A stretch of 64,000 bases of DNA, taken from NCBI RefSeq assembly GCF_020181355.1, contig NZ_CP084004.1:992001-1056000 (forward strand), read 5' to 3'. Shown here piece by piece: positions 1-64,000 of this stretch. A model generated the notes under the pieces. It saw only the letters and a list, made by a program, of their open reading frames with translations, made no database searches and was not told the DNA's origin. Numbering within the stretch: the first letter of the stretch is position 1; every line of letters starts with the position of its first letter. The position numbers and the translations under genes were made by a program. Origin of the DNA: Collinsella aerofaciens. GTDB lineage: Bacteria; Actinomycetota; Coriobacteriia; Coriobacteriales; Coriobacteriaceae.

Positions 1-369
1 TCCGAGAAGCGCTCGCCGCGCTTTATGCAGGATGTGTACCGTTGGTACTACGAGCGTGCCAAGCTGACATTTGCCGCGCACCAGCAGGAGCTCGTCCCCG
101 TCACGGCCGCGTCGCTCATGCCCTATCCGGGTCCGTGGATTTCGCGCGAGCTCGACGAGCGCGTGCGCAAGACCGCCATGGTCCGCAGCATGTTTACCCG
201 CGAGCACGAGGGGTATCTACGCATTTGGCGCCACGGTATTGACGAGGCCAAGACCTACGCACGCCAAAACGCTGCAAGCTACCTGCGTTTTCAGAGCTTC
301 TGGCCCAAGATCATGGACGGGCTCTGGCGCGACGCACAACTGACCAGCATCCTGGAGGGGACTGAATGA
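1..369 (+). CDS. Hypothetical protein, C-terminal part (5' end outside window)
   Basis: The reading frame is open from base 1, so only the last 122 residues are visible. They are soluble-looking, rich in Arg, Tyr and Trp, with no membrane segment and no motif I recognise. The stop codon overlaps the start of the LytS-type kinase gene by four bases (ATGA), which indicates translational coupling and one operon with the two-component system. The protein may therefore be an accessory or upstream partner of that system, but its function is unknown. Confidence 0.75.
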   Translation, partial: SEKRSPRFMQDVYRWYYERAKLTFAAHQQELVPVTAASLMPYPGPWISRELDERVRKTAMVRSMFTREHEGYLRIWRHGIDEAKTYARQNAASYLRFQSFWPKIMDGLWRDAQLTSILEGTE

Positions 370-1709
370 TCGACCGCCGCGCCCAGCGCGATAACTCAAT
401 ATCAATCTTTCGCGTGATCGCCGTTGTCTGCGCCATTTGCGTGCTGGTGTACTTTATTTTCGCCCTGGCGACCGGAATCGAGCCAATCGCGACCGTGGTC
501 GCCTGCGCACTGCTGTGCATCTTTCTGTGCATTTTTATCTATTTGACGCTCAATCCCGATTCGGTGCGTTCGCAGTACACCGAAGAGACGCTCTCGGTGG
601 CCTCTGCCATGCTCGAGGACATCAAAGGCGGCCTGACGCAGGAGTCGGCGCGTCTGGTGTGCCAGCGTATTTTGCCCGAGACGCGCGCCATGACGGTTGC
701 CATCACCGACGAGGGCAACGTGCTGGCCTGCGCGGGCGAGTTTGAGGAAAAACTGCTGCCCGATACTCCCATCCACACGCTTGCCACACGCTACGTTATC
801 GAACATGGCATCGTGCAGTCGTTCAACCGTATGGTGGATGTCGTGGGCTCGGACGGCTCGCACAACCAAGTCCCCGCCGGCATTATCGCCCCCATCAAGG
901 TGGGCGATCGTACCGTCGGCACGCTCAAGTTCTACTACAAGACCCCGCGCGCCGTCGACCGTACCCAGTATGCGCTTGCCTCGGGCTTTGCCGAGATCTT
1001 GTCCACGCAGCTCGCCATCCACGAGCTCGAGGTGCAAAAGGAACTCACGGCGCGCGCCGAGGTGCGTGCGCTGCAGGCGCAGATTAACCCGCACTTCCTG
1101 TTCAACACGCTGAACACCATTGCATCGTTTACGCGCACCGACCCGCTGCGGGCCCGCGAACTGCTTCGTGAGTTCTCATCGTTCTATCGTGCCACGCTCG
1201 ACAACTCGGGATCGCTTATTCCGGTCTCGCGCGAGGTCGCACAGACCAAGCGCTACCTTACCTTTGAGAAGGCCCGCTTTGGCGAGGATCGCGTGCTTGC
1301 GACGTTCGATGTGTCCGAGGACGTGGAAGATACGCTGGTGCCGGCGTTCGTGATCCAGCCGATTGTCGAGAACGCCGTGCGTCATGGTATGGGCGATGAC
1401 GACGCCCTGAGGATCGACGTGACCGTTCACCAAGACGGCGAGGATGCAATCTTGATTGCCGTGGCCGATAATGGCGTGGGCATGGATGAGGGTACCGCCG
1501 CCAGACTGTTTGACGAGCGTTCTGCCCGTCCCGACGCCAGCTCTCCCCAGGGTGGCGGCGCCGGTGTGGCCATGCACAATATTTCGGAGCGCATCCATCG
1601 CTTTTATGGGCCGCACTCCTATACGCGTGTCGAATCGGCGCCGGGCAAGGGCACCAAAGTGCTCCTTCATCTTGATTTGTCAGAGAGCATCTTTGACATT
1701 CAAGAGTAA
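366..1709 (+). CDS. LytS/YpdA-family sensor histidine kinase
   Basis: 447 aa. Two hydrophobic segments near residues 14-36 and 41-62 anchor the protein in the membrane. A GAF-like region follows (about 75-215), then the His_kinase family signature QINPHFLFNTLN with the phospho-acceptor His near residue 243, and an HATPase domain with N box (IVENAVRHG near 330) and a glycine-rich lid (GGGAGVAMHNI). This is the LytS/BtsS architecture with a short membrane part instead of the usual 5TM-LYT domain. It overlaps the upstream gene by four bases and is followed 72 bp later by its probable cognate LytTR regulator. The signal is unknown; related systems sense pyruvate or cell-envelope state. Confidence 0.9.
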   Translation: MIDRRAQRDNSISIFRVIAVVCAICVLVYFIFALATGIEPIATVVACALLCIFLCIFIYLTLNPDSVRSQYTEETLSVASAMLEDIKGGLTQESARLVCQRILPETRAMTVAITDEGNVLACAGEFEEKLLPDTPIHTLATRYVIEHGIVQSFNRMVDVVGSDGSHNQVPAGIIAPIKVGDRTVGTLKFYYKTPRAVDRTQYALASGFAEILSTQLAIHELEVQKELTARAEVRALQAQINPHFLFNTLNTIASFTRTDPLRARELLREFSSFYRATLDNSGSLIPVSREVAQTKRYLTFEKARFGEDRVLATFDVSEDVEDTLVPAFVIQPIVENAVRHGMGDDDALRIDVTVHQDGEDAILIAVADNGVGMDEGTAARLFDERSARPDASSPQGGGAGVAMHNISERIHRFYGPHSYTRVESAPGKGTKVLLHLDLSESIFDIQE

Positions 1710-1781
1710 AATAAAAGGCTACGGGCTCAACGTCATGCGACGGATGCCCGGCGTAGTTAGTTGACGAAAGGTTTTATCCCT

Positions 1782-2498
1782 ATGCTGCGTGCGATGATTG
1801 TGGATGATGAGGCGCCGGCTCGCTCGGAGCTTCGCTTCCTGCTCGAGCAAACGGGCAAGATCGGCACGATCACTGAGGCGTCGAGCGTCCGCTCCGCCAT
1901 CGAGATGCTTATGGAAAGTCGCGTAGATGTCGTGTTTCTCGATATCTCGATGCCCGGTGCCTCGGGCCTGCAACTTGCCGAGGCGCTGCATAAGCTCAAA
2001 AATCCGCCGGCGATCGTGTTTGTGACTGCGTATAGTGACCATGCGGTCGAGGCATTCGACGTGGATGCCGTCGATTATCTGATGAAGCCGGTCGAGGAAG
2101 CTCGCTTGGATCGCGCGATCGAGAAGGTCATGCAACGCGCCAAGCCGGTTACGGACAGCAAGGTGACCATCGAGCGTATCCCGGTGGAAAAGGGCGGCCG
2201 CAAGGCGCTCATTCCCGTGGACGACATTCGCTTTATCATGGCCAAGGACGATTACTCCTGCATCTATACCGTCGATGATCGCTTTTTGTCGACGACCTCG
2301 CTGGCGCAGTTTGAGGCCAAGCTCTGCGACTTTGGCTTCTTCCGTGTTCACCGCCGCTATATCGTCAACTTGGCGTGCGTCACGGATGTGGAGACGGTGC
2401 CCTCGGGCGCCATCCAGCTGGGCATTACGGGCGTCGACGAACGCGTGCCGGTTTCGCGCCGCCGCGTCGTGCCGCTTAAGAAGGCCCTGAGTCTCTAG
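1782..2498 (+). CDS. LytTR-family response regulator
   Basis: 238 aa from ATG 1782. A TTG at 1761 would add seven residues, but the GAAAGG at 1765-1770 favours 1782. The receiver domain has the acidic pair near the N-terminus (VDDE), the phospho-acceptor Asp near residue 54 (FLDISMPG) and the conserved Lys (LMKPV). The second half is a LytTR DNA-binding domain (about 135-235, with FFRVHRRYIVNL). It lies directly after the LytS kinase, so the two form a two-component system. A strong intrinsic terminator follows at 2505-2554. The target genes are not evident from this window. Confidence 0.92.
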   Translation: MLRAMIVDDEAPARSELRFLLEQTGKIGTITEASSVRSAIEMLMESRVDVVFLDISMPGASGLQLAEALHKLKNPPAIVFVTAYSDHAVEAFDVDAVDYLMKPVEEARLDRAIEKVMQRAKPVTDSKVTIERIPVEKGGRKALIPVDDIRFIMAKDDYSCIYTVDDRFLSTTSLAQFEAKLCDFGFFRVHRRYIVNLACVTDVETVPSGAIQLGITGVDERVPVSRRRVVPLKKALSL

Positions 2499-2504
2499 CA
2501 CACT

Positions 2505-2554
2505 GGCCCCGCAGCCCTGTAGACCTATCGTCTGCGGAGCCGTGGGGCCTTTTT
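2505..2554 (+). terminator. Intrinsic terminator after the two-component operon
   Basis: A GGCCCCGCAG...CTGCGGAGCCGTGGGGCC hairpin is followed by a T run, seven bases after the response-regulator stop codon. Confidence 0.85.
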
Positions 2555-2594
2555 GTATGTATCTGCCGAATCGTTTTTTTGCGGAAGGGATCCC

Positions 2595-3062
2595 ATGAAC
2601 AGTGCAAGCGCCAAGCGTATCGACATCATCTCGGACACCCACGGCTATTTATCGCCTGCGCTCTTGGATGAGCTTGAGGGCGCGGATCTGATTATCCATG
2701 CCGGTGACCTTACGTCGGAGATGGACTACGAGCACCTATGCACTATCGCCCCCGTGCGGGCCGTACTGGGCAACAACGATTACTACCGCGACTACGGCCC
2801 CGATGTAGACCGTCTTGCGCTCTTTACCTACGAAGGCCTCAAATTCGCCGTAGCCCACTACCGCGAAGACCTTCCGGTGGGATCCGTAGACGTAGCCATC
2901 AACGGCCACACCCACGTAACCAAAGAAGCCCAAGTGGGCCGTTGCTTAGTCCTCAACCCGGGCAGCGCCAGCTACCCCAGAGGCACCCGAGGCCCCACCA
3001 TGGCCAGAATGCTCGTCAAAGACGGCAAGATCATAAGCACCAAGTTTATTGACCTAGACTAA
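2595..3062 (+). CDS. YfcE/MJ0936-family metallophosphoesterase
   Basis: 155 aa from ATG 2595, with GGAAGGGA at 2583-2590 as ribosome binding site; an upstream in-frame start at 2553 lies in the terminator region and has no such site. The calcineurin-like metal-binding motifs occur in order: SDTHG, HAGD, GNND, and NGHTH near the C-terminus, then NPGS. Length and order match the small YfcE/MJ0936 phosphodiesterases, which hydrolyse phosphodiester model substrates with divalent metals. The physiological substrate is unknown. The gene is monocistronic, flanked by terminators on both sides. Confidence 0.9.
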   Translation: MNSASAKRIDIISDTHGYLSPALLDELEGADLIIHAGDLTSEMDYEHLCTIAPVRAVLGNNDYYRDYGPDVDRLALFTYEGLKFAVAHYREDLPVGSVDVAINGHTHVTKEAQVGRCLVLNPGSASYPRGTRGPTMARMLVKDGKIISTKFIDLD

Positions 3063-3070
3063 CCGCAACA

Positions 3071-3106
3071 AAAACGGGGGATGTAAAATCGCATCTCCCG
3101 TTTTTT
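3071..3106 (+). terminator. Intrinsic terminator after the phosphodiesterase gene
   Basis: AAAACGGGGGATG and CATCTCCCG pair across an A-rich loop and are followed by six T residues. Confidence 0.85.
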
Positions 3107-3149
3107 ATGAGCCAAAGGCGGAGTTTCAACAAGAATAATCAGACCAACC

Positions 3150-3439
3150 CCACCGCGGAGAACGGGGACCTCGAGCCGCGGAAGCGGCGAGGAGCAAGAA
3201 CTGTTTGGACAAAGTGACGGCAGGGAGGGTCTCCGGGGCTGAGGGCGGGGGTTAAGTTTGTCGCGAGTTCCGCACGCAAAGGAAAGCACTTAATGTGCTT
3301 TCCGTCTTGCGCAGGACTGTAGAGCAGCAAACTCAACCCGCGCCCGCCGGCCCCGGAGACCCTCCCGGAGGGACCGGGTTGATTTCCGATCTCAGCCGAA
3401 CACATTGAGCAAATAGGCCATTCCCGCAGTTAGCTGAAC
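3150..3439. repeat. Large structured non-coding element with nested inverted repeats
   Basis: No credible gene. A perfect 17-bp inverted repeat (3223-3239 against 3350-3366) encloses a second imperfect stem (3244-3260 against about 3329-3349) and an apical nine-base hairpin (3281-3303, GGAAAGCAC with GTGCTTTCC). The whole could fold as a rod of about 144 nt. Smaller palindromes flank it. It sits between a terminated gene and an IS30-like element. It could be a non-autonomous mobile element, a REP-like repeat or a structured RNA; the sequence alone does not decide. Confidence 0.55.
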
Positions 3440-3478
3440 GCCCCCGCGGCCCCTCCTGGGGTCCGGGGGCGCCGTTTT
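3440..3478 (+). terminator. GC-rich hairpin with T run
   Basis: GCCCCCG-GGCCCC pairs with GGGG-CCGGGGGC around a TCCT loop, followed by GCCGTTTTCC. It would end any transcript of the structured element upstream. Confidence 0.5.
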
Positions 3479-3554
3479 CCCAGTTGAAGGAACGGTGGAG
3501 ATGTGTTTCGATGGGTCCGGTGGCCATGCTCCGCCCTCCGCCCGGCACCTCTTC

Positions 3555-4940
3555 CCAGACTCAGCCGGACGGCCGGTCCGTCTATTCCGTTTTTTCCTTC
3601 AGGCTAGGACAGCGGGGCATCGCCCCTCTCTGCGCGCGCCCGCCCTATCAGTCCCGGCGTCAGGTCGAGCTCGCCGAGCGGCACGTCCTCCACGCCGTAG
3701 GCGTCCAGCAGCGCCGCCGCGTCGTCCCCGAGCATCGCCCTGAAGGCGCGGGCGGGCGTCGTGAAGCCGAGCGCGCCGCGGGGCTCGGAGTTCACGTGCG
3801 ACATGGCCAGCGCCAGGTCGGCCGGGGAGAGCCGGTCGAACCTGATTCCGGCGCCCTTGGGCAGCAGCTTCCTTATCTCGACGTGGTTGCGCTCGCAGGC
3901 GCCCTTCTGGTCGCTTCGCCCGGGGTCGCAGTAGAACAGCCTCGTCTCGCCCGGCCCCTCGCCGAGCAGCGCCGCGATCGCCGCCTCGTCGGAGAACTCG
4001 GCGCCGTTGTCGGTGAGCACGGCGCGGAAGACCCTGCCCATGCCGTCGGCGCCGAGGACCTCCCTGATATCGCCCAGGGCGTCCGCGACGCACCCGGCGG
4101 TCTTCTCCTCCAGCGGCAGCGCGAGCTGGAGCCTGCTGGGGCGGTGCAGCAGCGTGAGCAGGCAGGCGGAGTCCTCCCGCGCGCCCTCGACCGTGTCCAT
4201 CTCCCAGGCCGCGGCGCACGCGTCCTCCCCGAGGGCGAGGAACGCGGCATGCGACCTGCGGGCGGAGTGGCGCGTGGCCGCCCGGCCGGCGGCGCTCTTC
4301 CTCGGCCTGTAGCCGACCTTGCGCCTGAGCTCCATGTTGGTCATGCCGTCGTAGCCCGCCGAGACCCAGCGGTAGATGGTCGACGGCGACAGGTCCACCG
4401 GGCCGCCGTTGCGCGCCGCCATCTGCTCGGGCGAGAGCCCCCGGCGCAGGCAGTCCCTTATCGCCTCCAGCCTGGCCGCCGCGGCGGGCTCGTCGGCGTC
4501 TATCCCGCGCCTGGACGAGACGAGGACCGAGTCGGCGCACAGCTGCGCGGCCCGGGCCTCGTAGAAGACGTGGGGGCGGCGCTTGCAGCCGATCGCGCGG
4601 TACCGGCCGCAGCCGTTGCAGCATCGCGGCCACGCGGCCAGGCGCGGGCAGGCCGCCGACAGGTCGGCGGAGGCGTCCACGCGCTCGCCGCGCCTGGACT
4701 TCGGCGCCGTCACGAACCTGTGCGACGCCACCTCGGCGCTCACCGTCGAGGGCGACCTGCCCAGCTCCCTCGCGATCTCCCTGCACGAGGCCCCGCGCTC
4801 CAGCATCCTCTGGACCGTGTCCCGCTCGTGCCTCGTGAGCCTTCCGTAGGCCCTCGGGACCGCCCTCGCGGAGCCCCTATTCTTCTTTCCGGACATGCCG
4901 TCCTCCGATCTCCCGGGGCCGGCCGGTCCGGCCCTCAGGG
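3555..4940. mobile_element. IS30-like insertion sequence (approximate ends)
   Basis: The transposase gene is flanked by related GC-rich segments in inverted orientation: CAGCCGGACGGCCGG near 3558-3575 and, on the other strand, GGGCCGGACCGGCCGG near 4918-4935. These may be the terminal inverted repeats or lie just inside them. I could not define a target-site duplication, so the ends are only approximate. A perfect 40-bp palindrome starts eight bases beyond the right end. Confidence 0.5.
3604..4896 (-). CDS. IS30-family transposase
   Basis: 430 aa from ATG 4896, preceded by GGAGG six bases upstream; the longer frame from 4956 runs into a palindrome and is unlikely. An N-terminal helix-turn-helix region (about 20-55, with REIARELGRSPSTVS) precedes a DDE integrase core: first Asp in WEMDTVEG, second in LTDNGAEF, and Glu in the KGACERNHVE segment, the typical IS30 pattern. 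No frameshift or stop is seen, so the enzyme looks intact. GC content is higher than in neighbouring genes. A long plus-strand frame over the same DNA is an antisense artefact. Confidence 0.9.
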   Translation of the reverse strand: MSGKKNRGSARAVPRAYGRLTRHERDTVQRMLERGASCREIARELGRSPSTVSAEVASHRFVTAPKSRRGERVDASADLSAACPRLAAWPRCCNGCGRYRAIGCKRRPHVFYEARAAQLCADSVLVSSRRGIDADEPAAAARLEAIRDCLRRGLSPEQMAARNGGPVDLSPSTIYRWVSAGYDGMTNMELRRKVGYRPRKSAAGRAATRHSARRSHAAFLALGEDACAAAWEMDTVEGAREDSACLLTLLHRPSRLQLALPLEEKTAGCVADALGDIREVLGADGMGRVFRAVLTDNGAEFSDEAAIAALLGEGPGETRLFYCDPGRSDQKGACERNHVEIRKLLPKGAGIRFDRLSPADLALAMSHVNSEPRGALGFTTPARAFRAMLGDDAAALLDAYGVEDVPLGELDLTPGLIGRARAERGDAPLS

Positions 4941-4947
4941 TATCGGG

Positions 4948-4987
4948 TTCCCACATTCATCCGCACATGTGCGGATGAATGTGGGAA
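4948..4987. repeat. Perfect 40-bp palindrome
   Basis: Each half is 20 bases, with left half TTCCCACATTCATCCGCACA. It lies between the IS30-like element and the tRNA-Asp promoter. A degenerate copy of its half (GTTCGGATGAAGT) follows at 4989-5001. The half-site core CACATTCATC is shared with a hairpin at 45906-45941. Confidence 0.9.
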
Positions 4988-5049
4988 GTGTTCGGATGAA
5001 GTTGATAATCAAGGCCCGGAGGGACCGAAAAATTTTTTCAAAAAAGTTG

Positions 5050-5079
5050 TTGCGCGCCGGACAGACTTCTGTGTATACT
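5050..5079 (+). promoter_or_regulatory. Promoter of tRNA-Asp
   Basis: A -35-like TTGCGC (5050-5055) and a -10 TATACT (5074-5079) are separated by 18 bp, 47 bp upstream of the mature tRNA 5' end. Confidence 0.6.
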
Positions 5080-5125
5080 AATCCCCGCAGCGCACGCGAG
5101 CGGAAACAAACGCGAACGTCTGCCT

Positions 5126-5203
<78 letters not shown>

Positions 5204-5211
5204 ACGCAATT

Positions 5212-5239
5212 AAAGCCACGTCTTCGGACGTGGCTTTTT
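5212..5239 (+). terminator. Intrinsic terminator of tRNA-Asp
   Basis: AAGCCACGTC and GACGTGGCTT form a stem with a TTCG tetraloop and a T tail. Confidence 0.9.
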
Positions 5240-5562
5240 GCGTTTGATGCACTTTGTTTCGATAGAACGATCGCCCTGGTGCATCTTCGCCCAGAATCCC
5301 CGCGCCTTCGGGAACGCAAGTAAAATCTAATAAGTATATCTGTCTGAACAACAGCTTTGTTGCGCAACACCTGTTCTACGAGACAGGGGGTTAGGTTATA
5401 CTAAATTGCACTGTGCGCCGCATCTGATGCATTTCGCTCCAAGCGCGGCACTCAGTGGATATCCGATTTACCATTTGGAGGTCCTGGCGGTCATTTAGCG
5501 TCTCGACACAAGCTCGGCCCCGGAGCTCGTTCGAGCTGTTCGTATTCCTTGAAAGGGGAAAA
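5240..5562. other. Gene-free stretch upstream of the Rrf2 gene
   Basis: No coding frame is convincing here. A TATACT at 5397-5402 could be a -10 element for the Rrf2 gene, with a small inverted repeat (CCTGT...ACAGG, about 5371-5387) just upstream that might be an operator. Nothing else stands out. Confidence 0.4.
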
Positions 5563-6048
5563 ATGGACATATCGAGGAAGACTGATTACGCCCTTCGCAT
5601 GCTGGCGATGCTTGCCGAGGATCCGGAGCGTTTGCTTTCTGTTCGCACCGCTGCCGAAGAGGTCAATGTCCCGTATTCGTTTGCCCGCTCGATTCAGCAC
5701 GGTTTGGTCCAGGCCGGTATTGTGGAGAGTCTGCGTGGCGTCCACGGTGGCATGCGTCTCAAGGTCAGTCCGGACGACGTCACTATCCGCCAGGTCGTCG
5801 AGGCCGTTCAGGGTCCTATGGTTATGAACGATTGTACCGCGCCCGATGGTGACTGTGCGCGCATGGGCGCGTGCTGCTATCATCCCCTGTGGGCCGGAGC
5901 CCAGGCGTTGATGCGCGACTACCTCGATTCCGTTTCGCTCGGCGACATCGTCGCTCACCGCCAGTTCCCGGCCGTCGATCCCAAGTTCGCCGACCGCGAA
6001 GCGTTTCCCGAGTACGCCACCTGCGCGTGCGCTTACCGGGAGGAATAG
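5563..6048 (+). CDS. Rrf2-family transcriptional regulator, probable Fe-S protein
   Basis: 161 aa from ATG 5563 (GAAAGGGG at 5551-5558). The N-terminal winged helix has the Rrf2 pattern (MDISRKTDYALRML, then PYSFARSIQ and GVHGGMRL). Cysteines at residues 91, 98, 104 and 105 fall where IscR/NsrR carry the three ligands of their Fe-S cluster, so it probably senses iron-sulfur status, NO or redox stress. The next gene starts 21 bp after its stop, so it is likely cotranscribed with the MutY-like glycosylase; rubrerythrin lies further downstream. Which Rrf2 subgroup it belongs to is not clear. Confidence 0.9.
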   Translation: MDISRKTDYALRMLAMLAEDPERLLSVRTAAEEVNVPYSFARSIQHGLVQAGIVESLRGVHGGMRLKVSPDDVTIRQVVEAVQGPMVMNDCTAPDGDCARMGACCYHPLWAGAQALMRDYLDSVSLGDIVAHRQFPAVDPKFADREAFPEYATCACAYREE

Positions 6049-6069
6049 CGCCGCATAAGGAGCATAGCC

Positions 6070-6975
6070 ATGATTCAGGACCCCTTTCGTTCGATGATTC
6101 GTTCGGAAGGGGTCCTGCGTTATCGCGACCTTCCGTGGCGCCGCACACGCGATCCGTACATCATTTGGCTTTCTGAGGTCATGCTGCAGCAAACGCAGGT
6201 GCCGCGTGTGGAGGCGCGCATGCCGGTGTGGCTCGATCGTTTTCCGACTGTGCAGGCGCTTGCCCAGGCCGCGCCTTCCGATGTTTTGGACGCTTGGCAG
6301 GGCATGGGCTACAACCGACGCGCTCTGGCGCTTCATGGGGCCGCTCAGCGCGTTGTAGAGGACTGGGACGGGGAGTTTCCGCGTGAGACGCGTGACTTGG
6401 TCGCTCTGCCCGGCATTGGCCCGGCAACGGCGCAGGGCATCCGTTCGTTTGCGTTTGATCTTCCAGGCGTGTATCTAGAGACCAATGTGCGCACGGTCTT
6501 TTTGCATCATTTCTTTCCCGATGTGCCGGCCGTTCCCGATCGCGAGCTGGTGCCGCTGATTCAAGCCGCCTGTCCGGCGGCCCCTGGTGCGGCGGCGGAT
6601 GAGATTGCGCCCTTTGCCGTGCCTCAAGACGATGCCGACACGCCGCGCGCATGGTATTACGCGTTGCTGGATTACGGCGCGTATCTTAAAAAGACGCTGC
6701 CCAATCCGTCCAGGCGGTCGGCGGGCTATAGTCGTCAGTCCAAGTTTGAGGGCTCGCGTCGCCAAAAGCGCGCCCACATTGTGCGCATGCTGCTGGCGGC
6801 GCGCGATGGACAACCGGCAGGTATTACGCTCGATGAAGCCGTTGCAGGCGTTAACGAGATGGAGACGGCAGCCGGCCGAGAGCCGGTCGAGCGCGAGCTG
6901 GTCGCAAGCATTCTTGCCGATCTGGAGCGCGAGGGCTTTTGCGGCTCCGAGGGCGATCGTTGGCTGAGTGTGTAG
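6070..6975 (+). CDS. MutY-like HhH-GPD DNA glycosylase, short form
   Basis: 301 aa, AAGGAG upstream of ATG 6070. It has the MutY signature WLSEVMLQQTQV with the catalytic Glu at residue 36, and the helix-hairpin-helix LPGIGPATAQG (about 113-123). Two features depart from MutY: the catalytic Asp position reads Glu137 (LETNVRTV), and the C-terminal four-cysteine Fe-S motif is absent, as is a NUDIX-like mismatch-recognition domain. The C-terminal 100 residues form a different, winged-helix-like region. It is a base-excision glycosylase by family, but adenine specificity is uncertain. It is likely cotranscribed with the Rrf2 gene. Confidence 0.8.
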   Translation: MIQDPFRSMIRSEGVLRYRDLPWRRTRDPYIIWLSEVMLQQTQVPRVEARMPVWLDRFPTVQALAQAAPSDVLDAWQGMGYNRRALALHGAAQRVVEDWDGEFPRETRDLVALPGIGPATAQGIRSFAFDLPGVYLETNVRTVFLHHFFPDVPAVPDRELVPLIQAACPAAPGAAADEIAPFAVPQDDADTPRAWYYALLDYGAYLKKTLPNPSRRSAGYSRQSKFEGSRRQKRAHIVRMLLAARDGQPAGITLDEAVAGVNEMETAAGREPVERELVASILADLEREGFCGSEGDRWLSV

Positions 6976-7089
6976 CTCACTCGAATCTGAAGAACGGGAT
7001 TGTAAGGTTTAAATTCTCGGCATGAGGGCATCCTTAAAGCAAGGCCGCTCAAAGTCTGTGGGCGGCATGCGTTGAAGGGAAGTACACCT

Positions 7090-7629
7090 ATGGATTTTGA
7101 GAATTCCCAAACCAAGAAGAACCTCGAGACCGCTTTTGCCGGTGAGTCCCAGGCACACACCAAGTATCGCTACTATGCATCCAAGGCCAAAAAGGACGGC
7201 TACGTTCAGATCTCGAATATTTTTGCCGAGACGGCGGGCAACGAGTCCGAGCACGCCAAGCTGTGGTTTAAGTATCTGCACGACGGCGCCGTTCCGGGCA
7301 CTCTGGACAACCTGCGCGACGCCGCTGCGGGCGAGAACTACGAGTGGACCACGATGTACGACGAGTTCGCCAAGACCGCCGAGGAGGAGGGCTTTGTCGA
7401 GATCGCCGAGAAGTTCCGTGGCGTCGCCGCCGTCGAGAAGGCCCACGAGGAGCGCTACAACAAACTCGTCGAGCGCATCGAGTCGGGCGAGGTGTTTGAG
7501 CGTGAGGGCGTGAAGGTGTGGAAGTGCCTGAACTGCGGGCACCTGCACGTTGGTGCCGAGGCGCCTGAGGTGTGCCCGGTGTGTAACCACCCGAAGGCGT
7601 ACTTTGAGGAGCAGGTGGTGAACTACTAG
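7090..7629 (+). CDS. Rubrerythrin
   Basis: 179 aa. An N-terminal ferritin-like four-helix domain carries the ExxH-type diiron ligands ([28 protein letters not shown]), and the C-terminus is a rubredoxin-like domain with CLNCG and CPVCNHP. It reduces hydrogen peroxide in the cytoplasm of anaerobes, with electrons from rubredoxin or NADH-dependent carriers. Start ATG 7090 is preceded by GAAGGGA. It has its own 114-bp upstream region and is followed by a hairpin-plus-terminator element. Confidence 0.96.
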
Positions 7630-7650
7630 CGCTTGGCGCTGGCGTGAGCT

Positions 7651-7736
7651 GGGCCGGGAGGGCCGGACTACCTTCCCTCCTCGCTCACGGCTTCGCAGGG
7701 TCGCGTTGAGGGAAGGTAGTCCGGCCCTCCCGGCCC
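7651..7736. repeat. Long hairpin with conserved loop, copy 1
   Basis: A perfect 29-bp inverted repeat (7651-7679 against 7708-7736) encloses a 28-base loop containing CTCGCTCACGGCTTCGCAG. The loop recurs at 8625-8643 inside a hairpin with unrelated arms. It starts 22 bases after the rubrerythrin stop and is followed by a terminator. Confidence 0.9.
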
Positions 7737-7786
7737 GCTTTGGTTCGTTGCGTGCTCGCTACAGAAAAGCTGATAACTAAGTTTGT

Positions 7787-7817
7787 GTGCCGCCCCTATC
7801 GGGGCGGCACGTTTTTG
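7787..7817 (+). terminator. Intrinsic terminator, copy 1 of the element
   Basis: GTGCCGCCCC-TATC-GGGGCGGCAC followed by GTTTTTG. Almost the same sequence recurs at 8724-8751 at the same place relative to the second long hairpin. Confidence 0.85.
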
Positions 7818-7908
7818 TATGGGGACTGGTTGGGACGGCACCGTTCATGGGTGGGGTACACTGGGTGGCGACTTTTAGTTTATCTACTACCTGATGGGGT
7901 GTTTTTGT

Positions 7909-8541
7909 ATGGGTAAGAAGTCTCGGGCTCGGGTTGCTGCGGCGGGAACTCGCAAGGATCCTGGTCGTCGGGTTGCCGAGGGTAAAAAGGTCGATCGTGT
8001 CGAGAAGGACAAGAAGGTTGGCGCGCATGCTCATCCTGAGTGGGCGCCTCACCTCAATACGGCTAGCGAGGATCTGACTGCTAAGTTGTTTACTCTGGTC
8101 GAGGTTATCTTGGGCGTGGTGCCCGTGGTGGTCATTGGCTTGTTCTTGGCTTCGAAAGATGCCCCGAGTGTCGATAAACTCACCGATGTCTTTTCTCAGG
8201 ACCCCTCGATGGTGGTTACGTTTATCTCTGCGTGCCTGCAGCCGTTTGTGGCGTACATGCTGTACATGATTTATCGCAAATACTGCGAGGGCGATGCGGG
8301 CTTTGCCGCCGGAAACCTGATTGGCCTCTTGTGCTCCGAGATTTTGCTGCTCAATATTCCCGGCGTCATCGGCATGGGCATCTTGCTGTGGCGTGTCTGG
8401 CGCAACGTCGCCCCGCACTTTGAGAGCTGGTTGTTTGAGCGCCGCGCAATGGGCGTGCTGGCAGACATCGCGGGCTCGCTCGTGATTTTAGCCTTGGCGT
8501 TTATGTGCGCCACCGCCGCCCGCGGTCTCGCGGGCATGTAG
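7909..8541 (+). CDS. Hypothetical integral membrane protein
   Basis: 210 aa from ATG 7909, with GATGGGGTG upstream; an in-frame ATG at 7894 lies in that ribosome-binding region. The first 50 residues are basic and soluble (many Lys/Arg), followed by four hydrophobic segments (approximately 60-80, 100-120, 135-160, 180-205), so a charged cytoplasmic N-tail precedes a small membrane domain. I recognise no family. It is flanked by two copies of the hairpin-plus-terminator element and is probably monocistronic. Confidence 0.8.
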   Translation: MGKKSRARVAAAGTRKDPGRRVAEGKKVDRVEKDKKVGAHAHPEWAPHLNTASEDLTAKLFTLVEVILGVVPVVVIGLFLASKDAPSVDKLTDVFSQDPSMVVTFISACLQPFVAYMLYMIYRKYCEGDAGFAAGNLIGLLCSEILLLNIPGVIGMGILLWRVWRNVAPHFESWLFERRAMGVLADIAGSLVILALAFMCATAARGLAGM

Positions 8542-8595
8542 TCTGTCCTCACCGACCACGGAGCGCAGGGCAACTGCTGGTTTCACCGCTCCGGA

Positions 8596-8681
8596 CGTCA
8601 GACCCGCGGCGCATCCCTTTCCCTCTCGCTCACGGCTTCGCAGAGTCACGCGAGGCAAAGGCATGCGCCGCGGGTCTGACG
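8596..8681. repeat. Long hairpin with conserved loop, copy 2
   Basis: A perfect 19-bp inverted repeat (8596-8614 against 8663-8681), extended by a further imperfect 11 bp, encloses a loop with the same CTCGCTCACGGCTTCGCAG as the element at 7651. The arms share no sequence with those of copy 1. It follows the membrane-protein gene. Confidence 0.9.
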
Positions 8682-8723
8682 ACGCGGGCTTGCCAACGAG
8701 TTTTGGCTAATAGATTGGTTTGT

Positions 8724-8751
8724 GTGCCGCCCCTTTGGGGCGGCACTTTTT
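8724..8751 (+). terminator. Intrinsic terminator, copy 2 of the element
   Basis: GTGCCGCCCC-TTT-GGGGCGGCAC then TTTTTG, 42 bases after the second long hairpin. The remaining 250 bases up to the next gene show nothing I can name. Confidence 0.85.
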
Positions 8752-9004
8752 GTGTGGGGTCCCGGTCTCCACAATTTTCGTCAAGCTTTTGGTTAGATTT
8801 TGGTCAGTTGGCGTAAGGGTGGAAGGCCAAAAGATTGCTGGCGAAAAAAGCTCAGAGAAAGTGCTGGTAGGGGAGTTGTTGAGCTTTTCGACAGCTTTTG
8901 AGCAAAAGAAACTTTGTGGCTATTGCCGGCGATTGCGTTGTCGCGGTCATGGCGGTGCGGGATGCTGGTCGTAAGCGTCGAACGCTCCGATTTTGGAGGC
9001 CAAC

Positions 9005-9427
9005 ATGGACCTGTTTCTTGAGACCCCACAGCAACAAGCCGAGCGCATGCTGCGGCAGCAGCGGCGGCTTATAGAGATGCAAATGCAAGGGGTAGCCGCC
9101 CAGCCCCCTGCGCAAAATGCCACGCCTGCGGTTTCGCCTGCGGGCAGATCGGCGCCAGAGAACTATTCCGTACAACAAGATTCATATGCGCAGGAGCTTG
9201 CGTTCGACAAGCGCCGCACGCGTCACCGCCGCGTGGGCCAGCGCCTGCGCACGTTAGCGATGATTGTACTGATCCCGTTGGGACTCGCAGCAATCTTCTT
9301 GGCCTCATATGCCTTCACGTGCATTCTCAACGGCGCCTCACCCAATGAGGTGCTTCAGCACTTGGCAGCTCTCGGCCAGCGCCTAGGCGACGTCATAACA
9401 ACCATCCGCGCCGGCTGGGAGAGTTAG
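9005..9427 (+). CDS. Hypothetical single-pass membrane protein
   Basis: 140 aa from ATG 9005, with GGAGG at 8995-8999. A Gln-rich N-terminal part (residues 5-30), a Pro/Ala-rich linker and a basic stretch (KRRTRHRRVGQR) precede one hydrophobic segment around residues 85-108, followed by a short C-terminal tail. The topology would leave the long N-terminus in the cytoplasm. No family is recognised, and no obvious partner gene is adjacent. Confidence 0.75.
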   Translation: MDLFLETPQQQAERMLRQQRRLIEMQMQGVAAQPPAQNATPAVSPAGRSAPENYSVQQDSYAQELAFDKRRTRHRRVGQRLRTLAMIVLIPLGLAAIFLASYAFTCILNGASPNEVLQHLAALGQRLGDVITTIRAGWES

Positions 9428-9517
9428 CGTTTGTCACATTAGGACTTCCAGGGTGTACGAATTATCGCCACGAGCAGAATTCTTGCATCCTGTGGGTCCT
9501 GTCGTGCGACTGAATAG

Positions 9518-9538
9518 TATTATTGAAGATAAATAATA
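9518..9538 (+). promoter_or_regulatory. Candidate operator of the nucleotidyltransferase pair
   Basis: TATTATT (9518-9524) and AATAATA (9532-9538) form a 7-bp inverted repeat 12 bases before the start codon, in a locally AT-rich stretch. This is a common position for autoregulation by an antitoxin. Confidence 0.45.
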
Positions 9539-9550
9539 ATAGGATTTGCT

Positions 9551-10081
9551 ATGTATAAGCAGGATTTAGAGCAGACTCTTTTGGGCATTGACGAAGAGGC
9601 GGAGCTGGAAATAGGTCCAAGAGACGACAGGCCGAACGTTGTATTGGTGGGAGGAAGCGCCTTCATGCTAAACGATGTGACGAATCGTTCGGTTACACAT
9701 GACATTGATGTGTTTGAGGCAGACAGGTGCCTCCGCGAGATCATAGCTCGATACCCCGAGGTGAATGGTATGGCGGTGGCATATTGTAATCAGATGCCGT
9801 TCAATTACGAAGATCGTTTGATTCCCTTGGATATTGGGGCGCGCTTTATCAGGTACTTTACGCCATCCTTGGAGGACCTGGCGGTAATGAAGCTCTATGC
9901 CTACCGTCCGAACGACATCGTCGACCTCCATAGTCGAGCGTTTATCGACCGACTTGATTGGGATCTGCTCGAACGGCTTATATTCGACGAGGGCGAGGCG
10001 CTGGCGTCGTCGCCTTCGGAGCGGAGTTATCAAGAGATGGTCTGCGCATACAGCCAATACAAAAAGGAGGTGCTCGGTTGA
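9551..10081 (+). CDS. Nucleotidyltransferase-fold protein (DUF6036/AbiEii-like), possible toxin
   Basis: 176 aa. The N-terminal half carries the minimal nucleotidyltransferase signature: VLVGGSAF (32-39), then the metal-binding pair Asp51-x-Asp53 in THDIDVF, and a plausible third acidic residue, Asp94, in IPLDIGARF. The later LEDLAVMKLYA segment is also typical of this class. Such proteins occur as toxins of type IV-like modules. Its stop overlaps the TTG start of the next gene (TTGA), and local GC is below average, suggesting acquisition. Activity and target are unknown. Confidence 0.8.
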   Translation: MYKQDLEQTLLGIDEEAELEIGPRDDRPNVVLVGGSAFMLNDVTNRSVTHDIDVFEADRCLREIIARYPEVNGMAVAYCNQMPFNYEDRLIPLDIGARFIRYFTPSLEDLAVMKLYAYRPNDIVDLHSRAFIDRLDWDLLERLIFDEGEALASSPSERSYQEMVCAYSQYKKEVLG

Positions 10082-10641
10082 ATCTGACCTTTGAGGGATT
10101 CTTAAAAGGCTATTGCCGAGAGCTATCCGGACAGCAGTCGCTCAGTTTTAGAAAACTGGTTAAGCAAGCGACGACGGTTGCGCCGCGCGTGGCGGAGCCC
10201 CTGTTTTTGCTCGCTTTGGCACAGGGTAAAGCCGAATACGTTCTGGGCTTATCCGAGGGTTCGTGGATGGAAGAGGGTTACCGAGGCGTTTTGTCCTTGT
10301 ACGATCAAGCGGGCGGCATGGCGTCTCTATGCGCCAAAAGTGAGCTCCCTAACCGTTATGCCAACGTTTGGCGTGCGTATAGAGCGGTGAAGGAAAAGCC
10401 AGTGGCGGACAGAAGAATCAACGCCCTGATGCGAAAAAGAACGTTGGGAGCGCTAGAGGAATCGGGCGTAACGCGCTACGGTCTCTGCCGCGATTTGAAT
10501 CTGAATAAGGGAAACGTGTACGCATATTTAGCCGGCGATGACTCAAAGGTGAGCAGGGAGACGGCGCGCCGCATTATGGAATATGCGGAGGAGAGGGGCG
10601 CCCAAGAAGGGGCCGGGCGCCCGGTGCGTATGGCGGGGTAA
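10078..10641 (+). CDS. HTH-domain protein, probable partner/antitoxin
   Basis: 187 aa from TTG 10078, which overlaps the preceding stop and has a near-perfect AAGGAGG at 10064-10070. A longer frame from 9958 would overlap the upstream gene deeply and is rejected. Residues 15-110 look helical and unassigned. Residues about 118-172 resemble a helix-turn-helix (GVTRYGLCRDLNLNKGNVYAYLAG). The arrangement of nucleotidyltransferase first and HTH protein second, translationally coupled, fits a toxin-antitoxin pair in which this gene encodes the antitoxin and autorepressor. The role is inferred from context only. Confidence 0.75.
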   Translation: MNLTFEGFLKGYCRELSGQQSLSFRKLVKQATTVAPRVAEPLFLLALAQGKAEYVLGLSEGSWMEEGYRGVLSLYDQAGGMASLCAKSELPNRYANVWRAYRAVKEKPVADRRINALMRKRTLGALEESGVTRYGLCRDLNLNKGNVYAYLAGDDSKVSRETARRIMEYAEERGAQEGAGRPVRMAG

Positions 10642-10692
10642 GATTGATCGCGGTTTTGATTGGTGCTCGATTGGGTTTGTTGGGCGGAGTCT

Positions 10693-12048
10693 ATGTCTGC
10701 TATTGATATCGTGCTTGCTGTGACCGCCTTGGTGGCGGCGGGGGTTGCTGTGGCTTGTGCCCTGCAGCTCAAGGGCCTTCGCGCCGAGCTGCGGGAGCGC
10801 GGCGACAGCGGGGCAGAGATGCTGGCTGCGCTCGAGCAGGCCAACAGCACGCTCGATGCCCTCAACGTCGCGCTGGCAGAAACCCGCCGCACGGCAAACG
10901 CCATCGCGCAGCAGCAGACGACCGACGCCGCCGTGGAGCAGCAACGCTACCTGACCATTGCGCGCGAGTTCTCGCAGGCCGGCGACCGCATGGATGACCT
11001 GCGCCGCGAGACGGCCCAACAGCTCGGCGCCAACCGCGAGGGCATCGAGCACCGCCTGGACAAGGTGCGTGAGACGGTCGATGCCCAGCTGGGCGCCATC
11101 CGCAAGGACAACAACGTGCAGCTCGATCAGATGCGCGCGACGGTGGACGAGAAACTCTCCCGTACGCTCAACGATCGCCTGTCTGCATCGTTTAAGCAGG
11201 TGAGCGACCAGCTCGAGGCCGTGTACAAGGGCCTGGGCGATATGCAATCTATCGCCACCGGCGTGGGCGACCTTAAGCGCGTGCTGGGCAATGTGAAGGC
11301 GCGTGGCATTTTGGGCGAGGTGCAGCTGGGCGCAATCCTGGCGGACATCCTTACGCCCGACCAGTATCTGGAAAACGTTGCCACCAAGCCCGGCGCCTCG
11401 GAGCGCGTTGAGTTTGCTGTCAAGCTGCCGGTGGACGAGGGTGATCCCGTGCTGCTGCCGATCGACTCCAAATTCCCGGGCGATGCGTACGAGCATCTGC
11501 TCGACGCCCAGGAGTCGGGTGACGCTGAGGCCGTCGCCGCAGCGCGCAAGACGCTCGATATGATGGTGAAGCGCGAGGCAAAGGACATCTGCGAAAAGTA
11601 TCTGAGCGTGCCCGCGACTACCAACTTTGGCATTATGTTCGTTCCGTTTGAGGGGCTGTACGCCGAGGTCGTCAGCCGCCCCGGGCTTATCGAGACCCTG
11701 GGCCGCGACTATCACGTCAACGTTGCCGGCCCCAGCACCATGGCGGCCATCCTCAACAGCCTGCAGATGAGCTACCAGACGTTTAGGTTGCAAAAACGCA
11801 CCGATGACGTGCTGCGCGTGCTTTCCGCCGTCAAGGCTGAGCTGCCGCGCTATCAGGCGGCGCTACGCCGCGCCCAACAGCAGATCGAGACTGCGGGCAA
11901 GACGGTCGAGGGCATTATCACCACGCGCACCAACGTTATGGAGCGCAAGCTCAAGGACATCGATGCGCTGGAGGATGCCGAGGAGGCCGACGCGATTCTG
12001 GGCTTGGAGTCCGCAGGCTTACTCGCGGGCCAGGAAGACGAGGGCTAG
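10693..12048 (+). CDS. rmuC: RmuC-family DNA recombination protein
   Basis: 451 aa from ATG 10693 (GGCGGA upstream). One N-terminal hydrophobic segment (about 4-24), a long coiled-coil stretch (about 30-170, rich in Gln/Glu/Arg heptads), then the RmuC nuclease-like domain with the conserved GILGEVQLGAIL, LPIDSKFPGD and NFGIMFVPFEGLY blocks. RmuC proteins limit inversions at short inverted repeats, which is of interest given the many inverted repeats in this window. No operon partner is evident; the ABC exporter gene follows after 125 bp. Confidence 0.92.
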   Translation: MSAIDIVLAVTALVAAGVAVACALQLKGLRAELRERGDSGAEMLAALEQANSTLDALNVALAETRRTANAIAQQQTTDAAVEQQRYLTIAREFSQAGDRMDDLRRETAQQLGANREGIEHRLDKVRETVDAQLGAIRKDNNVQLDQMRATVDEKLSRTLNDRLSASFKQVSDQLEAVYKGLGDMQSIATGVGDLKRVLGNVKARGILGEVQLGAILADILTPDQYLENVATKPGASERVEFAVKLPVDEGDPVLLPIDSKFPGDAYEHLLDAQESGDAEAVAAARKTLDMMVKREAKDICEKYLSVPATTNFGIMFVPFEGLYAEVVSRPGLIETLGRDYHVNVAGPSTMAAILNSLQMSYQTFRLQKRTDDVLRVLSAVKAELPRYQAALRRAQQQIETAGKTVEGIITTRTNVMERKLKDIDALEDAEEADAILGLESAGLLAGQEDEG

Positions 12049-12173
12049 CCGCAACGGACGGCGGGGCGTCGGCGCAAGCGCGAGGCGCGGGCGCTTTTCG
12101 TATCGTGCTTGCCTGAAGCGCACTTCAATGTGCAACAATGGCGTTTCGCCCTATCAGACGCGAAAGGAAGCCC

Positions 12174-13976
12174 ATGTCTCAGAGAAGCACCAGTCCGCTC
12201 AAACGCTCCACCGTGCGCCGCACGCTACAGCGTTTTTGGGACGTCACGCGCACGCAGCCACTGATCGTCTTTCTCTCGGTATTCTCGTCGGCGGGTTATA
12301 TCTTTTTGCTTACGTTTGCCAACACCTACGTGATGGCCCTTATCGTCGACCGCGTCCAGGCCGGCCCCGTGGCAGGCGACCAGGTGTTTGAGGTCTTTGG
12401 TCCTTACATTCTGGCGCTCGTGCTCGTTAACCTGATAGGCCAGATCCTCTCCAAGCTGCAGGACTACACCGTCTACAAGCTCGAGATTGCTGGTAACTAT
12501 CACCTGGCGCGCTTGTGCTTCGACACGCTCTCCAATCAATCCATGACATTCCACACCAGTCGATTTGGCGGATCGCTTGTGAGCCAGACGAGCCGTTTTA
12601 TGAGCGGTTACACGGGTCTGGTGGACGTGACGGTGTATTCGCTCATCCCCACTATCACCTCGGTTGTCTGCACGGTGGCGGCGCTCGCCCCGGTGGTGCC
12701 GACGTTTACCGTGATCCTGGTGGGCATCATGGTCGTCTACATTGCGTTTGTCTGGCTTATGTACAAGCGCATCATGCCGCTTTCGGCCGCGACGTCCGCT
12801 GCGCAGAACAAGCTGTCGGGTGTGCTTTCCGACGCGGTCACGAACATCCTGGCCGTCAAAACCTGCGGGCGCGAGGACTTTGAGCGCGACCTGTTCGATG
12901 CCGCCGACCGCGCCGCGCGCGACGCCGAGACGGTTTCGATGCACGCCATGATGCAGCGCAACTTTACGACCTCGGGCCTTATCGTCATTACCATGGCCGT
13001 GGTGAGTGTGTTCGTCGCGGGCGGCAACGCGTGGTTTGGCATCTCGGCCGGCACGCTCGTCATGATCTTTACCTATACGTATAACCTCACTATGCGTCTG
13101 AACTACGTGAGCTCCATGATGCAGCGCATCAACCGTGCGCTGGGCGATGCGGCCGAGATGACGCGCGTGCTGGACGAGCCGCGTCTGGTGGCGGACGACG
13201 CGAATGCCCCCGAGCTCAAAGTGACCGAGGGCGCGATTGATTTTGAGCACTTGAGCTTTGCATACCGTGACGCCGCGGCAGGCGAGAGCGTGTTCAACGA
13301 CCTGACGCTTCATGTGGCGGCGGGCCAGCGCGTGGGCCTGGTGGGCAAATCGGGCTCGGGCAAGACGACGCTCACCAAGCTGTTGCTGCGCCTGGACGAC
13401 GTGCAGGGCGGCCGCGTGCTCGTGGACGGTCAGGACGTCTCGCGCTGCACGCAGCAGAGCCTGCGCCGCCAGGTTGCCTACGTGCCGCAGGAGGCGCTGC
13501 TGTTCCACCGCTCCATTCGCGAGAATATCGCCTACGGCCGCCCCGGCGCTACCGACGAGCAGATTCGCGAGGCTGCGCGTCTGGCCAACGCGACTGAGTT
13601 TATCGACCGCTTGCCCCATGGCTTTGACACCATGGTGGGCGAGCGCGGCGTTAAGCTCTCGGGCGGCCAACGCCAGCGCGTGGCCATCGCCCGTGCCATC
13701 CTCACCGACGCGCCGATTCTGGTGCTCGACGAGGCGACCTCTGCCCTGGACAGTGAGTCCGAGGCGCTGGTGCAGGAGGCGCTCGAGAACCTGATGCGCG
13801 GCCGCACCTCCATTGTGGTGGCGCACCGCCTGTCCACTGTGGCGGCGCTCGACCGCATCGTGGTGCTGGCGGAGGGCGAGATTGTCGAGGACGGCACGCA
13901 TGCGCAGCTTGTCGAGGCGGGCGGCGAATACGCAAGCCTGTGGAGCCGCCAGACCGGCGCATTTTTGGAGGCGTAA
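12174..13976 (+). CDS. ABC transporter, fused permease/ATPase (exporter type)
   Basis: 600 aa from ATG 12174 (GAAAGGAAG upstream); the in-frame ATG at 12138 lacks a ribosome site. Six transmembrane segments occupy the first 330 residues. The C-terminal ATPase has Walker A (VGKSGSGKTTL), Q-loop (AYVPQEALLF), signature LSGGQRQRVAIARA, Walker B (ILVLDEAT) and the switch His (VAHRLST). It is of the MdlB/MsbA type, acting as a homodimer or with a partner half-transporter; no second half-transporter is adjacent, so a homodimer is likely. The substrate is not predictable. Confidence 0.92.
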   Translation: MSQRSTSPLKRSTVRRTLQRFWDVTRTQPLIVFLSVFSSAGYIFLLTFANTYVMALIVDRVQAGPVAGDQVFEVFGPYILALVLVNLIGQILSKLQDYTVYKLEIAGNYHLARLCFDTLSNQSMTFHTSRFGGSLVSQTSRFMSGYTGLVDVTVYSLIPTITSVVCTVAALAPVVPTFTVILVGIMVVYIAFVWLMYKRIMPLSAATSAAQNKLSGVLSDAVTNILAVKTCGREDFERDLFDAADRAARDAETVSMHAMMQRNFTTSGLIVITMAVVSVFVAGGNAWFGISAGTLVMIFTYTYNLTMRLNYVSSMMQRINRALGDAAEMTRVLDEPRLVADDANAPELKVTEGAIDFEHLSFAYRDAAAGESVFNDLTLHVAAGQRVGLVGKSGSGKTTLTKLLLRLDDVQGGRVLVDGQDVSRCTQQSLRRQVAYVPQEALLFHRSIRENIAYGRPGATDEQIREAARLANATEFIDRLPHGFDTMVGERGVKLSGGQRQRVAIARAILTDAPILVLDEATSALDSESEALVQEALENLMRGRTSIVVAHRLSTVAALDRIVVLAEGEIVEDGTHAQLVEAGGEYASLWSRQTGAFLEA

Positions 13977-14039
13977 AGACCCCATACGTGGGACAATCGT
14001 GCCCATAGGTTTGTTATGCCGCTGAGCCGAGGAGTCGTT

Positions 14040-14705
14040 ATGCCACGCGAGACCAATGCCGCCAAACGCGAGCGCGCCATCGAGGTATGCGAGCGCCTTA
14101 ACCGTCGCTATGGCCCGGTTGAGTGCTTCTTGGACCACGAGAATCCCTTTAGGCTGCTCATCGCGGTACTGCTCTCGGCTCAGACGACCGACGCGCAGGT
14201 CAACAAGGTGACGCCCCAACTGTTTGCCCAGTGGCCCACGCCCGAGGCCATGGCCGGGGCAAGTGTGACCGACGTGGCGGACACCATTAAGTCACTCGGC
14301 TTTTATAAGAGTAAGGCCAAGCATGCCGTGGAGGCCGCGCAGATGATCGTTGCCGACTACGGCGGCGAGGTACCGGCCGACATGAAGGAGCTTGTAAAGC
14401 TGCCGGGCGTGGGGCGCAAGACAGCGAACATCGTGCTCAACGTGGGGTACGGCATCGTGGAAGGCATCGCGGTGGATACGCACGTCAACCGCATCGCGCA
14501 CCGCCTGATGCTGAGTCCCAAGACGCACGCCAAAGAGCCGCTCAAGACCGAGCAGGATCTGCTCAAGATCTTGCCGCACGAGTATTGGGAGTCGGTCAAT
14601 CACCAGTGGATCACCTTTGGCCGCGAAATCTGCGACGCCCGCAAACCCAAGTGCGACGAGTGCCCGCTGGCAGACCTTTGCCCCAGCGTACGCGTGACGG
14701 GGTAG
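14040..14705 (+). CDS. nth: Endonuclease III
   Basis: 221 aa from ATG 14040 (GAGGAG upstream). The HhH motif LPGVGRKTAN contains the catalytic Lys127, and Asp146 sits in VDTHVNR. The C-terminal cluster C198-x6-C205-x2-C208-x5-C214 binds a 4Fe-4S cluster. The enzyme removes oxidised pyrimidines and cleaves abasic sites. It is a complete, canonical copy, unlike the MutY-like glycosylase at 6070 in this same window. Confidence 0.96.
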   Translation: MPRETNAAKRERAIEVCERLNRRYGPVECFLDHENPFRLLIAVLLSAQTTDAQVNKVTPQLFAQWPTPEAMAGASVTDVADTIKSLGFYKSKAKHAVEAAQMIVADYGGEVPADMKELVKLPGVGRKTANIVLNVGYGIVEGIAVDTHVNRIAHRLMLSPKTHAKEPLKTEQDLLKILPHEYWESVNHQWITFGREICDARKPKCDECPLADLCPSVRVTG

Positions 14706-14823
14706 GGCCTGACACGTTTTGCCGGCACCCGAAGACGGCGACTAATGTTGCGCAACACATTTGGGCCGCGAAGGCTCAATATGATGGCGACAGATGCCGT
14801 TTGTTGCGGGGGGATGCCTGAAT

Positions 14824-15870
14824 ATGTTTTGCACCAAGTGTGGCTCCGAGATGCCCGACGGAACCGATTTTTGCACGAACTGCGGGGCACGCATGGGCGC
14901 CGCTTCTCCGGCTGCCGCGCCTTCTGAGCCCGCACCGATGCCGGCGGCAGGGATACCTTCCGTGCAAAAGAAATCGCATAAGCGGGCGGTGATTATCGGC
15001 ATATGTGTAGCGGGCGTGCTCGTTGCCGGCGGCGCTGCGCTGGCGCTGACCGGCGTGCTGGGTCCGCTTGGGCAGGGCAACTCATCGCAGATTACGGTAC
15101 TTGGGTCCGACGAGGGTTCGGCCGAGCATAAGGACAAGGGAAGCGCCAAGGAGAAGCCTGCCGAAGAGCAAGAGGAGCCGGAAGAGCCCGGGCAGACGGG
15201 CAGCAGCGTAAAAGTCGACCTCAATGACCAGGCAACCTATGCCGCCGCGAATCTGTTCCTGTCGAACTTTACGGAGGAGCACTTCGATCGGGACTGGTAT
15301 CAGACGGGCGGCTTCGATTCGACTGACGGCCTTTCTGATGACGAGAAATACAAGCTGGTTAAGTTTATCTGGTGCCATTTTATTGACAACGCGCCGTATC
15401 GAATCGAGAAAGGCGACTATGACAACGGTAATAGCCAGCGTGTGGCGACTGATGTGATCAATAGGGAACTCAACCGCTTGACGGGTCTGACGCTTTCCGA
15501 TGCCGATATGACTTATGACAGAACGCCGGAGGGGCAGGCGATTCCTGATTCGGCCGAAGCGCATGACGGGTACTTGTATCTGAAGCAGGAATACGGCCAG
15601 GGAAATTACAACCCATCGTGTGCCATCGTTACGGGCGCGACTGACCTTGGCGACAACATCTACGAGCTCACCTATGAGGTCTACAGTGCTGGCGGCATGT
15701 TACTTCCTTCCGACATCCCCGAGAGCACCTACGGCCTGCCAAAGGACCAGTTCATCGCCGCAATTCAAGCGGATGCATCCATGGGCCGTACCGAGACTTG
15801 CACGGTCCGCGTCGCGCAGGGTGACGGCGCTCCGATCTTCACACTGCTTAAAATGGGCGTCTACGACTAG
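14824..15870 (+). CDS. Zinc-ribbon, single-pass membrane protein of unknown function
   Basis: 348 aa from ATG 14824. A double-Cys zinc ribbon opens the protein (CTKCG and CTNCG, residues 3-21), then an Ala/Pro-rich linker, a transmembrane segment (about 56-78, VIIGICVAGVLVAGGAALAL), a charged Lys/Glu-rich stretch and an extracellular domain from about residue 125 with no family I recognise. This zinc-ribbon plus TM plus exported domain layout is common in Gram-positive and actinobacterial gut species. An intrinsic terminator follows at 15897. Confidence 0.85.
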   Translation: MFCTKCGSEMPDGTDFCTNCGARMGAASPAAAPSEPAPMPAAGIPSVQKKSHKRAVIIGICVAGVLVAGGAALALTGVLGPLGQGNSSQITVLGSDEGSAEHKDKGSAKEKPAEEQEEPEEPGQTGSSVKVDLNDQATYAAANLFLSNFTEEHFDRDWYQTGGFDSTDGLSDDEKYKLVKFIWCHFIDNAPYRIEKGDYDNGNSQRVATDVINRELNRLTGLTLSDADMTYDRTPEGQAIPDSAEAHDGYLYLKQEYGQGNYNPSCAIVTGATDLGDNIYELTYEVYSAGGMLLPSDIPESTYGLPKDQFIAAIQADASMGRTETCTVRVAQGDGAPIFTLLKMGVYD

Positions 15871-15896
15871 ACTCGGCGTATAGCTCACTCTGATAG

Positions 15897-15927
15897 CGCC
15901 AGACGGCTTGCCCGTCTGGCGTTTTTT
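15897..15927 (+). terminator. Intrinsic terminator
   Basis: CGCCAGACGG-CTTG-CCCGTCTGGCG followed by six T residues, 26 bases after the zinc-ribbon gene. Confidence 0.9.
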
Positions 15928-16078
15928 GCGGGGCTGTGCATGCGCTTGAGCAGGAGTATATGTCGCCGCCTGCCGCCCCATGCAAAAATGTGTTGCTAAT
16001 TTAGAAGCTTATTCAAGCGCGCCGAAGTCGCGGCGTGCTGGCGTAGCATGAGCAAAAAATCAAGCAATGGAGGGTAAC

Positions 16079-17545
16079 GTGGCAATATCGAAGACGCGAG
16101 AGCTCGAAGATTATTTTGAACGCATCGTGCGCACGCGCGAAGGCGACCTGCCTGGTCGTCGCAAAGGCGACGAATACTTGTCTCAAACCCATGCGCTCTA
16201 CCATGGTGATCCTGCGCCCTGGGCTCTGACGCCAAAGATATTCGACAAGGATATGACGGCGCTTCTTAAGGAGGCCGCCGAGCGCATGTACGGCATTATG
16301 GACAAGGTGACGCGGGCGTTTTGTTCCGATGCCTCCGTGCGTGCGTGGTTTCGCATGGATCCGGCTTTTGCTGACCTGTGCGCTATGGATGCCGGCTATG
16401 ACTGTCAGATTCCCCTCGCGCGTGTCGATATCTTTCTTGACGAGGACACCGGTTCGTATACGTTTTGTGAGCTCAATACCGACGGCAGTGCCGGAATGGT
16501 AGTGACCGATGCGGTCTGTCAGGCAGTGCGAATGACGCCTTCCTTTGAGGAGTTTGCATCCGACCACCCCGGCTTTCGGCAGTACGATTTGTGCGGTAGC
16601 TGGATAGACGCATTGTTTGAGACCTATGCAGAGTGGAAGCTGGCCCATCCTCGCCGCACCGAGGATAGTGCACGATTGGACGACGGGGCCCGCGTTGACG
16701 AGGGGCTCTATGCACCGCAATCAAAGATATATCCCGCTTCGGTGGCAATCGTCGACTATTCGGAAAGCATCGACTTGGAAGATGCGGCTCATTTTGTCGA
16801 CCTTATGAGGCGACGGGGTGTGGTGGCGCGCTTTGCGGATGTGCGCGACCTGCGGATTGGCGAAGACGAGAGCGGTGCTAGGCGGCTGTGCGATGCCGCC
16901 GGTCCTATTGATTGCGTTTGGCGGCGCGCGGTGACCGGCGAGCTGTGGGATAAGCCGTGCGACGGACGCTCGGCCTTAATCGAGGCGGCTCAAGAAGGGC
17001 TCGCGTGCATCGTTGGTGGTTTTAGAACGTGGCCGTGTGCGACTAAGACCGTATTTGCATTTCTGTGGTCTCGGGCCGGTCAGTCCTTGTTGAGCCCGGA
17101 GGAGCAATCGTTTGTACGGGAGCATGTGCCCTATACCGAGATTTTGGACGAAAGCGCCCAGTTGTCGAGATTTGCCGAAAAGGATCGATGGATTGTCAAG
17201 CCGTGCGGCGGCTACAACGCGGTTGGCGTTGTTGCCGGCTTGGATGCCACGGAACGGGAATGGTCCCAGGTGCTTGCTCGCGCTGCGGCCGCTGGGGCGA
17301 TTGTACAGGAGTATGCTCAGCAGTATCAGACTCCCTGCTTGCGCGGAACGCTTGTCAATGGGCCGCATCGAGGAGAGGCACCCAAAGGACTTGTGGATGA
17401 TCTTGGTTTTGCGCCCGCTTCTAATATGGAAGGCCTGTACCTGTATCGCGGTCGTTTCGCGGGCGTGTACACACGCGTCGGCTTTGCCAACACCATAGGC
17501 GAGTGGACGAGCCGCTTGAACGTTGCGAGCTTTTTTGAGGAATAG
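16079..17545 (+). CDS. Glutathionylspermidine synthase-like ATP-grasp ligase
   Basis: 488 aa. GTG 16079 is preferred because GGAGGG lies at 16069-16074; ATG 16067 overlaps that site. The sequence has the GSP-synthase preATP-grasp pattern: ARVDIFLDEDTGSYTFCELNTDGSAGM (acidic metal-binding region, two blocks), then WRRAVTGELWD, and a C-terminal ATP-binding part with WIVKPCGGYNAVGV and IVQEYA. The family makes amide bonds using ATP. There is no amidase domain, so it is only the ligase half. It stands alone; the substrate in this organism is unknown and could be a peptide or polyamine. Confidence 0.75.
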   Translation: MAISKTRELEDYFERIVRTREGDLPGRRKGDEYLSQTHALYHGDPAPWALTPKIFDKDMTALLKEAAERMYGIMDKVTRAFCSDASVRAWFRMDPAFADLCAMDAGYDCQIPLARVDIFLDEDTGSYTFCELNTDGSAGMVVTDAVCQAVRMTPSFEEFASDHPGFRQYDLCGSWIDALFETYAEWKLAHPRRTEDSARLDDGARVDEGLYAPQSKIYPASVAIVDYSESIDLEDAAHFVDLMRRRGVVARFADVRDLRIGEDESGARRLCDAAGPIDCVWRRAVTGELWDKPCDGRSALIEAAQEGLACIVGGFRTWPCATKTVFAFLWSRAGQSLLSPEEQSFVREHVPYTEILDESAQLSRFAEKDRWIVKPCGGYNAVGVVAGLDATEREWSQVLARAAAAGAIVQEYAQQYQTPCLRGTLVNGPHRGEAPKGLVDDLGFAPASNMEGLYLYRGRFAGVYTRVGFANTIGEWTSRLNVASFFEE

Positions 17546-17714
17546 CCGTTTCTTGGGGCACCTTCCGTGGTTGCGGCGTTCGAAGTGACGGGGAGATTTT
17601 GGCGAAGCCGATGAGCCCGGTTCTATCTGGCGTTTTTGTTGCGGGGCTGGGCGTACGCCTGAGCTGGAGTCCTCTTCATGCGCTACCATGACAGACAACG
17701 AATTTGACGAACGA

Positions 17715-17743
17715 CCCGCTGAGCTTGCCTCGGCGGGCTTTTG
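17715..17743 (+). terminator. Probable intrinsic terminator
   Basis: CCCGCTGAG and CTCGGCGGG pair (one G-U) and are followed by CTTTTGG, between the ATP-grasp gene and mfd. Confidence 0.6.
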
Positions 17744-17767
17744 GCGTTGCAATGCCGGAGGAACAGC

Positions 17768-20700
17768 ATGCTCATTCACCGTATAGCCGCGCAGCTCTAC
17801 ACTGCCGAGGCACTGCAGACCGTCGAGGCCGGGCTCGATGCTGGCGAGGACGTGACGCTGGCCGTGTCTCAGTCGGGCCGAACGCTTATGGCCGCCGCCC
17901 AGTTTGCGCGTCGTCCGCGCCCCACGGTCTACGTTGTGAGCGGCGAGGATGCGGCCGATCGCGCCGCACGCAGTCTGGCCGCCTATGTGGGCCTGGCGCA
18001 CGTGTGCCGCTTTCCCGAGCGCAAGGACTACCCTTGGCGCGAGCAGGCGCCCGACGACGCCGTGGTAGCCCAGCGCTGCGAGGCACTCGGGCGCATCGTG
18101 CGCGGCGACAACTGCATCATGGTCGCCTCGGCCCGCGCGCTGCTGCGCTGCGTGCCGCCGGTCGAGAGCCTCTACTGGGAGTCCACTACTTTTGCGGTGG
18201 GCGAGGAGATTCCTTTTGACGAGGTGCCGCAGCGCCTGGTGGGCATGGGCTACACCAATGCCGGCGCCGCCGACGCGCCCGGCCTGTTCCGCGTGCACGG
18301 CGACACCGTCGAGGTGTTTCCCGCGCAGGAAAAGGCGCCCGTGCGCATTGAGTTCTTTGGCGACGAGATCGACCGCATCCGCCGCATGGTGAGTTCAACG
18401 GGCCAGACCATCGGCAACGAGGACAGCATCGAGATCTTCCCCTGTCGCGAGCTGGCGCTTACCGACGAGGCCGTTCACAACATGCATGTGGCGCTCTACC
18501 GCGCCAGCCAGGACGACAGCAAGTTGGCGGCGCTGCTCGAGATGGTGGATGCGCGCATCGTCACGCCTGAGCTCGACCGCTTTTTGCCGGTGATGTACGG
18601 CCAGACCGTGAGCCCGCTATCGCATGTGAGCGGCAAGGCGCTCGTGGTGCTGTCCGAGCCGCGCTCGCTGTTCGACGATTGCCTGCACGCCTACGAGGAT
18701 ATCGAGGCACGTGCCGGCGAGGCGGGTGTCGACCGCCTGGACGGTCTGTACGTGCGTGCCCAGCAACTCGACTTTGGTTCCCAGCAGCGCCTGAACTACG
18801 TGAGCCTCATCCGTGCCGGCGGTGCGGTGACGGCCGAGCTCAAGATTGAGCAGCCTGCCATCGCAGGCTCGGACAACCGTTTTATGACGCGCATCCAGGA
18901 GGTCGTGGGCAAGCGCTATGCCTGCGTGTTTGCCATTCCCGACCGCGGTGCGCGCGAGTCGATGGAACTCACCTTTGGCGACGAGGGCATTACCTTTGAG
19001 GAATCGCTGACCGCGGCGCCCGAAAACGCCGGCGCTATCGGCGAGCGCGTGCGCGTGGCAGCGGCGGATTCCGCCGACCGTGCCGCACGCCAGGAGGCCC
19101 ATGCCTCGATTCGCGAGCGTAAGGCCGATGCGCTCAACGCCCGCTCGCTCGAGGCGGGCGCCGCGCAGGCTGCCGCCGGCGCCGCCGTGCCCACGATCTC
19201 GCGCGGGCGCGTGACCTTTGTGGACGCTGCCCTGCCGCAGGGCGTGGTGGTGCCCGACGCCAACCTGGCCGTGTTCTCGATCGCCGACCTCAACGCCCGC
19301 ATGGACGCCAACCGCGCGCGCAGCCGCCGCAAGGTGGACATTACGCAGATCACCTTCCCGTTTAAGCCGGGCGACTATGTGGTGCACGCTACCCACGGCA
19401 TCGCGCTCTTTAGCGAGATCGCGCGCCAAGAAGTGGGCGGCAAGGAGCGCGACTACTTTTTGCTGGAATATGCCGATGGCGACAAGCTCTACGTGCCGCT
19501 CGAGCAGGTCGACCGCATCACGCGCTATGTTGGCCCCGACGGCGACAAGCCGCGCCTGACCAGGCTCAACACCGCCGACTGGACGCGTGCTACCAACAAG
19601 GCGCGCAAGAATGCCAAAAAGCTGGCGTTTGACCTGGTCGACCTCTATACGCGTCGCTCGTCGATTACCGGTATCGCCTGTCCGCCCGATACGCCCGAGC
19701 AGATCGAGATGGAGGAGAGCTTCCCCTACGACGAGACGCGCGACCAGCTGGAGGCCATTGCCGACATCAAGGCCGACATGGAGGCGCCCAAGCCCATGGA
19801 CCGCCTGCTGTGCGGCGACGTGGGCTTTGGCAAGACCGAGGTCGCTCTGCGCGCGGCGTTTAAGTGCGTGGACTCCGGCCGCCAGGTCATGGTGCTCTGC
19901 CCCACGACCATTCTTGCCCAGCAGCACTACGAGACGTTCTTTGAGCGCTTTGCCCCGTTTGGCCTTGAGGTCGAGGTGCTCAGCCGCTTTCGCACGCCGG
20001 CGCAGCAGAAGCGCGCGCTCAAGGCGTTTGCCGAGGGCACGATCGATGTGCTCATCGGCACGCATCGTCTGCTTTCGGCCGATGTGAACCCCAAGAACCT
20101 GGGCCTGGTGATCATCGACGAAGAGCAGCGCTTTGGTGTGCAGCACAAGGAGCAGCTCAAAAACCTGCGCGAGCAAATCGACGTGCTCACGCTCTCGGCA
20201 ACGCCGATTCCGCGAACCATGCAAATGGCCACGAGTGGCGTGCGCGACATGAGCCTGATCACCACACCGCCGACCGGGCGTCGTCCCGTGATCGTGCACG
20301 TGGGGGAGTACGACCCCGACGTGGTGAGTGCGGCGATTCGCCTGGAGGTGGGCCGCGGCGGTCAGGTGTATTACGTGTCCAACCGCGTCAAGACCATCGA
20401 CGATGCCGTGGCACGCGTGCACGAGGCTGCGCCCGAGGCGCGCGTGGGTGTGGCACACGGCAAGATGAGCCCGCGCGAGGTCGAGGACGTGATGATTGAG
20501 TTCGCGACCAAAAAGATTGACGTGCTCATCGCTACGACCATCGTGGAGAGCGGCATCGATAACGCGACCGCCAACACGCTCATCATCGAGGACTCGCAGC
20601 GCCTTGGCCTGGCGCAGCTCTACCAGCTCAAGGGCCGTGTGGGTCGCTCTGCCACGCAGGCATACGCGTACTTTATGTTCCCCGGCGAGCTGCCGCTTAC

Positions 20701-21400
20701 CGAGGAGGCCACGGCGCGCCTGACCGCGCTTTCCGAGTTCCAAGACCTGGGCAGCGGCATGCGCATCGCCATGCGCGACCTGGAGATCCGCGGCGCCGGC
20801 TCGCTTATGGGTGCCGAGCAGCATGGCAACCTGTCGAGCGTGGGCTTTGACCTGTTTACGCAGATGCTGGGACAGGCCGTGGCCGAGGCACGTGGCGATG
20901 ACGATGCCGGCGTGGAGGCGGCGAGCGTGGGTATCAACCTGCCGGCCGACTACTTCTTGTCCGAGGAATACCTGCCGGCGGTGGACCAGCGCGTGCTCGT
21001 GTATCGAAAGCTTGCGGCGGCAGAGGACCTGGAGAGCATCGACGAGGTGCAGGAGGAGACCGAGGCCGCGCATGGTGAGCTACCGTTGGCGGGCCTCAAC
21101 TTGTTTAACCGCGCGCGCATCCGCATTCGCGGCGAGCGTCTAGGGCTCGAGAGCGTCACGCTTAGCGGCGGGCGCATTACCTTCCTGGGCGTCGACGTGC
21201 CCAAGAAGGTGGCCTTTGAGCTCAAGAATCGCTACGGCGCGGTGAACTTCCCCAAGAGCCGCAAGCTGTCGGTGCCCTACAAGGCGGGCGCCGGTGCGGG
21301 CAGCGGCCTGGGCCGCGGACTTGATGCCAACGACGGCACCGGCCCCGTGGCGGCCGCCCTCATGCTGCTGCAGCAGCTGGGCGCGTCCGACGATGATTAA
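17768..21400 (+). CDS. mfd: Transcription-repair coupling factor
   Basis: 1210 aa from ATG 17768 (GGAGGAA upstream). Domains in order: UvrB-homology region (residues 1-about 400, with LYWESTTFAVGE), RNA-polymerase interaction domain (about 530-600, GDYVVHATHGIALF), then the RecG-like translocase with Walker A GDVGFGKTEVALR, DEEQRFGVQHKE, TATPIPRTM-type motif III and QLKGRVGRS, and a C-terminal TRCF domain. It displaces stalled RNA polymerase and recruits UvrABC. Length is normal for the family. No defects seen. Confidence 0.97.
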   Translation: MLIHRIAAQLYTAEALQTVEAGLDAGEDVTLAVSQSGRTLMAAAQFARRPRPTVYVVSGEDAADRAARSLAAYVGLAHVCRFPERKDYPWREQAPDDAVVAQRCEALGRIVRGDNCIMVASARALLRCVPPVESLYWESTTFAVGEEIPFDEVPQRLVGMGYTNAGAADAPGLFRVHGDTVEVFPAQEKAPVRIEFFGDEIDRIRRMVSSTGQTIGNEDSIEIFPCRELALTDEAVHNMHVALYRASQDDSKLAALLEMVDARIVTPELDRFLPVMYGQTVSPLSHVSGKALVVLSEPRSLFDDCLHAYEDIEARAGEAGVDRLDGLYVRAQQLDFGSQQRLNYVSLIRAGGAVTAELKIEQPAIAGSDNRFMTRIQEVVGKRYACVFAIPDRGARESMELTFGDEGITFEESLTAAPENAGAIGERVRVAAADSADRAARQEAHASIRERKADALNARSLEAGAAQAAAGAAVPTISRGRVTFVDAALPQGVVVPDANLAVFSIADLNARMDANRARSRRKVDITQITFPFKPGDYVVHATHGIALFSEIARQEVGGKERDYFLLEYADGDKLYVPLEQVDRITRYVGPDGDKPRLTRLNTADWTRATNKARKNAKKLAFDLVDLYTRRSSITGIACPPDTPEQIEMEESFPYDETRDQLEAIADIKADMEAPKPMDRLLCGDVGFGKTEVALRAAFKCVDSGRQVMVLCPTTILAQQHYETFFERFAPFGLEVEVLSRFRTPAQQKRALKAFAEGTIDVLIGTHRLLSADVNPKNLGLVIIDEEQRFGVQHKEQLKNLREQIDVLTLSATPIPRTMQMATSGVRDMSLITTPPTGRRPVIVHVGEYDPDVVSAAIRLEVGRGGQVYYVSNRVKTIDDAVARVHEAAPEARVGVAHGKMSPREVEDVMIEFATKKIDVLIATTIVESGIDNATANTLIIEDSQRLGLAQLYQLKGRVGRSATQAYAYFMFPGELPLTEEATARLTALSEFQDLGSGMRIAMRDLEIRGAGSLMGAEQHGNLSSVGFDLFTQMLGQAVAEARGDDDAGVEAASVGINLPADYFLSEEYLPAVDQRVLVYRKLAAAEDLESIDEVQEETEAAHGELPLAGLNLFNRARIRIRGERLGLESVTLSGGRITFLGVDVPKKVAFELKNRYGAVNFPKSRKLSVPYKAGAGAGSGLGRGLDANDGTGPVAAALMLLQQLGASDDD

Positions 21401-21456
21401 CGGGTCGACGCCGTAAACGCTCCATTTGGGCAATCTGGTTCCATCAAAAGGAAAGC

Positions 21457-22320
21457 ATGTTCGGGTACATCTATAAGAAAGACGCCGCTGCTATAGCGGT
21501 TATCCTTGCCCTTTGCCTGGGCGTGGGCAGCTTCTTCGATTATCGGATCTCGAGTGCGCTGTTCAACATCGGCAGCATGTACGGCCGCTTTATCGAGGCC
21601 GCCGGCGAGCTGCCGTTTGAGCTGACGGCGAGCGTCGCGGGCGTTATGCTCGTGCGCGCGGCGCGTCCCGACTCTAGGGGGAGCAAATGGTTCGCCGTGC
21701 TCGGCATCCTCGTCAACGTTGGCCTGGCCGGCTACGAGATCGTCTCGTCCCTGAAGGTTGGCGGCAAACTCATCGCCGTTCAGCTGGTGCTGACGTTTGC
21801 GTTGGTCATCGCAGCCAACTTCATCGCCTACCGCCTTACGCACGACACCGCGCCTGACGAGCTCACACGCTGGGCGTTGATGGTACTTGCCGTGTGGGTC
21901 GCTCAGGCCATTATCCTCAACGTGATTGTTAAGCCGCTGTGGTCGCGCCCGCGCATGCGCGTGATCGAGGTCACGCCAGGGCTCAATTTTCAGCCGTGGT
22001 GGGTGATCGGCAACCCCGACAAGTGGGCCTATATTGCCGCTGGCGTGATCAAGGACGGCTTCAAGTCGTTTGCGAGCGGACACACGGCGCACGCGGCGAT
22101 CGGCCTTATGCTCGCCGGGCTTCCCGCAGCGGCCTTTAAGGAAAAGCCGTCGCGCCGCCGCGTGGTCTTTTGGACGGCGGCTGTGGTCGCGGCGCTCGTC
22201 GCCTTTGGCCGCATCGTGATCGGGGCGCACTTTTTGAGTGACGTGAGCTGCGGCTTTGCCCTGGTGCTGGCGCTTGAGTGTCTTGCCGCGCGCGTTGCCT
22301 ATCCCAACGGCGTACAATAG
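21457..22320 (+). CDS. PAP2-superfamily phosphatase (membrane)
   Basis: 287 aa, AAGGAAAG upstream. About seven hydrophobic segments. The three PAP2 motifs are visible: KPLWSRPR (first), SFASGHTAHA (second, with catalytic-type His) and RIVIGAHFLSDV (third). The likely substrate is a lipid phosphate such as undecaprenyl or phosphatidylglycerol phosphate. It starts 56 bp after mfd and is followed after 45 bp by the aldolase gene, so the three may share a transcript. Confidence 0.88.
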   Translation: MFGYIYKKDAAAIAVILALCLGVGSFFDYRISSALFNIGSMYGRFIEAAGELPFELTASVAGVMLVRAARPDSRGSKWFAVLGILVNVGLAGYEIVSSLKVGGKLIAVQLVLTFALVIAANFIAYRLTHDTAPDELTRWALMVLAVWVAQAIILNVIVKPLWSRPRMRVIEVTPGLNFQPWWVIGNPDKWAYIAAGVIKDGFKSFASGHTAHAAIGLMLAGLPAAAFKEKPSRRRVVFWTAAVVAALVAFGRIVIGAHFLSDVSCGFALVLALECLAARVAYPNGVQ

Positions 22321-22365
22321 CCCCGTTTGAATCATCGGGCCCGTGCCCGGCTAGAGAGGATTGCC

Positions 22366-23391
22366 ATGCTCGCGTTTAACAACGATTATTCCCACGGCGC
22401 ACATCCGGCGGTGCTGCAGGCGCTCGTCGACACCAATATGGAGCCGCAGCCCGGCTACGGTACCGATGCACATACCGAGCGTGCCAAGCAACTTATTCGC
22501 GAGGCCTGCCAGGCCCCCGATGCCGACGTGTTTTTTCTGGTGGGCGGCACGCAGGCCAACGCGACGGTGATCGACATGCTGCTCGCGCCGTACGAGGGCG
22601 TCGTTGCTGCCGAGACCGGCCACGTCGCCTGCCACGAGGCGGGCGCCATCGAGTTTGGCGGCCACAAGGTACTCACCATCCCCGGCTACGAGGGCAAGAT
22701 GCATGCCGAGGACCTCGAAAACTATATCCAGGTGTTCTACGAAAACGAGAGCTACGAGCACACGGTGTTTCCGGGCGCGGTGTACGTGAGCCTGTCGACT
22801 GAGTACGGCACGCTGTACTCCAAGGCTGAGCTCGCGGCGATTCACGCGGTGTGCCAGAAGCGCGAGATTCCGCTGTTTGTGGACGGTGCCCGCCTGGCCT
22901 ATGCGCTGGCAGCCGACGAGTGCGACATCACCCTGCCCGAGCTGGCACAGCTGTGCGACGTGTTCTACATCGGCGGCACCAAGTGCGGCGCGCTCTGCGG
23001 CGAGGCCGTGGTGTTTTGCGGCATGCACGCTCCGGCGCATCCCATTCCGCGCATTAAGCAGCACGGTGCGTTGCTGGCCAAGGGCCGCCTGACGGGCGTG
23101 CAGTTTGAGGCGCTCTTTACCGATGGCCTGTATTTTGAGATTGGTCGCCAGGCGATCGAAACCGCGCAGGCGCTTCGTCGCGTGCTGCACGAGCGCGGCT
23201 ACCAGTTCTTCTTGGAGACGCCGACCAATCAGCAGTTCGTGATTCTGCCCAACGATGACATGGCGCGCATTCGCGAGCATGCCTCGATCGAGTACTGGGA
23301 AAAGTACGACGAGACCCACACGGTGGTGCGCTTTTGCACCAGCTGGGCCACGACGCAGGAGGACATCGACGCGCTGGCGGCTGTCCTGTAG
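22366..23391 (+). CDS. Low-specificity L-threonine aldolase
   Basis: 341 aa from ATG 22366 (GAGAGGA upstream). Fold-type I PLP enzyme of the beta-eliminating lyase family: NDYSHGAHP at the N-terminus, VGGTQANATV (phosphate binding), FVDGARLAYAL (cofactor-binding Asp) and FYIGGTKCGALCGE with the Schiff-base Lys. It splits L-threonine or L-allo-threonine to glycine and acetaldehyde. The length matches short bacterial aldolases. A terminator hairpin follows. Confidence 0.92.
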   Translation: MLAFNNDYSHGAHPAVLQALVDTNMEPQPGYGTDAHTERAKQLIREACQAPDADVFFLVGGTQANATVIDMLLAPYEGVVAAETGHVACHEAGAIEFGGHKVLTIPGYEGKMHAEDLENYIQVFYENESYEHTVFPGAVYVSLSTEYGTLYSKAELAAIHAVCQKREIPLFVDGARLAYALAADECDITLPELAQLCDVFYIGGTKCGALCGEAVVFCGMHAPAHPIPRIKQHGALLAKGRLTGVQFEALFTDGLYFEIGRQAIETAQALRRVLHERGYQFFLETPTNQQFVILPNDDMARIREHASIEYWEKYDETHTVVRFCTSWATTQEDIDALAAVL

Positions 23392-23409
23392 CCTGATGTA
23401 ATGACGAGG

Positions 23410-23452
23410 GGCCGCCTTGCGCTGGGTTTGGCGCAGGGTGGCCTTTGCTTTT
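23410..23452 (+). terminator. Probable intrinsic terminator after the aldolase
   Basis: GGCCGCCTTGCGC and GCGCAGGGTGGCC pair imperfectly across TGGGTTTG, followed by TTTGCTTTTG. Confidence 0.6.
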
Positions 23453-23465
23453 GGGGAAGGGTTGT

Positions 23466-24056
23466 ATGACCGAGATGTCCGAGCCGACGATTCGCCTAGC
23501 GACGTCCGAAGACGCGCCGGCGTTGCTTGCCATCTATGAGCCATATGTGCGCCAGACGGCGATTACCTGCGAATACGAGGTGCCGAGCGTTGAGGAGTTC
23601 GCCGGGCGCATCGAGCGTACGCTCAAGCGCTACCCGTATTTGGTGATGGAGCTGGACGGGCGTCCGGTAGGCTATGCCTATGTGAGTCCGCTCAACAGCC
23701 GCGAGGCATACGACTGGTCGGTCGAGACATCGATTTACCTGGCGCGCGACGTGCGTCATGGCGGACTGGGCCGCAAGCTGCATGACGCGCTTAAGCAATG
23801 CCTGATCGCGATGGGCATCACCAACATGTGCGCCCTCATCGCCGTGCCGCACGACAAGGACGACGAGTACCTGTCGCACAACAGCCAGGACTTCCATGCC
23901 CATATGGGGTATCGCCTGGTGGGCGCCTTTGACCGCTGTGCCCAAAAGTTCGGTCGCTGGTACGACATGTGCTGGATGGAGCTAGTCCTAGCCGAGCGCA
24001 CGCCCAACCAACCCAAACCGACCTGGTTCCCCGACCTCCCCAAACCTGCCATTTAG
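23466..24056 (+). CDS. GNAT N-acetyltransferase, phosphinothricin acetyltransferase-like
   Basis: 196 aa from ATG 23466 (GGGGAAGGG upstream). GNAT motif A appears as IYLARDVRHGGLGRKLHDAL in two parts, with Y-E-P-Y-V near the N-terminus as in the Pat/MnaT group; late residues include HMGYRLVGAFDRCAQKFGRWYDM. Relatives acetylate methionine sulfone or related small amines. The last codons and the stop lie inside a dispersed repeat (24042-24092), so the C-terminus may have been altered by insertion of that element. Confidence 0.88.
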   Translation: MTEMSEPTIRLATSEDAPALLAIYEPYVRQTAITCEYEVPSVEEFAGRIERTLKRYPYLVMELDGRPVGYAYVSPLNSREAYDWSVETSIYLARDVRHGGLGRKLHDALKQCLIAMGITNMCALIAVPHDKDDEYLSHNSQDFHAHMGYRLVGAFDRCAQKFGRWYDMCWMELVLAERTPNQPKPTWFPDLPKPAI

Positions 24057-24092
24057 GGACAGGTTTATTTTTGGCAGGTTTTATCTGGGCAA
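24042..24092. repeat. Dispersed repeat R1, copy a
   Basis: CCTGCCA...GGGACAGGTTTATTTTTGGCAGG followed by TTTTATCTGGGCAAAC. The arms of CCTGCCA/TGGCAGG pair. Other copies lie near 24192, 31906, 34030 and 42258. It overlaps the end of the GNAT gene. Confidence 0.85.
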
Positions 24093-24099
24093 ACGTTGC

Positions 24100-24146
24100 A
24101 AGCCGCTGCGAAGGATGCGGATACCTTCGCGGCGGCTTTTGTTTTG
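24100..24146 (+). terminator. Intrinsic terminator between two R1 copies
   Basis: AAGCCGCTGCGAAGG and CCTTCGCGGCGGCTT form a stem followed by TTGTTTTG. Confidence 0.8.
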
Positions 24147-24191
24147 GGTGTGTATGACCAAGGCGATTGACCTGCGGATGCAGCAAAGCTC

Positions 24192-24238
24192 CAGATAAAA
24201 CCGACCAAACTAGACCTGTCCCTTTTTGGCAGGTTTTT
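24192..24238. repeat. Dispersed repeat R1, copy b
   Basis: CAGATAAAACCGACCAAAC, then ACCTGTCCCTTTTTGGCAGG and a T run. Inverted relative to copy a, so the two copies bracket the terminator. Confidence 0.85.
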
Positions 24239-24326
24239 TGCTGTCTTGTGGCATCAAATCGCCGCAAGAAGCACGGCGTTCGTATGCTATTTTGACCTGA
24301 ATCGTCCCCTCGGGACGCCTTGCGAG

Positions 24327-24449
24327 CTAAGTGAGTAGACTTTTTGGCGCAGGGCGAGCACAAAGCGCATCTGCCTTACTAAAACCGCAGGTCACAGAGA
24401 TGGCTGTTTTGGGTGTGCTCGGCAGATCGCGAAAAGTCTACTCACTTAG
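24327..24449. repeat. MITE-like element M1, copy 1 (123 bp)
   Basis: Terminal inverted repeats CTAAGTGAGTAGACTTTT bound a 123-bp sequence with an internal AAACCGCAGG and a second pairing GAGCACA/TGTGCTC. A second copy occurs at 32680-32803. The rest of this 540-bp gene-free stretch (24450-24600) contains another AAACCGCAGG at 24552 but no gene. Confidence 0.88.
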
Positions 24450-24600
24450 GTTTACGGTGCTGGATATTCTGGACAGGAACAGTTGAGCTTGGACGGCGTG
24501 CGTTGCCAGGCGATGCTGGCATTTGCGCCATGCTGGTTTGAGATTTTATAAAAACCGCAGGTAAAACGTATATTAGGTGCATTTTGCCTGGTTTGGCGCG

Positions 24601-25323
24601 CTAGCCGATGGGCTCGGTGTATTTGGCACGGTCGGTGCGTTGGATGCGCTTGGAGATGTGCAGCGGGCGGCCGTCGGTGTCGTAGACGTAGTCGGTGATT
24701 AGGATCAGCGCCTGCCCGCGCTCAACGTTGAGCAAAAACGCCTCGTTTTGCGAGGCATAGCACACCTCAAAGGTCTTATGTCCCTGTGCTGGCGCTCGAT
24801 GGAATTCTTGGCGCAGCGTCGCGTAGAGCGAACCGTTGATATCGCGATCGATGAGCGTCTCGAAGCTTGGCGGCAGGTAGGTGGTCTCCAGGCACAGCGG
24901 CACGTCGTCCAGGTAGCGCAGGCGGACAAGTTTGACGAGCTTGCTGCCCACGGCGGCGTCAAAGAACTTAGCCATGCTGCCGGCCGCCTTGGCAAAGCCC
25001 GAGTCCACGGTGCGCGTGGTGGGCTTCATGCCCTGACCTTCGACCTGCTTGGTATAGCTCGAAAACACCAGGTTGTTCTCGTGGAGCGCCGGCGTGTCGG
25101 CCACAAAGGCACCACGCCCGCGCTCGGTGCGAACCAGACCCTCATCAACGAGCACCTTAAGGGCATGGCGCACGGTGCTGCGCGACAGCCCCGATTCGTC
25201 CATGAGTTCCATCTCGGACGGCAGCTTGTCTCCGCGTGCGTAGATGCCGGCGGCGATGCGGTCGCGCAGCATGCCCGCCAAGTGCTCGTATTGGGCCAGT
25301 TTCTTTTTAGACGAAGCGTTCAT
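24601..25323 (-). CDS. GntR-family regulator with UTRA domain (locus 1)
   Basis: 240 aa, read leftward. The N-terminal GntR winged helix spans about 10-75 (RIAAGIYARGDKLPSEMEL, then SRSTVRHALKVLVDEGLV and GRGAFV). A UTRA ligand domain of the HutC/FarR type follows (about 95-235). It is transcribed divergently from the SIS deglycase gene at 25529, across a 205-bp region with two 18-base direct repeats that are good operator candidates. It is probably the local repressor, induced by a sugar phosphate or sugar-amine phosphate. Confidence 0.9.
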   Translation of the reverse strand: MNASSKKKLAQYEHLAGMLRDRIAAGIYARGDKLPSEMELMDESGLSRSTVRHALKVLVDEGLVRTERGRGAFVADTPALHENNLVFSSYTKQVEGQGMKPTTRTVDSGFAKAAGSMAKFFDAAVGSKLVKLVRLRYLDDVPLCLETTYLPPSFETLIDRDINGSLYATLRQEFHRAPAQGHKTFEVCYASQNEAFLLNVERGQALILITDYVYDTDGRPLHISKRIQRTDRAKYTEPIG

Positions 25324-25333
25324 GCGATCAACC

Positions 25334-25351
25334 TGTATCTAACTTGTATGC
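25334..25351. promoter_or_regulatory. Candidate GntR operator, repeat 1
   Basis: TGTATCTAACTTGTATGC matches 25473-25490 at 17 of 18 positions. It lies ten bases upstream of the regulator start codon. An inverted half (GCATACAACT) is at 25444-25453. Confidence 0.55.
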
Positions 25352-25472
25352 GAATCTAATCAAGCATGTATTCAATACAACAACAAAACCGCTGGTAGCC
25401 AATTATCAAAAATCGCATCAGCAAAATTTCTAAGATAAATATAGCATACAACTAGTCGACATAACCAAAACA

Positions 25473-25490
25473 TGTATGTAACTTGTATGC
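25473..25490. promoter_or_regulatory. Candidate GntR operator, repeat 2
   Basis: TGTATGTAACTTGTATGC, 39 bases upstream of the SIS gene start, is nearly identical to the copy beside the divergent regulator gene. Confidence 0.55.
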
Positions 25491-25528
25491 CATCGAGAGC
25501 ATCAAACGAGAAGAAAGGCTGATGCACG

Positions 25529-26521
25529 ATGACTACTCAGGAACAGGTTAAGGATGTCGTCTCCCAGGTTTTGGCTGACAAGGCAGACAAGGGCGGCATC
25601 AAGCGCGTCGTGTGGATTGGCGCTGGCGGATCCAACGGCGGCAACTATCCTGCCCAGTACTTTATGGAGCACGAGGCCACGCAGGTCGTGAGCTCCAGCT
25701 ACACCAGCAACGAGTTCGTGCACGCCACCCCGGCCTACGTCAACGAGAACACCCTGGCCGTCGTCGTGTCCATGCGCGGCACCAAGGAGACCATCGTTGC
25801 CGCCCAGGTCGCCAAGGACCACGGCGCCAGCACCATCGCCATCTATGTTGACGAGTCCGGCCTCACCGAGGTCTGCGACTACAAGATCCAGTACGACAGC
25901 CTGGCCGTCGATGAGTCCTGTATGGGCCGCACCAACTCCGCCGTCGTGACCATGATCGCCATGGAGCTTACGCAGCAGACCGAGGGCTATGCCGAGTACG
26001 AGACCGCTATGGCCGCCTTCGACTTGGTTGACCCCATCTATCGCAAGGCCGTCGAGTACACCCGTCCGCTCGCTGCCAAGTGGGCCGAGCAGAACGCCGA
26101 CAAGCCCTGCATCAACGTCATGGCCCAGGGCCCGCTCTTTGGTGCCGCCTACGTCTTTAGCATCTGCAACGTGCAGGAGATGCTGCAGATCGACTCCTGC
26201 ACCATCAACACCTGCGACTTCTTCCACGGCCCCTTCGAGATTCTGGACAAGCGCACCTCGCTGTTCCAGCTCATCAGTGTCGGCCGCAGCCGCTGCAACG
26301 ACGAGCGCGGCATCCGCTTCGTCAACCAGTACGGTGGCGAGCGCGTCTATCAGCTCGATGCCAAGGAGCTTGGCCTCAACGACATCAAGGACAGCGTGAG
26401 CGAATACTTCAACCACCTGATCTTTGCGCCGATCCTCAACAACGTGTATATGCGCGCGCTTTCTGCCGTCACCCACAAGGACTACATGACGCGCCGCTAC
26501 ATGTGGAAGCTGGACTACTAG
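25529..26521 (+). CDS. SIS-domain sugar-amine deglycase, FrlB-like (locus 1)
   Basis: 330 aa. Two SIS domains: first with WIGAGGSNGG and VVSMRGTKETIV, second with NVMAQGPLFGAAY. The pair of residues that are catalytic in FraB/FrlB (Glu and His 16 apart) is present as Glu217 and His233 (VQEM...FFHGPFE), and the C-terminus ends in the family's RRYMWKLDY. FrlB-type enzymes split fructoselysine 6-phosphate into glucose 6-phosphate and lysine. Codon use is strongly biased, suggesting high expression. It is a one-gene unit opposite its GntR regulator; no transporter is adjacent, so uptake must come from elsewhere. Confidence 0.85.
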   Translation: MTTQEQVKDVVSQVLADKADKGGIKRVVWIGAGGSNGGNYPAQYFMEHEATQVVSSSYTSNEFVHATPAYVNENTLAVVVSMRGTKETIVAAQVAKDHGASTIAIYVDESGLTEVCDYKIQYDSLAVDESCMGRTNSAVVTMIAMELTQQTEGYAEYETAMAAFDLVDPIYRKAVEYTRPLAAKWAEQNADKPCINVMAQGPLFGAAYVFSICNVQEMLQIDSCTINTCDFFHGPFEILDKRTSLFQLISVGRSRCNDERGIRFVNQYGGERVYQLDAKELGLNDIKDSVSEYFNHLIFAPILNNVYMRALSAVTHKDYMTRRYMWKLDY

Positions 26522-26557
26522 GGGATAGAGCGGCCTAACAGCTCGATGTCCTCATAA

Positions 26558-26622
26558 GTTGTGGTGGAATAGTTCCTGTTTGGGGGTTTGAAGCCTCTAT
26601 TTAGGAACTATTTCACCGCAAC
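26558..26622. repeat. Palindromic element (20-bp arms)
   Basis: GTTGTGGTGGAATAGTTCCT and its near-complement at 26603-26622 (18 of 20) enclose 25 bases. It lies 36 bases after the SIS stop and may serve as a transcription end or be a small mobile repeat. Confidence 0.7.
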
Positions 26623-26696
26623 CGCCCAGTAATCCGCTGGGGACGGAGGAAAACGGATCACTTTTCCGCTCGCCGATTTGTGTCTTGAAAAATGTA

Positions 26697-26714
26697 TATA
26701 ACGACTATAACGTA
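26697..26714. promoter_or_regulatory. Candidate operator/promoter of the EamA transporter
   Basis: Two tandem nine-base units, TATAACGAC and TATAACGTA, lie 39 bases upstream of the TTG start. The TATAACG core matches the sites at 27984-28002, 34115-34124 and 48104-48112. A TTGAAA at 26685 could be the -35. Confidence 0.5.
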
Positions 26715-26752
26715 GTGTGAAACATATTGGAAACAATACCGAGGAGGCTGCG

Positions 26753-27835
26753 TTGAAGAAAAGCAATCTGGGCTATGTGCTGGTGCTGATCGCCGCGCTT
26801 ATGTGGGGCAGCATCGGAATCTTTGTAAAAGGCATCTCGGCCCTGGGTGTTTCGTCTCAGAGCATGGCGGCCTTTCGCCTGTTGTCAGGTGCCGTCTTAA
26901 TGGCTCCGGTCTTGGCGTTCATGGGTTGCCAGGGAGGCGATCGTGAGGGAAAAGCATCGGGTCCCCTGGCACTGTTCAAGGCAAGTCCTAAAGAGCTTGT
27001 TCCCTGTGCGCTTCTTGGCATTATCGGCCTCGCTACCGCTAACACGCTTTATTACGAGTGTATGGGCGAGGTGGGCATGTCCACGGCCTCGGTGCTGCTC
27101 TACACCTCGCCGGTGTTTGGCGTCATGCTCGGCCGCGTGCTTTATCGCGAGGATGTGACTCCCAACAAGCTCGTTGCCATCGCTTTTAATATCGGTGGCT
27201 GTGTGCTTGCAGTGACCAATGGCGACCTTTCCGGTTTCCATTTTTCGGTTTGGGGCGTCACGTCGGGCGTGATTGCGGGCTTTTGTGGCGCGTCGCTCGC
27301 GGTGTTTAGCCGGATAGCAACCAAGACGGTCCACCCGCTGGCTGTCACGTTTTGGGGCCTTGTTTTTGGCGGTGCGGTTATGGCGGCTATCGCGGCTCCG
27401 TGGCCAGATGTCGCCGCGGCAATGTCGCCTCAGCTGCTGCTGCTGTTCCTTGGTTTTGGACTCATCCCCACAGCCGTGGCCTATGTCTTATATATGCAGG
27501 GTCTGTCCATGGGGCTCGAGACATCGAAAGTTCCCGTCGTAATGTCTTTCGAGACAGTCGTCACCGTACTGGTGGGCATTGGCATCTACGCCGAGCCCGC
27601 CGGCGCGATCAAGGTCCTGGGCATCGTGCTGGTGCTCGCGTCCATCCTGATCATGAACACCGACTTCTCCAAGCTGCGCAACAGTGTGTTTGTCGGTCAT
27701 GTTGTTGAGAGCATGACCTTTAAGCCCAACGCGTGGTGGACGGAGAAATCGCAGGACATGGATCTGTTTAAGGAGCGCACCGGCATCGCGCTGGAGCCCA
27801 CCGTGCAGGAAAGCCCCTGGTACTTTGTGCGATAG
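26753..27835 (+). CDS. EamA/DMT-family transporter (locus 2)
   Basis: 360 aa from TTG 26753, chosen because GAGGAGG lies at 26741-26747; the GTG at 26717 has no ribosome site and overlaps the likely -10 region. Ten hydrophobic segments form two EamA repeats (LIAALMWGSIGIFVKG in the first; VTFWGLVFGG to FGLIPTAVAYVLY in the second), followed by an unusual 65-residue hydrophilic C-terminal tail. DMT proteins move amino acids, amines or nucleotide sugars. It precedes the PTS operon and shares its putative operator, so it may export the amine released by deglycation; this is inference. Confidence 0.85.
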   Translation: MKKSNLGYVLVLIAALMWGSIGIFVKGISALGVSSQSMAAFRLLSGAVLMAPVLAFMGCQGGDREGKASGPLALFKASPKELVPCALLGIIGLATANTLYYECMGEVGMSTASVLLYTSPVFGVMLGRVLYREDVTPNKLVAIAFNIGGCVLAVTNGDLSGFHFSVWGVTSGVIAGFCGASLAVFSRIATKTVHPLAVTFWGLVFGGAVMAAIAAPWPDVAAAMSPQLLLLFLGFGLIPTAVAYVLYMQGLSMGLETSKVPVVMSFETVVTVLVGIGIYAEPAGAIKVLGIVLVLASILIMNTDFSKLRNSVFVGHVVESMTFKPNAWWTEKSQDMDLFKERTGIALEPTVQESPWYFVR

Positions 27836-27983
27836 AGGATTGCGCGCAGGGTCTGACCTCGGGTTATCCAGCCAGCGCCGGCCTATCCAGCCCCAACGTT
27901 TCAAGTACGTTAAACCCGTCAACGGTCGATTTTCACCCGCGAACGGTCTTTATACTAATTAGCAATATAAGCGACGTATAAGA

Positions 27984-28002
27984 CGTTATAATGACCATAA
28001 CG
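27984..28002. promoter_or_regulatory. Candidate GntR operator of the PTS operon
   Basis: CGTTAT and ATAACG form an inverted repeat with a 7-base spacer, immediately before the ribosome site AAGGAGGAGG. The decamer AGACGTTATA (27981-27990) is repeated exactly upstream of the GntR gene at 34167. Confidence 0.6.
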
Positions 28003-28018
28003 AAAAGGAGGAGGCAAG

Positions 28019-28942
28019 ATGAATCAGATCATTCTCGCATCTCATGGCGGCCTGGCCGCAGGCGCCAAAGACACGCTCGAGATGGTTCTCGGCGACGTGT
28101 CGAACGTCCACGTCGTGTCGCTTGCTCGTGACGACAAGGAGCCCATCACCAATAAGGTGGACGCTCTGATCGCCACGTTCAACGCGGACGACACCGTCTA
28201 TGTGCTGACCGATATGCTCGGCAGCTCGGTCAACAACAGCATGGTCGAGCTTTCCAAGAACGGCACGAAGTTCACGGTTGTCAGCGGTTTCAACATTCCG
28301 CTGGCACTGACGCTCGCTATGAGCCCCGTCCCCATCAAGGGCGCCGAGCTCGCGGCCCTCATCAACGAGGCCCGTACCGGCCTGACCAACCCCAACGCAC
28401 CGGTCGAGGCCGCTGCGGCTCCCGCCAAGAAGGCCAAGGCGTCCCGTCACAGCTCCGGTCCCGCCAAGATCGTCCTCGCACGTCTTGACTACCGTCTGCT
28501 GCACGGCCAGGTCGTCTTTACCTGGACCACCAAGGTTCAGGCCGAGCGCATCATCGTCGTCGACAACGCTGCCGCCAACGATGACATCAAGAAGGGCGCT
28601 CTTAAGCTGGCCAAGCCCCAGGGCGTGCGCCTGAACGTCTTCACCGTCGAGCGTGCCCTCGCCAAGATGGACAAGCTCAACACCCTCGGCGAGCGCGTCA
28701 TGTTTGTCTTTGGCAACACTGCCGAGATGCTGCAGTTCTGCCAGGGTTACAAGCTCGACGCCATCAACCTGGGCGCCACCGCCAACCACGACGGTGCCGA
28801 TCAGATTGGCGGCAAGGACAGCTCCGTCTTCTTCGACGCCACCCAGAAGGCCGACGTCAACCAGCTGCTCGACATGGGCATTAAGCTCTACGTCCAGCAG
28901 ACCCCTACGTATCAGAGCGTCGACATCGACGCCAAGCTGTAA
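28019..28942 (+). CDS. Mannose-family PTS EIIA-EIIB fusion (locus 2)
   Basis: 307 aa. EIIA-Man domain (1-about 125) with phospho-acceptor His9 in ILASHGGLA; an Ala/Pro/Lys linker (about 125-147); then an EIIB domain with His162 in RLDYRLLHGQV. It receives phosphate from HPr and passes it through IIC/IID to the incoming sugar. The ribosome site is AAAAGGAGGAGG. The operon continues with IIC (36-bp gap), IID and an SIS deglycase, the same gene set as the glucoselysine/fructoselysine (gfr-type) PTS loci of enterobacteria. Codon bias is strong. Confidence 0.93.
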   Translation: MNQIILASHGGLAAGAKDTLEMVLGDVSNVHVVSLARDDKEPITNKVDALIATFNADDTVYVLTDMLGSSVNNSMVELSKNGTKFTVVSGFNIPLALTLAMSPVPIKGAELAALINEARTGLTNPNAPVEAAAAPAKKAKASRHSSGPAKIVLARLDYRLLHGQVVFTWTTKVQAERIIVVDNAAANDDIKKGALKLAKPQGVRLNVFTVERALAKMDKLNTLGERVMFVFGNTAEMLQFCQGYKLDAINLGATANHDGADQIGGKDSSVFFDATQKADVNQLLDMGIKLYVQQTPTYQSVDIDAKL

Positions 28943-28978
28943 TCAACCAGGCTTTTGCCTGACTGAAAGGAGAAGGGT

Positions 28979-29773
28979 ATGAATACGTTCATCAGTGCGG
29001 TGCTCGTCGGCCTCGTCGGCGTGTTCTGCATGTGGGACTCCCGCCTGCTCGGTCGTCTTAACTTCGAGCAGCCCCTCGTTGGCGCTACGCTCGTCGGTCT
29101 GCTGCTGGGCGATGTGCCCACCGGTCTTGCCGTCGGTGCCGCCGTCGAGCTCGTGTCCATGGGCCTGGTGCAGGTCGGCGCCGCCGTTCCGCCCGATATG
29201 GTCCTGGGCGGCATCGTGGCCGCTGCCTTTGCGTGCCTGACCGATGCTTCCGCCGAGACCGCCATGACGATCGCCATCCCGGTCGCCGTCCTGGGTCAGC
29301 TCCTCGGCATCGTGTTCCGTTCCATCATCGCCGTCCTCACCCATGTGGCAGATAACGCGATTGATAACGGAAAGTTCAAGACCGCCTACCGTATGCACAT
29401 CTGCGCCGGCTCCGGTTTGTACGCCATCATGTACTTCCTGCCGATCTTCCTCGCCGTCTTTGTTGGCACCGACCTGGTTCAGGCCATCGTCAACATGGTT
29501 CCCGAGTGGCTGTCCACTGGTCTTAACGTTTCGACCAAGATCATGACCGCCTACGGCTTGGCCCTGCTGCTCACCATGATGATCAAGAAGGGTATGACTC
29601 CGTTCCTGTTCATCGGTTTCCTGCTCGCCGCTTACCTCAACCTGTCCGTCATCGCGGTCGCTCTGATCGGTGTGTGCCTGGCTGTCGTCTTCATGGGCTT
29701 CAAGTTCAACGGTTCCCATGCAGCCGCCGGTGTCGATTCCGACTACGATCCGCTCGAAGACGACGAAGACTAA
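28979..29773 (+). CDS. Mannose-family PTS IIC component (locus 2)
   Basis: 264 aa, AAGGAGAAGG upstream. Hydrophobic throughout, with the IIC-Man hallmarks GRLNFEQPLVGATLVGLLLGD (in two parts) and VQVGAAVPPDMVLGGIVA; the C-terminal tail is acidic (DPLEDDED). With IID it forms the membrane channel. It serves as the intact comparison for the interrupted IIC at 49273: the C-terminal segment FLFIGFLLAAYLNL has a counterpart beyond the stop codon there. Confidence 0.94.
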   Translation: MNTFISAVLVGLVGVFCMWDSRLLGRLNFEQPLVGATLVGLLLGDVPTGLAVGAAVELVSMGLVQVGAAVPPDMVLGGIVAAAFACLTDASAETAMTIAIPVAVLGQLLGIVFRSIIAVLTHVADNAIDNGKFKTAYRMHICAGSGLYAIMYFLPIFLAVFVGTDLVQAIVNMVPEWLSTGLNVSTKIMTAYGLALLLTMMIKKGMTPFLFIGFLLAAYLNLSVIAVALIGVCLAVVFMGFKFNGSHAAAGVDSDYDPLEDDED

Positions 29774-29786
29774 GGAGGAACACACT

Positions 29787-30620
29787 ATGGCAACCGCAAC
29801 CAAGGACGTGTCCCTGAACAAGAAGGTCAGCCAGTTCTTCTGGCGCTCCTGGGCCATCCAGGCCTCTTGGAACTACGAGCGTCAGATGAACATGGGCTTC
29901 CTCTACGGTATGGTTCCCACGCTCGATCGCCTCTATCCGGACGAGTCCGACCCCAAGCAGCTTGCTGCTAAGAAAGAGGCTTACCACCGTCACATGGCGT
30001 TCTACAACTGCACCCCGCAGACGAGCGCTTTCATCCTGGGCCTCGCCGCCTCCATGGAGGAGGAGTACGCCAAGGATCCCGAGAACTTCAACCCCGATTC
30101 GATTAACGCGGTCAAGACCTCCCTTATGGGCCCGCTTTCCGGCATCGGTGACTCCTTCTTCCAGGGCACCATCCGCGTTATCGCCTTTGGCTTGGGCGTT
30201 CAGCTGGCTCAGCAGGGCTCCATCATGGGCCCGATCCTGGCCCTTCTCATCTCCATCGTCCCCTCCGTGCTGATTACTTGGTTCGCAGCCAAGATGGGCT
30301 ATCAGGGCGGCCACGAGTACCTGAGCAAGCTTCAGGGCGGCGACCTCATGGAGAAGCTCATGTATGTCTGCGGCATCGTGGGTCTTATGTCCGTGGGCGG
30401 CATGATCGCTACGCTGATCGGCGCCACCACCCCGCTGCAGTTCGCTGAGGGCACCGTCGTGATCCAGGACATCCTGGACGGCATGATGCCCCAGATGATC
30501 TCCCTCGGCCTCACTGGCCTTATGTACTGGCTCATCAAGAAGAACGTCAACACCGGTTGGCTTCTCGTGATCGCCATTGTGGGCGGCATCGCCCTCTCCG
30601 CGGTCGGCATCCTGGCTTAG
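29787..30620 (+). CDS. Mannose-family PTS IID component (locus 2)
   Basis: 277 aa from ATG 29787, 13 bp after IIC, with AAGGAGG. The IID-Man family signatures are WRSWAIQASWNYERQMNMGFLY (in two parts), MGPLSGIGDSFFQGTIRV and the C-terminal membrane helix. It partners IIC in transport. A hairpin lies 35 bases after its stop, between it and the SIS gene, which may set a lower or differently processed level for the downstream gene. Confidence 0.94.
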   Translation: MATATKDVSLNKKVSQFFWRSWAIQASWNYERQMNMGFLYGMVPTLDRLYPDESDPKQLAAKKEAYHRHMAFYNCTPQTSAFILGLAASMEEEYAKDPENFNPDSINAVKTSLMGPLSGIGDSFFQGTIRVIAFGLGVQLAQQGSIMGPILALLISIVPSVLITWFAAKMGYQGGHEYLSKLQGGDLMEKLMYVCGIVGLMSVGGMIATLIGATTPLQFAEGTVVIQDILDGMMPQMISLGLTGLMYWLIKKNVNTGWLLVIAIVGGIALSAVGILA

Positions 30621-30654
30621 TCGCGACTAAGCGCCTAACCGCTTTCCCCCGGGG

Positions 30655-30685
30655 GCCTGCCTGGCATCCCATACCCCAGGCAGGC
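30655..30685 (+). terminator. Hairpin between IID and the deglycase gene
   Basis: GCCTGCCTGG and CCAGGCAGGC pair across CATCCCATACC. The T run is weak (TTCC), so it is more likely an attenuating or mRNA-stabilising hairpin than a full stop. A second imperfect palindrome (TGCGACAA...TTTGTCGCA) follows at 30700-30730. Confidence 0.4.
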
Positions 30686-30819
30686 TTCCATCCCCAACAT
30701 GCGACAATGGGACAGTCCCTTTGTCGCATCCTCAACGGGCCGGCGACTCGGTCCAAATCACGGTAACCCTGCGAGCGCCCGGCAATGTGGCGCCGCAAAA
30801 ATTGAAAGGAATGTGTCAG

Positions 30820-31803
30820 ATGTACGAGATCGACCTTAACCTCCCTAAGCAGATCGTCGCTGACGTCCTGTCCAACCACGAGATCCACAGCGTCGCTTTC
30901 GTCGGCTGCGGCGCCTCCATGTCCGACCTTTACCCCGCCAAGTACTTCCTGGCCAACAACACGGACAAGCTGAACGTTCAGATCTTCACTGCTAACGAGT
31001 TCAACTACGACACGCCTTCCTGGGTCAACGAGCACACCTTCGTGATCACCTGCTCCCTCGGTGGCTCCACGCCCGAGACCGTCGAGGCCAACAAGACCGC
31101 CAAGAAGCACAACTGCCCGGTCGTCTCCCTCACCAACAAGGCTGGCTCCGCTCTGACCGTCGACGCTGACTACGTCATCGTTCACGGCTTCCACGCCAAC
31201 TTCGCTGCCAAGTGCGAGAAGCCCGGCTACGCCATCGCTCTTGCTGTCGAGATCCTTCAGCAGACCGAGGGCTATGACCACTACGAGGACATGATCACCG
31301 GCCTCACCAACGTCTTTGAGCTCTGCGAGAACGCTGCTCAGTCCTGCAAGAAGCTCGCCAAGAAGTTCGCCGAGGACTTCAAGGACGACAAGATGATCTA
31401 CTTCATGGCTTCCGGTGCCTCCGAGAAGATGGCTTATTCTCACGCCGCCTTCCTGTTCACCGAGATGCAGTGGATCGACGCCGCCGCCTACAACACCGGT
31501 GAGTACTTCCACGGCCCGTTCGAGGTTTCCACCGAGGGTAAGCCCTACGTCTTCTTCATGTCCGATGGCGCTACCCGTCCGATGGACGCCCGCGCCCTCA
31601 CCTTCCTTAAGCGCATGGGCGCCAAGGTCGCTCTGATCGACTCCAAGGACTACGGCCTGGCTGACGCCGTGCCCGCGAGCGTCGTCACCTACTTCAACCC
31701 GCTGCTGCACCTCGCCGTTATGCGCGAGTACGGCAACCAGATCGCCGAGGCCCGTCAGCACCCGCTGACCATGCGTCGCTACATGTGGAAGCTTTCCTAC
31801 TAA
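30820..31803 (+). CDS. SIS-domain sugar-amine deglycase, FrlB/GfrF-like (locus 2)
   Basis: 327 aa from ATG 30820 (GAAAGGA nine bases upstream; ATG 30811 is too close to that site). Two SIS domains (FVGCGASMSDL with CSLGGSTPETV; FMASGASEKMA). The catalytic pair of the FraB/FrlB family is Glu215 and His231 (FTEMQW...YFHGPFE), and the end is RRYMWKLSY. Being last in a mannose-PTS operon is the gfr-type arrangement, so the substrate is likely a phosphorylated glycated amine. Codon bias indicates high expression. A strong terminator follows. Confidence 0.88.
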   Translation: MYEIDLNLPKQIVADVLSNHEIHSVAFVGCGASMSDLYPAKYFLANNTDKLNVQIFTANEFNYDTPSWVNEHTFVITCSLGGSTPETVEANKTAKKHNCPVVSLTNKAGSALTVDADYVIVHGFHANFAAKCEKPGYAIALAVEILQQTEGYDHYEDMITGLTNVFELCENAAQSCKKLAKKFAEDFKDDKMIYFMASGASEKMAYSHAAFLFTEMQWIDAAAYNTGEYFHGPFEVSTEGKPYVFFMSDGATRPMDARALTFLKRMGAKVALIDSKDYGLADAVPASVVTYFNPLLHLAVMREYGNQIAEARQHPLTMRRYMWKLSY

Positions 31804-31836
31804 TCACAAGTAAGTAGACCTTACGGGTTGATTGAG

Positions 31837-31869
31837 AGGGGATGGGGTTTGCGCCCTGTCCCCTTTTTT
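31837..31869 (+). terminator. Intrinsic terminator of the PTS operon
   Basis: AGGGGATGGGG and CCCTGTCCCCT form a stem followed by TTTTTT. Confidence 0.85.
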
Positions 31870-31905
31870 GCTCTGGGGAGGGCGTGTCTGCCGCGTCATA
31901 AAACC

Positions 31906-31949
31906 CCAGATAAAACCTACCAAAATAAACCTGTCCCTTTTTGGCAGGT
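31906..31949. repeat. Dispersed repeat R1, copy c
   Basis: CCCCAGATAAAACCTACC, then AAACCTGTCCCTTTTTGGCAGG. Its edge abuts the ribosome site of the HAD gene, so the element forms that gene's 5' leader. Confidence 0.85.
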
Positions 31950-31963
31950 GGGAGGAGATGCGT

Positions 31964-32593
31964 ATGATCAAGGCGGTGCTGTTTGATATGGACGGCGTGC
32001 TGGTCGATACCGAGTGGTTCTACAACCGTCGTCGCGTGGCGTTTATGGAAGAGAAGGGGTTCCACTTTGACGAGATTCCCGATCTTTCGGGGTCTAACGA
32101 GCCTGCCATTTGGGAGGCGCTGGTGCCCGACGATATTGAGCTGCGTGAGCGTCTGCGCGTGGAGTACAAGCAGGTCTACAGCCCGGACCATCCCGTTCCG
32201 TATACCGAGCTGCTCAACGAGCAGACGGGGCCGGTGATGCGTGAGCTGCACGAGCGCGGCGTGAAGTGCGCCATCGCGAGCTCGTCCTATCGCGAGCTCA
32301 TTGACGAGCTGGTGGAAATTGCCGGTATCGCCGACGTGCTGGACTACACCATCAGCGGCCACGAGTGCAGTGCGTTTAAGCCCGACCCCGAGATCTACCT
32401 GCGTGCCATGGAGGCGCTGGGGGTGGAGCCTGCCGAGTGCCTGGTTATCGAGGACTCGCCTTTGGGCATCGAGGCCGGCAAGCGCTCCGGCGCCCGAGTC
32501 CTGGCGCTGCGTCCGCACGAGGGCGTCAACCTGGACCAGTCCGCCGCCGACGTCGTCATCGACAACCTGACCGACATTTTGGCCGCTCTGTAG
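31964..32593 (+). CDS. HAD-family phosphatase/phosphomutase (beta-PGM-like)
   Basis: 209 aa from ATG 31964; ATG 31958 is only one base beyond the GGGAGGAG at 31949-31956. HAD motifs: I LFDMDGVLVDTE (nucleophile Asp and acid Asp), II ASSSYRE, III Lys in FKPDPEIYL, IV VIEDSPLGIEAG. The cap is of the small helical C1 type, as in beta-phosphoglucomutase and sugar phosphatases. It lies after the deglycase operon, separated by a terminator and an R1 repeat, so it has its own or read-through expression. It may process hexose phosphates from deglycation, but this is inference. Confidence 0.88.
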   Translation: MIKAVLFDMDGVLVDTEWFYNRRRVAFMEEKGFHFDEIPDLSGSNEPAIWEALVPDDIELRERLRVEYKQVYSPDHPVPYTELLNEQTGPVMRELHERGVKCAIASSSYRELIDELVEIAGIADVLDYTISGHECSAFKPDPEIYLRAMEALGVEPAECLVIEDSPLGIEAGKRSGARVLALRPHEGVNLDQSAADVVIDNLTDILAAL

Positions 32594-32679
32594 TGTCAAT
32601 CCACCGCGAGAAGCACTGGTTCACGCGTCATTTGCGCTTAATTTGGCATCAATTTAGATCCGTTTGGCTTCGATTCGGG

Positions 32680-32803
32680 CTAAGTGAGTAGACTTTTTGG
32701 CGCAGGCCGAGCACAAAGCGTTTCTGACTTAGTAAAACCGCAGGTCACAGAGGTGGCTGTTATTGGCTGTGCTCGGGAGGTCGCGAAAAGTCTACTCACT
32801 TAG
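32680..32803. repeat. MITE-like element M1, copy 2 (124 bp)
   Basis: Same ends (CTAAGTGAGTAGACTTTT) and internal AAAACCGCAGGTCACAGAG as the copy at 24327. The 345-bp gap between the HAD and YitT genes otherwise holds no gene. Confidence 0.88.
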
Positions 32804-32939
32804 AATTTGGGCCTTTGGTTGTGGGGTCACCGGTCCCGTTTTGGTTGTCGAGAGCGGGTGAATTGAGGCGCCCTCTGTCGCTCCATGCTACAATCGCCGA
32901 CATGCCCCACAACTACATCTGCCTTCGAAGGGAGCCTAC

Positions 32940-33947
32940 GTGGCGAACGCCATCGATCAGCTCACGGACCGCGTGCTCGTGCTCGGCCGCCTTACCATCG
33001 TCCGCCGCGCTATTACCGCTGTGGCGGTCACCATTTCTGCCGTTCTCCAGACATTTCTGATCCAGGCGTTCATTCGGCCCGCCGACTTGCTTCCGAGCGG
33101 CCTTACCGGCGTCGCGGTCCTGCTCGATCGCGTTACCTCGCTCGGCGGCGTTCATATCGACATCTCGCTCGGCATGCTCGCGCTCAACATCCCCGTGGCG
33201 CTCCTATGCTGGAGCGGCATTAGCAAGCGCTTCGTCATCTTCTCGATGATGCAGGTTGCGCTCTCGTCGCTGTTCCTCAACATCTTTCACTTCGCACCGT
33301 TTTTGGGCGACAAGATCATGCTTATCATTTTTGGCGGCGTGGTCTCGGGCCTGGGCGCTGCCATTGCGCTTAAGTCCGGCGCATCCACCGGCGGTACCGA
33401 CTTTATCGCGCTGTGGGTTTCCAACCACACGGGCAAGACCATTTGGGGCGTCATCTTTGGTTTTAACTGCTTTATCCTGGCGATCTTTGGTTTTATGTTT
33501 GGCTGGGACAACGCAGCGTATTCCATCGTGTTCCAGTTTATTTCGACCAAGACCATCGACAGCTTCTACCGCCGCTATGACCGCGTGACGCTGCAGATCA
33601 CGACGCGCAAGGCCGACGAGGTCATGACCGCCTATATCGACCATTTTCAGCACGGCATTAGCTGCGCCGAGGTCATCGGCGGATACAGCCGCGAAAAGAT
33701 GTACCTGCTGCACGCCGTTGTCTCGACCTACGAGAGTCAGGACATTATCAAGCTGGTGTGCGACATTGATCCCGGCGCCGTGATCAATGTGTTCCACACG
33801 CTCAACTTTGTGGGCGGCTGGTGGGGCGGTCATGTCGACGAGCCCATGCCCACGGCCGTACCCGATCCCGACAAGCCCGCGCGCATGGCCAGTAGGCAGG
33901 CGCGCCTCATCGAGCAGGACAGCCTGCAGCAGGACGACGGCAAGTAG
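32940..33947 (+). CDS. YitT-family membrane protein (DUF161/DUF2179)
   Basis: 335 aa from GTG 32940 (GAAGGGA upstream). Five or six transmembrane segments with the family motifs FIRPADLLPSGLTGVAVLL and KSGASTGGTDFIAL, then a cytoplasmic DUF2179 domain (about 225-300, with VTLQITTRKADEV and FVGGWWGG near the end of the domain) and a hydrophilic tail. The family is widespread in Firmicutes and Actinobacteria; the function is unsettled. A terminator follows at once. Confidence 0.88.
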   Translation: MANAIDQLTDRVLVLGRLTIVRRAITAVAVTISAVLQTFLIQAFIRPADLLPSGLTGVAVLLDRVTSLGGVHIDISLGMLALNIPVALLCWSGISKRFVIFSMMQVALSSLFLNIFHFAPFLGDKIMLIIFGGVVSGLGAAIALKSGASTGGTDFIALWVSNHTGKTIWGVIFGFNCFILAIFGFMFGWDNAAYSIVFQFISTKTIDSFYRRYDRVTLQITTRKADEVMTAYIDHFQHGISCAEVIGGYSREKMYLLHAVVSTYESQDIIKLVCDIDPGAVINVFHTLNFVGGWWGGHVDEPMPTAVPDPDKPARMASRQARLIEQDSLQQDDGK

Positions 33948-33988
33948 GGTTGTGGCATTTTGCCGGTCAAGCGCAGCCCATCCGTATG

Positions 33989-34025
33989 AGCCACTCGAAA
34001 GCCTCGCTGCTTTCGAGTGGCTTTC
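33989..34025 (+). terminator. Intrinsic terminator after the YitT gene
   Basis: GCCACTCGAAAGC and GCTTTCGAGTGGC form a 13-bp stem, with TTTCG after it. Confidence 0.8.
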
Positions 34026-34029
34026 GTTT

Positions 34030-34075
34030 GCCCAGATAAAACCTACCAAAATGAAGCTGTCGCTTTTTGGTAGGG
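34030..34075. repeat. Dispersed repeat R1, copy d
   Basis: CCCAGATAAAACCTACCAAA then CGCTTTTTGGTAGG. Here both arms differ from other copies in a paired way (CCTACC with GGTAGG), keeping the hairpin. Confidence 0.85.
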
Positions 34076-34114
34076 AGGGTGTATCGTTTTATCAATATGA
34101 GGTAACATGAAACT

Positions 34115-34130
34115 AGACGTTATATACGTA
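34115..34130. promoter_or_regulatory. Candidate operator of the GntR gene
   Basis: AGACGTTATATACGTA contains a near-palindrome (ACGT-TATAT-ACGT) and the decamer AGACGTTATA also found at 27981-27990 before the PTS operon. Confidence 0.55.
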
Positions 34131-34166
34131 TTAGTTATTTCGATATTTCGATAAGAGTGATCAGAT

Positions 34167-34886
34167 ATGCCCGCGCCCAAAAATGCACCGCTTTACCAGC
34201 AGATTTACGATGAAATCAAGGATGCGATCGAGAAAGGTGTTTATGCACCCAAGGAGCGTATTCCGTCCGAGCTTGAGCTAGCCGAGCAGTACGAGGTGAG
34301 CCGAATTACGGTACGCCGCGCCGTCGAGGAGCTGTGCTCTGATGGCTACCTGGTTAAGCAGCAGGGCCGTGGCACCTTTGTTTCCACGCCGCACATCAAT
34401 CGCCAGTTTCACGCCTCGACGCTGCAGACGTTTACCGCGCTGTGTGCCGATAACGGCATGAAGGCCGGTGCGCATGTGATCGATCGTCAGATCGTGCCGG
34501 CGCGCCAAAACGAGATGGAGTTCTTTGGTCTGCAGAAGGATGCGCTGCTACTGCATATCAAGCGCGTGCGTACGGCCGACGGCGAGCCCATCTTTGAGGA
34601 GAACATCTTTGTGCCGTTTGACGCCTACCGTGAGCTGTTGACGGCCGATCTTGAGGACAAGTCGATTTTTGCCGAGGTCGAGCGTGTTGGCGGAACCCCG
34701 ATTGTCTCGGTTGGCTACCGCACGGTCGAGGCCGTTCGAGCTAACGCCGAGCAGGCGGCCGAGCTGGGCATTGCTCCGCACGATCCGCTGCTCAACCTGC
34801 GTGCCGGCTTTATCGGTCCCAATGGCGAGCCGGTCCTGATGGGTAAGCAGTACTACGTGGGATCGCGTTACGTCATGGTCATGTAG
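34167..34886 (+). CDS. GntR-family regulator with UTRA domain (locus 2)
   Basis: 239 aa. GntR winged helix at about 5-75 (PLYQQIYDEIKDAIEKG, then PSELELAEQYEVSRITVRRA and GRGTFVS), UTRA domain at about 90-235. The promoter contains the same AGACGTTATA decamer as the PTS-deglycase operon 6 kb upstream, so I infer that it controls that operon and itself. It is most similar in layout to the regulator at 37242. Confidence 0.9.
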   Translation: MPAPKNAPLYQQIYDEIKDAIEKGVYAPKERIPSELELAEQYEVSRITVRRAVEELCSDGYLVKQQGRGTFVSTPHINRQFHASTLQTFTALCADNGMKAGAHVIDRQIVPARQNEMEFFGLQKDALLLHIKRVRTADGEPIFEENIFVPFDAYRELLTADLEDKSIFAEVERVGGTPIVSVGYRTVEAVRANAEQAAELGIAPHDPLLNLRAGFIGPNGEPVLMGKQYYVGSRYVMVM

Positions 34887-34891
34887 CTCTA

Positions 34892-34918
34892 GTTGCGCGG
34901 TTTTCCAAACCGCGCAAC
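34892..34918. repeat. Palindromic repeat P1, copy 1
   Basis: GTTGCGCGGTTT and AAACCGCGCAAC (12-bp arms, TCC loop), followed by GGCTCGACGCTGC. A second copy is at 60995-61022, with a compensating base change in both arms. Confidence 0.8.
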
Positions 34919-34931
34919 GGCTCGACGCTGC

Positions 34932-35034
34932 AAGCCCGCCAGAGCGGCAATCTGCCTTTCAACTTCGGCGGCATGACCAGAAGGTCAATGCCGCCTCGTT
35001 TCAAGGCACCTTGCTCGCTCTGGCGGGCTTTCGC
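34932..35034. repeat. Hairpin element (about 100 bp) inside the P1 context
   Basis: 15-bp perfect arms (34932-34946 and 35016-35030, AAGCCCGCCAGAGCG) enclose a second hairpin (GGCGGCATGACC with GGTCAATGCCGCC). It separates two short sequences that are contiguous at the other P1 copy. Confidence 0.75.
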
Positions 35035-35065
35035 TGACATTGCCAAAACATCGACTACCCGAAGA

Positions 35066-35133
35066 ATGAGCGTGGAAAATCTCCCGTTTTTGGCTTGGTG
35101 ACGGGCTTAAAGTGGGAGATTATCCACGCTCAT
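35066..35133. repeat. GAGCGTGG hairpin element, copy 1
   Basis: 20-base arms with one mismatch: ATGAGCGTGGAAAATCTCCC pairs with 35114-35133. A further ATCCACGCTCG follows at 35151. Related GAGCGTGG repeats are at 45763-45885. Confidence 0.75.
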
Positions 35134-35259
35134 CAGGAAAGTGTCCAAAAATCCACGCTCGTTCGCCTTGGATTGCATCGCCCGTGGCCGGCAGCCGCGC
35201 GGCACCGGTCCGCGTGGCGGCGTATAATCGGCGGCAGATGACTTGGACGTTAGGAAACC

Positions 35260-37242
35260 ATGACCGATAGCATGCAGCAGATGGCGCTCGACACGCTCGG
35301 CGCCTATTTTGGCTACACCTCGTTTCGCCCGGGACAGGACCGCATGGTCGATGCGATCCTTGCCGGTCGCGATGCGTTGGGTGTTATGCCCACGGGCGCC
35401 GGCAAGTCCATTTGCTACCAGGTGCCCGCGCTCATGCTGCCCGGCATCACCTTTGTGGTGAGTCCGCTGCTGTCGCTTATGGAGGACCAGACCCGTGCGT
35501 TGCTCGCGGCGGGTGCGCGACCCAGCTATCTCAACTCCAGCCTTACCCCGGCCCAGCAAAACACCGTGCTCAAGCGGGCGCGCGAGGGTCGCTATCAGCT
35601 TATGTACGTGGCGCCCGAGCGCTTGCTTGAGCCGCGTTTTTTGGCCTTTGCGCAGGAAGCTGCGGCCGAAGGCGGCATCGGCGTGCCGCTCGTGGCCATT
35701 GACGAGGCCCACTGCGTGAGCCAATGGGGCCAGGATTTCCGCCCCGCCTACCTGCAGATTCGCGAGTTCATCGATTCCCTGCCGCAGCGCCCTATCGTGG
35801 CAGCCTTTACCGCTACGGCGACCGAGCGTGTGCGCGCGGACATTCAGCAGATGCTCGGCCTGCAAAACCCCGCGACGGTGGTGACGGGCTTCGATCGCAA
35901 GAACCTCTACTTTGGCTGCGAGGAGATGGGCGACAAGGCCAAGGCCGCGTGGGTGCGCGACTATGTGATCGCGCATTCGGGCGAGAGCGGCATCGTGTAT
36001 TGCTCGACCCGCAAGACGGTCGATGCGCTGGCAGGCGAGCTTGCCGAGGCGCTGGGCCCCAGCGGCATTCGCGTGGGTCGCTACCATGCCGGCATGGGCA
36101 ACGACGCCCGCCGCCAGAGCCAGCGTGCCTTTATCGACGACGACATTCAGGTGATGGTTGCCACCAACGCCTTTGGCATGGGCATCGACAAGCCCAACGT
36201 GCGCTACGTGATCCACAACAACGTGCCCGAGAGCATCGAGGCATACTACCAAGAGGCGGGCCGCGCCGGCCGTGATGGCGACCCGGCAAGCTGCCACTTG
36301 CTGTGGAACGGTAACGATTTTCGCATGCGCCGCTTTTTAATCGACCGCGGCGATGCCGCCGATGAGGCACTCGACGACGAGCAGCGCGCGTGGGCGCTCC
36401 AGAACCGCTACCGTCTGCTCAGCCAGATGGAGGGCTACTGCAATACCACCGGCTGCCTGCGCGAATATATGTTGCGCTACTTTGGCGACGAGGCCGCGGC
36501 CGAGCATGCTGCCGCGGCTGGTGCGGGCGCCACCGCCACGGACGAGGCCGAGGGCTGCGGCAACTGCAGCAACTGCCTCACGCAGTTCGAGGTCGAGGAC
36601 GTCACCGATATGGCCCGCGCCGCTGTGCGCTATGTGGCCACGCGACCCATGCGCTTTGGCAAGTCGCTCATCGCCGACGTGCTCCACGGCGGCAACACCG
36701 AGCGCATTCGCCAGATGCATCTGGACGAGGACCGCGGCTATGGTGAGCTGTCGAGCGAATCGGTCGGGCGCATCAAGGACATCATCGGCCAGCTGTGCGG
36801 CCGCGGTTACTTGGCCGCCTCGCAGGGGCAGTACCCGGTCGTGGGGCTGGGCCCGCGTGCCGCCGAGGTCGAGGATGAGGCGTTTGCCTTTACCGTTAAG
36901 CGTCGTGCGTCCAAGCACAAGGCCTCGGCCCGTGCCCGCCACGCGGTGGATCTGCTGCGTGAGGAGGCCGAGCTAGATCAGCGCCCGCGCGTGGGTGACG
37001 ATGCCGAGCTGTTCGAGCGCCTGCGTGCCCTGCGCAAGGAGATTTCGACCGAGCTGGAGATGGCGCCGTACATGGTCTTCTCTGACAAGGCCCTGCGCGG
37101 CCTGTGCCGCCTACGACCTCAGACACGCGACGAGCTTATCCAGGTCAACGGTATTGGCGAGAAAAAGGCCGATGCCTTTGGCGAGCAGTTTATGGCGGCG
37201 ATTGAAGAGTTTGAGTCCGAGCATGCACGGGATGGAGCGTAA
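35260..37242 (+). CDS. recQ: ATP-dependent DNA helicase RecQ
   Basis: 660 aa. Superfamily 2 helicase motifs: I MPTGAGKS, II DEAH, III AFTATAT, VI QEAGRAGRDG. A RecQ-C-terminal zinc site (CNTTGCLREYML, then CGNCSNC) and a winged helix precede a C-terminal HRDC domain (about 580-650). It unwinds 3'-5' in recombination repair. The stop codon overlaps the start of the GntR gene by one base, so the two are cotranscribed, an odd partnership with no obvious logic. Confidence 0.95.
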   Translation: MTDSMQQMALDTLGAYFGYTSFRPGQDRMVDAILAGRDALGVMPTGAGKSICYQVPALMLPGITFVVSPLLSLMEDQTRALLAAGARPSYLNSSLTPAQQNTVLKRAREGRYQLMYVAPERLLEPRFLAFAQEAAAEGGIGVPLVAIDEAHCVSQWGQDFRPAYLQIREFIDSLPQRPIVAAFTATATERVRADIQQMLGLQNPATVVTGFDRKNLYFGCEEMGDKAKAAWVRDYVIAHSGESGIVYCSTRKTVDALAGELAEALGPSGIRVGRYHAGMGNDARRQSQRAFIDDDIQVMVATNAFGMGIDKPNVRYVIHNNVPESIEAYYQEAGRAGRDGDPASCHLLWNGNDFRMRRFLIDRGDAADEALDDEQRAWALQNRYRLLSQMEGYCNTTGCLREYMLRYFGDEAAAEHAAAAGAGATATDEAEGCGNCSNCLTQFEVEDVTDMARAAVRYVATRPMRFGKSLIADVLHGGNTERIRQMHLDEDRGYGELSSESVGRIKDIIGQLCGRGYLAASQGQYPVVGLGPRAAEVEDEAFAFTVKRRASKHKASARARHAVDLLREEAELDQRPRVGDDAELFERLRALRKEISTELEMAPYMVFSDKALRGLCRLRPQTRDELIQVNGIGEKKADAFGEQFMAAIEEFESEHARDGA

Positions 37243-38000
37243 TGATGGCATCCGACGATAAAACCGAGCGCACTGAGGTGTCCGCCGTGCCGCTGTACCA
37301 GCAGGTTATGGACGACCTAAAGGGCGAGATCGCGCGCGGCGTGTACGCATCCGGCTCGCGCATTCCTTCCGAGATGGAGCTCGCGAAGTACTACGGCGTG
37401 GGACGCATCACCGTGCGCCGCGCCGTCGAGGAGCTGTCGCGCGCGGGGTATCTCAACCGCCAGCAGGGGAGGGGCACGTTTGTGTGTGCGCCCAAGCTCA
37501 AACGCAAGATTGTCCAGAAGGGTGACGTTCAGAGCTTTTCCGAGGGTTGCGCCGCCAACGACATGGTGGCCGGAGCACGCCTGGTGTCGCGCACGGTGGT
37601 TGCGGCGACGCGCGAGGACGCGGCGTTTTTTGGTGTGGAACCCGGCTGCGAGCTCATCGTTGTCGAGCGCGTGCGCACGGCAGACGGCGTGCCCGTCATG
37701 CTCGAGAACAACGCCTTTGTGCTGGCCGACCATCCCTATCTGCAGACGCTTGCCGACAAGGACCTCACGGACAATTCCATCTTTGCGCTCGTTGCCGAGC
37801 ATTCGGGCCGTGCGCCGCTCAAGTCAGACCCCTGTACGGTGGAGATTGCGCTTGCCGATGCTCAGGCGGCCCCGCTGCTGGAGGTGCCGGTCGGCGAGCC
37901 GCTCTTCTATATGGAGGCATACTTTACCGATGCGGACGGGCGGCCCCTGCTGCTCGGACGCCAAAAGATCGTGGGCTCGCGCTACGTGTTCGACATCTAA
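37242..38000 (+). CDS. GntR-family regulator with UTRA domain (locus 3)
   Basis: 252 aa; ATG 37242 overlaps the last base of recQ, and a second ATG at 37245 is equally possible. GntR winged helix at about 15-90 (PSEMELAKYYGVGRITVRRA, GRGTFV) and UTRA domain at about 100-250. Next comes an SIS deglycase gene behind a 144-bp region with two nearly identical 17-base repeats flanking a promoter. It is therefore the likely repressor of that gene. Confidence 0.9.
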   Translation: MMASDDKTERTEVSAVPLYQQVMDDLKGEIARGVYASGSRIPSEMELAKYYGVGRITVRRAVEELSRAGYLNRQQGRGTFVCAPKLKRKIVQKGDVQSFSEGCAANDMVAGARLVSRTVVAATREDAAFFGVEPGCELIVVERVRTADGVPVMLENNAFVLADHPYLQTLADKDLTDNSIFALVAEHSGRAPLKSDPCTVEIALADAQAAPLLEVPVGEPLFYMEAYFTDADGRPLLLGRQKIVGSRYVFDI

Positions 38001-38009
38001 CGTCCATAG

Positions 38010-38026
38010 ATAGAATAACATAGAAC
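38010..38026. promoter_or_regulatory. Candidate GntR operator, upstream copy (locus 3)
   Basis: ATAGAATAACATAGAAC, matching 38072-38088 at 15 of 17 positions; located upstream of the -35. Confidence 0.6.
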
Positions 38027-38043
38027 AAATTTGGTGAAATGAC

Positions 38044-38072
38044 TTCACGTGCATCGTCGTGCGTGCTATAAA
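38044..38072 (+). promoter_or_regulatory. Promoter of the locus 3 deglycase
   Basis: TTCACG (38044-38049) and TATAAA (38067-38072) with a 17-bp spacer. The two 17-base repeats lie on either side. Confidence 0.55.
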
Positions 38073-38088
38073 TAGGACAACATAGAAC
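38072..38088. promoter_or_regulatory. Candidate GntR operator, downstream copy (locus 3)
   Basis: ATAGGACAACATAGAAC overlaps the end of the -10 element, a position where binding would block initiation. Confidence 0.6.
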
Positions 38089-38144
38089 GACCGCAGGTAC
38101 GAGCTGTCGTCGTTCAAAGCCGCCACACAAGGAGGAACATCACC

Positions 38145-39113
38145 GTGAACGCACATGATCTGGTTCAGGAAATTATCGAGCGCAAGGGCAAGATTGAGAA
38201 CGTCTTTTGGATCGCCTGCGGCGGTTCGATGATCGACCTGATGCCGGCCAACGAGCTACTCAAGCGCGAGGCCACCACGTTTACCTCGACGGTCTACACG
38301 GCACGCGAGTTTTGCCTGATGGCTCCCAAGAGTCTTGGCGAGAAGTCACTCGTCATCGCCTGCAGCCACAGCGGCAACACGCAGGAGGTCGTCGACGGCT
38401 GCGAGATGGCGCTGGCCGCCGGCGCCGAGGTTGTCGCCCTCACCGACTGCGAGGGCTCCAAGATCGATAACGGCAAGTGGACCACCTGGGTCTATCCGTG
38501 GGGCGAAGGCGTGCCGCAGGCCGAGGTGCCGCAGGGCATCGGCGCCCTGATGGCTGCCGAGCTGCTCGACCAGCAAGAGGGTTACGAGGCGCTTGCCGAC
38601 ATGTACGCCGGCCTTAAGCAGATGGATGCGCTGCTGCCCGCTGCCCGCGAGAAGGTCAACGCCGAGCTAGGCGCCCGTTTTGCCGAGCTCTGCCAGCAGC
38701 ACAAGTTCTTCTATATCCTGGGTTCCGGCCCCAACTTTAGCCAGACCTACGCCATGGCCATCTGCTCGCTCATGGAGATGCAGTGGCAGCACTGCTGTTA
38801 CATCCACTCCGGCGAGTATTTCCACGGCCCGTTCGAGGCCACCGAGCCCGGCGTGTTCTATTTCGTGCAGCTCGGATCGGGCGAGTGCCGCCCCATGGAG
38901 GAGCGCGCGCTTGCATTCCTCAACACGCACACCGATACGGTCATGGTGCTCGATGCGCTCGAGTACGGCGTGGGCGAGGTGCCCGCCAGCGTGCGTTCGT
39001 TCCTGGAGCCGATCTTCTTCTATGCGATGAGCTGCGAGTTGCGCGCCGCCCGCGGCAAGGTGTTCGACCACAGCCCCGAGGTCCGTCGCTACATGGGTAT
39101 CGAGCAGTACTAA
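38145..39113 (+). CDS. SIS-domain sugar-amine deglycase, FrlB-like (locus 3)
   Basis: 322 aa from GTG 38145, with AAGGAGGA at 38128-38135. SIS domains: WIACGGSMIDL with CSHSGNTQEVV, and YILGSGPNFSQTYA. The catalytic pair is Glu211 and His227 (LMEMQW...YFHGPFE), and the C-terminus is RRYMGIEQY. By family it cleaves a phosphorylated fructose-amine. It is a single-gene unit under the adjacent GntR protein, again with no transporter next to it. Sequence divergence from the other three deglycases suggests a different amine side chain. Confidence 0.85.
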   Translation: MNAHDLVQEIIERKGKIENVFWIACGGSMIDLMPANELLKREATTFTSTVYTAREFCLMAPKSLGEKSLVIACSHSGNTQEVVDGCEMALAAGAEVVALTDCEGSKIDNGKWTTWVYPWGEGVPQAEVPQGIGALMAAELLDQQEGYEALADMYAGLKQMDALLPAAREKVNAELGARFAELCQQHKFFYILGSGPNFSQTYAMAICSLMEMQWQHCCYIHSGEYFHGPFEATEPGVFYFVQLGSGECRPMEERALAFLNTHTDTVMVLDALEYGVGEVPASVRSFLEPIFFYAMSCELRAARGKVFDHSPEVRRYMGIEQY

Positions 39114-39153
39114 TCGAGCGGTATTAAGTTACCGGGATAACAACTTCTCACGT

Positions 39154-39183
39154 CGGGGCCTACGCTAAGCGCAGGCCCCGTTT
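39154..39183 (+). terminator. Intrinsic terminator of the locus 3 deglycase
   Basis: CGGGGCCT and AGGCCCCG pair, followed by TTT. Confidence 0.75.
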
Positions 39184-39224
39184 GCGTTGCGATGACCGGT
39201 TTTGTTTGTCGAAAAACGAAGTCA

Positions 39225-39392
39225 AATACTTTTCCCGAGAAGTGAACGACCTATTTTGGACCCTCGAAGCATCGACACTTTTTGGCGCCAAAACCGCAGG
39301 AAAATCTCAATGAAACTGCAGGAAATGGCTCCCATAAAGTGTCGATGCTCCGGGGGCTCGATTTTGCTCGTTCACTTCTCGGGGAAAGTATT
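39225..39392. repeat. MITE-like element M2 (168 bp)
   Basis: Near-perfect 25-base terminal inverted repeats (AATACTTTTCCCGAGAAGTG... against 39368-39392) enclose a second inverted pair (GCATCGACACTTT with AAAGTGTCGATGC) and an AAAACCGCAGG, the motif also found inside M1. Only one copy is visible here. No gene lies in 39114-39506. Confidence 0.8.
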
Positions 39393-39427
39393 AGACCTAA
39401 ATGTGCGAGCGTGTTGCATGAGTCGAA

Positions 39428-39465
39428 AAGCGGGCTGCGCCGGGGATTTCCGGCGCAGCCCGCTT
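39428..39465 (-). terminator. Intrinsic terminator of the dehydrogenase gene
   Basis: AAGCGGGCTGCGCCGG and CCGGCGCAGCCCGCTT; read leftward it ends in a T-rich stretch. Confidence 0.8.
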
Positions 39466-39506
39466 AGTATCGCGCTTAGATTCGTAAGGTTGCGGCAGCC
39501 AGCGGC

Positions 39507-40484
39507 CTACTTTGCGTCGTAGGCCTCGGCGTCCCACCAGTCGAGCTGGGCGATGTTGTCGCGAATGTGCTGGCAGCTCTTGTGGAAGCCCTCGAGCTCG
39601 TACTCGGACAGGTCCAGCGTGTAGACCTCCTCGACGCCCTCGGCGCCGATCACGCACGGCAGGGAGGTGAAGATGCCCTCCTCGCCATACTGGCCGGTCA
39701 TAAGCGTGGAGGCGGAAAGCACGGCGTGCTCGTTGTGAAGCACGGCGGCGCAGACGCGCGCGGCGGAGTTGGCGACGGCGTACTCGGTGCACTGCTTGCC
39801 CTGGTAGGTCACATAGCCGCCCTTGCGTGCAAGCTCCTCGACCTCCATGTGGTCGAAGGCGTACTTGTCGGGGTTCTCGGCCTGAAGTTCATTAAGGCTC
39901 TTGCCGGCGATGGCCGCGGCCTTAAAGGCTGCAAGCTGGCTAAAGCCGTGCTCGCCGATCATATAGGCGTCGATGGACTTGGGGCTCACGCCGACCTTCT
40001 TGGAGATCTCGGTGCGCAGGCGGGCGGAGTCCAGGCCGCAGCCCGAGCCGATGATCTTCTTGGGATCGTAGCCGGTCAGGTGCCACAACTCGGTGCACAC
40101 GACGTCGCAGGGGTTGGAGATGCTCACGAAGATGCCGTCAAAGCCGGCGTCGACGATGCGCTTGGCAAAGGTGCGGGCGGCATCGGTGGTAAAGAACAGC
40201 TCGCCGTCGCGGTTGCCGGCGGCCAGCGCGACCTTGCCGGCGGCGTTGACGATGACGTCGCAGCAGGCCAGCTCCTCGTAGTGGTCGTAGCAATTGACGA
40301 TCTTGGTGTTGTACGGGACAAACGAAAGGGAGTCACGCAGGTCCTGGACCTCGGACGTCACTTTGGCCTCGTTGATATCGCACAGGTACAGCTCATCGGC
40401 AATGCCCTGCATAAGTAGGCTGTTGGTGACATGTGCTCCTACGTGGCCCTGGCCGACCACGCCGATCTTACGCGTCTGGAACAT
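39507..40484 (-). CDS. L-2-hydroxyacid dehydrogenase (LDH/L-HicDH-like)
   Basis: 325 aa from ATG 40484 (GAAAGGA upstream on this strand); the frame extends to 40523 without a ribosome site. Rossmann NAD motif GVVGQGHVGAHV near the N-terminus, substrate-binding region with NPCDVV, and the catalytic His in IGEHGFSQ. The segment EELARKGGYV and what follows resemble L-2-hydroxyisocaproate dehydrogenase of lactobacilli more than standard LDH, so it probably reduces branched or aromatic 2-oxoacids or pyruvate. Monocistronic. Confidence 0.85.
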   Translation of the reverse strand: MFQTRKIGVVGQGHVGAHVTNSLLMQGIADELYLCDINEAKVTSEVQDLRDSLSFVPYNTKIVNCYDHYEELACCDVIVNAAGKVALAAGNRDGELFFTTDAARTFAKRIVDAGFDGIFVSISNPCDVVCTELWHLTGYDPKKIIGSGCGLDSARLRTEISKKVGVSPKSIDAYMIGEHGFSQLAAFKAAAIAGKSLNELQAENPDKYAFDHMEVEELARKGGYVTYQGKQCTEYAVANSAARVCAAVLHNEHAVLSASTLMTGQYGEEGIFTSLPCVIGAEGVEEVYTLDLSEYELEGFHKSCQHIRDNIAQLDWWDAEAYDAK

Positions 40485-40695
40485 ATATGTATCCTTTCGA
40501 CCGAGTTTTTTGCGTCGGACCATTGTAGCGTCCAGCTGTCACTTTGCTAGGCTAAAGCGCCATAGATTTTTTGGGCATGCCTTAATCTCTACTTTTGGAG
40601 TGATTTGGGCCGCTGACGGCATCGCTGGGCGATGCGCTCGCGCGGATGGGGCCGGTCGTTGTACCATAGCTGCAACTGACTCGTAAGGAGCATCC

Positions 40696-41622
40696 ATGCC
40701 CATTCGTATTCCCGACGCCCTCCCTGCCGCCGCGCAGCTCGAGAGCGAGAACATCTTTGTCATGACCGAGTACCGCGCGCTGCACCAGGACATCCGGCCG
40801 CTGCGCGTGCTCATCCTCAACCTCATGCCCACCAAGATCGCCACCGAGACGCAGATCATGCGCAAGCTCTCCAACACGCCGCTGCAGGTGGAGGTGGACC
40901 TGCTGCGCACCAAAACGCACGAGGCCACGCACGTGAGTGCCGGCCACCTGGAGACGTTCTACCGCACGTTCGACGACATCCGCGACATCCACTACGACGG
41001 CCTGATCATCACGGGCGCGCCGGTGGAGCAGATGCCGTTCGAGGAGGTCGACTACTGGCCCGAGCTCTGCCAGATCATGGATTGGTCCACCACGCATGTG
41101 CACTCTACGCTGCATATTTGTTGGGGCGCGCAGGCGGGGCTCTACCATCATTACGGTATCCAGAAGTACGATCTGCCGGCAAAGGCGAGTGGCGTGTTCG
41201 AGCATTATCTGGTGAAGCCGCAAAGCCCGCTGGTCCGCGGCTTTGACGACCGTTTCTATGCCGTGCATTCGCGCAACACCGATGTGCGCCGCGAGGACGT
41301 GGAGGCCGAGCCGCAGCTTGAGGTCGTGGCCGTGTCCGACGAGGTGGGCCTGTACATCGTCAAGTCGACCGACAGCCGCCGCTTCTTTGTCTTTGGCCAT
41401 CCCGAGTACGATACCGACACGCTGCGTTTGGAGTACGAGCGCGACGTGAAGCGCGGGCTTAACCCTCAGGTGCCGGCGCATTACTTCCCGAACGACGACC
41501 CCACCGCCGAGCCGCGCAACGTCTGGCGCAGTCAGGCTCAGCTGTTCTACACCAACTGGCTCAACTACTACGTCTACCAGACCACGCCCTACGACCTGGC
41601 CCGCGCCGGCGAGGAGCACTAG
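40696..41622 (+). CDS. metA: Homoserine O-acetyltransferase (MetA family)
   Basis: 308 aa. MetA-type glutamine-amidotransferase fold: [30 protein letters not shown], nucleophile Cys142 in HICWGAQAG, and the His/Glu partners in FGHPEYD. Position 111 is Glu (GAPVE), the residue known to favour acetyl-CoA over succinyl-CoA in this family, so the product is predicted to be O-acetylhomoserine despite the common name succinyltransferase. AAGGAG precedes the start. First step of methionine synthesis; I see no SAM or cobalamin riboswitch upstream. Confidence 0.93.
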
Positions 41623-41645
41623 GCCGTCGGGATGTGCGTCAGCCG

Positions 41646-42242
41646 TTAGGCGCTGATGATGTGGGGTAGCGGCAGGTCGTGGGCGTCGGTGGGAACGTGG
41701 TCGACACGCTGCTCGTCAAAGGCGATGCCGATGATTTGGCATGCGGGCGAGAGCATGGGCAGGTAGCGGTCATAGCAGCCGCCGCCGTAGCCCAGGCGCG
41801 CGCCGGCGCGGTCGAAGGCTACGAGTGGCACGACGACCATGTCGAGGGCCTCGGCAGACACGATGGGGAAGCGGTCGCTGTCGATGTCCATGGCCGCGAA
41901 GGCCCGCGTGGGGTGGGCGATAAACGGAGCCGCGGACGCATCGCCGCCGGCAACTGCCCGCATGCACATGCGCTGGCCACAAGCTGCGGCGTCTGTTGCC
42001 GAGAGTATGCACGGATAGGCCACGCGCCAGCCGCGTTTGGCGGCCGCTGCGGCAAACGCGGCAGGATCGACTTCGGAACCCATCGCGGCATAGGCGGCAA
42101 CGGTGTGCGGCGTCGCGGCATCCAAGCGATCCAACAGCTCAACAAGCCGCGCACAGATAACGGCGGACTTCGCCGCCCGCACATCCAAATCAATCGCATC
42201 GCGCCGAGCAATCGCCGCCCGTCGCAGCTCAACCTTATCCAT
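41646..42242 (-). CDS. 5-formyltetrahydrofolate cyclo-ligase
   Basis: 198 aa from ATG 42242, with GAGGAGG just upstream on this strand. The family C-terminal signature is present: GARLGYGGGCYDRYL, then GIAFDEQ and the Pro/His-rich end. It converts 5-formyl-THF to methenyl-THF using ATP. It faces metA tail to tail with 23 bp between the stop codons and no clear terminator. Its 5' leader abuts an R1 repeat. Confidence 0.92.
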   Translation of the reverse strand: MDKVELRRAAIARRDAIDLDVRAAKSAVICARLVELLDRLDAATPHTVAAYAAMGSEVDPAAFAAAAAKRGWRVAYPCILSATDAAACGQRMCMRAVAGGDASAAPFIAHPTRAFAAMDIDSDRFPIVSAEALDMVVVPLVAFDRAGARLGYGGGCYDRYLPMLSPACQIIGIAFDEQRVDHVPTDAHDLPLPHIISA

Positions 42243-42257
42243 CCCAGCCTCCTCTAG

Positions 42258-42310
42258 CAAACCTGCCAAAAAGGGACAGGTTTATTTTGGCAGGTTTTAT
42301 CTGGGCAAAC
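42258..42310. repeat. Dispersed repeat R1, copy e
   Basis: CCTGCCAAAAAGGGACAGG, then TTTATTTTGGCAGGTTTTAT and CTGGGCAAAC. This is the copy with the most complete hairpin (CCTGCCAAAA with TTTTGGCAGG). Confidence 0.88.
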
Positions 42311-42400
42311 ACCCAAACCACCACACAAACCATTGCAAAGGGGGCAGTTCATGGACACCTTCGTGGTGGTTTTGACGAAGAGCAGGTGTTCGCGGCGGTT

Positions 42401-42540
42401 TGTCTCGATCTGTAACATTAACTCGGCAAAAATGGGCCTAGCTGTTACAGATTGAGACAAAGGGGCGGCGCCATTCGGAAACGTCTCGATCTGTAACATC
42501 TGGGGCCAATATTGCCGCCTAGATGTTACAGATTTAGACA
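42401..42540. repeat. Two tandem hairpins with shared arms
   Basis: Unit 1 (42401-42459) and unit 2 (42483-42540) both begin GTCTCGATCTGTAACAT and end with the complement (GTTACAGATTGAGAC, GTTACAGATTTAGAC). The central 23-26 bases differ. Another GC hairpin (GGTGGG/CCCCACC) follows at 42545-42570. No gene is present in 42243-42631. Confidence 0.8.
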
Positions 42541-42588
42541 AACTGGTGGGACGGGGTGAGCTGCCCCACCCAAGCAGCGGCAAAAGAA

Positions 42589-42627
42589 AAAGGTAGATTT
42601 TCAGGCATGTCCCAAAAATCTACCTTT
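42589..42627 (-). terminator. Intrinsic terminator of the M16C peptidase gene
   Basis: 13-bp perfect arms (AAAGGTAGATTTT with AAAATCTACCTTT); read leftward it is followed by TTCTTTTG, five bases after the peptidase stop. Confidence 0.8.
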
Positions 42628-42631
42628 GTGG

Positions 42632-45600
42632 TTAGCTGAGCAGGTCGACGACGTTAAAGCCGGCGTTGCTCTTGGCGATGACGTCTCGACCGCCAAAGAC
42701 GCAGGTTGGCGACTCGGCTGCGATTCGCGTCACGTCGGCACCGAGCGAGCGAAGCTCACCGGGCGTGGCGGCGAGCATCTGGGCGCGGCGCTCCTCGCGT
42801 GCATGCGGATCGAGCCCGGCCAGGTAGGTCGTGTTGCGGCGTTTGGTGAGCGCGTATGGCTTCACTGGCGCGTCCATGCCACTCACGCAGCTTACGATAA
42901 AGCCCTCAAAGGCGGCCTCGTCGGGCTCAAAGCTGCCGAGCCATTCGCCTGCGCGCGCAACGCGCTCAATCGAGGGGTCGATTGCCGGGTCGCGGTAGGT
43001 GTAGAACGCCGTCTGACGCTCGCCTGCCGCGCGGAATCCGCAGCCGTACGCGCCGCCCTTCACGCGGATCTCGTTCCACAGATAGTCGTAGGAGAGCGCG
43101 TTGGCGGCAACCGCCCAGGCGCCCGTCACGTCGATGCCCAGGCGACGCGGGTCGCACGCGCTTGCCGCAAAGCAGATGTCGCTGGGGATGACAAAGGCCT
43201 CGTGGCGGTCGCGCGGCTCCGGTACCACGAGCGTGCCGCTGCCGGCATCGGCGCCGTCGCCAGCGCCCAGCCCCAGATCGTCCGCGGCGGCCCAGTATGC
43301 GTTAAAGTCCTCGTCGCTGCCGGTAAAGCTCGCCATGCAGCCATCGGCCACAAAGATGCGGCCTGCCAGCTCGGCAAGTTTGGCGCGCAGGTCATCCAGT
43401 CGCTCGTCAAAGTGGTCGAGCAGATCGCGCAGGAACAGGTAGAAGTCCACGCCCGAAAGCTGCTCGCGCACCATGGCCGAGGGCGAGCTGTAGCTCATCG
43501 CGCGACCGAGTGCCGCCGAGTGACCGTTGTTGATAAAGCCCTGCTCAAGTCCAATGCGAATCTGCGTGAGCACGTCGCGCACGCGGTCGGCGTCGGCATC
43601 GAGCAAAAGCGTGCTCGACCACACCTCGCGCGGCAGGCTCGCTAGCGCATCGATCTTCTCGGACAGGGCGCCGGCGCTCACCAGCAGGTAGGGACGCACA
43701 CCGTCCACGTCGGGCTGGGTCATGACCTCGGTCGTAAAGCTCAAAAAGCCCAGCTTGCCGGCGAGCACGTTGTCGAGCTCCTCGGCCGAGTGCTCGCTCG
43801 TGGGCAGCTGTTTGAGCAGGCGGCAGAGCAGCGTCACATAGGGCAGGTCCTCAAATGCGACGCAGCTCAGGTCGAAGTACTGCATGGCGTAGGCCAGACG
43901 GTTGGTGGGGATGCCGTGGCGCAGGCAGGGGATGGGCGCAGTCGTGTCCACGACCAGCGGCGGCTCGGGGCGCGCCTCGCCAATGTCGGAAACGCGCAGG
44001 TGCGGTAGCGTGGCCTTGGCCTCGAGCGTGTCCTCGGCCTCCTGTGCGGCACGCAGCACGGCCGTGCGCTCGACCACGTCGGCCAGCTCGGCATTGGTCA
44101 TGGCGTCGCGCTTGGCTGCTAGCTCGGCGGCCTCGGCACCCTCTGCGCCCTCGGCGGCGTCCACCGGCACCAGCTCGACCAGCGCCATATGGTCGTTTTC
44201 CAGCACCAGCTCGCGCAGCAGGTCCTCAAAGTAGCTGCCGTCCAGCTCGCCACGCAGCTCCTCGTACACCGGGCCGTACTTGAGCGCCAGCGTCGCGGCG
44301 TCGTCATCGTAGAGCCAGGTGCTCAGCGCGTCGCACGCAATGGCCACGCCGTCGGCGATACCGTAGTCGCGCTGGCGCAGGTCGTACTCGTTGCTGCTGA
44401 TGATGGCTTCCAGGCGCTCGCGCGGAACGCCGTGCTCGCACAGGTCGCGGCAGGCGTCTTGGAACACACGACGCAGCTCGCGCGCCACGCCGGGCTGCGC
44501 GTTTTGCAGCATGATGAGCTCGTAGGGCTGCAGGCTCTCGGCTGCGGTGTAGCTCACCACGTTGCCGCCCAGGCCCGCTGCCAGAATGGCCTTCTTAACC
44601 GGCGCTTCGTTGGAGCCCAGCAGCGCTTCGAACAGGATGTCCGCCGCGATTGTGCGCTTGCGGTCGAGCGCGCTGCCCAGCACAAGGCCCAGGCCCACCA
44701 GGGCGTTTTCGGGCGTGGTGGCCATCTCGACGCGCTTATACTCGCAGGTCACGGGCGCTTGCACGCCCAGCGGATTGGGTGCCAGCACGGACGGGTCCTC
44801 GCCGGCGGCAACGGCGGCGTCCATGCGGCGGCTCGCGGCACTCGGTTGCGACAGATAGCGCTCGTCCAAAAAGGCCAGTGCGCGGTCCACGTCCAGGTCG
44901 CCGTAGAGCGTGATGTAGGAGTTGGAAGGATTGTAGTGGCGCGCGTGCGTGTCCAGGAACTGCTCGTAGGTGAGCGAGGGAATCGCACGCGGGTCGCCAC
45001 CGCTCTCGTGCGCATAGGCGGTGTCGGGGTAGAGCGCGGCGTTGACGGCATCGTCCAGCACGCTCATGGGGTCGGACAGCGCGCCCTTCATCTCGTTGAA
45101 CACCACGCCGTTATAACGCAGCGTGCCCTCGCGCAGGCTGGCGGAGCTGCCGTCGCCCTCGCTCTCGACGCCCTCTGGCAGGTCCAGCTCGTAGTGCCAG
45201 CCCTCCTGCTCAAAAATGGTGGGCTTGGTATAGATGGCCGGGTTGAACACCGCGTCTAGGTACACGTCCATCAGGTTGTACAGGTCCTGCTCGTTGGTGG
45301 TGGCAACGGGGTAGATGGTCTTGTCGGGGTAGGTCATGGCGTTGAGGAACGTCTGCATGGAGCTCTTGATCAGATCGACGAATGGCTCCTTGACGGGGAA
45401 CTTGGCCGATCCGCACAGCACCGAGTGCTCAAGAATATGGAACACGCCGGTGGAATCGGCCGGCGGCGTCTTAAAGCCAATGGCAAAGGCCTTGTTTTCG
45501 TCGTCGCACGCCAGGTACAGCAGGCGAGCGCCCGAGGCAGTGTGGCGCAGCACGTAGGCGTCCGAGTCGAGCTCGGGCACGGTCTCGCAGCGCTCGACGG

Positions 45601-45676
45601 CAAAGCCGTGGCAGGTGGTACCGGGCACCAGCAGCGCGGCAGCAGCGGCGCGCGGGTCGGTTGAGGTAGTGGACAT
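42632..45676 (-). CDS. M16C-family zinc metallopeptidase (PreP/falcilysin-like)
   Basis: 1014 aa from ATG 45676, with AAAGGAG upstream on this strand; the open frame to 45877 runs through a repeat and is not used. The inverted zinc motif HxxEH is HILEHSVLCGS near residue 82, with the distal Glu in the following EQEGWHYEL region. Two M16 halves and an M16C-associated linker fill the rest, as in presequence proteases. It degrades peptides in a closed chamber. Start near a region of direct repeats; no operon partner. Confidence 0.92.
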   Translation of the reverse strand: MSTTSTDPRAAAAALLVPGTTCHGFAVERCETVPELDSDAYVLRHTASGARLLYLACDDENKAFAIGFKTPPADSTGVFHILEHSVLCGSAKFPVKEPFVDLIKSSMQTFLNAMTYPDKTIYPVATTNEQDLYNLMDVYLDAVFNPAIYTKPTIFEQEGWHYELDLPEGVESEGDGSSASLREGTLRYNGVVFNEMKGALSDPMSVLDDAVNAALYPDTAYAHESGGDPRAIPSLTYEQFLDTHARHYNPSNSYITLYGDLDVDRALAFLDERYLSQPSAASRRMDAAVAAGEDPSVLAPNPLGVQAPVTCEYKRVEMATTPENALVGLGLVLGSALDRKRTIAADILFEALLGSNEAPVKKAILAAGLGGNVVSYTAAESLQPYELIMLQNAQPGVARELRRVFQDACRDLCEHGVPRERLEAIISSNEYDLRQRDYGIADGVAIACDALSTWLYDDDAATLALKYGPVYEELRGELDGSYFEDLLRELVLENDHMALVELVPVDAAEGAEGAEAAELAAKRDAMTNAELADVVERTAVLRAAQEAEDTLEAKATLPHLRVSDIGEARPEPPLVVDTTAPIPCLRHGIPTNRLAYAMQYFDLSCVAFEDLPYVTLLCRLLKQLPTSEHSAEELDNVLAGKLGFLSFTTEVMTQPDVDGVRPYLLVSAGALSEKIDALASLPREVWSSTLLLDADADRVRDVLTQIRIGLEQGFINNGHSAALGRAMSYSSPSAMVREQLSGVDFYLFLRDLLDHFDERLDDLRAKLAELAGRIFVADGCMASFTGSDEDFNAYWAAADDLGLGAGDGADAGSGTLVVPEPRDRHEAFVIPSDICFAASACDPRRLGIDVTGAWAVAANALSYDYLWNEIRVKGGAYGCGFRAAGERQTAFYTYRDPAIDPSIERVARAGEWLGSFEPDEAAFEGFIVSCVSGMDAPVKPYALTKRRNTTYLAGLDPHAREERRAQMLAATPGELRSLGADVTRIAAESPTCVFGGRDVIAKSNAGFNVVDLLS

Positions 45677-45762
45677 ATGTAGTCTCCTTTGACGCCCCAG
45701 CGGGGGCGAATCGAGTCGAATCCTCGTGAGTATACCCATATGGGGCCCTCGACCAATCTGCC

Positions 45763-45885
45763 GCACGAGCGTGGATTTTCGGACACACGAGCGTGGAAAT
45801 TCGGACGCCCGCCAAATAGCAGTGGATTTTCGGACGAAATCGGCCGCCAAAAGCCTAGAAACCGTCCAAATAACCACGCTCGTGC
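45763..45885. repeat. GAGCGTGG repeat element, copy 2
   Basis: Outer inverted repeat GCACGAGCGTGG / CCACGCTCGTGC (45763-45774, 45874-45885) encloses three direct repeats of ACGAGCGTGGATTTTCGGAC, the third degenerate (45765, 45786, 45817). The core matches the hairpin at 35066-35133. Confidence 0.75.
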
Positions 45886-45905
45886 GTCAACTACGTATCT
45901 CTCAC

Positions 45906-45941
45906 CTCACATTCATCTCTACGACGAGGGATGAATGTGAG
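45906..45941. repeat. Hairpin sharing the CACATTCATC core
   Basis: 12-bp perfect arms (CTCACATTCATC with GATGAATGTGAG). The core equals that of the 40-bp palindrome at 4948. It is preceded by TACGTATCTCTCA, also found at 51025 before the 70-bp repeats. The remaining stretch to 46157 is AT-rich and contains two TGCTAAAA repeats that could be sites for the next regulator. Confidence 0.7.
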
Positions 45942-46157
45942 ACAGGTAGAAGATAAAAATCAATCGGCTTATCGGATGCATATACCGCCATCAGATTGAA
46001 GTTGTATGCGGAAATGGATGGACTCTACACCGCTTACGCAAAATAACCCCTCGTTTGCTAAAACATTATAGGAAATGGCGTGGAGTGCTAAAAAGTTCTA
46101 ATACAATATAAGCCATTTATCTATAAGCTGCTGATTTCTTGTAAAGGTATGGTTGAT

Positions 46158-46862
46158 ATGGTTGAAGCAAATAGCGTTATCCCCCTGTACAAACAGATTG
46201 TTCATGCGCTTTCTGATTCGATCGCCAACGGCACGTACCGCCCGGGAGATAAGCTCCCGACCGAGGCGGAGCTTATCGAGCAATTTGGCGTGAGCCGAAT
46301 AACGGTTCGCTCCGCAATTAAAGAAATGGAAGATGCTGGGCTTGTTGAGAGGGCCCGTGGCAAGGGCACGTTTGTTTCGTCGGACACGCAGATGTATGCC
46401 GCGGACGACCGTGAGAGCTTTACCCATTCGTGCCAGCTTGCGGGCAAACAGGCGTCTACCAGGGTTCTCGAAATGGGCTGGGACTTCCCAAGCCTGCGAG
46501 ACGCGAAGTTCCTGGGCGTAGACGATACCCAAAAGGTATTGCGTAGTCGTCGTCTACGCCTTGTGGATGGCAAGCCCACGATGCTGGAAACCAATAGCTA
46601 TTCCGCTGCGCTTTCTTTTTTGGAGCATGAGTCCCTCGATGATTCGCTGATGGCGGTACTCGATCGCCAGGGGATCAAGATGGGCCCCAACACGCGTACG
46701 CTCGAGGTCTGCTATGCGAGCGAGCTCGAGGCGGCATACCTTAACGTGGAGCTGGACTCTTCGCTGCTTCTGTTTGTCGATAGGCGCTATGCCCCAAGCG
46801 GCGAGCCGCTCTTCATCTCCCGTCAGGTGTACTGCACCGAGCGACTGAAGTTCTACTTGTAA
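46158..46862 (+). CDS. GntR-family regulator with UTRA domain (locus 4)
   Basis: 234 aa from ATG 46158, ten bases after AAAGG; ATG 46149 is too close to that site. GntR winged helix at about 5-75 (PTEAELIEQFGVSRITVRSA, GKGTFVS), then a UTRA domain. It is the first gene of the fourth deglycase locus: GntR, EIIA, EIIB, SIS, IIC, IID, all in one direction. It probably represses the genes behind it; 135 bp with AT-rich dyads separate it from EIIA. Confidence 0.9.
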   Translation: MVEANSVIPLYKQIVHALSDSIANGTYRPGDKLPTEAELIEQFGVSRITVRSAIKEMEDAGLVERARGKGTFVSSDTQMYAADDRESFTHSCQLAGKQASTRVLEMGWDFPSLRDAKFLGVDDTQKVLRSRRLRLVDGKPTMLETNSYSAALSFLEHESLDDSLMAVLDRQGIKMGPNTRTLEVCYASELEAAYLNVELDSSLLLFVDRRYAPSGEPLFISRQVYCTERLKFYL

Positions 46863-46997
46863 ATTAGAGATAGATTGGTCGATTTACCGACTAATTGTTA
46901 CCGTTCGCGGATTTGGAAAATAGACACGCCGCGTAGGGTAGATTGCTAATATACTTTGTTATGACAATATAGTACGTCCTATTGGTATTGGAGAACT

Positions 46998-47417
46998 ATG
47001 AATAAGATATTGCTAGCGAGTCATGGTTATCTCGCCCAAGGCATGAAAAGCTCTCTGGAGATTCTGATGGGCACCAACGACCGAATCGAGTGCCTGTGCG
47101 CCTATGTCGATGACGATTCAAGGGACGTCGCGGCGTTGATTGATGCATGGATGGAGACGAGGGACCCTGCCGACTCTTGGTTTGTCGTGACTGACATCTT
47201 TGGCGGCTCTGTAAACAACGAATTCATTCAGAGGCAGACTGCCGAATCGTTTACGTTGATCGCCGGAATGAACTTGCCGCTGCTGGTGGAAATGGTTACA
47301 CAGCTGGACTCCCTGGATGCGGGCAAGGCCAAAGCCGCGGTCGAGGGATCGCGTTCGTTTATTCAGCTTTGCGAGGCGGCGGACATGCTTGCCGGCGCCG
47401 AGGAAGAAGATTTCTAG
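46998..47417 (+). CDS. Mannose-family PTS EIIA component (locus 4)
   Basis: 139 aa. Stand-alone EIIA-Man with phospho-acceptor His9 in ILLASHGYLA and the FVVTDIFGGSVNN motif typical of the fold. In the other PTS of this window EIIA is fused to EIIB; here they are separate, with 71 bp between them, so the two systems are not simple duplicates. GGAG lies upstream of ATG 46998. Confidence 0.92.
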   Translation: MNKILLASHGYLAQGMKSSLEILMGTNDRIECLCAYVDDDSRDVAALIDAWMETRDPADSWFVVTDIFGGSVNNEFIQRQTAESFTLIAGMNLPLLVEMVTQLDSLDAGKAKAAVEGSRSFIQLCEAADMLAGAEEEDF

Positions 47418-47488
47418 TTAGTTCTGGTTCGAGCCCTAGCTAAGGGTCACACCTGTCATTCCCTTTATCACGTGCGGAGATGATAACG

Positions 47489-47962
47489 ATGATTAAGCTT
47501 ACGAGAGTTGATTACCGACTGATTCACGGCCAAGTTGCCATGTCCTGGACTCACGCTTTGGATGTAGATTGCATCCTGCTTGCCAGCGATGCTGTGGCAA
47601 AAGACGACATGAGGAAGGCGGCCTTGAGACTCGCCCGCCCCAACGGCGTTAAACTCGTCATCAAGGATGTTGACGCTGCTATCGAGGCGCTCAACAGCGG
47701 CGTTACCGACAAGTATTCGCTGTTTATCATCGCTGAGACGATTGAAGATGTCTATCGTCTCGCTAAGGGTTGCAAAGACATCAAAGAGATCAATCTGGGT
47801 GGAACCCGAAAGACCCCCGAGACCACGCTTCATCCGACCCCTGCAATCTTCGCGACCGAGAAAGATGCCGAGCATATCCAAGAGCTCCTGGGCGATGGCG
47901 TGGCTATCGAAATCCGTCAGGTTCCCAATGACGCTAAGGTGTTTGCCAAGGACGTTTTTTAG
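47489..47962 (+). CDS. Mannose-family PTS EIIB component (locus 4)
   Basis: 157 aa from ATG 47489 (GCGGAG ten bases upstream; ATG 47480 would place the site only one base away). Phospho-acceptor His13 in RVDYRLIHGQV; the family motif EINLGGTRKT follows. It transfers phosphate from EIIA to the incoming sugar. A terminator hairpin comes soon after, so EIIA-EIIB and the following SIS gene may be regulated separately. Confidence 0.92.
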   Translation: MIKLTRVDYRLIHGQVAMSWTHALDVDCILLASDAVAKDDMRKAALRLARPNGVKLVIKDVDAAIEALNSGVTDKYSLFIIAETIEDVYRLAKGCKDIKEINLGGTRKTPETTLHPTPAIFATEKDAEHIQELLGDGVAIEIRQVPNDAKVFAKDVF

Positions 47963-48013
47963 CCGAAAACATGCTGGTGTTCGGCATTTATTGAACCGAT
48001 GCTCTATGTCTAT

Positions 48014-48045
48014 GCCCGTCGATCATTTGATCGGCGGGCTTTTTA
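48014..48045 (+). terminator. Intrinsic terminator after EIIB
   Basis: GCCCGTCGATCA and TGATCGGCGGGC with a TT loop, followed by TTTTTATT. Confidence 0.85.
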
Positions 48046-48103
48046 TTAAAGAAAAATCAAAAAAATCTGAAATAGTTCTTGCATAGTTAGTTATATAAAG
48101 TAT

Positions 48104-48112
48104 TATAACGTC
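48104..48112. promoter_or_regulatory. Candidate GntR operator before the locus 4 deglycase
   Basis: TATAACGTC is the reverse complement of GACGTTATA, the core shared by the sites at 27981 and 34115. It lies 45 bases upstream of the SIS start. Confidence 0.45.
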
Positions 48113-48156
48113 ATGGGATGAATGAAGGGTTCATCCAAGTGAGTTAGGAGTAAGGG

Positions 48157-49191
48157 ATGTTCAATTTCGATGAGCCTCGTTACGAGAAGGTTGTGAGCGA
48201 TGCCCTCGCTCTCCGTCCTCAGATTGAGGCTGCCGTGGACGAGGTCTGCGAGCAGGGTTATTCCAACATCTTCTTCATCGGCTGCGGCGGCACCTGGGCC
48301 CACACGCTCCCGATGAAGTATTGGGTCGAGACCACCACGGCCGACGTCGACGTCCACTGCGAGATCGCCGCTGAGTTCCTCGCGTGCCCGCCTAAGACCT
48401 TCAACAAGGATTCGGTCTGCGTCTTCTCTACCCGTACCGGCACCACCCCCGAGATCATTGAGGCTGCCAAGTTCTGCCAGGAGCAGGGCGCCCGCACGCT
48501 GATGTATGTCTCCAACGACAACACTCCGGCCACCGAGTACGCCGATTACAAGTTCTTCAGCTTCGCCGAGGACGACGTTCTGTGCGAGGCCATCTACACC
48601 TACCAGATCACGCTGGTCGCTCGCTTCCTCAAGAACGCCGGCGCCTTCCCCAAGTACGACACCTTCATGGAGGAGTTTGGCAAGATCGCCCCGTTCCTCA
48701 TCAAGGCCAAGGACGCCCAGGACGAGCGTTGCGCCGCCATGGCCGAGGACTTCAAGGACACCGACTACCACATGGTAATCGGCTCCGGCATGCTCTGGGG
48801 TGAGGCCTACGACTACGCCATGTGCATCCTCGAGGAGATGCAGTGGATCAAGACCAAGTCCATCCACGCCGCCGAGTTCTTCCACGGCACCATCGAGCTG
48901 TGCGAGGAGGGCACGAGCCTCATCATGCTCTACGGCGAGGACGACACCCGTAAGCTCATGGACCGCGTGGACAACTTCACTCACATGCTCGCCGACGAGA
49001 AGGGCGTCAACGTCCGCGTGAACAAGTTTGACACCGCCGAGGTCGAGCTGCCGTTCAGCGACCCCGAGTTCCGCAAGATCGTCTCCCCGATGGTCACCTA
49101 TACCATCACCGAGCGTCTGAGCTGCCATCTCGAGCACGTCCGTAACCACCCGCTCACCACGCGTCGTTACTATCACCAGATGAACTACTAA
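48157..49191 (+). CDS. SIS-domain sugar-amine deglycase, FrlB/GfrE-like (locus 4)
   Basis: 344 aa, the longest of the four. SIS domains: FIGCGGTWAHTL with STRTGTTPEII, and VIGSGMLWGEAYDYA. The catalytic pair is Glu227 and His243 (LEEMQW...FFHGTIE); the usual HGP is HGT here. The C-terminus is RRYYHQMNY. Codon use is strongly biased. The gene is placed between EIIB and IIC, as expected for an enzyme that processes the imported phosphosugar. Its substrate is probably different from that of locus 2. Confidence 0.87.
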   Translation: MFNFDEPRYEKVVSDALALRPQIEAAVDEVCEQGYSNIFFIGCGGTWAHTLPMKYWVETTTADVDVHCEIAAEFLACPPKTFNKDSVCVFSTRTGTTPEIIEAAKFCQEQGARTLMYVSNDNTPATEYADYKFFSFAEDDVLCEAIYTYQITLVARFLKNAGAFPKYDTFMEEFGKIAPFLIKAKDAQDERCAAMAEDFKDTDYHMVIGSGMLWGEAYDYAMCILEEMQWIKTKSIHAAEFFHGTIELCEEGTSLIMLYGEDDTRKLMDRVDNFTHMLADEKGVNVRVNKFDTAEVELPFSDPEFRKIVSPMVTYTITERLSCHLEHVRNHPLTTRRYYHQMNY

Positions 49192-49272
49192 TCCTCTCAA
49201 ATTGCTGCGATTGTCTGCAGGCGAGCTGCGCAGAACGCCTCGCTTGCAGACCTATTTCTGGGGTTGATCGAA

Positions 49273-50046
49273 ATGGTTGTCCAGTATCTTCTAGTTGCAC
49301 TGGTCGCATTTATTGCGTCCATGGACGAGCAATTATTTGGCATTACGATGCTTGGTCGTCCGCTGTTTACGAGCCTGTTTGTCGGCTTGATCCTTGGCGA
49401 TGTCCAGCAGGGCGTTATCGTCGGCGCTGCTTTGGAGTCCATGTTCATGGGCGCCATCATGGTCGGCGCGGCGGTTCCTCCAGAGGTCTATGCTTCCGGT
49501 GTGCTTGGCTGCGCGTTTGCCGTCATTACGGGTACGGGCACGGCAACTGCCGTCGCGCTCGCCCTTCCCGTCTCCGTCTTCCTTCAGGTGTGGCGCAACT
49601 TCTGCTACGCCGTTCCGGGTGCCTTTGCCTGCAAGAAGATTGAGACCGCTCTGGCAAATCGCGATCTTGCCAAGGCGAATCTGTACCATCTGACCATCGT
49701 GCCGCTGTCGATTGGCATTCCGTCTGCACTGCTGGTGTTTGGCTCGCTGTTCTTTGGTGCCGACCTCATCAACAATGCGCTCAATGCGATTCCGCAGTTT
49801 GTGATGGACGGCCTCAACGTTGCATCCGGCGTCATGGTCTGCATCGGCTTCGCACTTCTTATCAGGACCATGGGCGATAACAAGCTTCTTCCCTAGCTGT
49901 TCCTGGGATTCATTATGGTCATCTACCTCAAGATGGACGTTGTCGGCGTCGCCGCAGCTGCCATTTGCGTCGCGCTGCTCCTGGCCTTCCGCGAGGGTTC
50001 GTCCGGTCCGCAGGCGGTTGCTGCAGATGAAGAGGAGGACTTCTAA
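49273..50046 (+). pseudogene. Mannose-family PTS IIC with in-frame amber stop (locus 4)
   Basis: From ATG 49273 the frame runs 207 codons to TAG at 49894-49896, then continues open in the same frame for 49 codons to TAA at 50044-50046. The second part (LFLGFIMVIYLKMD, ending in an acidic EEEDF) matches the end of the intact IIC at 28979, so one substitution, probably from a Tyr or Phe codon, splits the gene. The N-terminal part has the family motif MVGAAVPPEVYASG. IID follows with a one-base overlap to the second stop. Either the permease is dead, read-through occurs, or this is a base-call error. Confidence 0.8.
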
Positions 50047-50894
50047 TGGCTACCCAGAACACCGACCTCAAAGAGGCCAAGAAGGATGCGATTATGACTC
50101 CCGATATGTATCGGAGCATGTTCCTTCGCCAGTTTACGAGCCAGTGCTCGCAGTCGTACGACAAGATGATGGCAATGGGCTTCATGTACACCATTCAGAA
50201 GCCCCTGCGAAAGATCTATCCTAACGACGACGATTACTATGCGGCGCTCGATCGCCATACAGAGTTCTTTAACATCACGCCTCATGTGCTTCCGTTTGTA
50301 GCCGGCCTAACGGTTTCGATGGAAGAGCAGGCGGCTGCCGATAAGAACTTTGACACGTCCTCGATCAACGCCATGAAGGTTGGTCTCATGGGGCCGCTTT
50401 CCGGCATCGGCGATTCGTTCTACTGGGGTACGTTCCGCGTGGTCGCCGCCGGCATTGGTATCGGTATCGCTTCGACGGGCAACCCGCTCGGCCCCATCGT
50501 GTATGCGCTCATCTACTCGGTGATTAACTTTGCAACGCGTATCGTCGCCGCCCATCTGGGATACGACTTGGGAACCAAGTTCCTGCAGCAGTCCGAAGAG
50601 AACAACCTTATGTCTCGCATGACGCATGCAGCCGGTGTCCTCGGAATGACCGTTATCGGCGCCATGATTGCGGCGCAGGTCTCGCTGTCCACGGCTTTGA
50701 CCTTTGACGTGGGTGGTTCGGAGATTGTCCTGCAGGATCTGTTCGATTCGATCTTCCCCGGTCTGCTGCCCTTGCTGGCAACGTTCGCTTGCGTTGCCCT
50801 GTACAAAAAGGGCGTCAAGACCATTTGGATTATTATTGGTATCTTCGCGATCTGCATCATCGGAACGGGTTTGGGAGTGTTCGCAGCGGCGTAA
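50046..50894 (+). CDS. Mannose-family PTS IID component (locus 4)
   Basis: 282 aa; ATG 50046 overlaps the last base of the full-length IIC frame, with GAGGAGG upstream. IID signatures: QCSQSYDKMMAMGFMY, MGPLSGIGDSFYWGTFRV, and a hydrophobic C-terminal helix. The frame is intact, indicating that the amber codon in IIC is recent or tolerated. A strong terminator closes the operon. Confidence 0.92.
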   Translation: MATQNTDLKEAKKDAIMTPDMYRSMFLRQFTSQCSQSYDKMMAMGFMYTIQKPLRKIYPNDDDYYAALDRHTEFFNITPHVLPFVAGLTVSMEEQAAADKNFDTSSINAMKVGLMGPLSGIGDSFYWGTFRVVAAGIGIGIASTGNPLGPIVYALIYSVINFATRIVAAHLGYDLGTKFLQQSEENNLMSRMTHAAGVLGMTVIGAMIAAQVSLSTALTFDVGGSEIVLQDLFDSIFPGLLPLLATFACVALYKKGVKTIWIIIGIFAICIIGTGLGVFAAA

Positions 50895-50941
50895 TGTTGA
50901 CTGCCATGCTCGCGCGTTGGATAACTAACTGACCGTTTGAT

Positions 50942-50975
50942 AACGGGGCTCGGCGTAAGGCCGGCCCCGTTTTTT
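50942..50975 (+). terminator. Intrinsic terminator of the locus 4 operon
   Basis: AACGGGGC and GCCCCGTT with an inner GGC/GCC, followed by TTTTTTG. Confidence 0.88.
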
Positions 50976-51027
50976 GTTTGAGGGATTTTCCGACCGTCCA
51001 ATAGTCCAGGCCCATGCATCACTCACG

Positions 51028-51097
51028 TATCTCTCATCTCTCATTCGTCTCTAATACGAGAGATAACAGATAGATGAGAGATAAATATGAGAGATAA
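51028..51097. repeat. 70-bp repeat upstream of the AlbA_2 gene, copy 1
   Basis: Made of CATCTCTCA/GAGAGATAA units in both orientations. It matches copy 2 at 63 of 70 positions. An extra ATATGAGAGATAA follows at 51098-51110. Confidence 0.85.
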
Positions 51098-51205
51098 ATA
51101 TGAGAGATAACAATGCTGCAAAGAGACGGGCAACCATGGTATTGTCTCAATATAGATTGTTTTACCAGCAACAACATGTTTAAATGAAACAGATGACAGA
51201 CATCT

Positions 51206-51275
51206 TATCTTTCATCTCTCACTCATCTCTAATATGAGAGATAACAGAAAGATGAGAGATAATTACGAGAGATAA
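51206..51275. repeat. 70-bp repeat upstream of the AlbA_2 gene, copy 2
   Basis: Second copy, 178 bp after the first in the same orientation, ending 62 bases before the start codon. Likely a promoter or operator region; nothing else is seen in the 440-bp gap. Confidence 0.85.
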
Positions 51276-51337
51276 CTGAGAGACGAGGGAAATCTATCCG
51301 CGGCATTCTTCGCAGAACCGAGCGAAAGGACGTGTAG

Positions 51338-52804
51338 ATGAACGAAAACGAACTGACCGGTCTGCTCGAGTCTTTAAGGCGCATGGGCTCGGACGATCTT
51401 AACGTCGAGGTCAAGGAGAGCGCCACGACACTTTCCCGCGACGTATGGGAAACGGTCAGCGCTTTCGCAAACACCGCCGGCGGCATCATCGTACTCGGAG
51501 TGAGCGAGCACGCGGGTTTTGTCCCAGTTACAAACTTTGAGACCGAGAAAGTGCTCAACCAATTCGTGGCGGGCATGGGCGATGCCGGCGGTCGCGGAAA
51601 GCTGGCCAATCCGCCCAAATACACTATTGAGCGCGTGGAGCTCCAGGGCACCGTGGTTCTGGTCATCACGATTGAGGAGCTCGACCCGTCGAGCAAGCCT
51701 TGCTATGTCATAGAGCGGGGCGCTCAAGGTGGCAGCTACAAACGCATCGATGACAAAGATGTCCCGCTTTCGTCGACCGAGGTTTTGGCACTGTCGTCAT
51801 ATGAACGGACGAGTCCTAGCGATCGCGATGCGGTGCCCGGTACGAGTGTGGGCGATCTCGACGAGTCGATGGTCGACCGCACGATAGAGCGTGCCTATTC
51901 GCTGACGCCTCGAGCGATGCGCGGTGCGGCGGACAAGAAGACAAAGATGGAGCGTCTGAATTTCCTCGACTTCCAGGGCAATGTTACCAAGGCCGGCCTC
52001 CTTGCCGCGGGCGTTTACCCTCAGCAGTTCTATCCCAAGCTCTTCATTGATGTGGCTGTCCACGTGGGAACTCAAAAGGGAGCTGCGGGGCCACTAAGGT
52101 TTATGGACCGCACAGTCTGCGAGGGCACCCTAGGCGAGATGATTTCGGATGCCGTCGCAGCTGTCGCCAAAAACCTGCGCCGCATCTCGACCGTCCAAGG
52201 CGTCTCGCGTGTCGACTCGCTGGAGATTCCCGAGGAGGTTCTGCGCGAGGCAATCGCCAACGCCGTAATCCATCGAGAATACGGGGATCGGTTCTGTGGA
52301 CAATCGATTGCCGTCGACGTCTTTGACGATCGTGTCGAGGTAACGAATCCTGGCGGCCTTTACGGGGGAAAGACTCGCGAGAACTTGTTTGACGGCAGCT
52401 CCCGATGCCGTAACGCGACGCTCGTGAAACTCATGTCGATTGTCCCGCTTCCGGATGGCGCAGGTTCGCCGGCTGAGGGCAATGGCTCGGGCATCCCGAT
52501 GATGATCGATGCCATGCGCGCGCATGGTCTGGCCGAGCCCCTGTTCTGCCCGGGGTTCGATCGGTTCAAGGTCGTACTTTACCGTTCAAAGATCGAGCCG
52601 GTCGATCATGGCGGGGGCTTAATTGTGACGGCACTCAAACATTACGGCGAGCTGGGGACGCGTGAGCTGGCAGAACGCACGGAGCTTACAATTTCCCAGG
52701 TTAGGTCGCGCGTCAACGCGCTCATTGCTCAAGGCGAGCTTGAGCCCACGGCGCCGGCGACGAGCCGCAACCGCAAATATCGACTATCAGAGCGCGTGGA
52801 ATAA
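51338..52804 (+). CDS. AlbA_2 (Schlafen-like) ATP-binding regulator
   Basis: 488 aa (GAAAGGA upstream). N-terminal AlbA_2/Schlafen domain at about 15-150 (LNVEVKES, AFANTAGGIIVLGVSE, GSYKRI), a middle part, then an ATP-binding HATPase_c_4 region at about 300-400 (LREAIANAVIHREYG, VEVTNPGGLYGG, GNGSGIPMM), and a C-terminal winged helix at about 430-485 (LGTRELAERTELTISQVRSRV). The family includes predicted transcription regulators often linked to defence. The long duplicated region upstream suggests autoregulation. Stand-alone gene. Confidence 0.85.
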   Translation: MNENELTGLLESLRRMGSDDLNVEVKESATTLSRDVWETVSAFANTAGGIIVLGVSEHAGFVPVTNFETEKVLNQFVAGMGDAGGRGKLANPPKYTIERVELQGTVVLVITIEELDPSSKPCYVIERGAQGGSYKRIDDKDVPLSSTEVLALSSYERTSPSDRDAVPGTSVGDLDESMVDRTIERAYSLTPRAMRGAADKKTKMERLNFLDFQGNVTKAGLLAAGVYPQQFYPKLFIDVAVHVGTQKGAAGPLRFMDRTVCEGTLGEMISDAVAAVAKNLRRISTVQGVSRVDSLEIPEEVLREAIANAVIHREYGDRFCGQSIAVDVFDDRVEVTNPGGLYGGKTRENLFDGSSRCRNATLVKLMSIVPLPDGAGSPAEGNGSGIPMMIDAMRAHGLAEPLFCPGFDRFKVVLYRSKIEPVDHGGGLIVTALKHYGELGTRELAERTELTISQVRSRVNALIAQGELEPTAPATSRNRKYRLSERVE

Positions 52805-52904
52805 ATGCGTTAGTGGACGAGGCAACCCAATAATTGACCCTCAATTGGCGCCCACTAAGGTAAAGCGGTTGTTGCTCAGTCGACGGTGATGCTAAAGACT
52901 CGGC

Positions 52905-53396
52905 TTACGCCGGCATGGCCCCGAACCCGTCCATCAAGAACAGCCTAAGAACCAGCTTGATGACATTTCCCGGTTTGACTTCAGCCGTGCCAAAGACGTG
53001 ACGCTCGGCGAGCTCACTGCAGTATGCATAGATGTCACGGATAAGGTCCGCGCCCGAAAGCGTAAACATGTAGCCTACGTCCGAAAGCGCATTGGGCGCG
53101 GCGGGCAACTTGGCCATGTGGCAGAACGTTTGCAGGTCGGGCGCCATAACATTCTGGTAGTCGAGGTGGCCGCTGGCATCCTGTGCGGCAAGCTCCAATT
53201 GGCGCACAAAATCCAGCGCCGCCGCTAACACAAAGCTCGGCGTAGGCGCATTGACGTCCTGAGTGGTCGCCACAAGCCTGCCCGCCGCCTGCGTGACAAG
53301 CCAAGCGACCTCGCGCTGGCAACGCACGGCTTTGCGCGTAACCGGCTTGATGGACGAAGAAGAAACACTCCCCTTAGGCGGATTCGAAGCAGCCAC
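52905..53396 (-). CDS. Hypothetical protein
   Basis: 163 aa from GTG 53396, with GGGAGG five bases upstream on this strand. Mostly helical, no membrane segment; a Ser/Lys-rich N-terminal tail precedes a folded region (about 25-163). I recognise no family. The neighbouring AlbA_2 gene is convergent with it. An imperfect TTAGTGG/CCACTAA pair at about 52811-52858 lies between the two genes. Confidence 0.65.
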   Translation of the reverse strand: MAASNPPKGSVSSSSIKPVTRKAVRCQREVAWLVTQAAGRLVATTQDVNAPTPSFVLAAALDFVRQLELAAQDASGHLDYQNVMAPDLQTFCHMAKLPAAPNALSDVGYMFTLSGADLIRDIYAYCSELAERHVFGTAEVKPGNVIKLVLRLFLMDGFGAMPA

Positions 53397-53611
53397 AAAA
53401 ACCTCCCATGAACGACCCGGCCCAACAAGCCCGGATGAAACACGTGCTACATCAGTATACAGGGGAGTGGGGTAGCGGGGTACAAGCGCGCCAGCGGCAA
53501 ACCGAGAGCATCAACGATGTGCCGATCGCGGAATGAGATCTCGTAATAATTGACTCTCGGCCATATTATTGAGGGGTATGACTCGCGTTCGTATGGTTGT
53601 AGGTGCTGGCG

Positions 53612-54391
53612 ATGAACGACATTGACCTTGCTGTTCCGTTGATGGATGGACCAAGCTATGACCGTGCCTGCAGTCTCGTGCCTTCTGAATACGTTGAGGC
53701 ATGGGAGTGGTTTCTGGGTGAGGAGCAGCGCGGCGGCGTTTGGACCAGCCTTCCGCACCACACCAAGGAAGATAGCCCACAGTATCAGTATCGTTTGAGA
53801 ATTGGCTCGGACTTCTTTCCCGTAACGCGGGATTCAGGGATCTTCTGGCCGGGCCAGGATCGGGTGAAGCAAGATCCCAATAAGACCTTTGCGCTTTCGG
53901 TCCATAACTCTAAAAAGAGCTTCTACACCGATGTGCCTCCGCTCTATTTGGACGATGGTACGTGGGTCATTAAGTACTCGGTTCAAGCGCCGGGTACCGT
54001 TGGTTCTCGAGACCAGAATTACAACCGTAAAATGCTCAACTGCATGGAATGTGGCGTTCCAGTCGGAGTCATATTTGCAACCGAGGTGGGCTATAAGGTG
54101 CTCGGCCTTGCGTTTGTTGAGCGGTTCGAGCCCGAAAACGGCTGGTTTGTTCTGCATGGTCCCGTTCATAAAGGCGGGCCTGACCCTCGTTTTGCGTCCG
54201 ACATGAGCTATCTGAAGCGCATACCCGTCGATATTGAGTTTGCCGGACAGGGTGCGACCGACGATGAAATTTGGTTTTGGCGGTCTTTTAAGATCGTGTT
54301 GTTTGATCGGATCGCGTGGCGATGCAATTTCGCGCGCACTTGCTGGTGCATGCTCTTCCTGGTTTCAATTACGGGAAGGGAGCGAGCGTGA
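53612..54391 (+). CDS. Hypothetical protein with reader-domain-like region
   Basis: 259 aa from ATG 53612 (weak ribosome site; GTG 53603 is an alternative). The middle part (DGTWVIKYSVQAPG, then CMECGVPVGVIF, YKVLGLAFVERF and GWFVLHGP) resembles the N-terminal DNA-reader region of HNH-type restriction endonucleases, but no nuclease motif follows. The last 25 residues are unusually rich in Cys, Trp and Arg, as if the frame had changed. The stop overlaps the GTG start of the next gene (GTGA). It could be a small restriction-related protein or a remnant. Confidence 0.6.
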   Translation: MNDIDLAVPLMDGPSYDRACSLVPSEYVEAWEWFLGEEQRGGVWTSLPHHTKEDSPQYQYRLRIGSDFFPVTRDSGIFWPGQDRVKQDPNKTFALSVHNSKKSFYTDVPPLYLDDGTWVIKYSVQAPGTVGSRDQNYNRKMLNCMECGVPVGVIFATEVGYKVLGLAFVERFEPENGWFVLHGPVHKGGPDPRFASDMSYLKRIPVDIEFAGQGATDDEIWFWRSFKIVLFDRIAWRCNFARTCWCMLFLVSITGRERA

Positions 54392-54672
54392 GCTGGCGAG
54401 GCGATGTCGTGATGGGGAAGTACGGAAAACTGCCGCGTGCCCTTATCGACAACAATATGTTTCCGAGCGTAGAGGTTGATTGCGAGTCGTTTGTCGTCGC
54501 CTGTCCTTGCTGCGGCTTGCAAATACCGTGTCTCGACATTCGGTTCATCGATGCGCGCGACAGGCTCAGCGACGAAGTGAGAAAACGGACAGGCGTTCAT
54601 ATGCCGGTGTACCCGGAGAAATGCCCTGTTTGTGGCCTCGATATCGTGTACGACGCCGGCGACGAGGGATAG
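54388..54672 (+). CDS. Small zinc-ribbon protein
   Basis: 94 aa from GTG 54388, which overlaps the preceding stop codon and has GGGAAGGG seven bases upstream. Two Cys clusters (CPCCGLQIPC and CPVCGLD) suggest a zinc-binding fold. The frame is also open further upstream (from 54316), so this could be the C-terminal part of the previous gene after a one-base deletion; the good ribosome site makes coupled separate genes more likely. Confidence 0.6.
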   Translation: MSWRGDVVMGKYGKLPRALIDNNMFPSVEVDCESFVVACPCCGLQIPCLDIRFIDARDRLSDEVRKRTGVHMPVYPEKCPVCGLDIVYDAGDEG

Positions 54673-54710
54673 GTGATGCGGAGGAGCTGACTGTGAAGGC
54701 CTCTCCGTCC

Positions 54711-55397
54711 CTACAAATAAATCCCCTCACCGAGCTGCTTGTGGAACTCGGCGTGATGGTCGCGTGCCCAGGTAAAGAGCGCCTGGTCAAAGTCGGTGCG
54801 CGTGGCTGGGATGCCAAAGACGCCGGCAACTTCGACGCGCACAAACTCCAGTGCCGGCAGCTTGTTGATGGCAGTGAGGGCAAACGGGGACGAGGGCTCC
54901 TCGAACAGATAGCGGCTGCCTTGCAGCGCGTTGCAAATGGTGCACGTGTTGCCGAGCGACGGGGCTTTGGAGGCTCGCGCGCCTACGGGCTTGTAGCCGC
55001 AGCGCTTATGAAGGTAGTCGCGGATCTCGCCCGGCACGCAGCCAAGAGCGGGCACGATGGCGAGTGCGTTGGCGTTGGCCGTGTCGATGGCAATGTGCCC
55101 GGCTTCGTTGGGCGCGTGAGCGATGGCGATGCCCTTGTCGTCATCGGTTCGATAGGGAATGCCGAAGGCCGCGACCGAGGTCTCTTTGTGACACTTCCAG
55201 CACTCGCGCTTGCCCAGTACTAGATATATATACGGCGCTGAGGGGTCGGATCGGTCAACACCGGGCAGCCACTCGGCAAAGGGCTCGGGGTTGACGCCGC
55301 TGGGTACATACCAGATCTTCTTGGTCCGGTCCCATTTGGCGCCCAGCGCTTTGGCTTCTTCTTTGTGCGAAAAGGGGACATCGAGCTCGGTGCGCAT
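54711..55397 (-). CDS. DUF5710-domain protein
   Basis: 228 aa from ATG 55397, with AAGGAG upstream on this strand. The N-terminal 50 residues are a DUF5710 module (VPFSHKEEAKALGAKWDRT, then IWYVPSG), a small domain seen in DNA-processing and phage or plasmid proteins. Cys pairs (CWKCHKET, CTICNAL) suggest a zinc site in the remainder, which I cannot classify. It faces the zinc-ribbon gene tail to tail. Confidence 0.7.
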   Translation of the reverse strand: MRTELDVPFSHKEEAKALGAKWDRTKKIWYVPSGVNPEPFAEWLPGVDRSDPSAPYIYLVLGKRECWKCHKETSVAAFGIPYRTDDDKGIAIAHAPNEAGHIAIDTANANALAIVPALGCVPGEIRDYLHKRCGYKPVGARASKAPSLGNTCTICNALQGSRYLFEEPSSPFALTAINKLPALEFVRVEVAGVFGIPATRTDFDQALFTWARDHHAEFHKQLGEGIYL

Positions 55398-55689
55398 GGC
55401 GGCTCCTTGGTGCTGCGGGTGCAAGTGGCTCAAGGATACCGCAGGGCGCAGACATCGCGGCGTTTTGTTGAGAAGTTGCGGCGCGGACTGCTTGGTTACC
55501 CCGTTAGATAAATTGGCAAGTAGATGGTCGGCTTTTGACCAGTTGGGCGGTTGGAGCAGCTTGCGGCGCAGTTTTGTGCCTGGCTATTGTTGATGTTGGG
55601 GTATTGAATTTATTTGGCAGCCATTCGTCAGGTGAATTGATGCTATGTTGCGATGGCGATTGGAGCTGCCAGCGGATTTGGCGACATAA

Positions 55690-55724
55690 AACAAAACAGC
55701 CCAGAGACATAGCCTCTGAGCTGT
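55690..55724 (-). terminator. Intrinsic terminator of tRNA-Val
   Basis: CAGCTCAGAGGC/CTCTGGGCTG hairpin, read leftward, followed by TTTTGTTTT. Confidence 0.75.
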
Positions 55725-55731
55725 GAACATT

Positions 55732-55806
55732 TGGTGGGCGTTAGAAGATTTGAACTTCTGACCTCTTCCGTGTCAGGGAAGCGCTCTCCCCCTGAGCTAA
55801 ACGCCC
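55732..55806 (-). tRNA. tRNA-Val (anticodon GAC)
   Basis: Acceptor GGGCGTT/AACGCCC, D arm GCTC, anticodon stem CTTCC/GGAAG with loop CTGACAC (anticodon GAC), T arm with GTTCAAATC, discriminator A, encoded CCA. A promoter and terminator fit around it. Confidence 0.95.
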
Positions 55807-55835
55807 GATCAAGGGTGCGCAAGCGCGCAAGGGAT

Positions 55836-55864
55836 AATATAACGGAGCCTGAACTCGGTGGCAA
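55836..55864 (-). promoter_or_regulatory. Promoter of tRNA-Val
   Basis: Read leftward: TTGCCA (55864-55859), 17-bp spacer, TATATT (55841-55836), 30 bases before the tRNA. Confidence 0.7.
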
Positions 55865-56095
55865 GAACATTTTTAAAAATCGCTTGCATTGTGGAATTCG
55901 GGGGCTTTGTCATATCCATTTCAAAAGAGCCTGCTGCCGCGATTTGACTGTCGCATAATGCAAGGCCATTGCGGTACCGAGCTATGGAAAGACGCCTGCG
56001 GAATTGTCCTACCGATAAGCGGACAAGCCTTCGGCTGGTGCCTTCGCCGTGGTAAGGTAAGCCGAATTGTTTCCAGGTTGCTTCGAGGGAATGGA

Positions 56096-57118
56096 ATGAG
56101 CAAAGAGCGTGTCGAGCAGGTCGAAGGCGCAGGGGCTTCGGTGCCGATGACCGATATATCGAACATTGATGTGCCCGAGGGCACCGATGAGCTCAGCCGT
56201 AGCACCCGCCGCGCTTGGCGCGAGCGCCTGAACAGCGCTTCGACGCGCAAGATGATCACGGGCGTCTTGGCTACGCTGGTGGGCGGTTCGTTTTGGGGCT
56301 TCTCGGGCACCAGCGCGAGCTTTCTGTTCGATACCTACCACGTCGACACCTTGTGGCTTATGAGCGTGCGTCAGATTCTCGCCGGTCTACTCTTTATGGC
56401 CGTGGTTGTTACGCGCGACCGCGCACGCCTGGTCAAGCTTTGGACGACGCCCGCTGATCGCAAGCAGCTGCTGCTCTTTACCGCCTTTGGTCTGCTGTTC
56501 AACCAGTTTTGCTATCTTTCGGCCGTGCGCCTGACGAACGCCGGAACCGCGACGGTGCTCCAGTGCCTGCAGCTCGTTATCATCATGGGCTACACCTGCG
56601 TGACCGATCGCCGCATGCCGCGTACTCGCGAAGTTATCGGCATTGGCCTGGCTCTGGGTGGAACCTTTTTAATCGCCACCGGCGGCGACCCCACCAGCCT
56701 GAATATCTCGCCGCTTGGCCTGGCAGCAGGTCTTATGTGTGCGGTCAGCGCCACGTGTATGGCGGTGATTCCCGCCAAGATCCTGCCCGAATACGGCAGC
56801 CCCATCGTCACGGGCTCGGCAATGCTCACGGCGGGCGTGGTCTCGTGCGTCTTCGTGCAGCCTTGGACGCATATGCCAGCGCTCGACGCTGCCGGCGTCG
56901 AGGCGCTCGCGGTGTTCGTGGTTATCGGATCGTTTTTTGCTTACATGCTCTATATGCAGGGCGTTAAGGACATCGGCTCGGTGCGTGCGAGCCTCATCGG
57001 AACTGTGGAGCCGGTTTCGGCGACCATCACCAGCGCCGTTATGCTGGGCACGGTGTTTTTGCCGACCGACCTTATCGGCTTTGCCATGATCATCGTGATG
57101 ATGTTCCTCACGGTGTAG
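56096..57118 (+). CDS. EamA/DMT-family transporter
   Basis: 340 aa from ATG 56096 (CGAGGGA six bases upstream); the frame is open back to 55889 but overlaps the tRNA promoter region. A 60-residue hydrophilic N-tail is followed by ten hydrophobic segments in two EamA repeats (LATLVGGSFWGFSGTSASFL, and GSFFAYMLYMQGVKDIG with GTVEPVSATITSAVM). Substrate unknown. It is not close to the deglycase loci and has a different tail arrangement from the transporter at 26753. Confidence 0.88.
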   Translation: MSKERVEQVEGAGASVPMTDISNIDVPEGTDELSRSTRRAWRERLNSASTRKMITGVLATLVGGSFWGFSGTSASFLFDTYHVDTLWLMSVRQILAGLLFMAVVVTRDRARLVKLWTTPADRKQLLLFTAFGLLFNQFCYLSAVRLTNAGTATVLQCLQLVIIMGYTCVTDRRMPRTREVIGIGLALGGTFLIATGGDPTSLNISPLGLAAGLMCAVSATCMAVIPAKILPEYGSPIVTGSAMLTAGVVSCVFVQPWTHMPALDAAGVEALAVFVVIGSFFAYMLYMQGVKDIGSVRASLIGTVEPVSATITSAVMLGTVFLPTDLIGFAMIIVMMFLTV

Positions 57119-57267
57119 CTGGCGCCGCCGCCAAGACGGAAAAGGTGTTGTGCCGCATTTTCGCCAATTGATGTCCGTGTCTGGAGTTTAGCTGTCGATG
57201 CCCAAAATGCCATAAACTAGTAACGTTATGGACTTTTTCATTGCGACTCAATTGCGAGGATTTCTTT

Positions 57268-59580
57268 ATGGCTGGTAATCACTTTAAGGGCAGCGATAGC
57301 GGCCGTCCTGCAGTTCCGCCGCGTCCGAACGGGGCTGGTAAGGCCGGCACGCCGGGCGGCACTGGACAGGGCGGTTCCGGTAAGCGCGTGTCCCCGGGCG
57401 AGACGGCGATGTTTACCGCTCTGTACGAGCAGTCACAAAAGGCAAAAAAGACCGGCCGTGCAAGAGGGAATGTCTTTGCGGACGGTGCAACCTCCACGTC
57501 GCAGCCGAGTGGGGCTCCTTCGGTACCTGCGAACAACGCAGGTGCTGCCAACGCCGCGAATGCCGCCGGCAACGTTAATGCCGGCAAGGCCGACAACAAT
57601 ACTCCCTCTGCCGGTGGCGCGGGGCTTACGGGTAACCTCGGCACGATTTACACCGGCGCCTCCGAGACTGGCACGTTCGCTCGCCTGGATGATAGCGGTA
57701 CCGAGTTTGCGGGCTCGGGTTCCAAGGAAGATTATTACGATTTTGGCTTGAACTACGGTAGCGACGCTTCGTCGAGTTCGACCTCTGACGGTCTGGTCCG
57801 TCATCGCCATCGCAAGGGCGAGCGCAAAAAGCGTCACACCGGTGCCATTATTGCCGCTGTAGCCGCGGTGCTTCTCGTTGCGCTTGGCGCAAGCGGCTTT
57901 ATGCTGCTTAACTCGGCAAAGACCGTAAAGAGTGAAGCGAAGGAGGCCGTCGAGATTGTCGGTGGCCTTAAGGACAAGGTCACGTCGGGCGATTTTTCGA
58001 CGCTGCCTGACGACGCGAAGAAGATTGATGAGCTTTGCGACAGCATGAAGGCGGAGACCTCGAGCCCGCTGTGGACGGCGGCTTCGTTTATCCCGGTGTA
58101 TGGCAGCGACATCAATGCGGCCCGCACCATGATCGACGCCCTGTCCGATGTCTCGAGCAATGCGCTGGTTCCCATGGCCGATAACCTTTCGCAGGCCACG
58201 CCCGGCAAGCTGTTTCAGGACGGCATGATTAACGTGTCCGCGCTGCAGGCGGTCGCCGATTCGCTTTCCAGCAGCTCGAAGGTGTTCAAGAGCGCCAACG
58301 AGAAGATCCAGGGCATTGGCGATACTCATATTTCCCAGGTGACCGAGCTGGTCGATAAGGCCAAGGACGGCTTTGCCACCTTCAACGGCGCGGTTGACGC
58401 GGCGGAGAAGGTCGCCCCCGTCCTTCCGCAGATGCTCGGCGCCAACGGCCAGACGCGCAACTACCTTGTGTACGCCATGAACAACGTCGAAATTCGTGCC
58501 TGCGGCGGCTTTGGCGGTTCGCAAGGTTTGATTTCGGTCACCGACGGCCAGATGTCGATTGGCGAGTTTGTTCCCCGCATTGGGCTCAGTGAGGATGAGG
58601 CAGTCGAGAGCGTCGACGAAGAGGATGAGGCGCTGTTCGGCAACCACAGTAACCTGTACAACTCGGGCAATACCTATTCGCCTGATTGGCCCCGCAACTC
58701 GCAGCGTGTCGCCGCGCTGTGGAAGTCCCAATATGGGCAGGACGTTGATGGCGTCGTCGGCATCGACCCGGTGTTCCTGCAGTATCTGCTGGGCCTGGTC
58801 GGTAACGTGTCGCTGCCCGACGGAACGGTTGTCGACGGCACCAACGCCGCAAAGGTCCTCATGCACGATGTGTACTGGAACTATCCGGTCGAGGAGTCGG
58901 ACGGCATCTTTGCATCCGTCGCCAGCGCTGCCTTCGACAAGATCCTTGGCGGTATCGGCGATGTCGATGTTACGAAGCTTGTCAGCGCCGTTGAGCGCGG
59001 TGCCGAAGAGGGCCGCCTGATCGCGTGGATGAAAAACGATGACGAGCAGAACGCTATCAAGGAGATGAACATCGACGCCTCGCTGCCCGATCCGGATGAC
59101 CCGAGTGAAGATCCCGTTGCTGGTGTCTACTTTAACAACCTGAGCTTCTCCAAGCTCGACTGGTACCTGAATGCCGATACGCAGATTGGCCAGGGCATCA
59201 AGAACGGTGACGGCACATGCTCGTATCGCATCGCCGTTACCCTGACGAACATCATGACGCAGGAGGAGGCCGGCAAGCTGCCCGACTACGTCGCGGCGAG
59301 CGCGCCCGATGCCGCGCGCGACGACGAGCGTCTGAATGTCTCGTTGTTTGCCCCGACGGGCGGCAACATTACTGATCTGACCGTCGAGGGCACCCAGTTT
59401 GGTCTTGGCGCCGCTACGTGGCATGGAATCCCCTTCTATTCGGGCACCGTTGACCTGCATGCTGGCGAGACGACGACGATCACATATACGCTGACCACGT
59501 CAGCCGAGGCGGGGGACAAGCCGCTTACGCTGCGTCAGACTCCTACATGCCAGGCGGCTCGCGACAGCGCGTCGGCGTAG
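57268..59580 (+). CDS. DUF4012-domain membrane protein
   Basis: 770 aa from ATG 57268 (GCGAGGA upstream). About 185 residues of low-complexity Gly/Ala/Asn/Pro-rich cytoplasmic sequence, a basic cluster (RHRHRKGERKKRH), one transmembrane helix (about 191-212), and a large extracellular part. The extracellular half contains the DUF4012 core (NYLVYAMNNVEIRACGGFGG and GLISVTDGQMSIGEF). Proteins of this family sit near polysaccharide or cell-wall genes; the function is unproven. glmM follows, which is consistent with an envelope role. Confidence 0.85.
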   Translation: MAGNHFKGSDSGRPAVPPRPNGAGKAGTPGGTGQGGSGKRVSPGETAMFTALYEQSQKAKKTGRARGNVFADGATSTSQPSGAPSVPANNAGAANAANAAGNVNAGKADNNTPSAGGAGLTGNLGTIYTGASETGTFARLDDSGTEFAGSGSKEDYYDFGLNYGSDASSSSTSDGLVRHRHRKGERKKRHTGAIIAAVAAVLLVALGASGFMLLNSAKTVKSEAKEAVEIVGGLKDKVTSGDFSTLPDDAKKIDELCDSMKAETSSPLWTAASFIPVYGSDINAARTMIDALSDVSSNALVPMADNLSQATPGKLFQDGMINVSALQAVADSLSSSSKVFKSANEKIQGIGDTHISQVTELVDKAKDGFATFNGAVDAAEKVAPVLPQMLGANGQTRNYLVYAMNNVEIRACGGFGGSQGLISVTDGQMSIGEFVPRIGLSEDEAVESVDEEDEALFGNHSNLYNSGNTYSPDWPRNSQRVAALWKSQYGQDVDGVVGIDPVFLQYLLGLVGNVSLPDGTVVDGTNAAKVLMHDVYWNYPVEESDGIFASVASAAFDKILGGIGDVDVTKLVSAVERGAEEGRLIAWMKNDDEQNAIKEMNIDASLPDPDDPSEDPVAGVYFNNLSFSKLDWYLNADTQIGQGIKNGDGTCSYRIAVTLTNIMTQEEAGKLPDYVAASAPDAARDDERLNVSLFAPTGGNITDLTVEGTQFGLGAATWHGIPFYSGTVDLHAGETTTITYTLTTSAEAGDKPLTLRQTPTCQAARDSASA

Positions 59581-59617
59581 GGTTTTTCTGGTAGCGCAGA
59601 TAATCGAGTACCATTTT

Positions 59618-59650
59618 GGGGCGGACAGGCAATCTGTTCGCCCCTATTTT
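59618..59650 (+). terminator. Intrinsic terminator before glmM
   Basis: GGGGCGGACA and TGTTCGCCCC stem followed by TATTTTG; it sits just before the glmM ribosome site. Confidence 0.75.
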
Positions 59651-59663
59651 GTAAGGAGAGCGC

Positions 59664-60995
59664 ATGAAGTACTTTGGCACCGACGGCTTTCGCGGTGAGG
59701 CTAACGTTGGGCTGACGGTAGAGCACGCTTATAAGATTGGCCGTTTTGTGGGCTGGTATTACGGCGCCAACCGCGAGCGCAAGGCGCGCGTCATCGTGGG
59801 TAAGGACACGCGTCGCTCGAGTTATATGTTCGAGGCGGCGCTGGTGAGTGGCCTGGTCGCGAGCGGTGCGGACGCCTATATGCTGCACGTGATCCCCACA
59901 CCGGGTGTAGCGCATCAGACCGTGGAAGGCTGCTTCGATTGCGGCATCATGATCAGCGCGAGCCACAACCCGTTTTGCGATAACGGCATTAAGCTCGTCA
60001 ATAGCGACGGTTTTAAGATGGACGAGGACGTACTGGAGCTCATCGAGGACTACGTCGATGGCAAGAGCGAGGTGCCGCTGGCCACGGGCAACCACATCGG
60101 CGCCACGGTGGACTACATGCAGGGCCGCAACCGCTACATTGCCTCGCTCATCGCCAGCGCGAACTTTTCGCTGCAGGGCGTCAAGATCGGCATCGACTGC
60201 GCCAACGGCTCGGCGTCCTCGGTGGCCAAGCCGGTGTTCGACGCGCTGGGCGCCGACGTGCGCGTGATCAATGCCGCGCCTGATGGTTTTAACATCAACG
60301 TCGACTGCGGCTCCACGCATATGGAGCGTCTGCAGCGCCACGTGGTGGAGCAGGGCTTGGACGTGGGCTTTGCCTATGACGGCGATGCCGACCGCTGCCT
60401 GGCCGTGGACGAGCGCGGCCGCGTGGTCGATGGCGACCAGATCCTGTACGTGTGCGGCGTGTACCTGAACAAGCACGGTCGCCTTTCGGGCGGTACCGTG
60501 GTTCCGACGATTGCCAGCAACTTTGGCCTGATCAAGTCGTTGGAGCTTGCCGGCCTAAGTGCCGTGACCAGCGGTGTGGGCGACCGCCACGTGTATGCCA
60601 AGATGCGCGAGGGCGGTTACAGCCTGGGCGGCGAGCAGACGGGCCATACGATCTTTGGCGATATCGAGCGCACGGGCGACGGCATTATGACCTCGCTGCG
60701 CGTGATGGAAGTGATCCGCGCCGAGCGCGAGACGCTCTCGCAGCTCACGGCTCCGTGCAAGCTGCTACCGCAGGCGCAGGTGGCCGTGCGCGTGGCGGAC
60801 AAGGACGCCGCGCTCGAGAACATGGGCGTGCAGAACGCCATCGCCGAGGCCGAGGCTGCGCTGGCAGGCGAGGGCCGCGTGCTCGTACGCAAGAGCGGAA
60901 CCGAGTCGGTTATCCGCGTGCTGGCCGAGGCGCCCGACCAAGCATCCGCCGATGCCGCCATGAAGCGCATCGCCAACGCACTCGAGGCTCTGTAG
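59664..60995 (+). CDS. glmM: Phosphoglucosamine mutase
   Basis: 443 aa, AAGGAGAG upstream. Begins with the family's KYFGTDGFRG; the phospho-serine loop is ISASHNPF with Ser near residue 100; metal loop DGDADRC; sugar-binding GGEQTGH; phosphate-binding RKSGTES near the C-terminus. It converts glucosamine 6-phosphate to glucosamine 1-phosphate for UDP-GlcNAc and peptidoglycan. The stop codon's last base is part of palindrome P1 copy 2. Confidence 0.96.
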   Translation: MKYFGTDGFRGEANVGLTVEHAYKIGRFVGWYYGANRERKARVIVGKDTRRSSYMFEAALVSGLVASGADAYMLHVIPTPGVAHQTVEGCFDCGIMISASHNPFCDNGIKLVNSDGFKMDEDVLELIEDYVDGKSEVPLATGNHIGATVDYMQGRNRYIASLIASANFSLQGVKIGIDCANGSASSVAKPVFDALGADVRVINAAPDGFNINVDCGSTHMERLQRHVVEQGLDVGFAYDGDADRCLAVDERGRVVDGDQILYVCGVYLNKHGRLSGGTVVPTIASNFGLIKSLELAGLSAVTSGVGDRHVYAKMREGGYSLGGEQTGHTIFGDIERTGDGIMTSLRVMEVIRAERETLSQLTAPCKLLPQAQVAVRVADKDAALENMGVQNAIAEAEAALAGEGRVLVRKSGTESVIRVLAEAPDQASADAAMKRIANALEAL

Positions 60996-61022
60996 TTACG
61001 CGGTTTTACCAAACCGCGTAAC
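60995..61022. repeat. Palindromic repeat P1, copy 2
   Basis: GTTACGCGGTTT and AAACCGCGTAAC (12-bp arms), followed by TGCTCGACGTTGCCAAGA. Compare 34892-34918, where the fourth base pair of the stem is G-C instead of A-T. Confidence 0.85.
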
Positions 61023-61051
61023 TGCTCGACGTTGCCAAGACATCGGCGTCA

Positions 61052-61148
61052 ACCTAGTCATTGGGGACACTCTTCGTCATCCGTGCTTCTGGCTGGCAAA
61101 GAGTGTCCCAAACGACTAGTCATTAAAGAACGTCCCCAATGACTAGGT
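61052..61148. repeat. Nested inverted-repeat element (97 bp)
   Basis: Perfect 17-bp ends (ACCTAGTCATTGGGGAC with its complement at 61132-61148) and an inner 11-bp pair (GGGACACTCTT / AAGAGTGTCCC). A third GACTAGTCATT lies inside. Confidence 0.8.
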
Positions 61149-61150
61149 GA

Positions 61151-61192
61151 AAGGGGGGGCGCCGCGGAACCAATTCCGCGGCGCCCCCTTTG
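61151..61192 (-). terminator. Strong GC-rich terminator of the M32 gene
   Basis: GGGCGCCGCGGAA and TTCCGCGGCGCCC with flanking G/C runs; read leftward it ends in CTTTC. It could act in both directions. Confidence 0.75.
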
Positions 61193-61213
61193 CGTTGGCG
61201 TGTCGCCTAAGCT

Positions 61214-62797
61214 TTACAGCTCGTACAGCGTGGTGAACTTGTCCTGGAGGTAGCTGCAGTAGTAGCGGGCATCGAACGCCATACCGCAGGCGCTCTTGAT
61301 GAGCTCCGGCGCGTCTTTGGCGCGGCCCCACTGCCAAATGTGCTCGCCCAGCCAGGCACGGACGGGCGCCAGATCGCCGCTCGCGCAGGCACCGGTAAGG
61401 TCGACGCCGTCGCGGCACATGGCCGGCACGAACATGGCGTCGTAGGCGCTGCCCAGCGCATACGTGGGGAAGTAGCCAAACGAGCCGCCGCTCCAGTGCG
61501 TATCCTGTAGGCAGCCGTGCGTGTCGTCGGGAACGGGAATGCCCAGGTACTCATCCATAAAGCGATTCCAAAGCGCGGGGATGTCCTTGGCCGTGGCCTC
61601 GCCGGCAAACAGCATGCGCTCGATCTCGTAGCGCACCATAACGTGCAGCGGATAGGTGAGCTCGTCGGCCTCGGTGCGGATCAGCGAAGGCTGCGCGATG
61701 TTCACGGCGTGGTAGAGCGTGTCCTCGTCGACGTCGCCGTAGACCTCGGGTGCGTGGCGGCGCAGCACCTCGAGCAGCGGCCCCATAAAGGCACGGCTGC
61801 GGCCCACGGTGTTCTCAAAGAAGCGGCTCTGGCTCTCGTGGATGCCCATGGAGGTGCCGCCCTCCAGGCGGGTGCGCGCATAGGCGGGATTGACGCCCAG
61901 CTCGTACATGGTGTGCCCCGCCTCGTGGATGATGCTGTAGACGTTGGAGATGCAATCGTCCTCGTAGATGTGTGTCGCGATGCGCGCGTCACCCACGGCA
62001 AAGCCCTCGCTAAACGGGTGCTCGGTAAAGGCAAGCGTGGTGTCGTCCAGGTTCAGGCCGACGAGCTTCATCAGGTCGAAGCTCATGGCGCGCTGGGCGG
62101 CCTCGGGCACGCGGGCGTGCAAAAAGTCGGCATCGGGCTGCTGGCCGCGCTCGCCGATGGCGTGCACGAGCGGCACGACCGTGGCCTTGACCTCCTCGCA
62201 AAACGCGTCGAAGCTCTTGGCGGAAAGGCCGCGCTCGTACTGGTCGAGCCAAACGTCGTATGGGTCGCGCTTGGGGTCCATGAGTTCGGCCTGATGCTTA
62301 AGTTGGGCGACGATTCTATCCACATAGGGCTCAAAGCTCGCCCAGTCGTTGGCCGTCTTGGCCTTATGCCACACGGCGTCGGCCTCGCAGGTGAGCCTGG
62401 TCCAGGCCTCGGCCTCCTCGGTAGGAATAACGCTTGCCTCGCGCTGGTCGCGGCCGAGCACGCGAATCTCGTCGAGCAGCTGCGGGTCGTCTACGTGTCC
62501 GCCTGCAACCGTCTCGCGCGCTAACGAGCGTACGAGCTCAACGGACTTCTCGCTGGTCAGCAGCTTGTGATGCTCGCCGGCAAGCGTGCCCATGGCGTCG
62601 GCACGGGCGGCAGCGCCGTTGGCAGGAGCAATCGTCGCTCCATCGAACTCGGCAATCTTGAGCAGGTACTCGCGAGTCCACAGCTTGCCCTCGAGTTTGC
62701 GGAACTTTTTGACGGCCTTGTCGACTTTAGCGGCCTTGACGCCCTTGGCGGCCTTTGCCACGGCGGCCTTGGCCTTCTTATCGAGTTTCTTTCCCAT
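61214..62797 (-). CDS. M32-family metallocarboxypeptidase
   Basis: 527 aa from ATG 62797 with AAGGA upstream on this strand. The zinc motif is HEAGH in SIIHEAGHTMYELG, followed by the family's GTSMGIHESQSRFFEN and later IRTEADELTYPLHVMVRYEIE (in two parts). It removes C-terminal amino acids, with broad specificity except Pro. The first 35 residues are Lys/Ala-rich and probably disordered. Monocistronic and divergent from pheS. Confidence 0.93.
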   Translation of the reverse strand: MGKKLDKKAKAAVAKAAKGVKAAKVDKAVKKFRKLEGKLWTREYLLKIAEFDGATIAPANGAAARADAMGTLAGEHHKLLTSEKSVELVRSLARETVAGGHVDDPQLLDEIRVLGRDQREASVIPTEEAEAWTRLTCEADAVWHKAKTANDWASFEPYVDRIVAQLKHQAELMDPKRDPYDVWLDQYERGLSAKSFDAFCEEVKATVVPLVHAIGERGQQPDADFLHARVPEAAQRAMSFDLMKLVGLNLDDTTLAFTEHPFSEGFAVGDARIATHIYEDDCISNVYSIIHEAGHTMYELGVNPAYARTRLEGGTSMGIHESQSRFFENTVGRSRAFMGPLLEVLRRHAPEVYGDVDEDTLYHAVNIAQPSLIRTEADELTYPLHVMVRYEIERMLFAGEATAKDIPALWNRFMDEYLGIPVPDDTHGCLQDTHWSGGSFGYFPTYALGSAYDAMFVPAMCRDGVDLTGACASGDLAPVRAWLGEHIWQWGRAKDAPELIKSACGMAFDARYYCSYLQDKFTTLYEL

Positions 62798-62935
62798 ACC
62801 GTATCCTTAATCTCGCAGGCCGAGCGCCGCAGGCGGGTGCGCGGCCAGTTTGCACAGCTACCTGCCTTGTACCCAGCGCGAACAAAACGGAACGCGGCGA
62901 TGCGCTCGCGAAATGTGTTATCCTATAGCCCAATG

Positions 62936-63218
62936 CGTTGACGGAGAGGGTTTTGCCCGCCGCGTCGCCGGCAAGAGAGGGAAGGTCATGGGCTGCAAGC
63001 CTTCCTGCGGTGGCAAGGGCCAAGCGTTCACTCCCGAGCAGCGACCTCAACGGGCACGCGGCCAGTGGCAGCAAAGTCCCAGTAGGGAAGCCGTGAGCCT
63101 CGCGACAAGAGGCACAGAGTGGGCGCGGCGGGCCAGACATCCGCCGTGTCAAACAAGGTGGTACCGCGGAATTCAACCGTCCTTGGGCAATGTACATGCC
63201 CGAGGGCGGTTTTTTTGT
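62936..63218 (+). promoter_or_regulatory. T-box riboswitch leader of pheS
   Basis: The T-box core AAGGTGGTACCGCGG lies at 63155-63169; TGGT pairs with the ACCA end of uncharged tRNA, consistent with A73 of tRNA-Phe. A terminator follows at 63175-63218 (ACCGTCCTTGGGCA with TGCCCGAGGGCGGT and seven T residues). Upstream, about 200 bases form stem I; TTC triplets at 63027 and 63002 are candidate Phe specifiers. Uncharged tRNA would stabilise the antiterminator and allow pheS transcription. Confidence 0.88.
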
Positions 63219-63301
63219 TACCGAACCGGGCCGCGCATCCGCAACATCGGGCGGCGTCAGCCGTCCCGGAGCGCGGATGTGCGAGAGACGAAAGGGAAGA
63301 C

Positions 63302-64000
63302 ATGAGTCTGATTGATGATCTGGTCAAACTCGAGGAAGAGGCCAAGGAGCTCGTCACTAGCGCTGACGACGCCGCCAAGCTCGAGGCCGCGCGCGTTGAG
63401 CTGCTCGGCCGCAAGGGCCGTATCACCGGCCTGATGCGCATGATGGGCAAGCTCGCTCCCGAGGATCGTCCCATGATGGGCAAACGCGCCAACGAGATGC
63501 GCCAGCTGATCGAGGGCATGCTCGACGAGCGCACCACCGAGATGAAGGCCGCCGCCCTCAAGCACGCACTCGAGCACGAGGCCGTCGACATCACGCTGCC
63601 GGGCATCCGTCCGCAGATCGGTCACCAGCACCTGATCAAGCAGATCATCGAGGAGGCCGAGGACATCTTCTGCGGCATCGGCTACACCGTCGAGTCCGGC
63701 CCCATGGTCGATACCTCCTACTACAACTTCACCGCGCTCAACGCGCCCATGGATCATCCGAGCCGCTCGGCTCGCGACACGTTCTATGTGGTCGACAACA
63801 ACCCCGGCAGCGTCGCGCATCCCGAGGCTCACGCTCACGGCGAGTCCGACGTGCTGCTGCGCACCCAGACCTCGGGCGTGCAGATCCACACCATGGAGTC
63901 GCAGAAGCCGCCCATCTACATGATCTGCCCGGGCACCGTCTACCGTCCCGACACGGCCGACGCCTGCCACCTGCCGCAGTTCAACCAGATCGAGGGCCTG
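63302..64000 (+). CDS. pheS: Phenylalanyl-tRNA synthetase alpha subunit (3' end outside window)
   Basis: The first 233 residues are visible; the frame is still open at the last base. N-terminal coiled coil (residues 1-85), then the class II core: GHQHLIKQIIEEAEDIF, motif 2-region residues (LLRTQTSGVQIHTM) and VYRPDTADACHLPQFNQIEG, all typical of bacterial PheS. It forms the alpha2-beta2 enzyme with PheT, presumably encoded next. GGGAAG precedes ATG 63302, and the T-box leader lies directly upstream. Confidence 0.96.
   Translation, partial: MSLIDDLVKLEEEAKELVTSADDAAKLEAARVELLGRKGRITGLMRMMGKLAPEDRPMMGKRANEMRQLIEGMLDERTTEMKAAALKHALEHEAVDITLPGIRPQIGHQHLIKQIIEEAEDIFCGIGYTVESGPMVDTSYYNFTALNAPMDHPSRSARDTFYVVDNNPGSVAHPEAHAHGESDVLLRTQTSGVQIHTMESQKPPIYMICPGTVYRPDTADACHLPQFNQIEGL

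What the first reader, a model, noticed from the sequence alone, without database searches (positions are those of the whole stretch)
24601..50894. Four separate FrlB-type deglycase loci within 26 kb
Seen: four SIS proteins (25529, 30820, 38145, 48157), four GntR/UTRA regulators (24601, 34167, 37242, 46158) and two mannose-family PTS operons in one stretch. Known: FrlB/FraB/GfrE-F enzymes split phosphorylated Amadori compounds, and Collinsella intestinalis has been reported to consume fructoselysine. Inference: this is an Amadori-product island in which the enzymes have different amine side-chain preferences and share two PTS importers. Loci 1 and 3 lack any transporter, which suggests they depend on the PTS of locus 2 or 4.
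Basis: partly seen in the sequence, partly recalled or inferred. Interest (0 to 1): 0.8.

Follow-up and report, generated by a model that had tools for sequence, protein, structure and literature searches.

The report
Gut bacterium's glycated-amine degradation gene cluster
A human gut bacterium carries a cluster of genes that look able to break down sugar-bound amino acids such as those in cooked food, but they appear to form three separate systems rather than one shared machine, and one importer gene is cut short.

Summary
The genes are there: four SIS proteins, four GntR/UTRA regulators and two mannose-family PTS sets, in a Collinsella aerofaciens-group genome. All four SIS proteins fall among FrlB/FraB/GfrF deglycases, apart from GlmS, AgaS and GfrE-type proteins. 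"Four separate loci sharing two PTS importers" does not hold.

(A) Loci 1 and 2 are one ancestral unit: SIS1-(EamA)-PTS-SIS2-HAD-GntR2.
(B) Locus 3 descends from a kinase-type frl operon: regulator 59% and deglycase 77% identical to those of a complete frl operon 485 kb away. All 24 other relatives found at 50% identity or more adjoin an FrlD-type kinase; the 21 island copies do not. Nineteen of these 21 genomes keep the kinase elsewhere, seven without a deglycase beside it; two lack it.
(C) Locus 4 is a patchy GfrF-type unit whose IIC gene ends 50 codons early here.

With a gfr operon elsewhere the genome has eight deglycase-type SIS genes. SIS1-3 group with enzymes for alpha-glycated amino acids, SIS4 with GfrF. 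Substrates are predictions; nothing here shows activity. Known chemistry in a new arrangement. A repair role for the orphan SIS3 is a live rival.

The parts
24601..25323 (-). GntR1, GntR/UTRA regulator divergent from SIS1
   Evidence: Pfam GntR+UTRA
25529..26521 (+). SIS1 deglycase-type enzyme; subclade without a characterised member among the rows used
   Evidence: Pfam SIS; trees (72,114); median dN/dS 0.010 over 16 relatives
26694..26709 (+). putative GntR2 operator before EamA
   Evidence: exact match; the 15-mer lies upstream of SIS1 in 6 of 20 related operons
26717..27835 (+). EamA/DMT transporter, possible amine exporter or importer
   Evidence: Pfam EamA; within 3 kb after SIS1 in 27 of 46 loci
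28019..28942 (+). PTS EIIAB (fused), operon 1+2
   Evidence: Pfam
28979..29773 (+). PTS EIIC, operon 1+2
   Evidence: Pfam
29787..30620 (+). PTS EIID, operon 1+2
   Evidence: Pfam on the longer ORF (4); start from codon-usage gene call
30820..31803 (+). SIS2 deglycase-type enzyme
   Evidence: Pfam SIS on the longer ORF from 30721 (4); trees (72,114)
31868..32593 (+). HAD sugar-phosphatase-like protein; start uncertain (31832 also possible)
   Evidence: Pfam; directly after SIS2 in 38 of the 40 loci that have SIS2 (84)
32940..33947 (+). YitT membrane protein, probably a neighbour only
   Evidence: Pfam; placed elsewhere or not found in many relatives
34112..34127 (-). putative GntR2 operator before gntR2
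   Evidence: 3 mismatches
34167..34886 (+). GntR2 regulator
   Evidence: Pfam
37242..38000 (+). GntR3, 59% identical to the regulator of the distant frl operon
   Evidence: Pfam; identity
38012..38026 (+). putative operator, copy 1
   Evidence: 1 mismatch to a looser pattern
38074..38089 (+). putative operator, copy 2, resembling a site before the distant frl permease gene
   Evidence: exact match to a pattern made from the two sites; suggestive only
38145..39113 (+). SIS3 deglycase-type enzyme, paralogue of the FrlB of the distant frl operon
   Evidence: Pfam; 77% (19); dN/dS 0.023-0.086 in 11 comparisons
46149..46862 (+). GntR4 regulator
   Evidence: Pfam
46998..47417 (+). PTS EIIA, locus 4
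   Evidence: Pfam
47489..47962 (+). PTS EIIB, locus 4
   Evidence: Pfam on the ORF from 47480 (6); start from gene call
48157..49191 (+). SIS4, GfrF-type deglycase
   Evidence: Pfam; trees (72,114)
49273..49896 (+). PTS EIIC, locus 4, cut short by an in-frame stop (207 against 257 aa)
   Evidence: alignment with two relatives (93-95)
50046..50894 (+). PTS EIID, locus 4
   Evidence: Pfam

Best explanation
The stretch holds three independent Amadori-compound systems that lie near one another. (A) Operon 1+2: a mannose-family PTS brings in glycated amines and phosphorylates the sugar; two different deglycases, SIS1 and SIS2, split the 6-phosphates into glucose-6-P and the free amine; a HAD phosphatase may clear excess phosphorylated intermediate; EamA may move the amine. 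GntR2 controls the EamA-PTS-SIS2 part, and in Collinsella SIS1 has come under a second regulator, GntR1. (B) SIS3+GntR3 is a detached pair from a kinase-type frl operon; it most likely acts on substrate phosphorylated by an FrlD-type kinase encoded about 485 kb away. (C) Locus 4 is a patchily distributed PTS-GfrF unit; in this genome its IIC is truncated, so SIS4 would probably need another importer, such as the gfr PTS at about 530 kb. Predicted specificity: SIS1-3 for alpha-glycated amino acids, SIS4 for epsilon-fructoselysine. Shown: gene content, phylogenetic placement, conserved linkage, purifying selection, truncation. Inferred: all activities, substrates, fluxes and regulation.
For: Pfam. 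Trees place all four within FrlB/FraB/GfrF proteins, apart from GlmS and from AgaS and GfrE-type; SIS1-3 and SIS4 sides are split at 100/99 (114). The FraB Glu214/His230 positions are kept in 40 of 40 aligned rows. Operon 1+2: PTS in 42, SIS2 in 40 and HAD in 38 of 46 loci, and a Pediococcus plasmid has a similar order. A 15-base word upstream of SIS1 in 6 of 20 related operons stands exactly before EamA in the window and with mismatches before gntR2 (2 matches, 0.12 expected, 0 of 100 shuffles with 2). SIS3: GntR3 59% to the frl regulator, SIS3 77% to its FrlB; 24 of 24 other relatives at 50% or more have an FrlD within 200 bp; FrlD1 (93% or more) kept in 19 of 21 SIS3 genomes and in 0 of 20 others, in 7 without a deglycase beside it, under purifying selection. 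In G036, which has no SIS3 match, the FrlD1 remnant carries an internal stop. Alpha preference of B. subtilis FrlB: passages of PMC12632257. Locus 4 IIC truncation.
Against: G021 and G033 keep SIS3 but have no kinase at the frl site or elsewhere at E<=1e-20. SIS2, the marker of the locus 2 PTS, is also in 21 of 21 SIS3 genomes. Two of the seven genomes with a lone FrlD1 (G004, G025) also hold a second kinase-deglycase pair, so SIS3 need not be its partner there. The genomes are close relatives and no genome tree was built, so co-occurrence counts are not independent. The shared SIS3/frl operator is weak: 10 of 200 shuffles score as high and seven other promoter pairs score equally or higher; with one mismatch the genome has 3 sites against 2 for the reversed control. 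I had seen the window word before writing the pattern, and SIS1's own upstream region in the window lacks it. The alpha/epsilon prediction rests on very few characterised enzymes, and joining E. coli FrlB to the GfrF side is not rejected (p-AU 0.066, 114). Glu/His are shared with GlmS and so not diagnostic. All four score 60-121 bits against a cut-off of 430 for the NCBIfam FrlB equivalog; annotated Salmonella FraB scores 107.
Confidence: 0.66

Rival explanations
1. SIS3 is a repair enzyme, not a nutrient enzyme: it splits fructosamine-6-phosphates that form inside the cell from glucose-6-phosphate and amino acids, and therefore needs neither transporter nor kinase.
For: It has no transporter beside it, stays under purifying selection and persists in G021 and G033 without a kinase. 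PMC12632257 (passage) proposes that glycation by intracellular glucose 6-phosphate during growth on glucose gives fructosamine 6-phosphates.
Against: Its GntR regulator is a paralogue of the frl operon regulator, and its other close relatives are kinase-linked (24 of 24), which points to a catabolic origin.
Confidence: 0.25
2. One reading: one island in which loci 1 and 3 draw phosphorylated substrate from the PTS of loci 2 and 4.
For: SIS1 is linked to the locus 2 PTS in 42 of 46 loci; SIS2 occurs in 21 of 21 SIS3 genomes.
Against: SIS4 has no match in 15 of 21 SIS3 genomes and the locus 4 IIC is truncated here; the SIS3 relatives are kinase-linked.
Confidence: 0.2
3. The SIS proteins act on amino-sugar phosphates (GlmS, NagB-II or AgaS type) rather than on Amadori products.
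For: They share the SIS fold and the Glu/His pair with GlmS; mannose-family PTS genes also serve amino sugars (recalled; the E. coli aga genes are an example); the best-named PDB match of SIS4, 2a3n, is called a putative glucosamine-fructose-6-phosphate aminotransferase.
Against: Trees separate them from GlmS and from AgaS and GfrE-type; homologues sit beside FrlD-type kinases. PDB names are mostly putative, so they decide little. NagB-II was not in the trees; the NagB-II model scores lower than the FrlB model for all four.
Confidence: 0.07

Closest known systems
Salmonella gfrABCDEF (fructoselysine/glucoselysine PTS; passages of PMC12675984; its text and a figure legend give the two deglycases opposite substrates)
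   Same: Mannose-family PTS plus two SIS deglycases in one operon
   Different: Operon 1+2 has two FraB-side enzymes and a HAD protein and no GfrE-type enzyme; locus 4 has one GfrF-type enzyme only
Salmonella fra locus and FraB (passages of PMC4072780 and PMC12755824)
   Same: SIS1 and SIS2 are 40-41% identical to FraB
   Different: The fra locus seen uses a kinase, a dicarboxylate-type transporter and an asparaginase; operon 1+2 uses a PTS
E. coli frlABCDR and B. subtilis frl (passages of PMC12632257)
   Same: SIS3 and GntR3 are paralogues of parts of a complete frl-type operon in the same genome
   Different: In the island the pair has no kinase, FrlC or permease beside it
Enterococcus faecium and Pediococcus plasmid PTS-SIS clusters
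   Same: Gene sets like operon 1+2 (Pediococcus SIS1 61%; E. faecium SIS2 53%) or locus 4 (E. faecium SIS4 42%)
   Different: LevR-type or sigma-54-interacting regulators beside the operon 1+2 type; among the plasmid loci opened only Pediococcus has SIS1 and SIS2 types together

Membership tests
FrlB/FraB/GfrF deglycases | SIS domain | tested here: met
   4 of 4 over the PF01380 cut-off
FrlB/FraB/GfrF deglycases | Catalytic Glu and His at FraB 214 and 230 (E214A inactive: passages of PMC12755824; His230 recalled) | tested here: met
   4 of 4, and 40 of 40 rows including GlmS and AgaS, so not diagnostic
FrlB/FraB/GfrF deglycases | Placement with known deglycases, apart from GlmS, AgaS and GfrE-type | tested here: met
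   Trees; MurR-type and NagB-II not included
NCBIfam NF008481 FrlB equivalog | Score of at least 430 bits | tested here: not met
   60, 76, 121 and 68 bits; annotated FraB also fails at 107
FrlB/FraB/GfrF deglycases | Deglycase activity on a 6-phospho-fructosamine | not testable with these tools
   No assay possible
gfr operon (locus 4) | GfrF-type deglycase with a mannose-family PTS | tested here: met
   which tree rows are GfrF rests on recall (2a3n/8glr) and on gene order
gfr operon (locus 4) | GfrE-type second deglycase in the operon | tested here: not met
   One SIS gene in locus 4; a GfrE-type is at C1:536567-537682
gfr operon (locus 4) | Complete IIABCD | tested here: not met
   IIC 207 against 257 aa
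frl operon (locus 3) | Kinase FrlD beside the deglycase | tested here: not met
   None in the island; FrlD1 about 485 kb away

The most novel reading that the evidence does not exclude
Collinsella aerofaciens runs a dispersed Amadori network: eight deglycase-type enzymes fed by PTS and kinase routes at three chromosomal sites. SIS3 serves, in trans, kinases encoded half a megabase away. The SIS1 subclade, with a phosphate loop one residue shorter and an altered catalytic helix (EMLQ for EMQW), handles a class of glycated amine that no characterised deglycase uses.
Probability: 0.3. Interest if true: 0.6.

Novelty: new variant of a known kind. Interest (0 to 1): 0.45.

Why it matters
Collinsella aerofaciens is a common gut bacterium and Amadori compounds are abundant in heated food (both from general knowledge). 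By matches to SIS3 the genome has more deglycase-type genes than all but one of 100 genomes of its class (7 matches, one had 8, 75 had none). The two-deglycase PTS operon, the SIS1 subclade and the alpha versus epsilon prediction give directly testable substrates. Strain differences (locus 4 present, absent or damaged; frl site full, kinase-only or empty) predict strain-level differences in use.

Tried and rejected
Shared operator between SIS3 and the distant frl operon: kept only as suggestive (10 of 200 shuffles as high; reversed control 2 against 3 sites; no copy of it beside the lone kinases). A search for perfect dyads upstream of SIS1 homologues gave none shared by more than 3 of 21 stretches. 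Inverted-repeat search of eight promoter stretches gave no common operator. Catalytic residues as proof of function: rejected, GlmS has them too. NCBIfam FrlB cut-off as a test of function: rejected, FraB fails it. First SIS3 dN/dS attempt was out of register and discarded, redone in 89; one search printed nothing because an alignment row shared the window's name, redone; one search printed genes for one of four loci only and was not repeated. Literature, open-licence PMC papers only: searches; no listing showed a paper on these Collinsella loci, but the listings were mostly seen as titles and abstract openings. Passages only were seen of PMC9749803 (names Collinsella spp. among potential fructoselysine degraders), PMC12675984, PMC12755824, PMC12632257, PMC4072780, PMC12136445, PMC12476023, PMC9609667 and PMC10134792; a term search of PMC12051030 found nothing. 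The Collinsella intestinalis report (Cell Host Microbe 2019) was not held; I know it from recall and part of one reference list.
Full report
Observation. Pfam scans confirm four SIS proteins, four GntR/UTRA regulators and two mannose-family PTS sets at the stated places, with the fourth regulator starting at 46149. The window is part of a 2.28 Mb genome. Its SIS1 is 99-100% identical to that of Collinsella aerofaciens strains and of unnamed Collinsella, so the source is most likely the C. aerofaciens group.

More of the same elsewhere in the genome. A search with SIS3 gave eight matches, one of them GlmS (GlmS by the tree). Besides the four in the window there is a complete frl-type operon at about C1:1.51 Mb (GntR, YfcC-type permease, amidohydrolase, FrlC-like, deglycase, two PfkB-type kinases and more, named from the sequences and by comparison, no Pfam scan) and a gfr-type operon at C1:526-539 kb (GntR, GfrE-type, GfrF-type, IIA, IIB, repeated IIC/IID, a DMT transporter, a second GfrF-type, likewise). 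With the GfrE-type protein this makes eight deglycase-type SIS genes. In 100 genomes drawn from the class, 25 had any match to SIS3 at E<=1e-14; this genome had seven and one had eight.

Phylogeny. In a tree of 40 rows the window proteins lie inside the deglycase group (branch 98/97), apart from GlmS, AgaS and the GfrE type. A second tree of 34 rows, with six long or duplicate rows dropped, splits the SIS1-3 side, with FraB and PDB 3eua, from the GfrF side with SIS4 at 100/99. SIS1, SIS2 and SIS3 lie in three different subclades. B. subtilis FrlB prefers alpha-glycated amino acids and E. coli FrlB epsilon-glycated lysine (passages of PMC12632257); the fructose-asparagine used by the fra pathway is an alpha compound (passages of PMC4072780). 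Hence the prediction of alpha specificity for SIS1-3 and epsilon for SIS4. It rests on few enzymes; which tree rows are B. subtilis FrlB and Salmonella GfrF is recalled; and E. coli FrlB cannot be placed firmly (p-AU 0.066 against joining the GfrF side). Glu214 and His230 of FraB are kept in 40 of 40 rows, GlmS and AgaS included. The SIS1 subclade has a phosphate loop one residue shorter, shared with L104, L113 and L117, and EMLQ for EMQW, not shared with them.

Loci 1 and 2 are one unit. Of 79 loci found with SIS1, 58 hold a relative labelled SIS1 at 45% identity or more and 46 of these have 6.5 kb downstream; 42 have PTS IIC+IID, 40 SIS2, 38 HAD after SIS2, 27 EamA, 3 a kinase and no PTS, and 1 none of these (12 loci without room and 21 below 45% were dropped). 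In several Olsenella, Parafannyhessea and Atopobium loci (L083, L088, L090, L098, L101, L102) SIS1 lies directly before IIAB with neither EamA nor a GntR1-type gene before it; other loci labelled Atopobiaceae have both. A Pediococcus plasmid has GntR, SIS1, LevR, PTS, SIS2 and a HAD gene. In the genus, 23 of 41 genomes have SIS1 (19 at 99-100%, 4 at 75-81%), each with a SIS2-type match on the same contig; two more SIS3 genomes, G031 and G032, have SIS2 without SIS1. A 15-base word found upstream of SIS1 in 6 of 20 related operons stands exactly before EamA in the window, and before gntR2 with three mismatches in the 16-base pattern; 0.12 matches are expected. I had already seen the window word, and the region upstream of SIS1 in the window lacks it (126). 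This fits a single ancestral regulon, with SIS1 later taken over by GntR1 in Collinsella. SIS1 has the lowest dN/dS of the ten genes compared (median 0.010 over 16 relatives; EamA could be compared in only one). Six SIS1-type loci have an FrlD-type kinase within 7 kb; one of these shows genes that look like a sugar-type ABC transporter, judged from the sequences only.

Locus 3. SIS3 is 77% identical to the deglycase of the frl operon and GntR3 59% to its regulator. Among 41 genomes of the genus, 21 have island SIS3 at 93-100%. All 24 other SIS3 relatives at 50% identity or more (20 in the genus, 4 in the class sample) have an FrlD-type kinase within 200 bp (recount in 126, largest gap 190). 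The kinase FrlD1 at 93% or more is in 19 of the 21 SIS3 genomes and in none of the 20 others: in 12 next to the frl deglycase, in 7 beside two HAD genes with no deglycase in the stretch fetched (in G010 the contig ends just after the kinase). Two of the seven, G004 and G025, also hold a second kinase-deglycase pair elsewhere. The other two SIS3 genomes have no kinase at that site: the HAD gene is followed by TatD in G033 and by the ThiF-like neighbour in G021. FrlD1 is under purifying selection (dN/dS 0.021-0.100 in 27 of 28 pairs among eight genomes, one pair not computable), as is SIS3 (0.023-0.086 in 11 comparisons). In G036, which has no SIS3 match, remnants of the permease and of FrlD1 with an internal stop remain at that site. 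This favours SIS3 as partner of the distant kinase. It is not proof: the genomes are related, and two keep SIS3 without the kinase. SIS2 is in 21 of 21, so PTS feeding is not excluded; intracellular repair is a further possibility. The shared operator is weak evidence.

Locus 4. SIS4 at 99-100% occurs in 6 of the 21 SIS3 genomes (twice in G002), and at 83-88% in G036 and G040, which have no SIS1, SIS2 or SIS3 match. The G+C content falls to 0.52 at 46-48 kb. In this genome IIC ends 50 codons early because of an in-frame stop; intact copies exist in G007 and G032. The four PTS parts of locus 4 are 28-45% identical to those of locus 2 and gfr.

Mechanism. By analogy with Gfr (passages of PMC12675984), the PTS imports and phosphorylates the glycated amine, the SIS enzyme releases a hexose-6-phosphate and the amine, and GntR regulators respond to substrate. 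The HAD protein as a safety valve against toxic 6-phospho intermediates (toxicity reported for fraB mutants, passages of PMC12755824) and EamA as amine transporter are my inferences. No structure was obtained.

Verdict. The enzymes are ordinary in kind. The arrangement (a two-deglycase PTS operon recurring in Coriobacteriia, a deglycase detached from its kinase operon, and a variable GfrF unit with a truncated IIC) is a new variant of known Amadori systems.

Noticed in passing
window 3604-4743 (-): A transposase-like ORF (IS30-like by eye, no family search run) with the same length, printed start and score as the copy beside the frl operon (L025 1229-2368).
   Followed up: no
L024 11002-15381: Tandem repeat in the gfr operon: two IID copies with the same 274-aa sequence, with a second IIC and a DMT transporter between them.
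   Followed up: no
L150 (G002) 9414-18153: Two SIS4 copies at 99% flank an extra regulator pair, PTS, SIS (36%) and kinase (31%), suggesting recombination around locus 4.
   Followed up: no
L149 14013-15200 and L166 307-1494: A transposase-like ORF (IS110-like by eye) lies between GntR2 and RecQ in G002, and upstream of EamA in G032, where no SIS1 match was found.
   Followed up: no
window 51338-52804: SLFN/AlbA_2 plus RecG-C-like ATPase ORF next to locus 4, also next to it in G007 and G032.
   Followed up: no
L140-L146: Lone FrlD1 kinases lie after HAD phosphatase genes, one of them 36-37% identical to the HAD of operon 1+2, so HAD genes recur beside both the kinase and PTS routes.
   Followed up: partly
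PMC12675984: The paper's text and a figure legend assign the glucoselysine and fructoselysine 6-phosphate activities to GfrE and GfrF in opposite ways.
   Followed up: no
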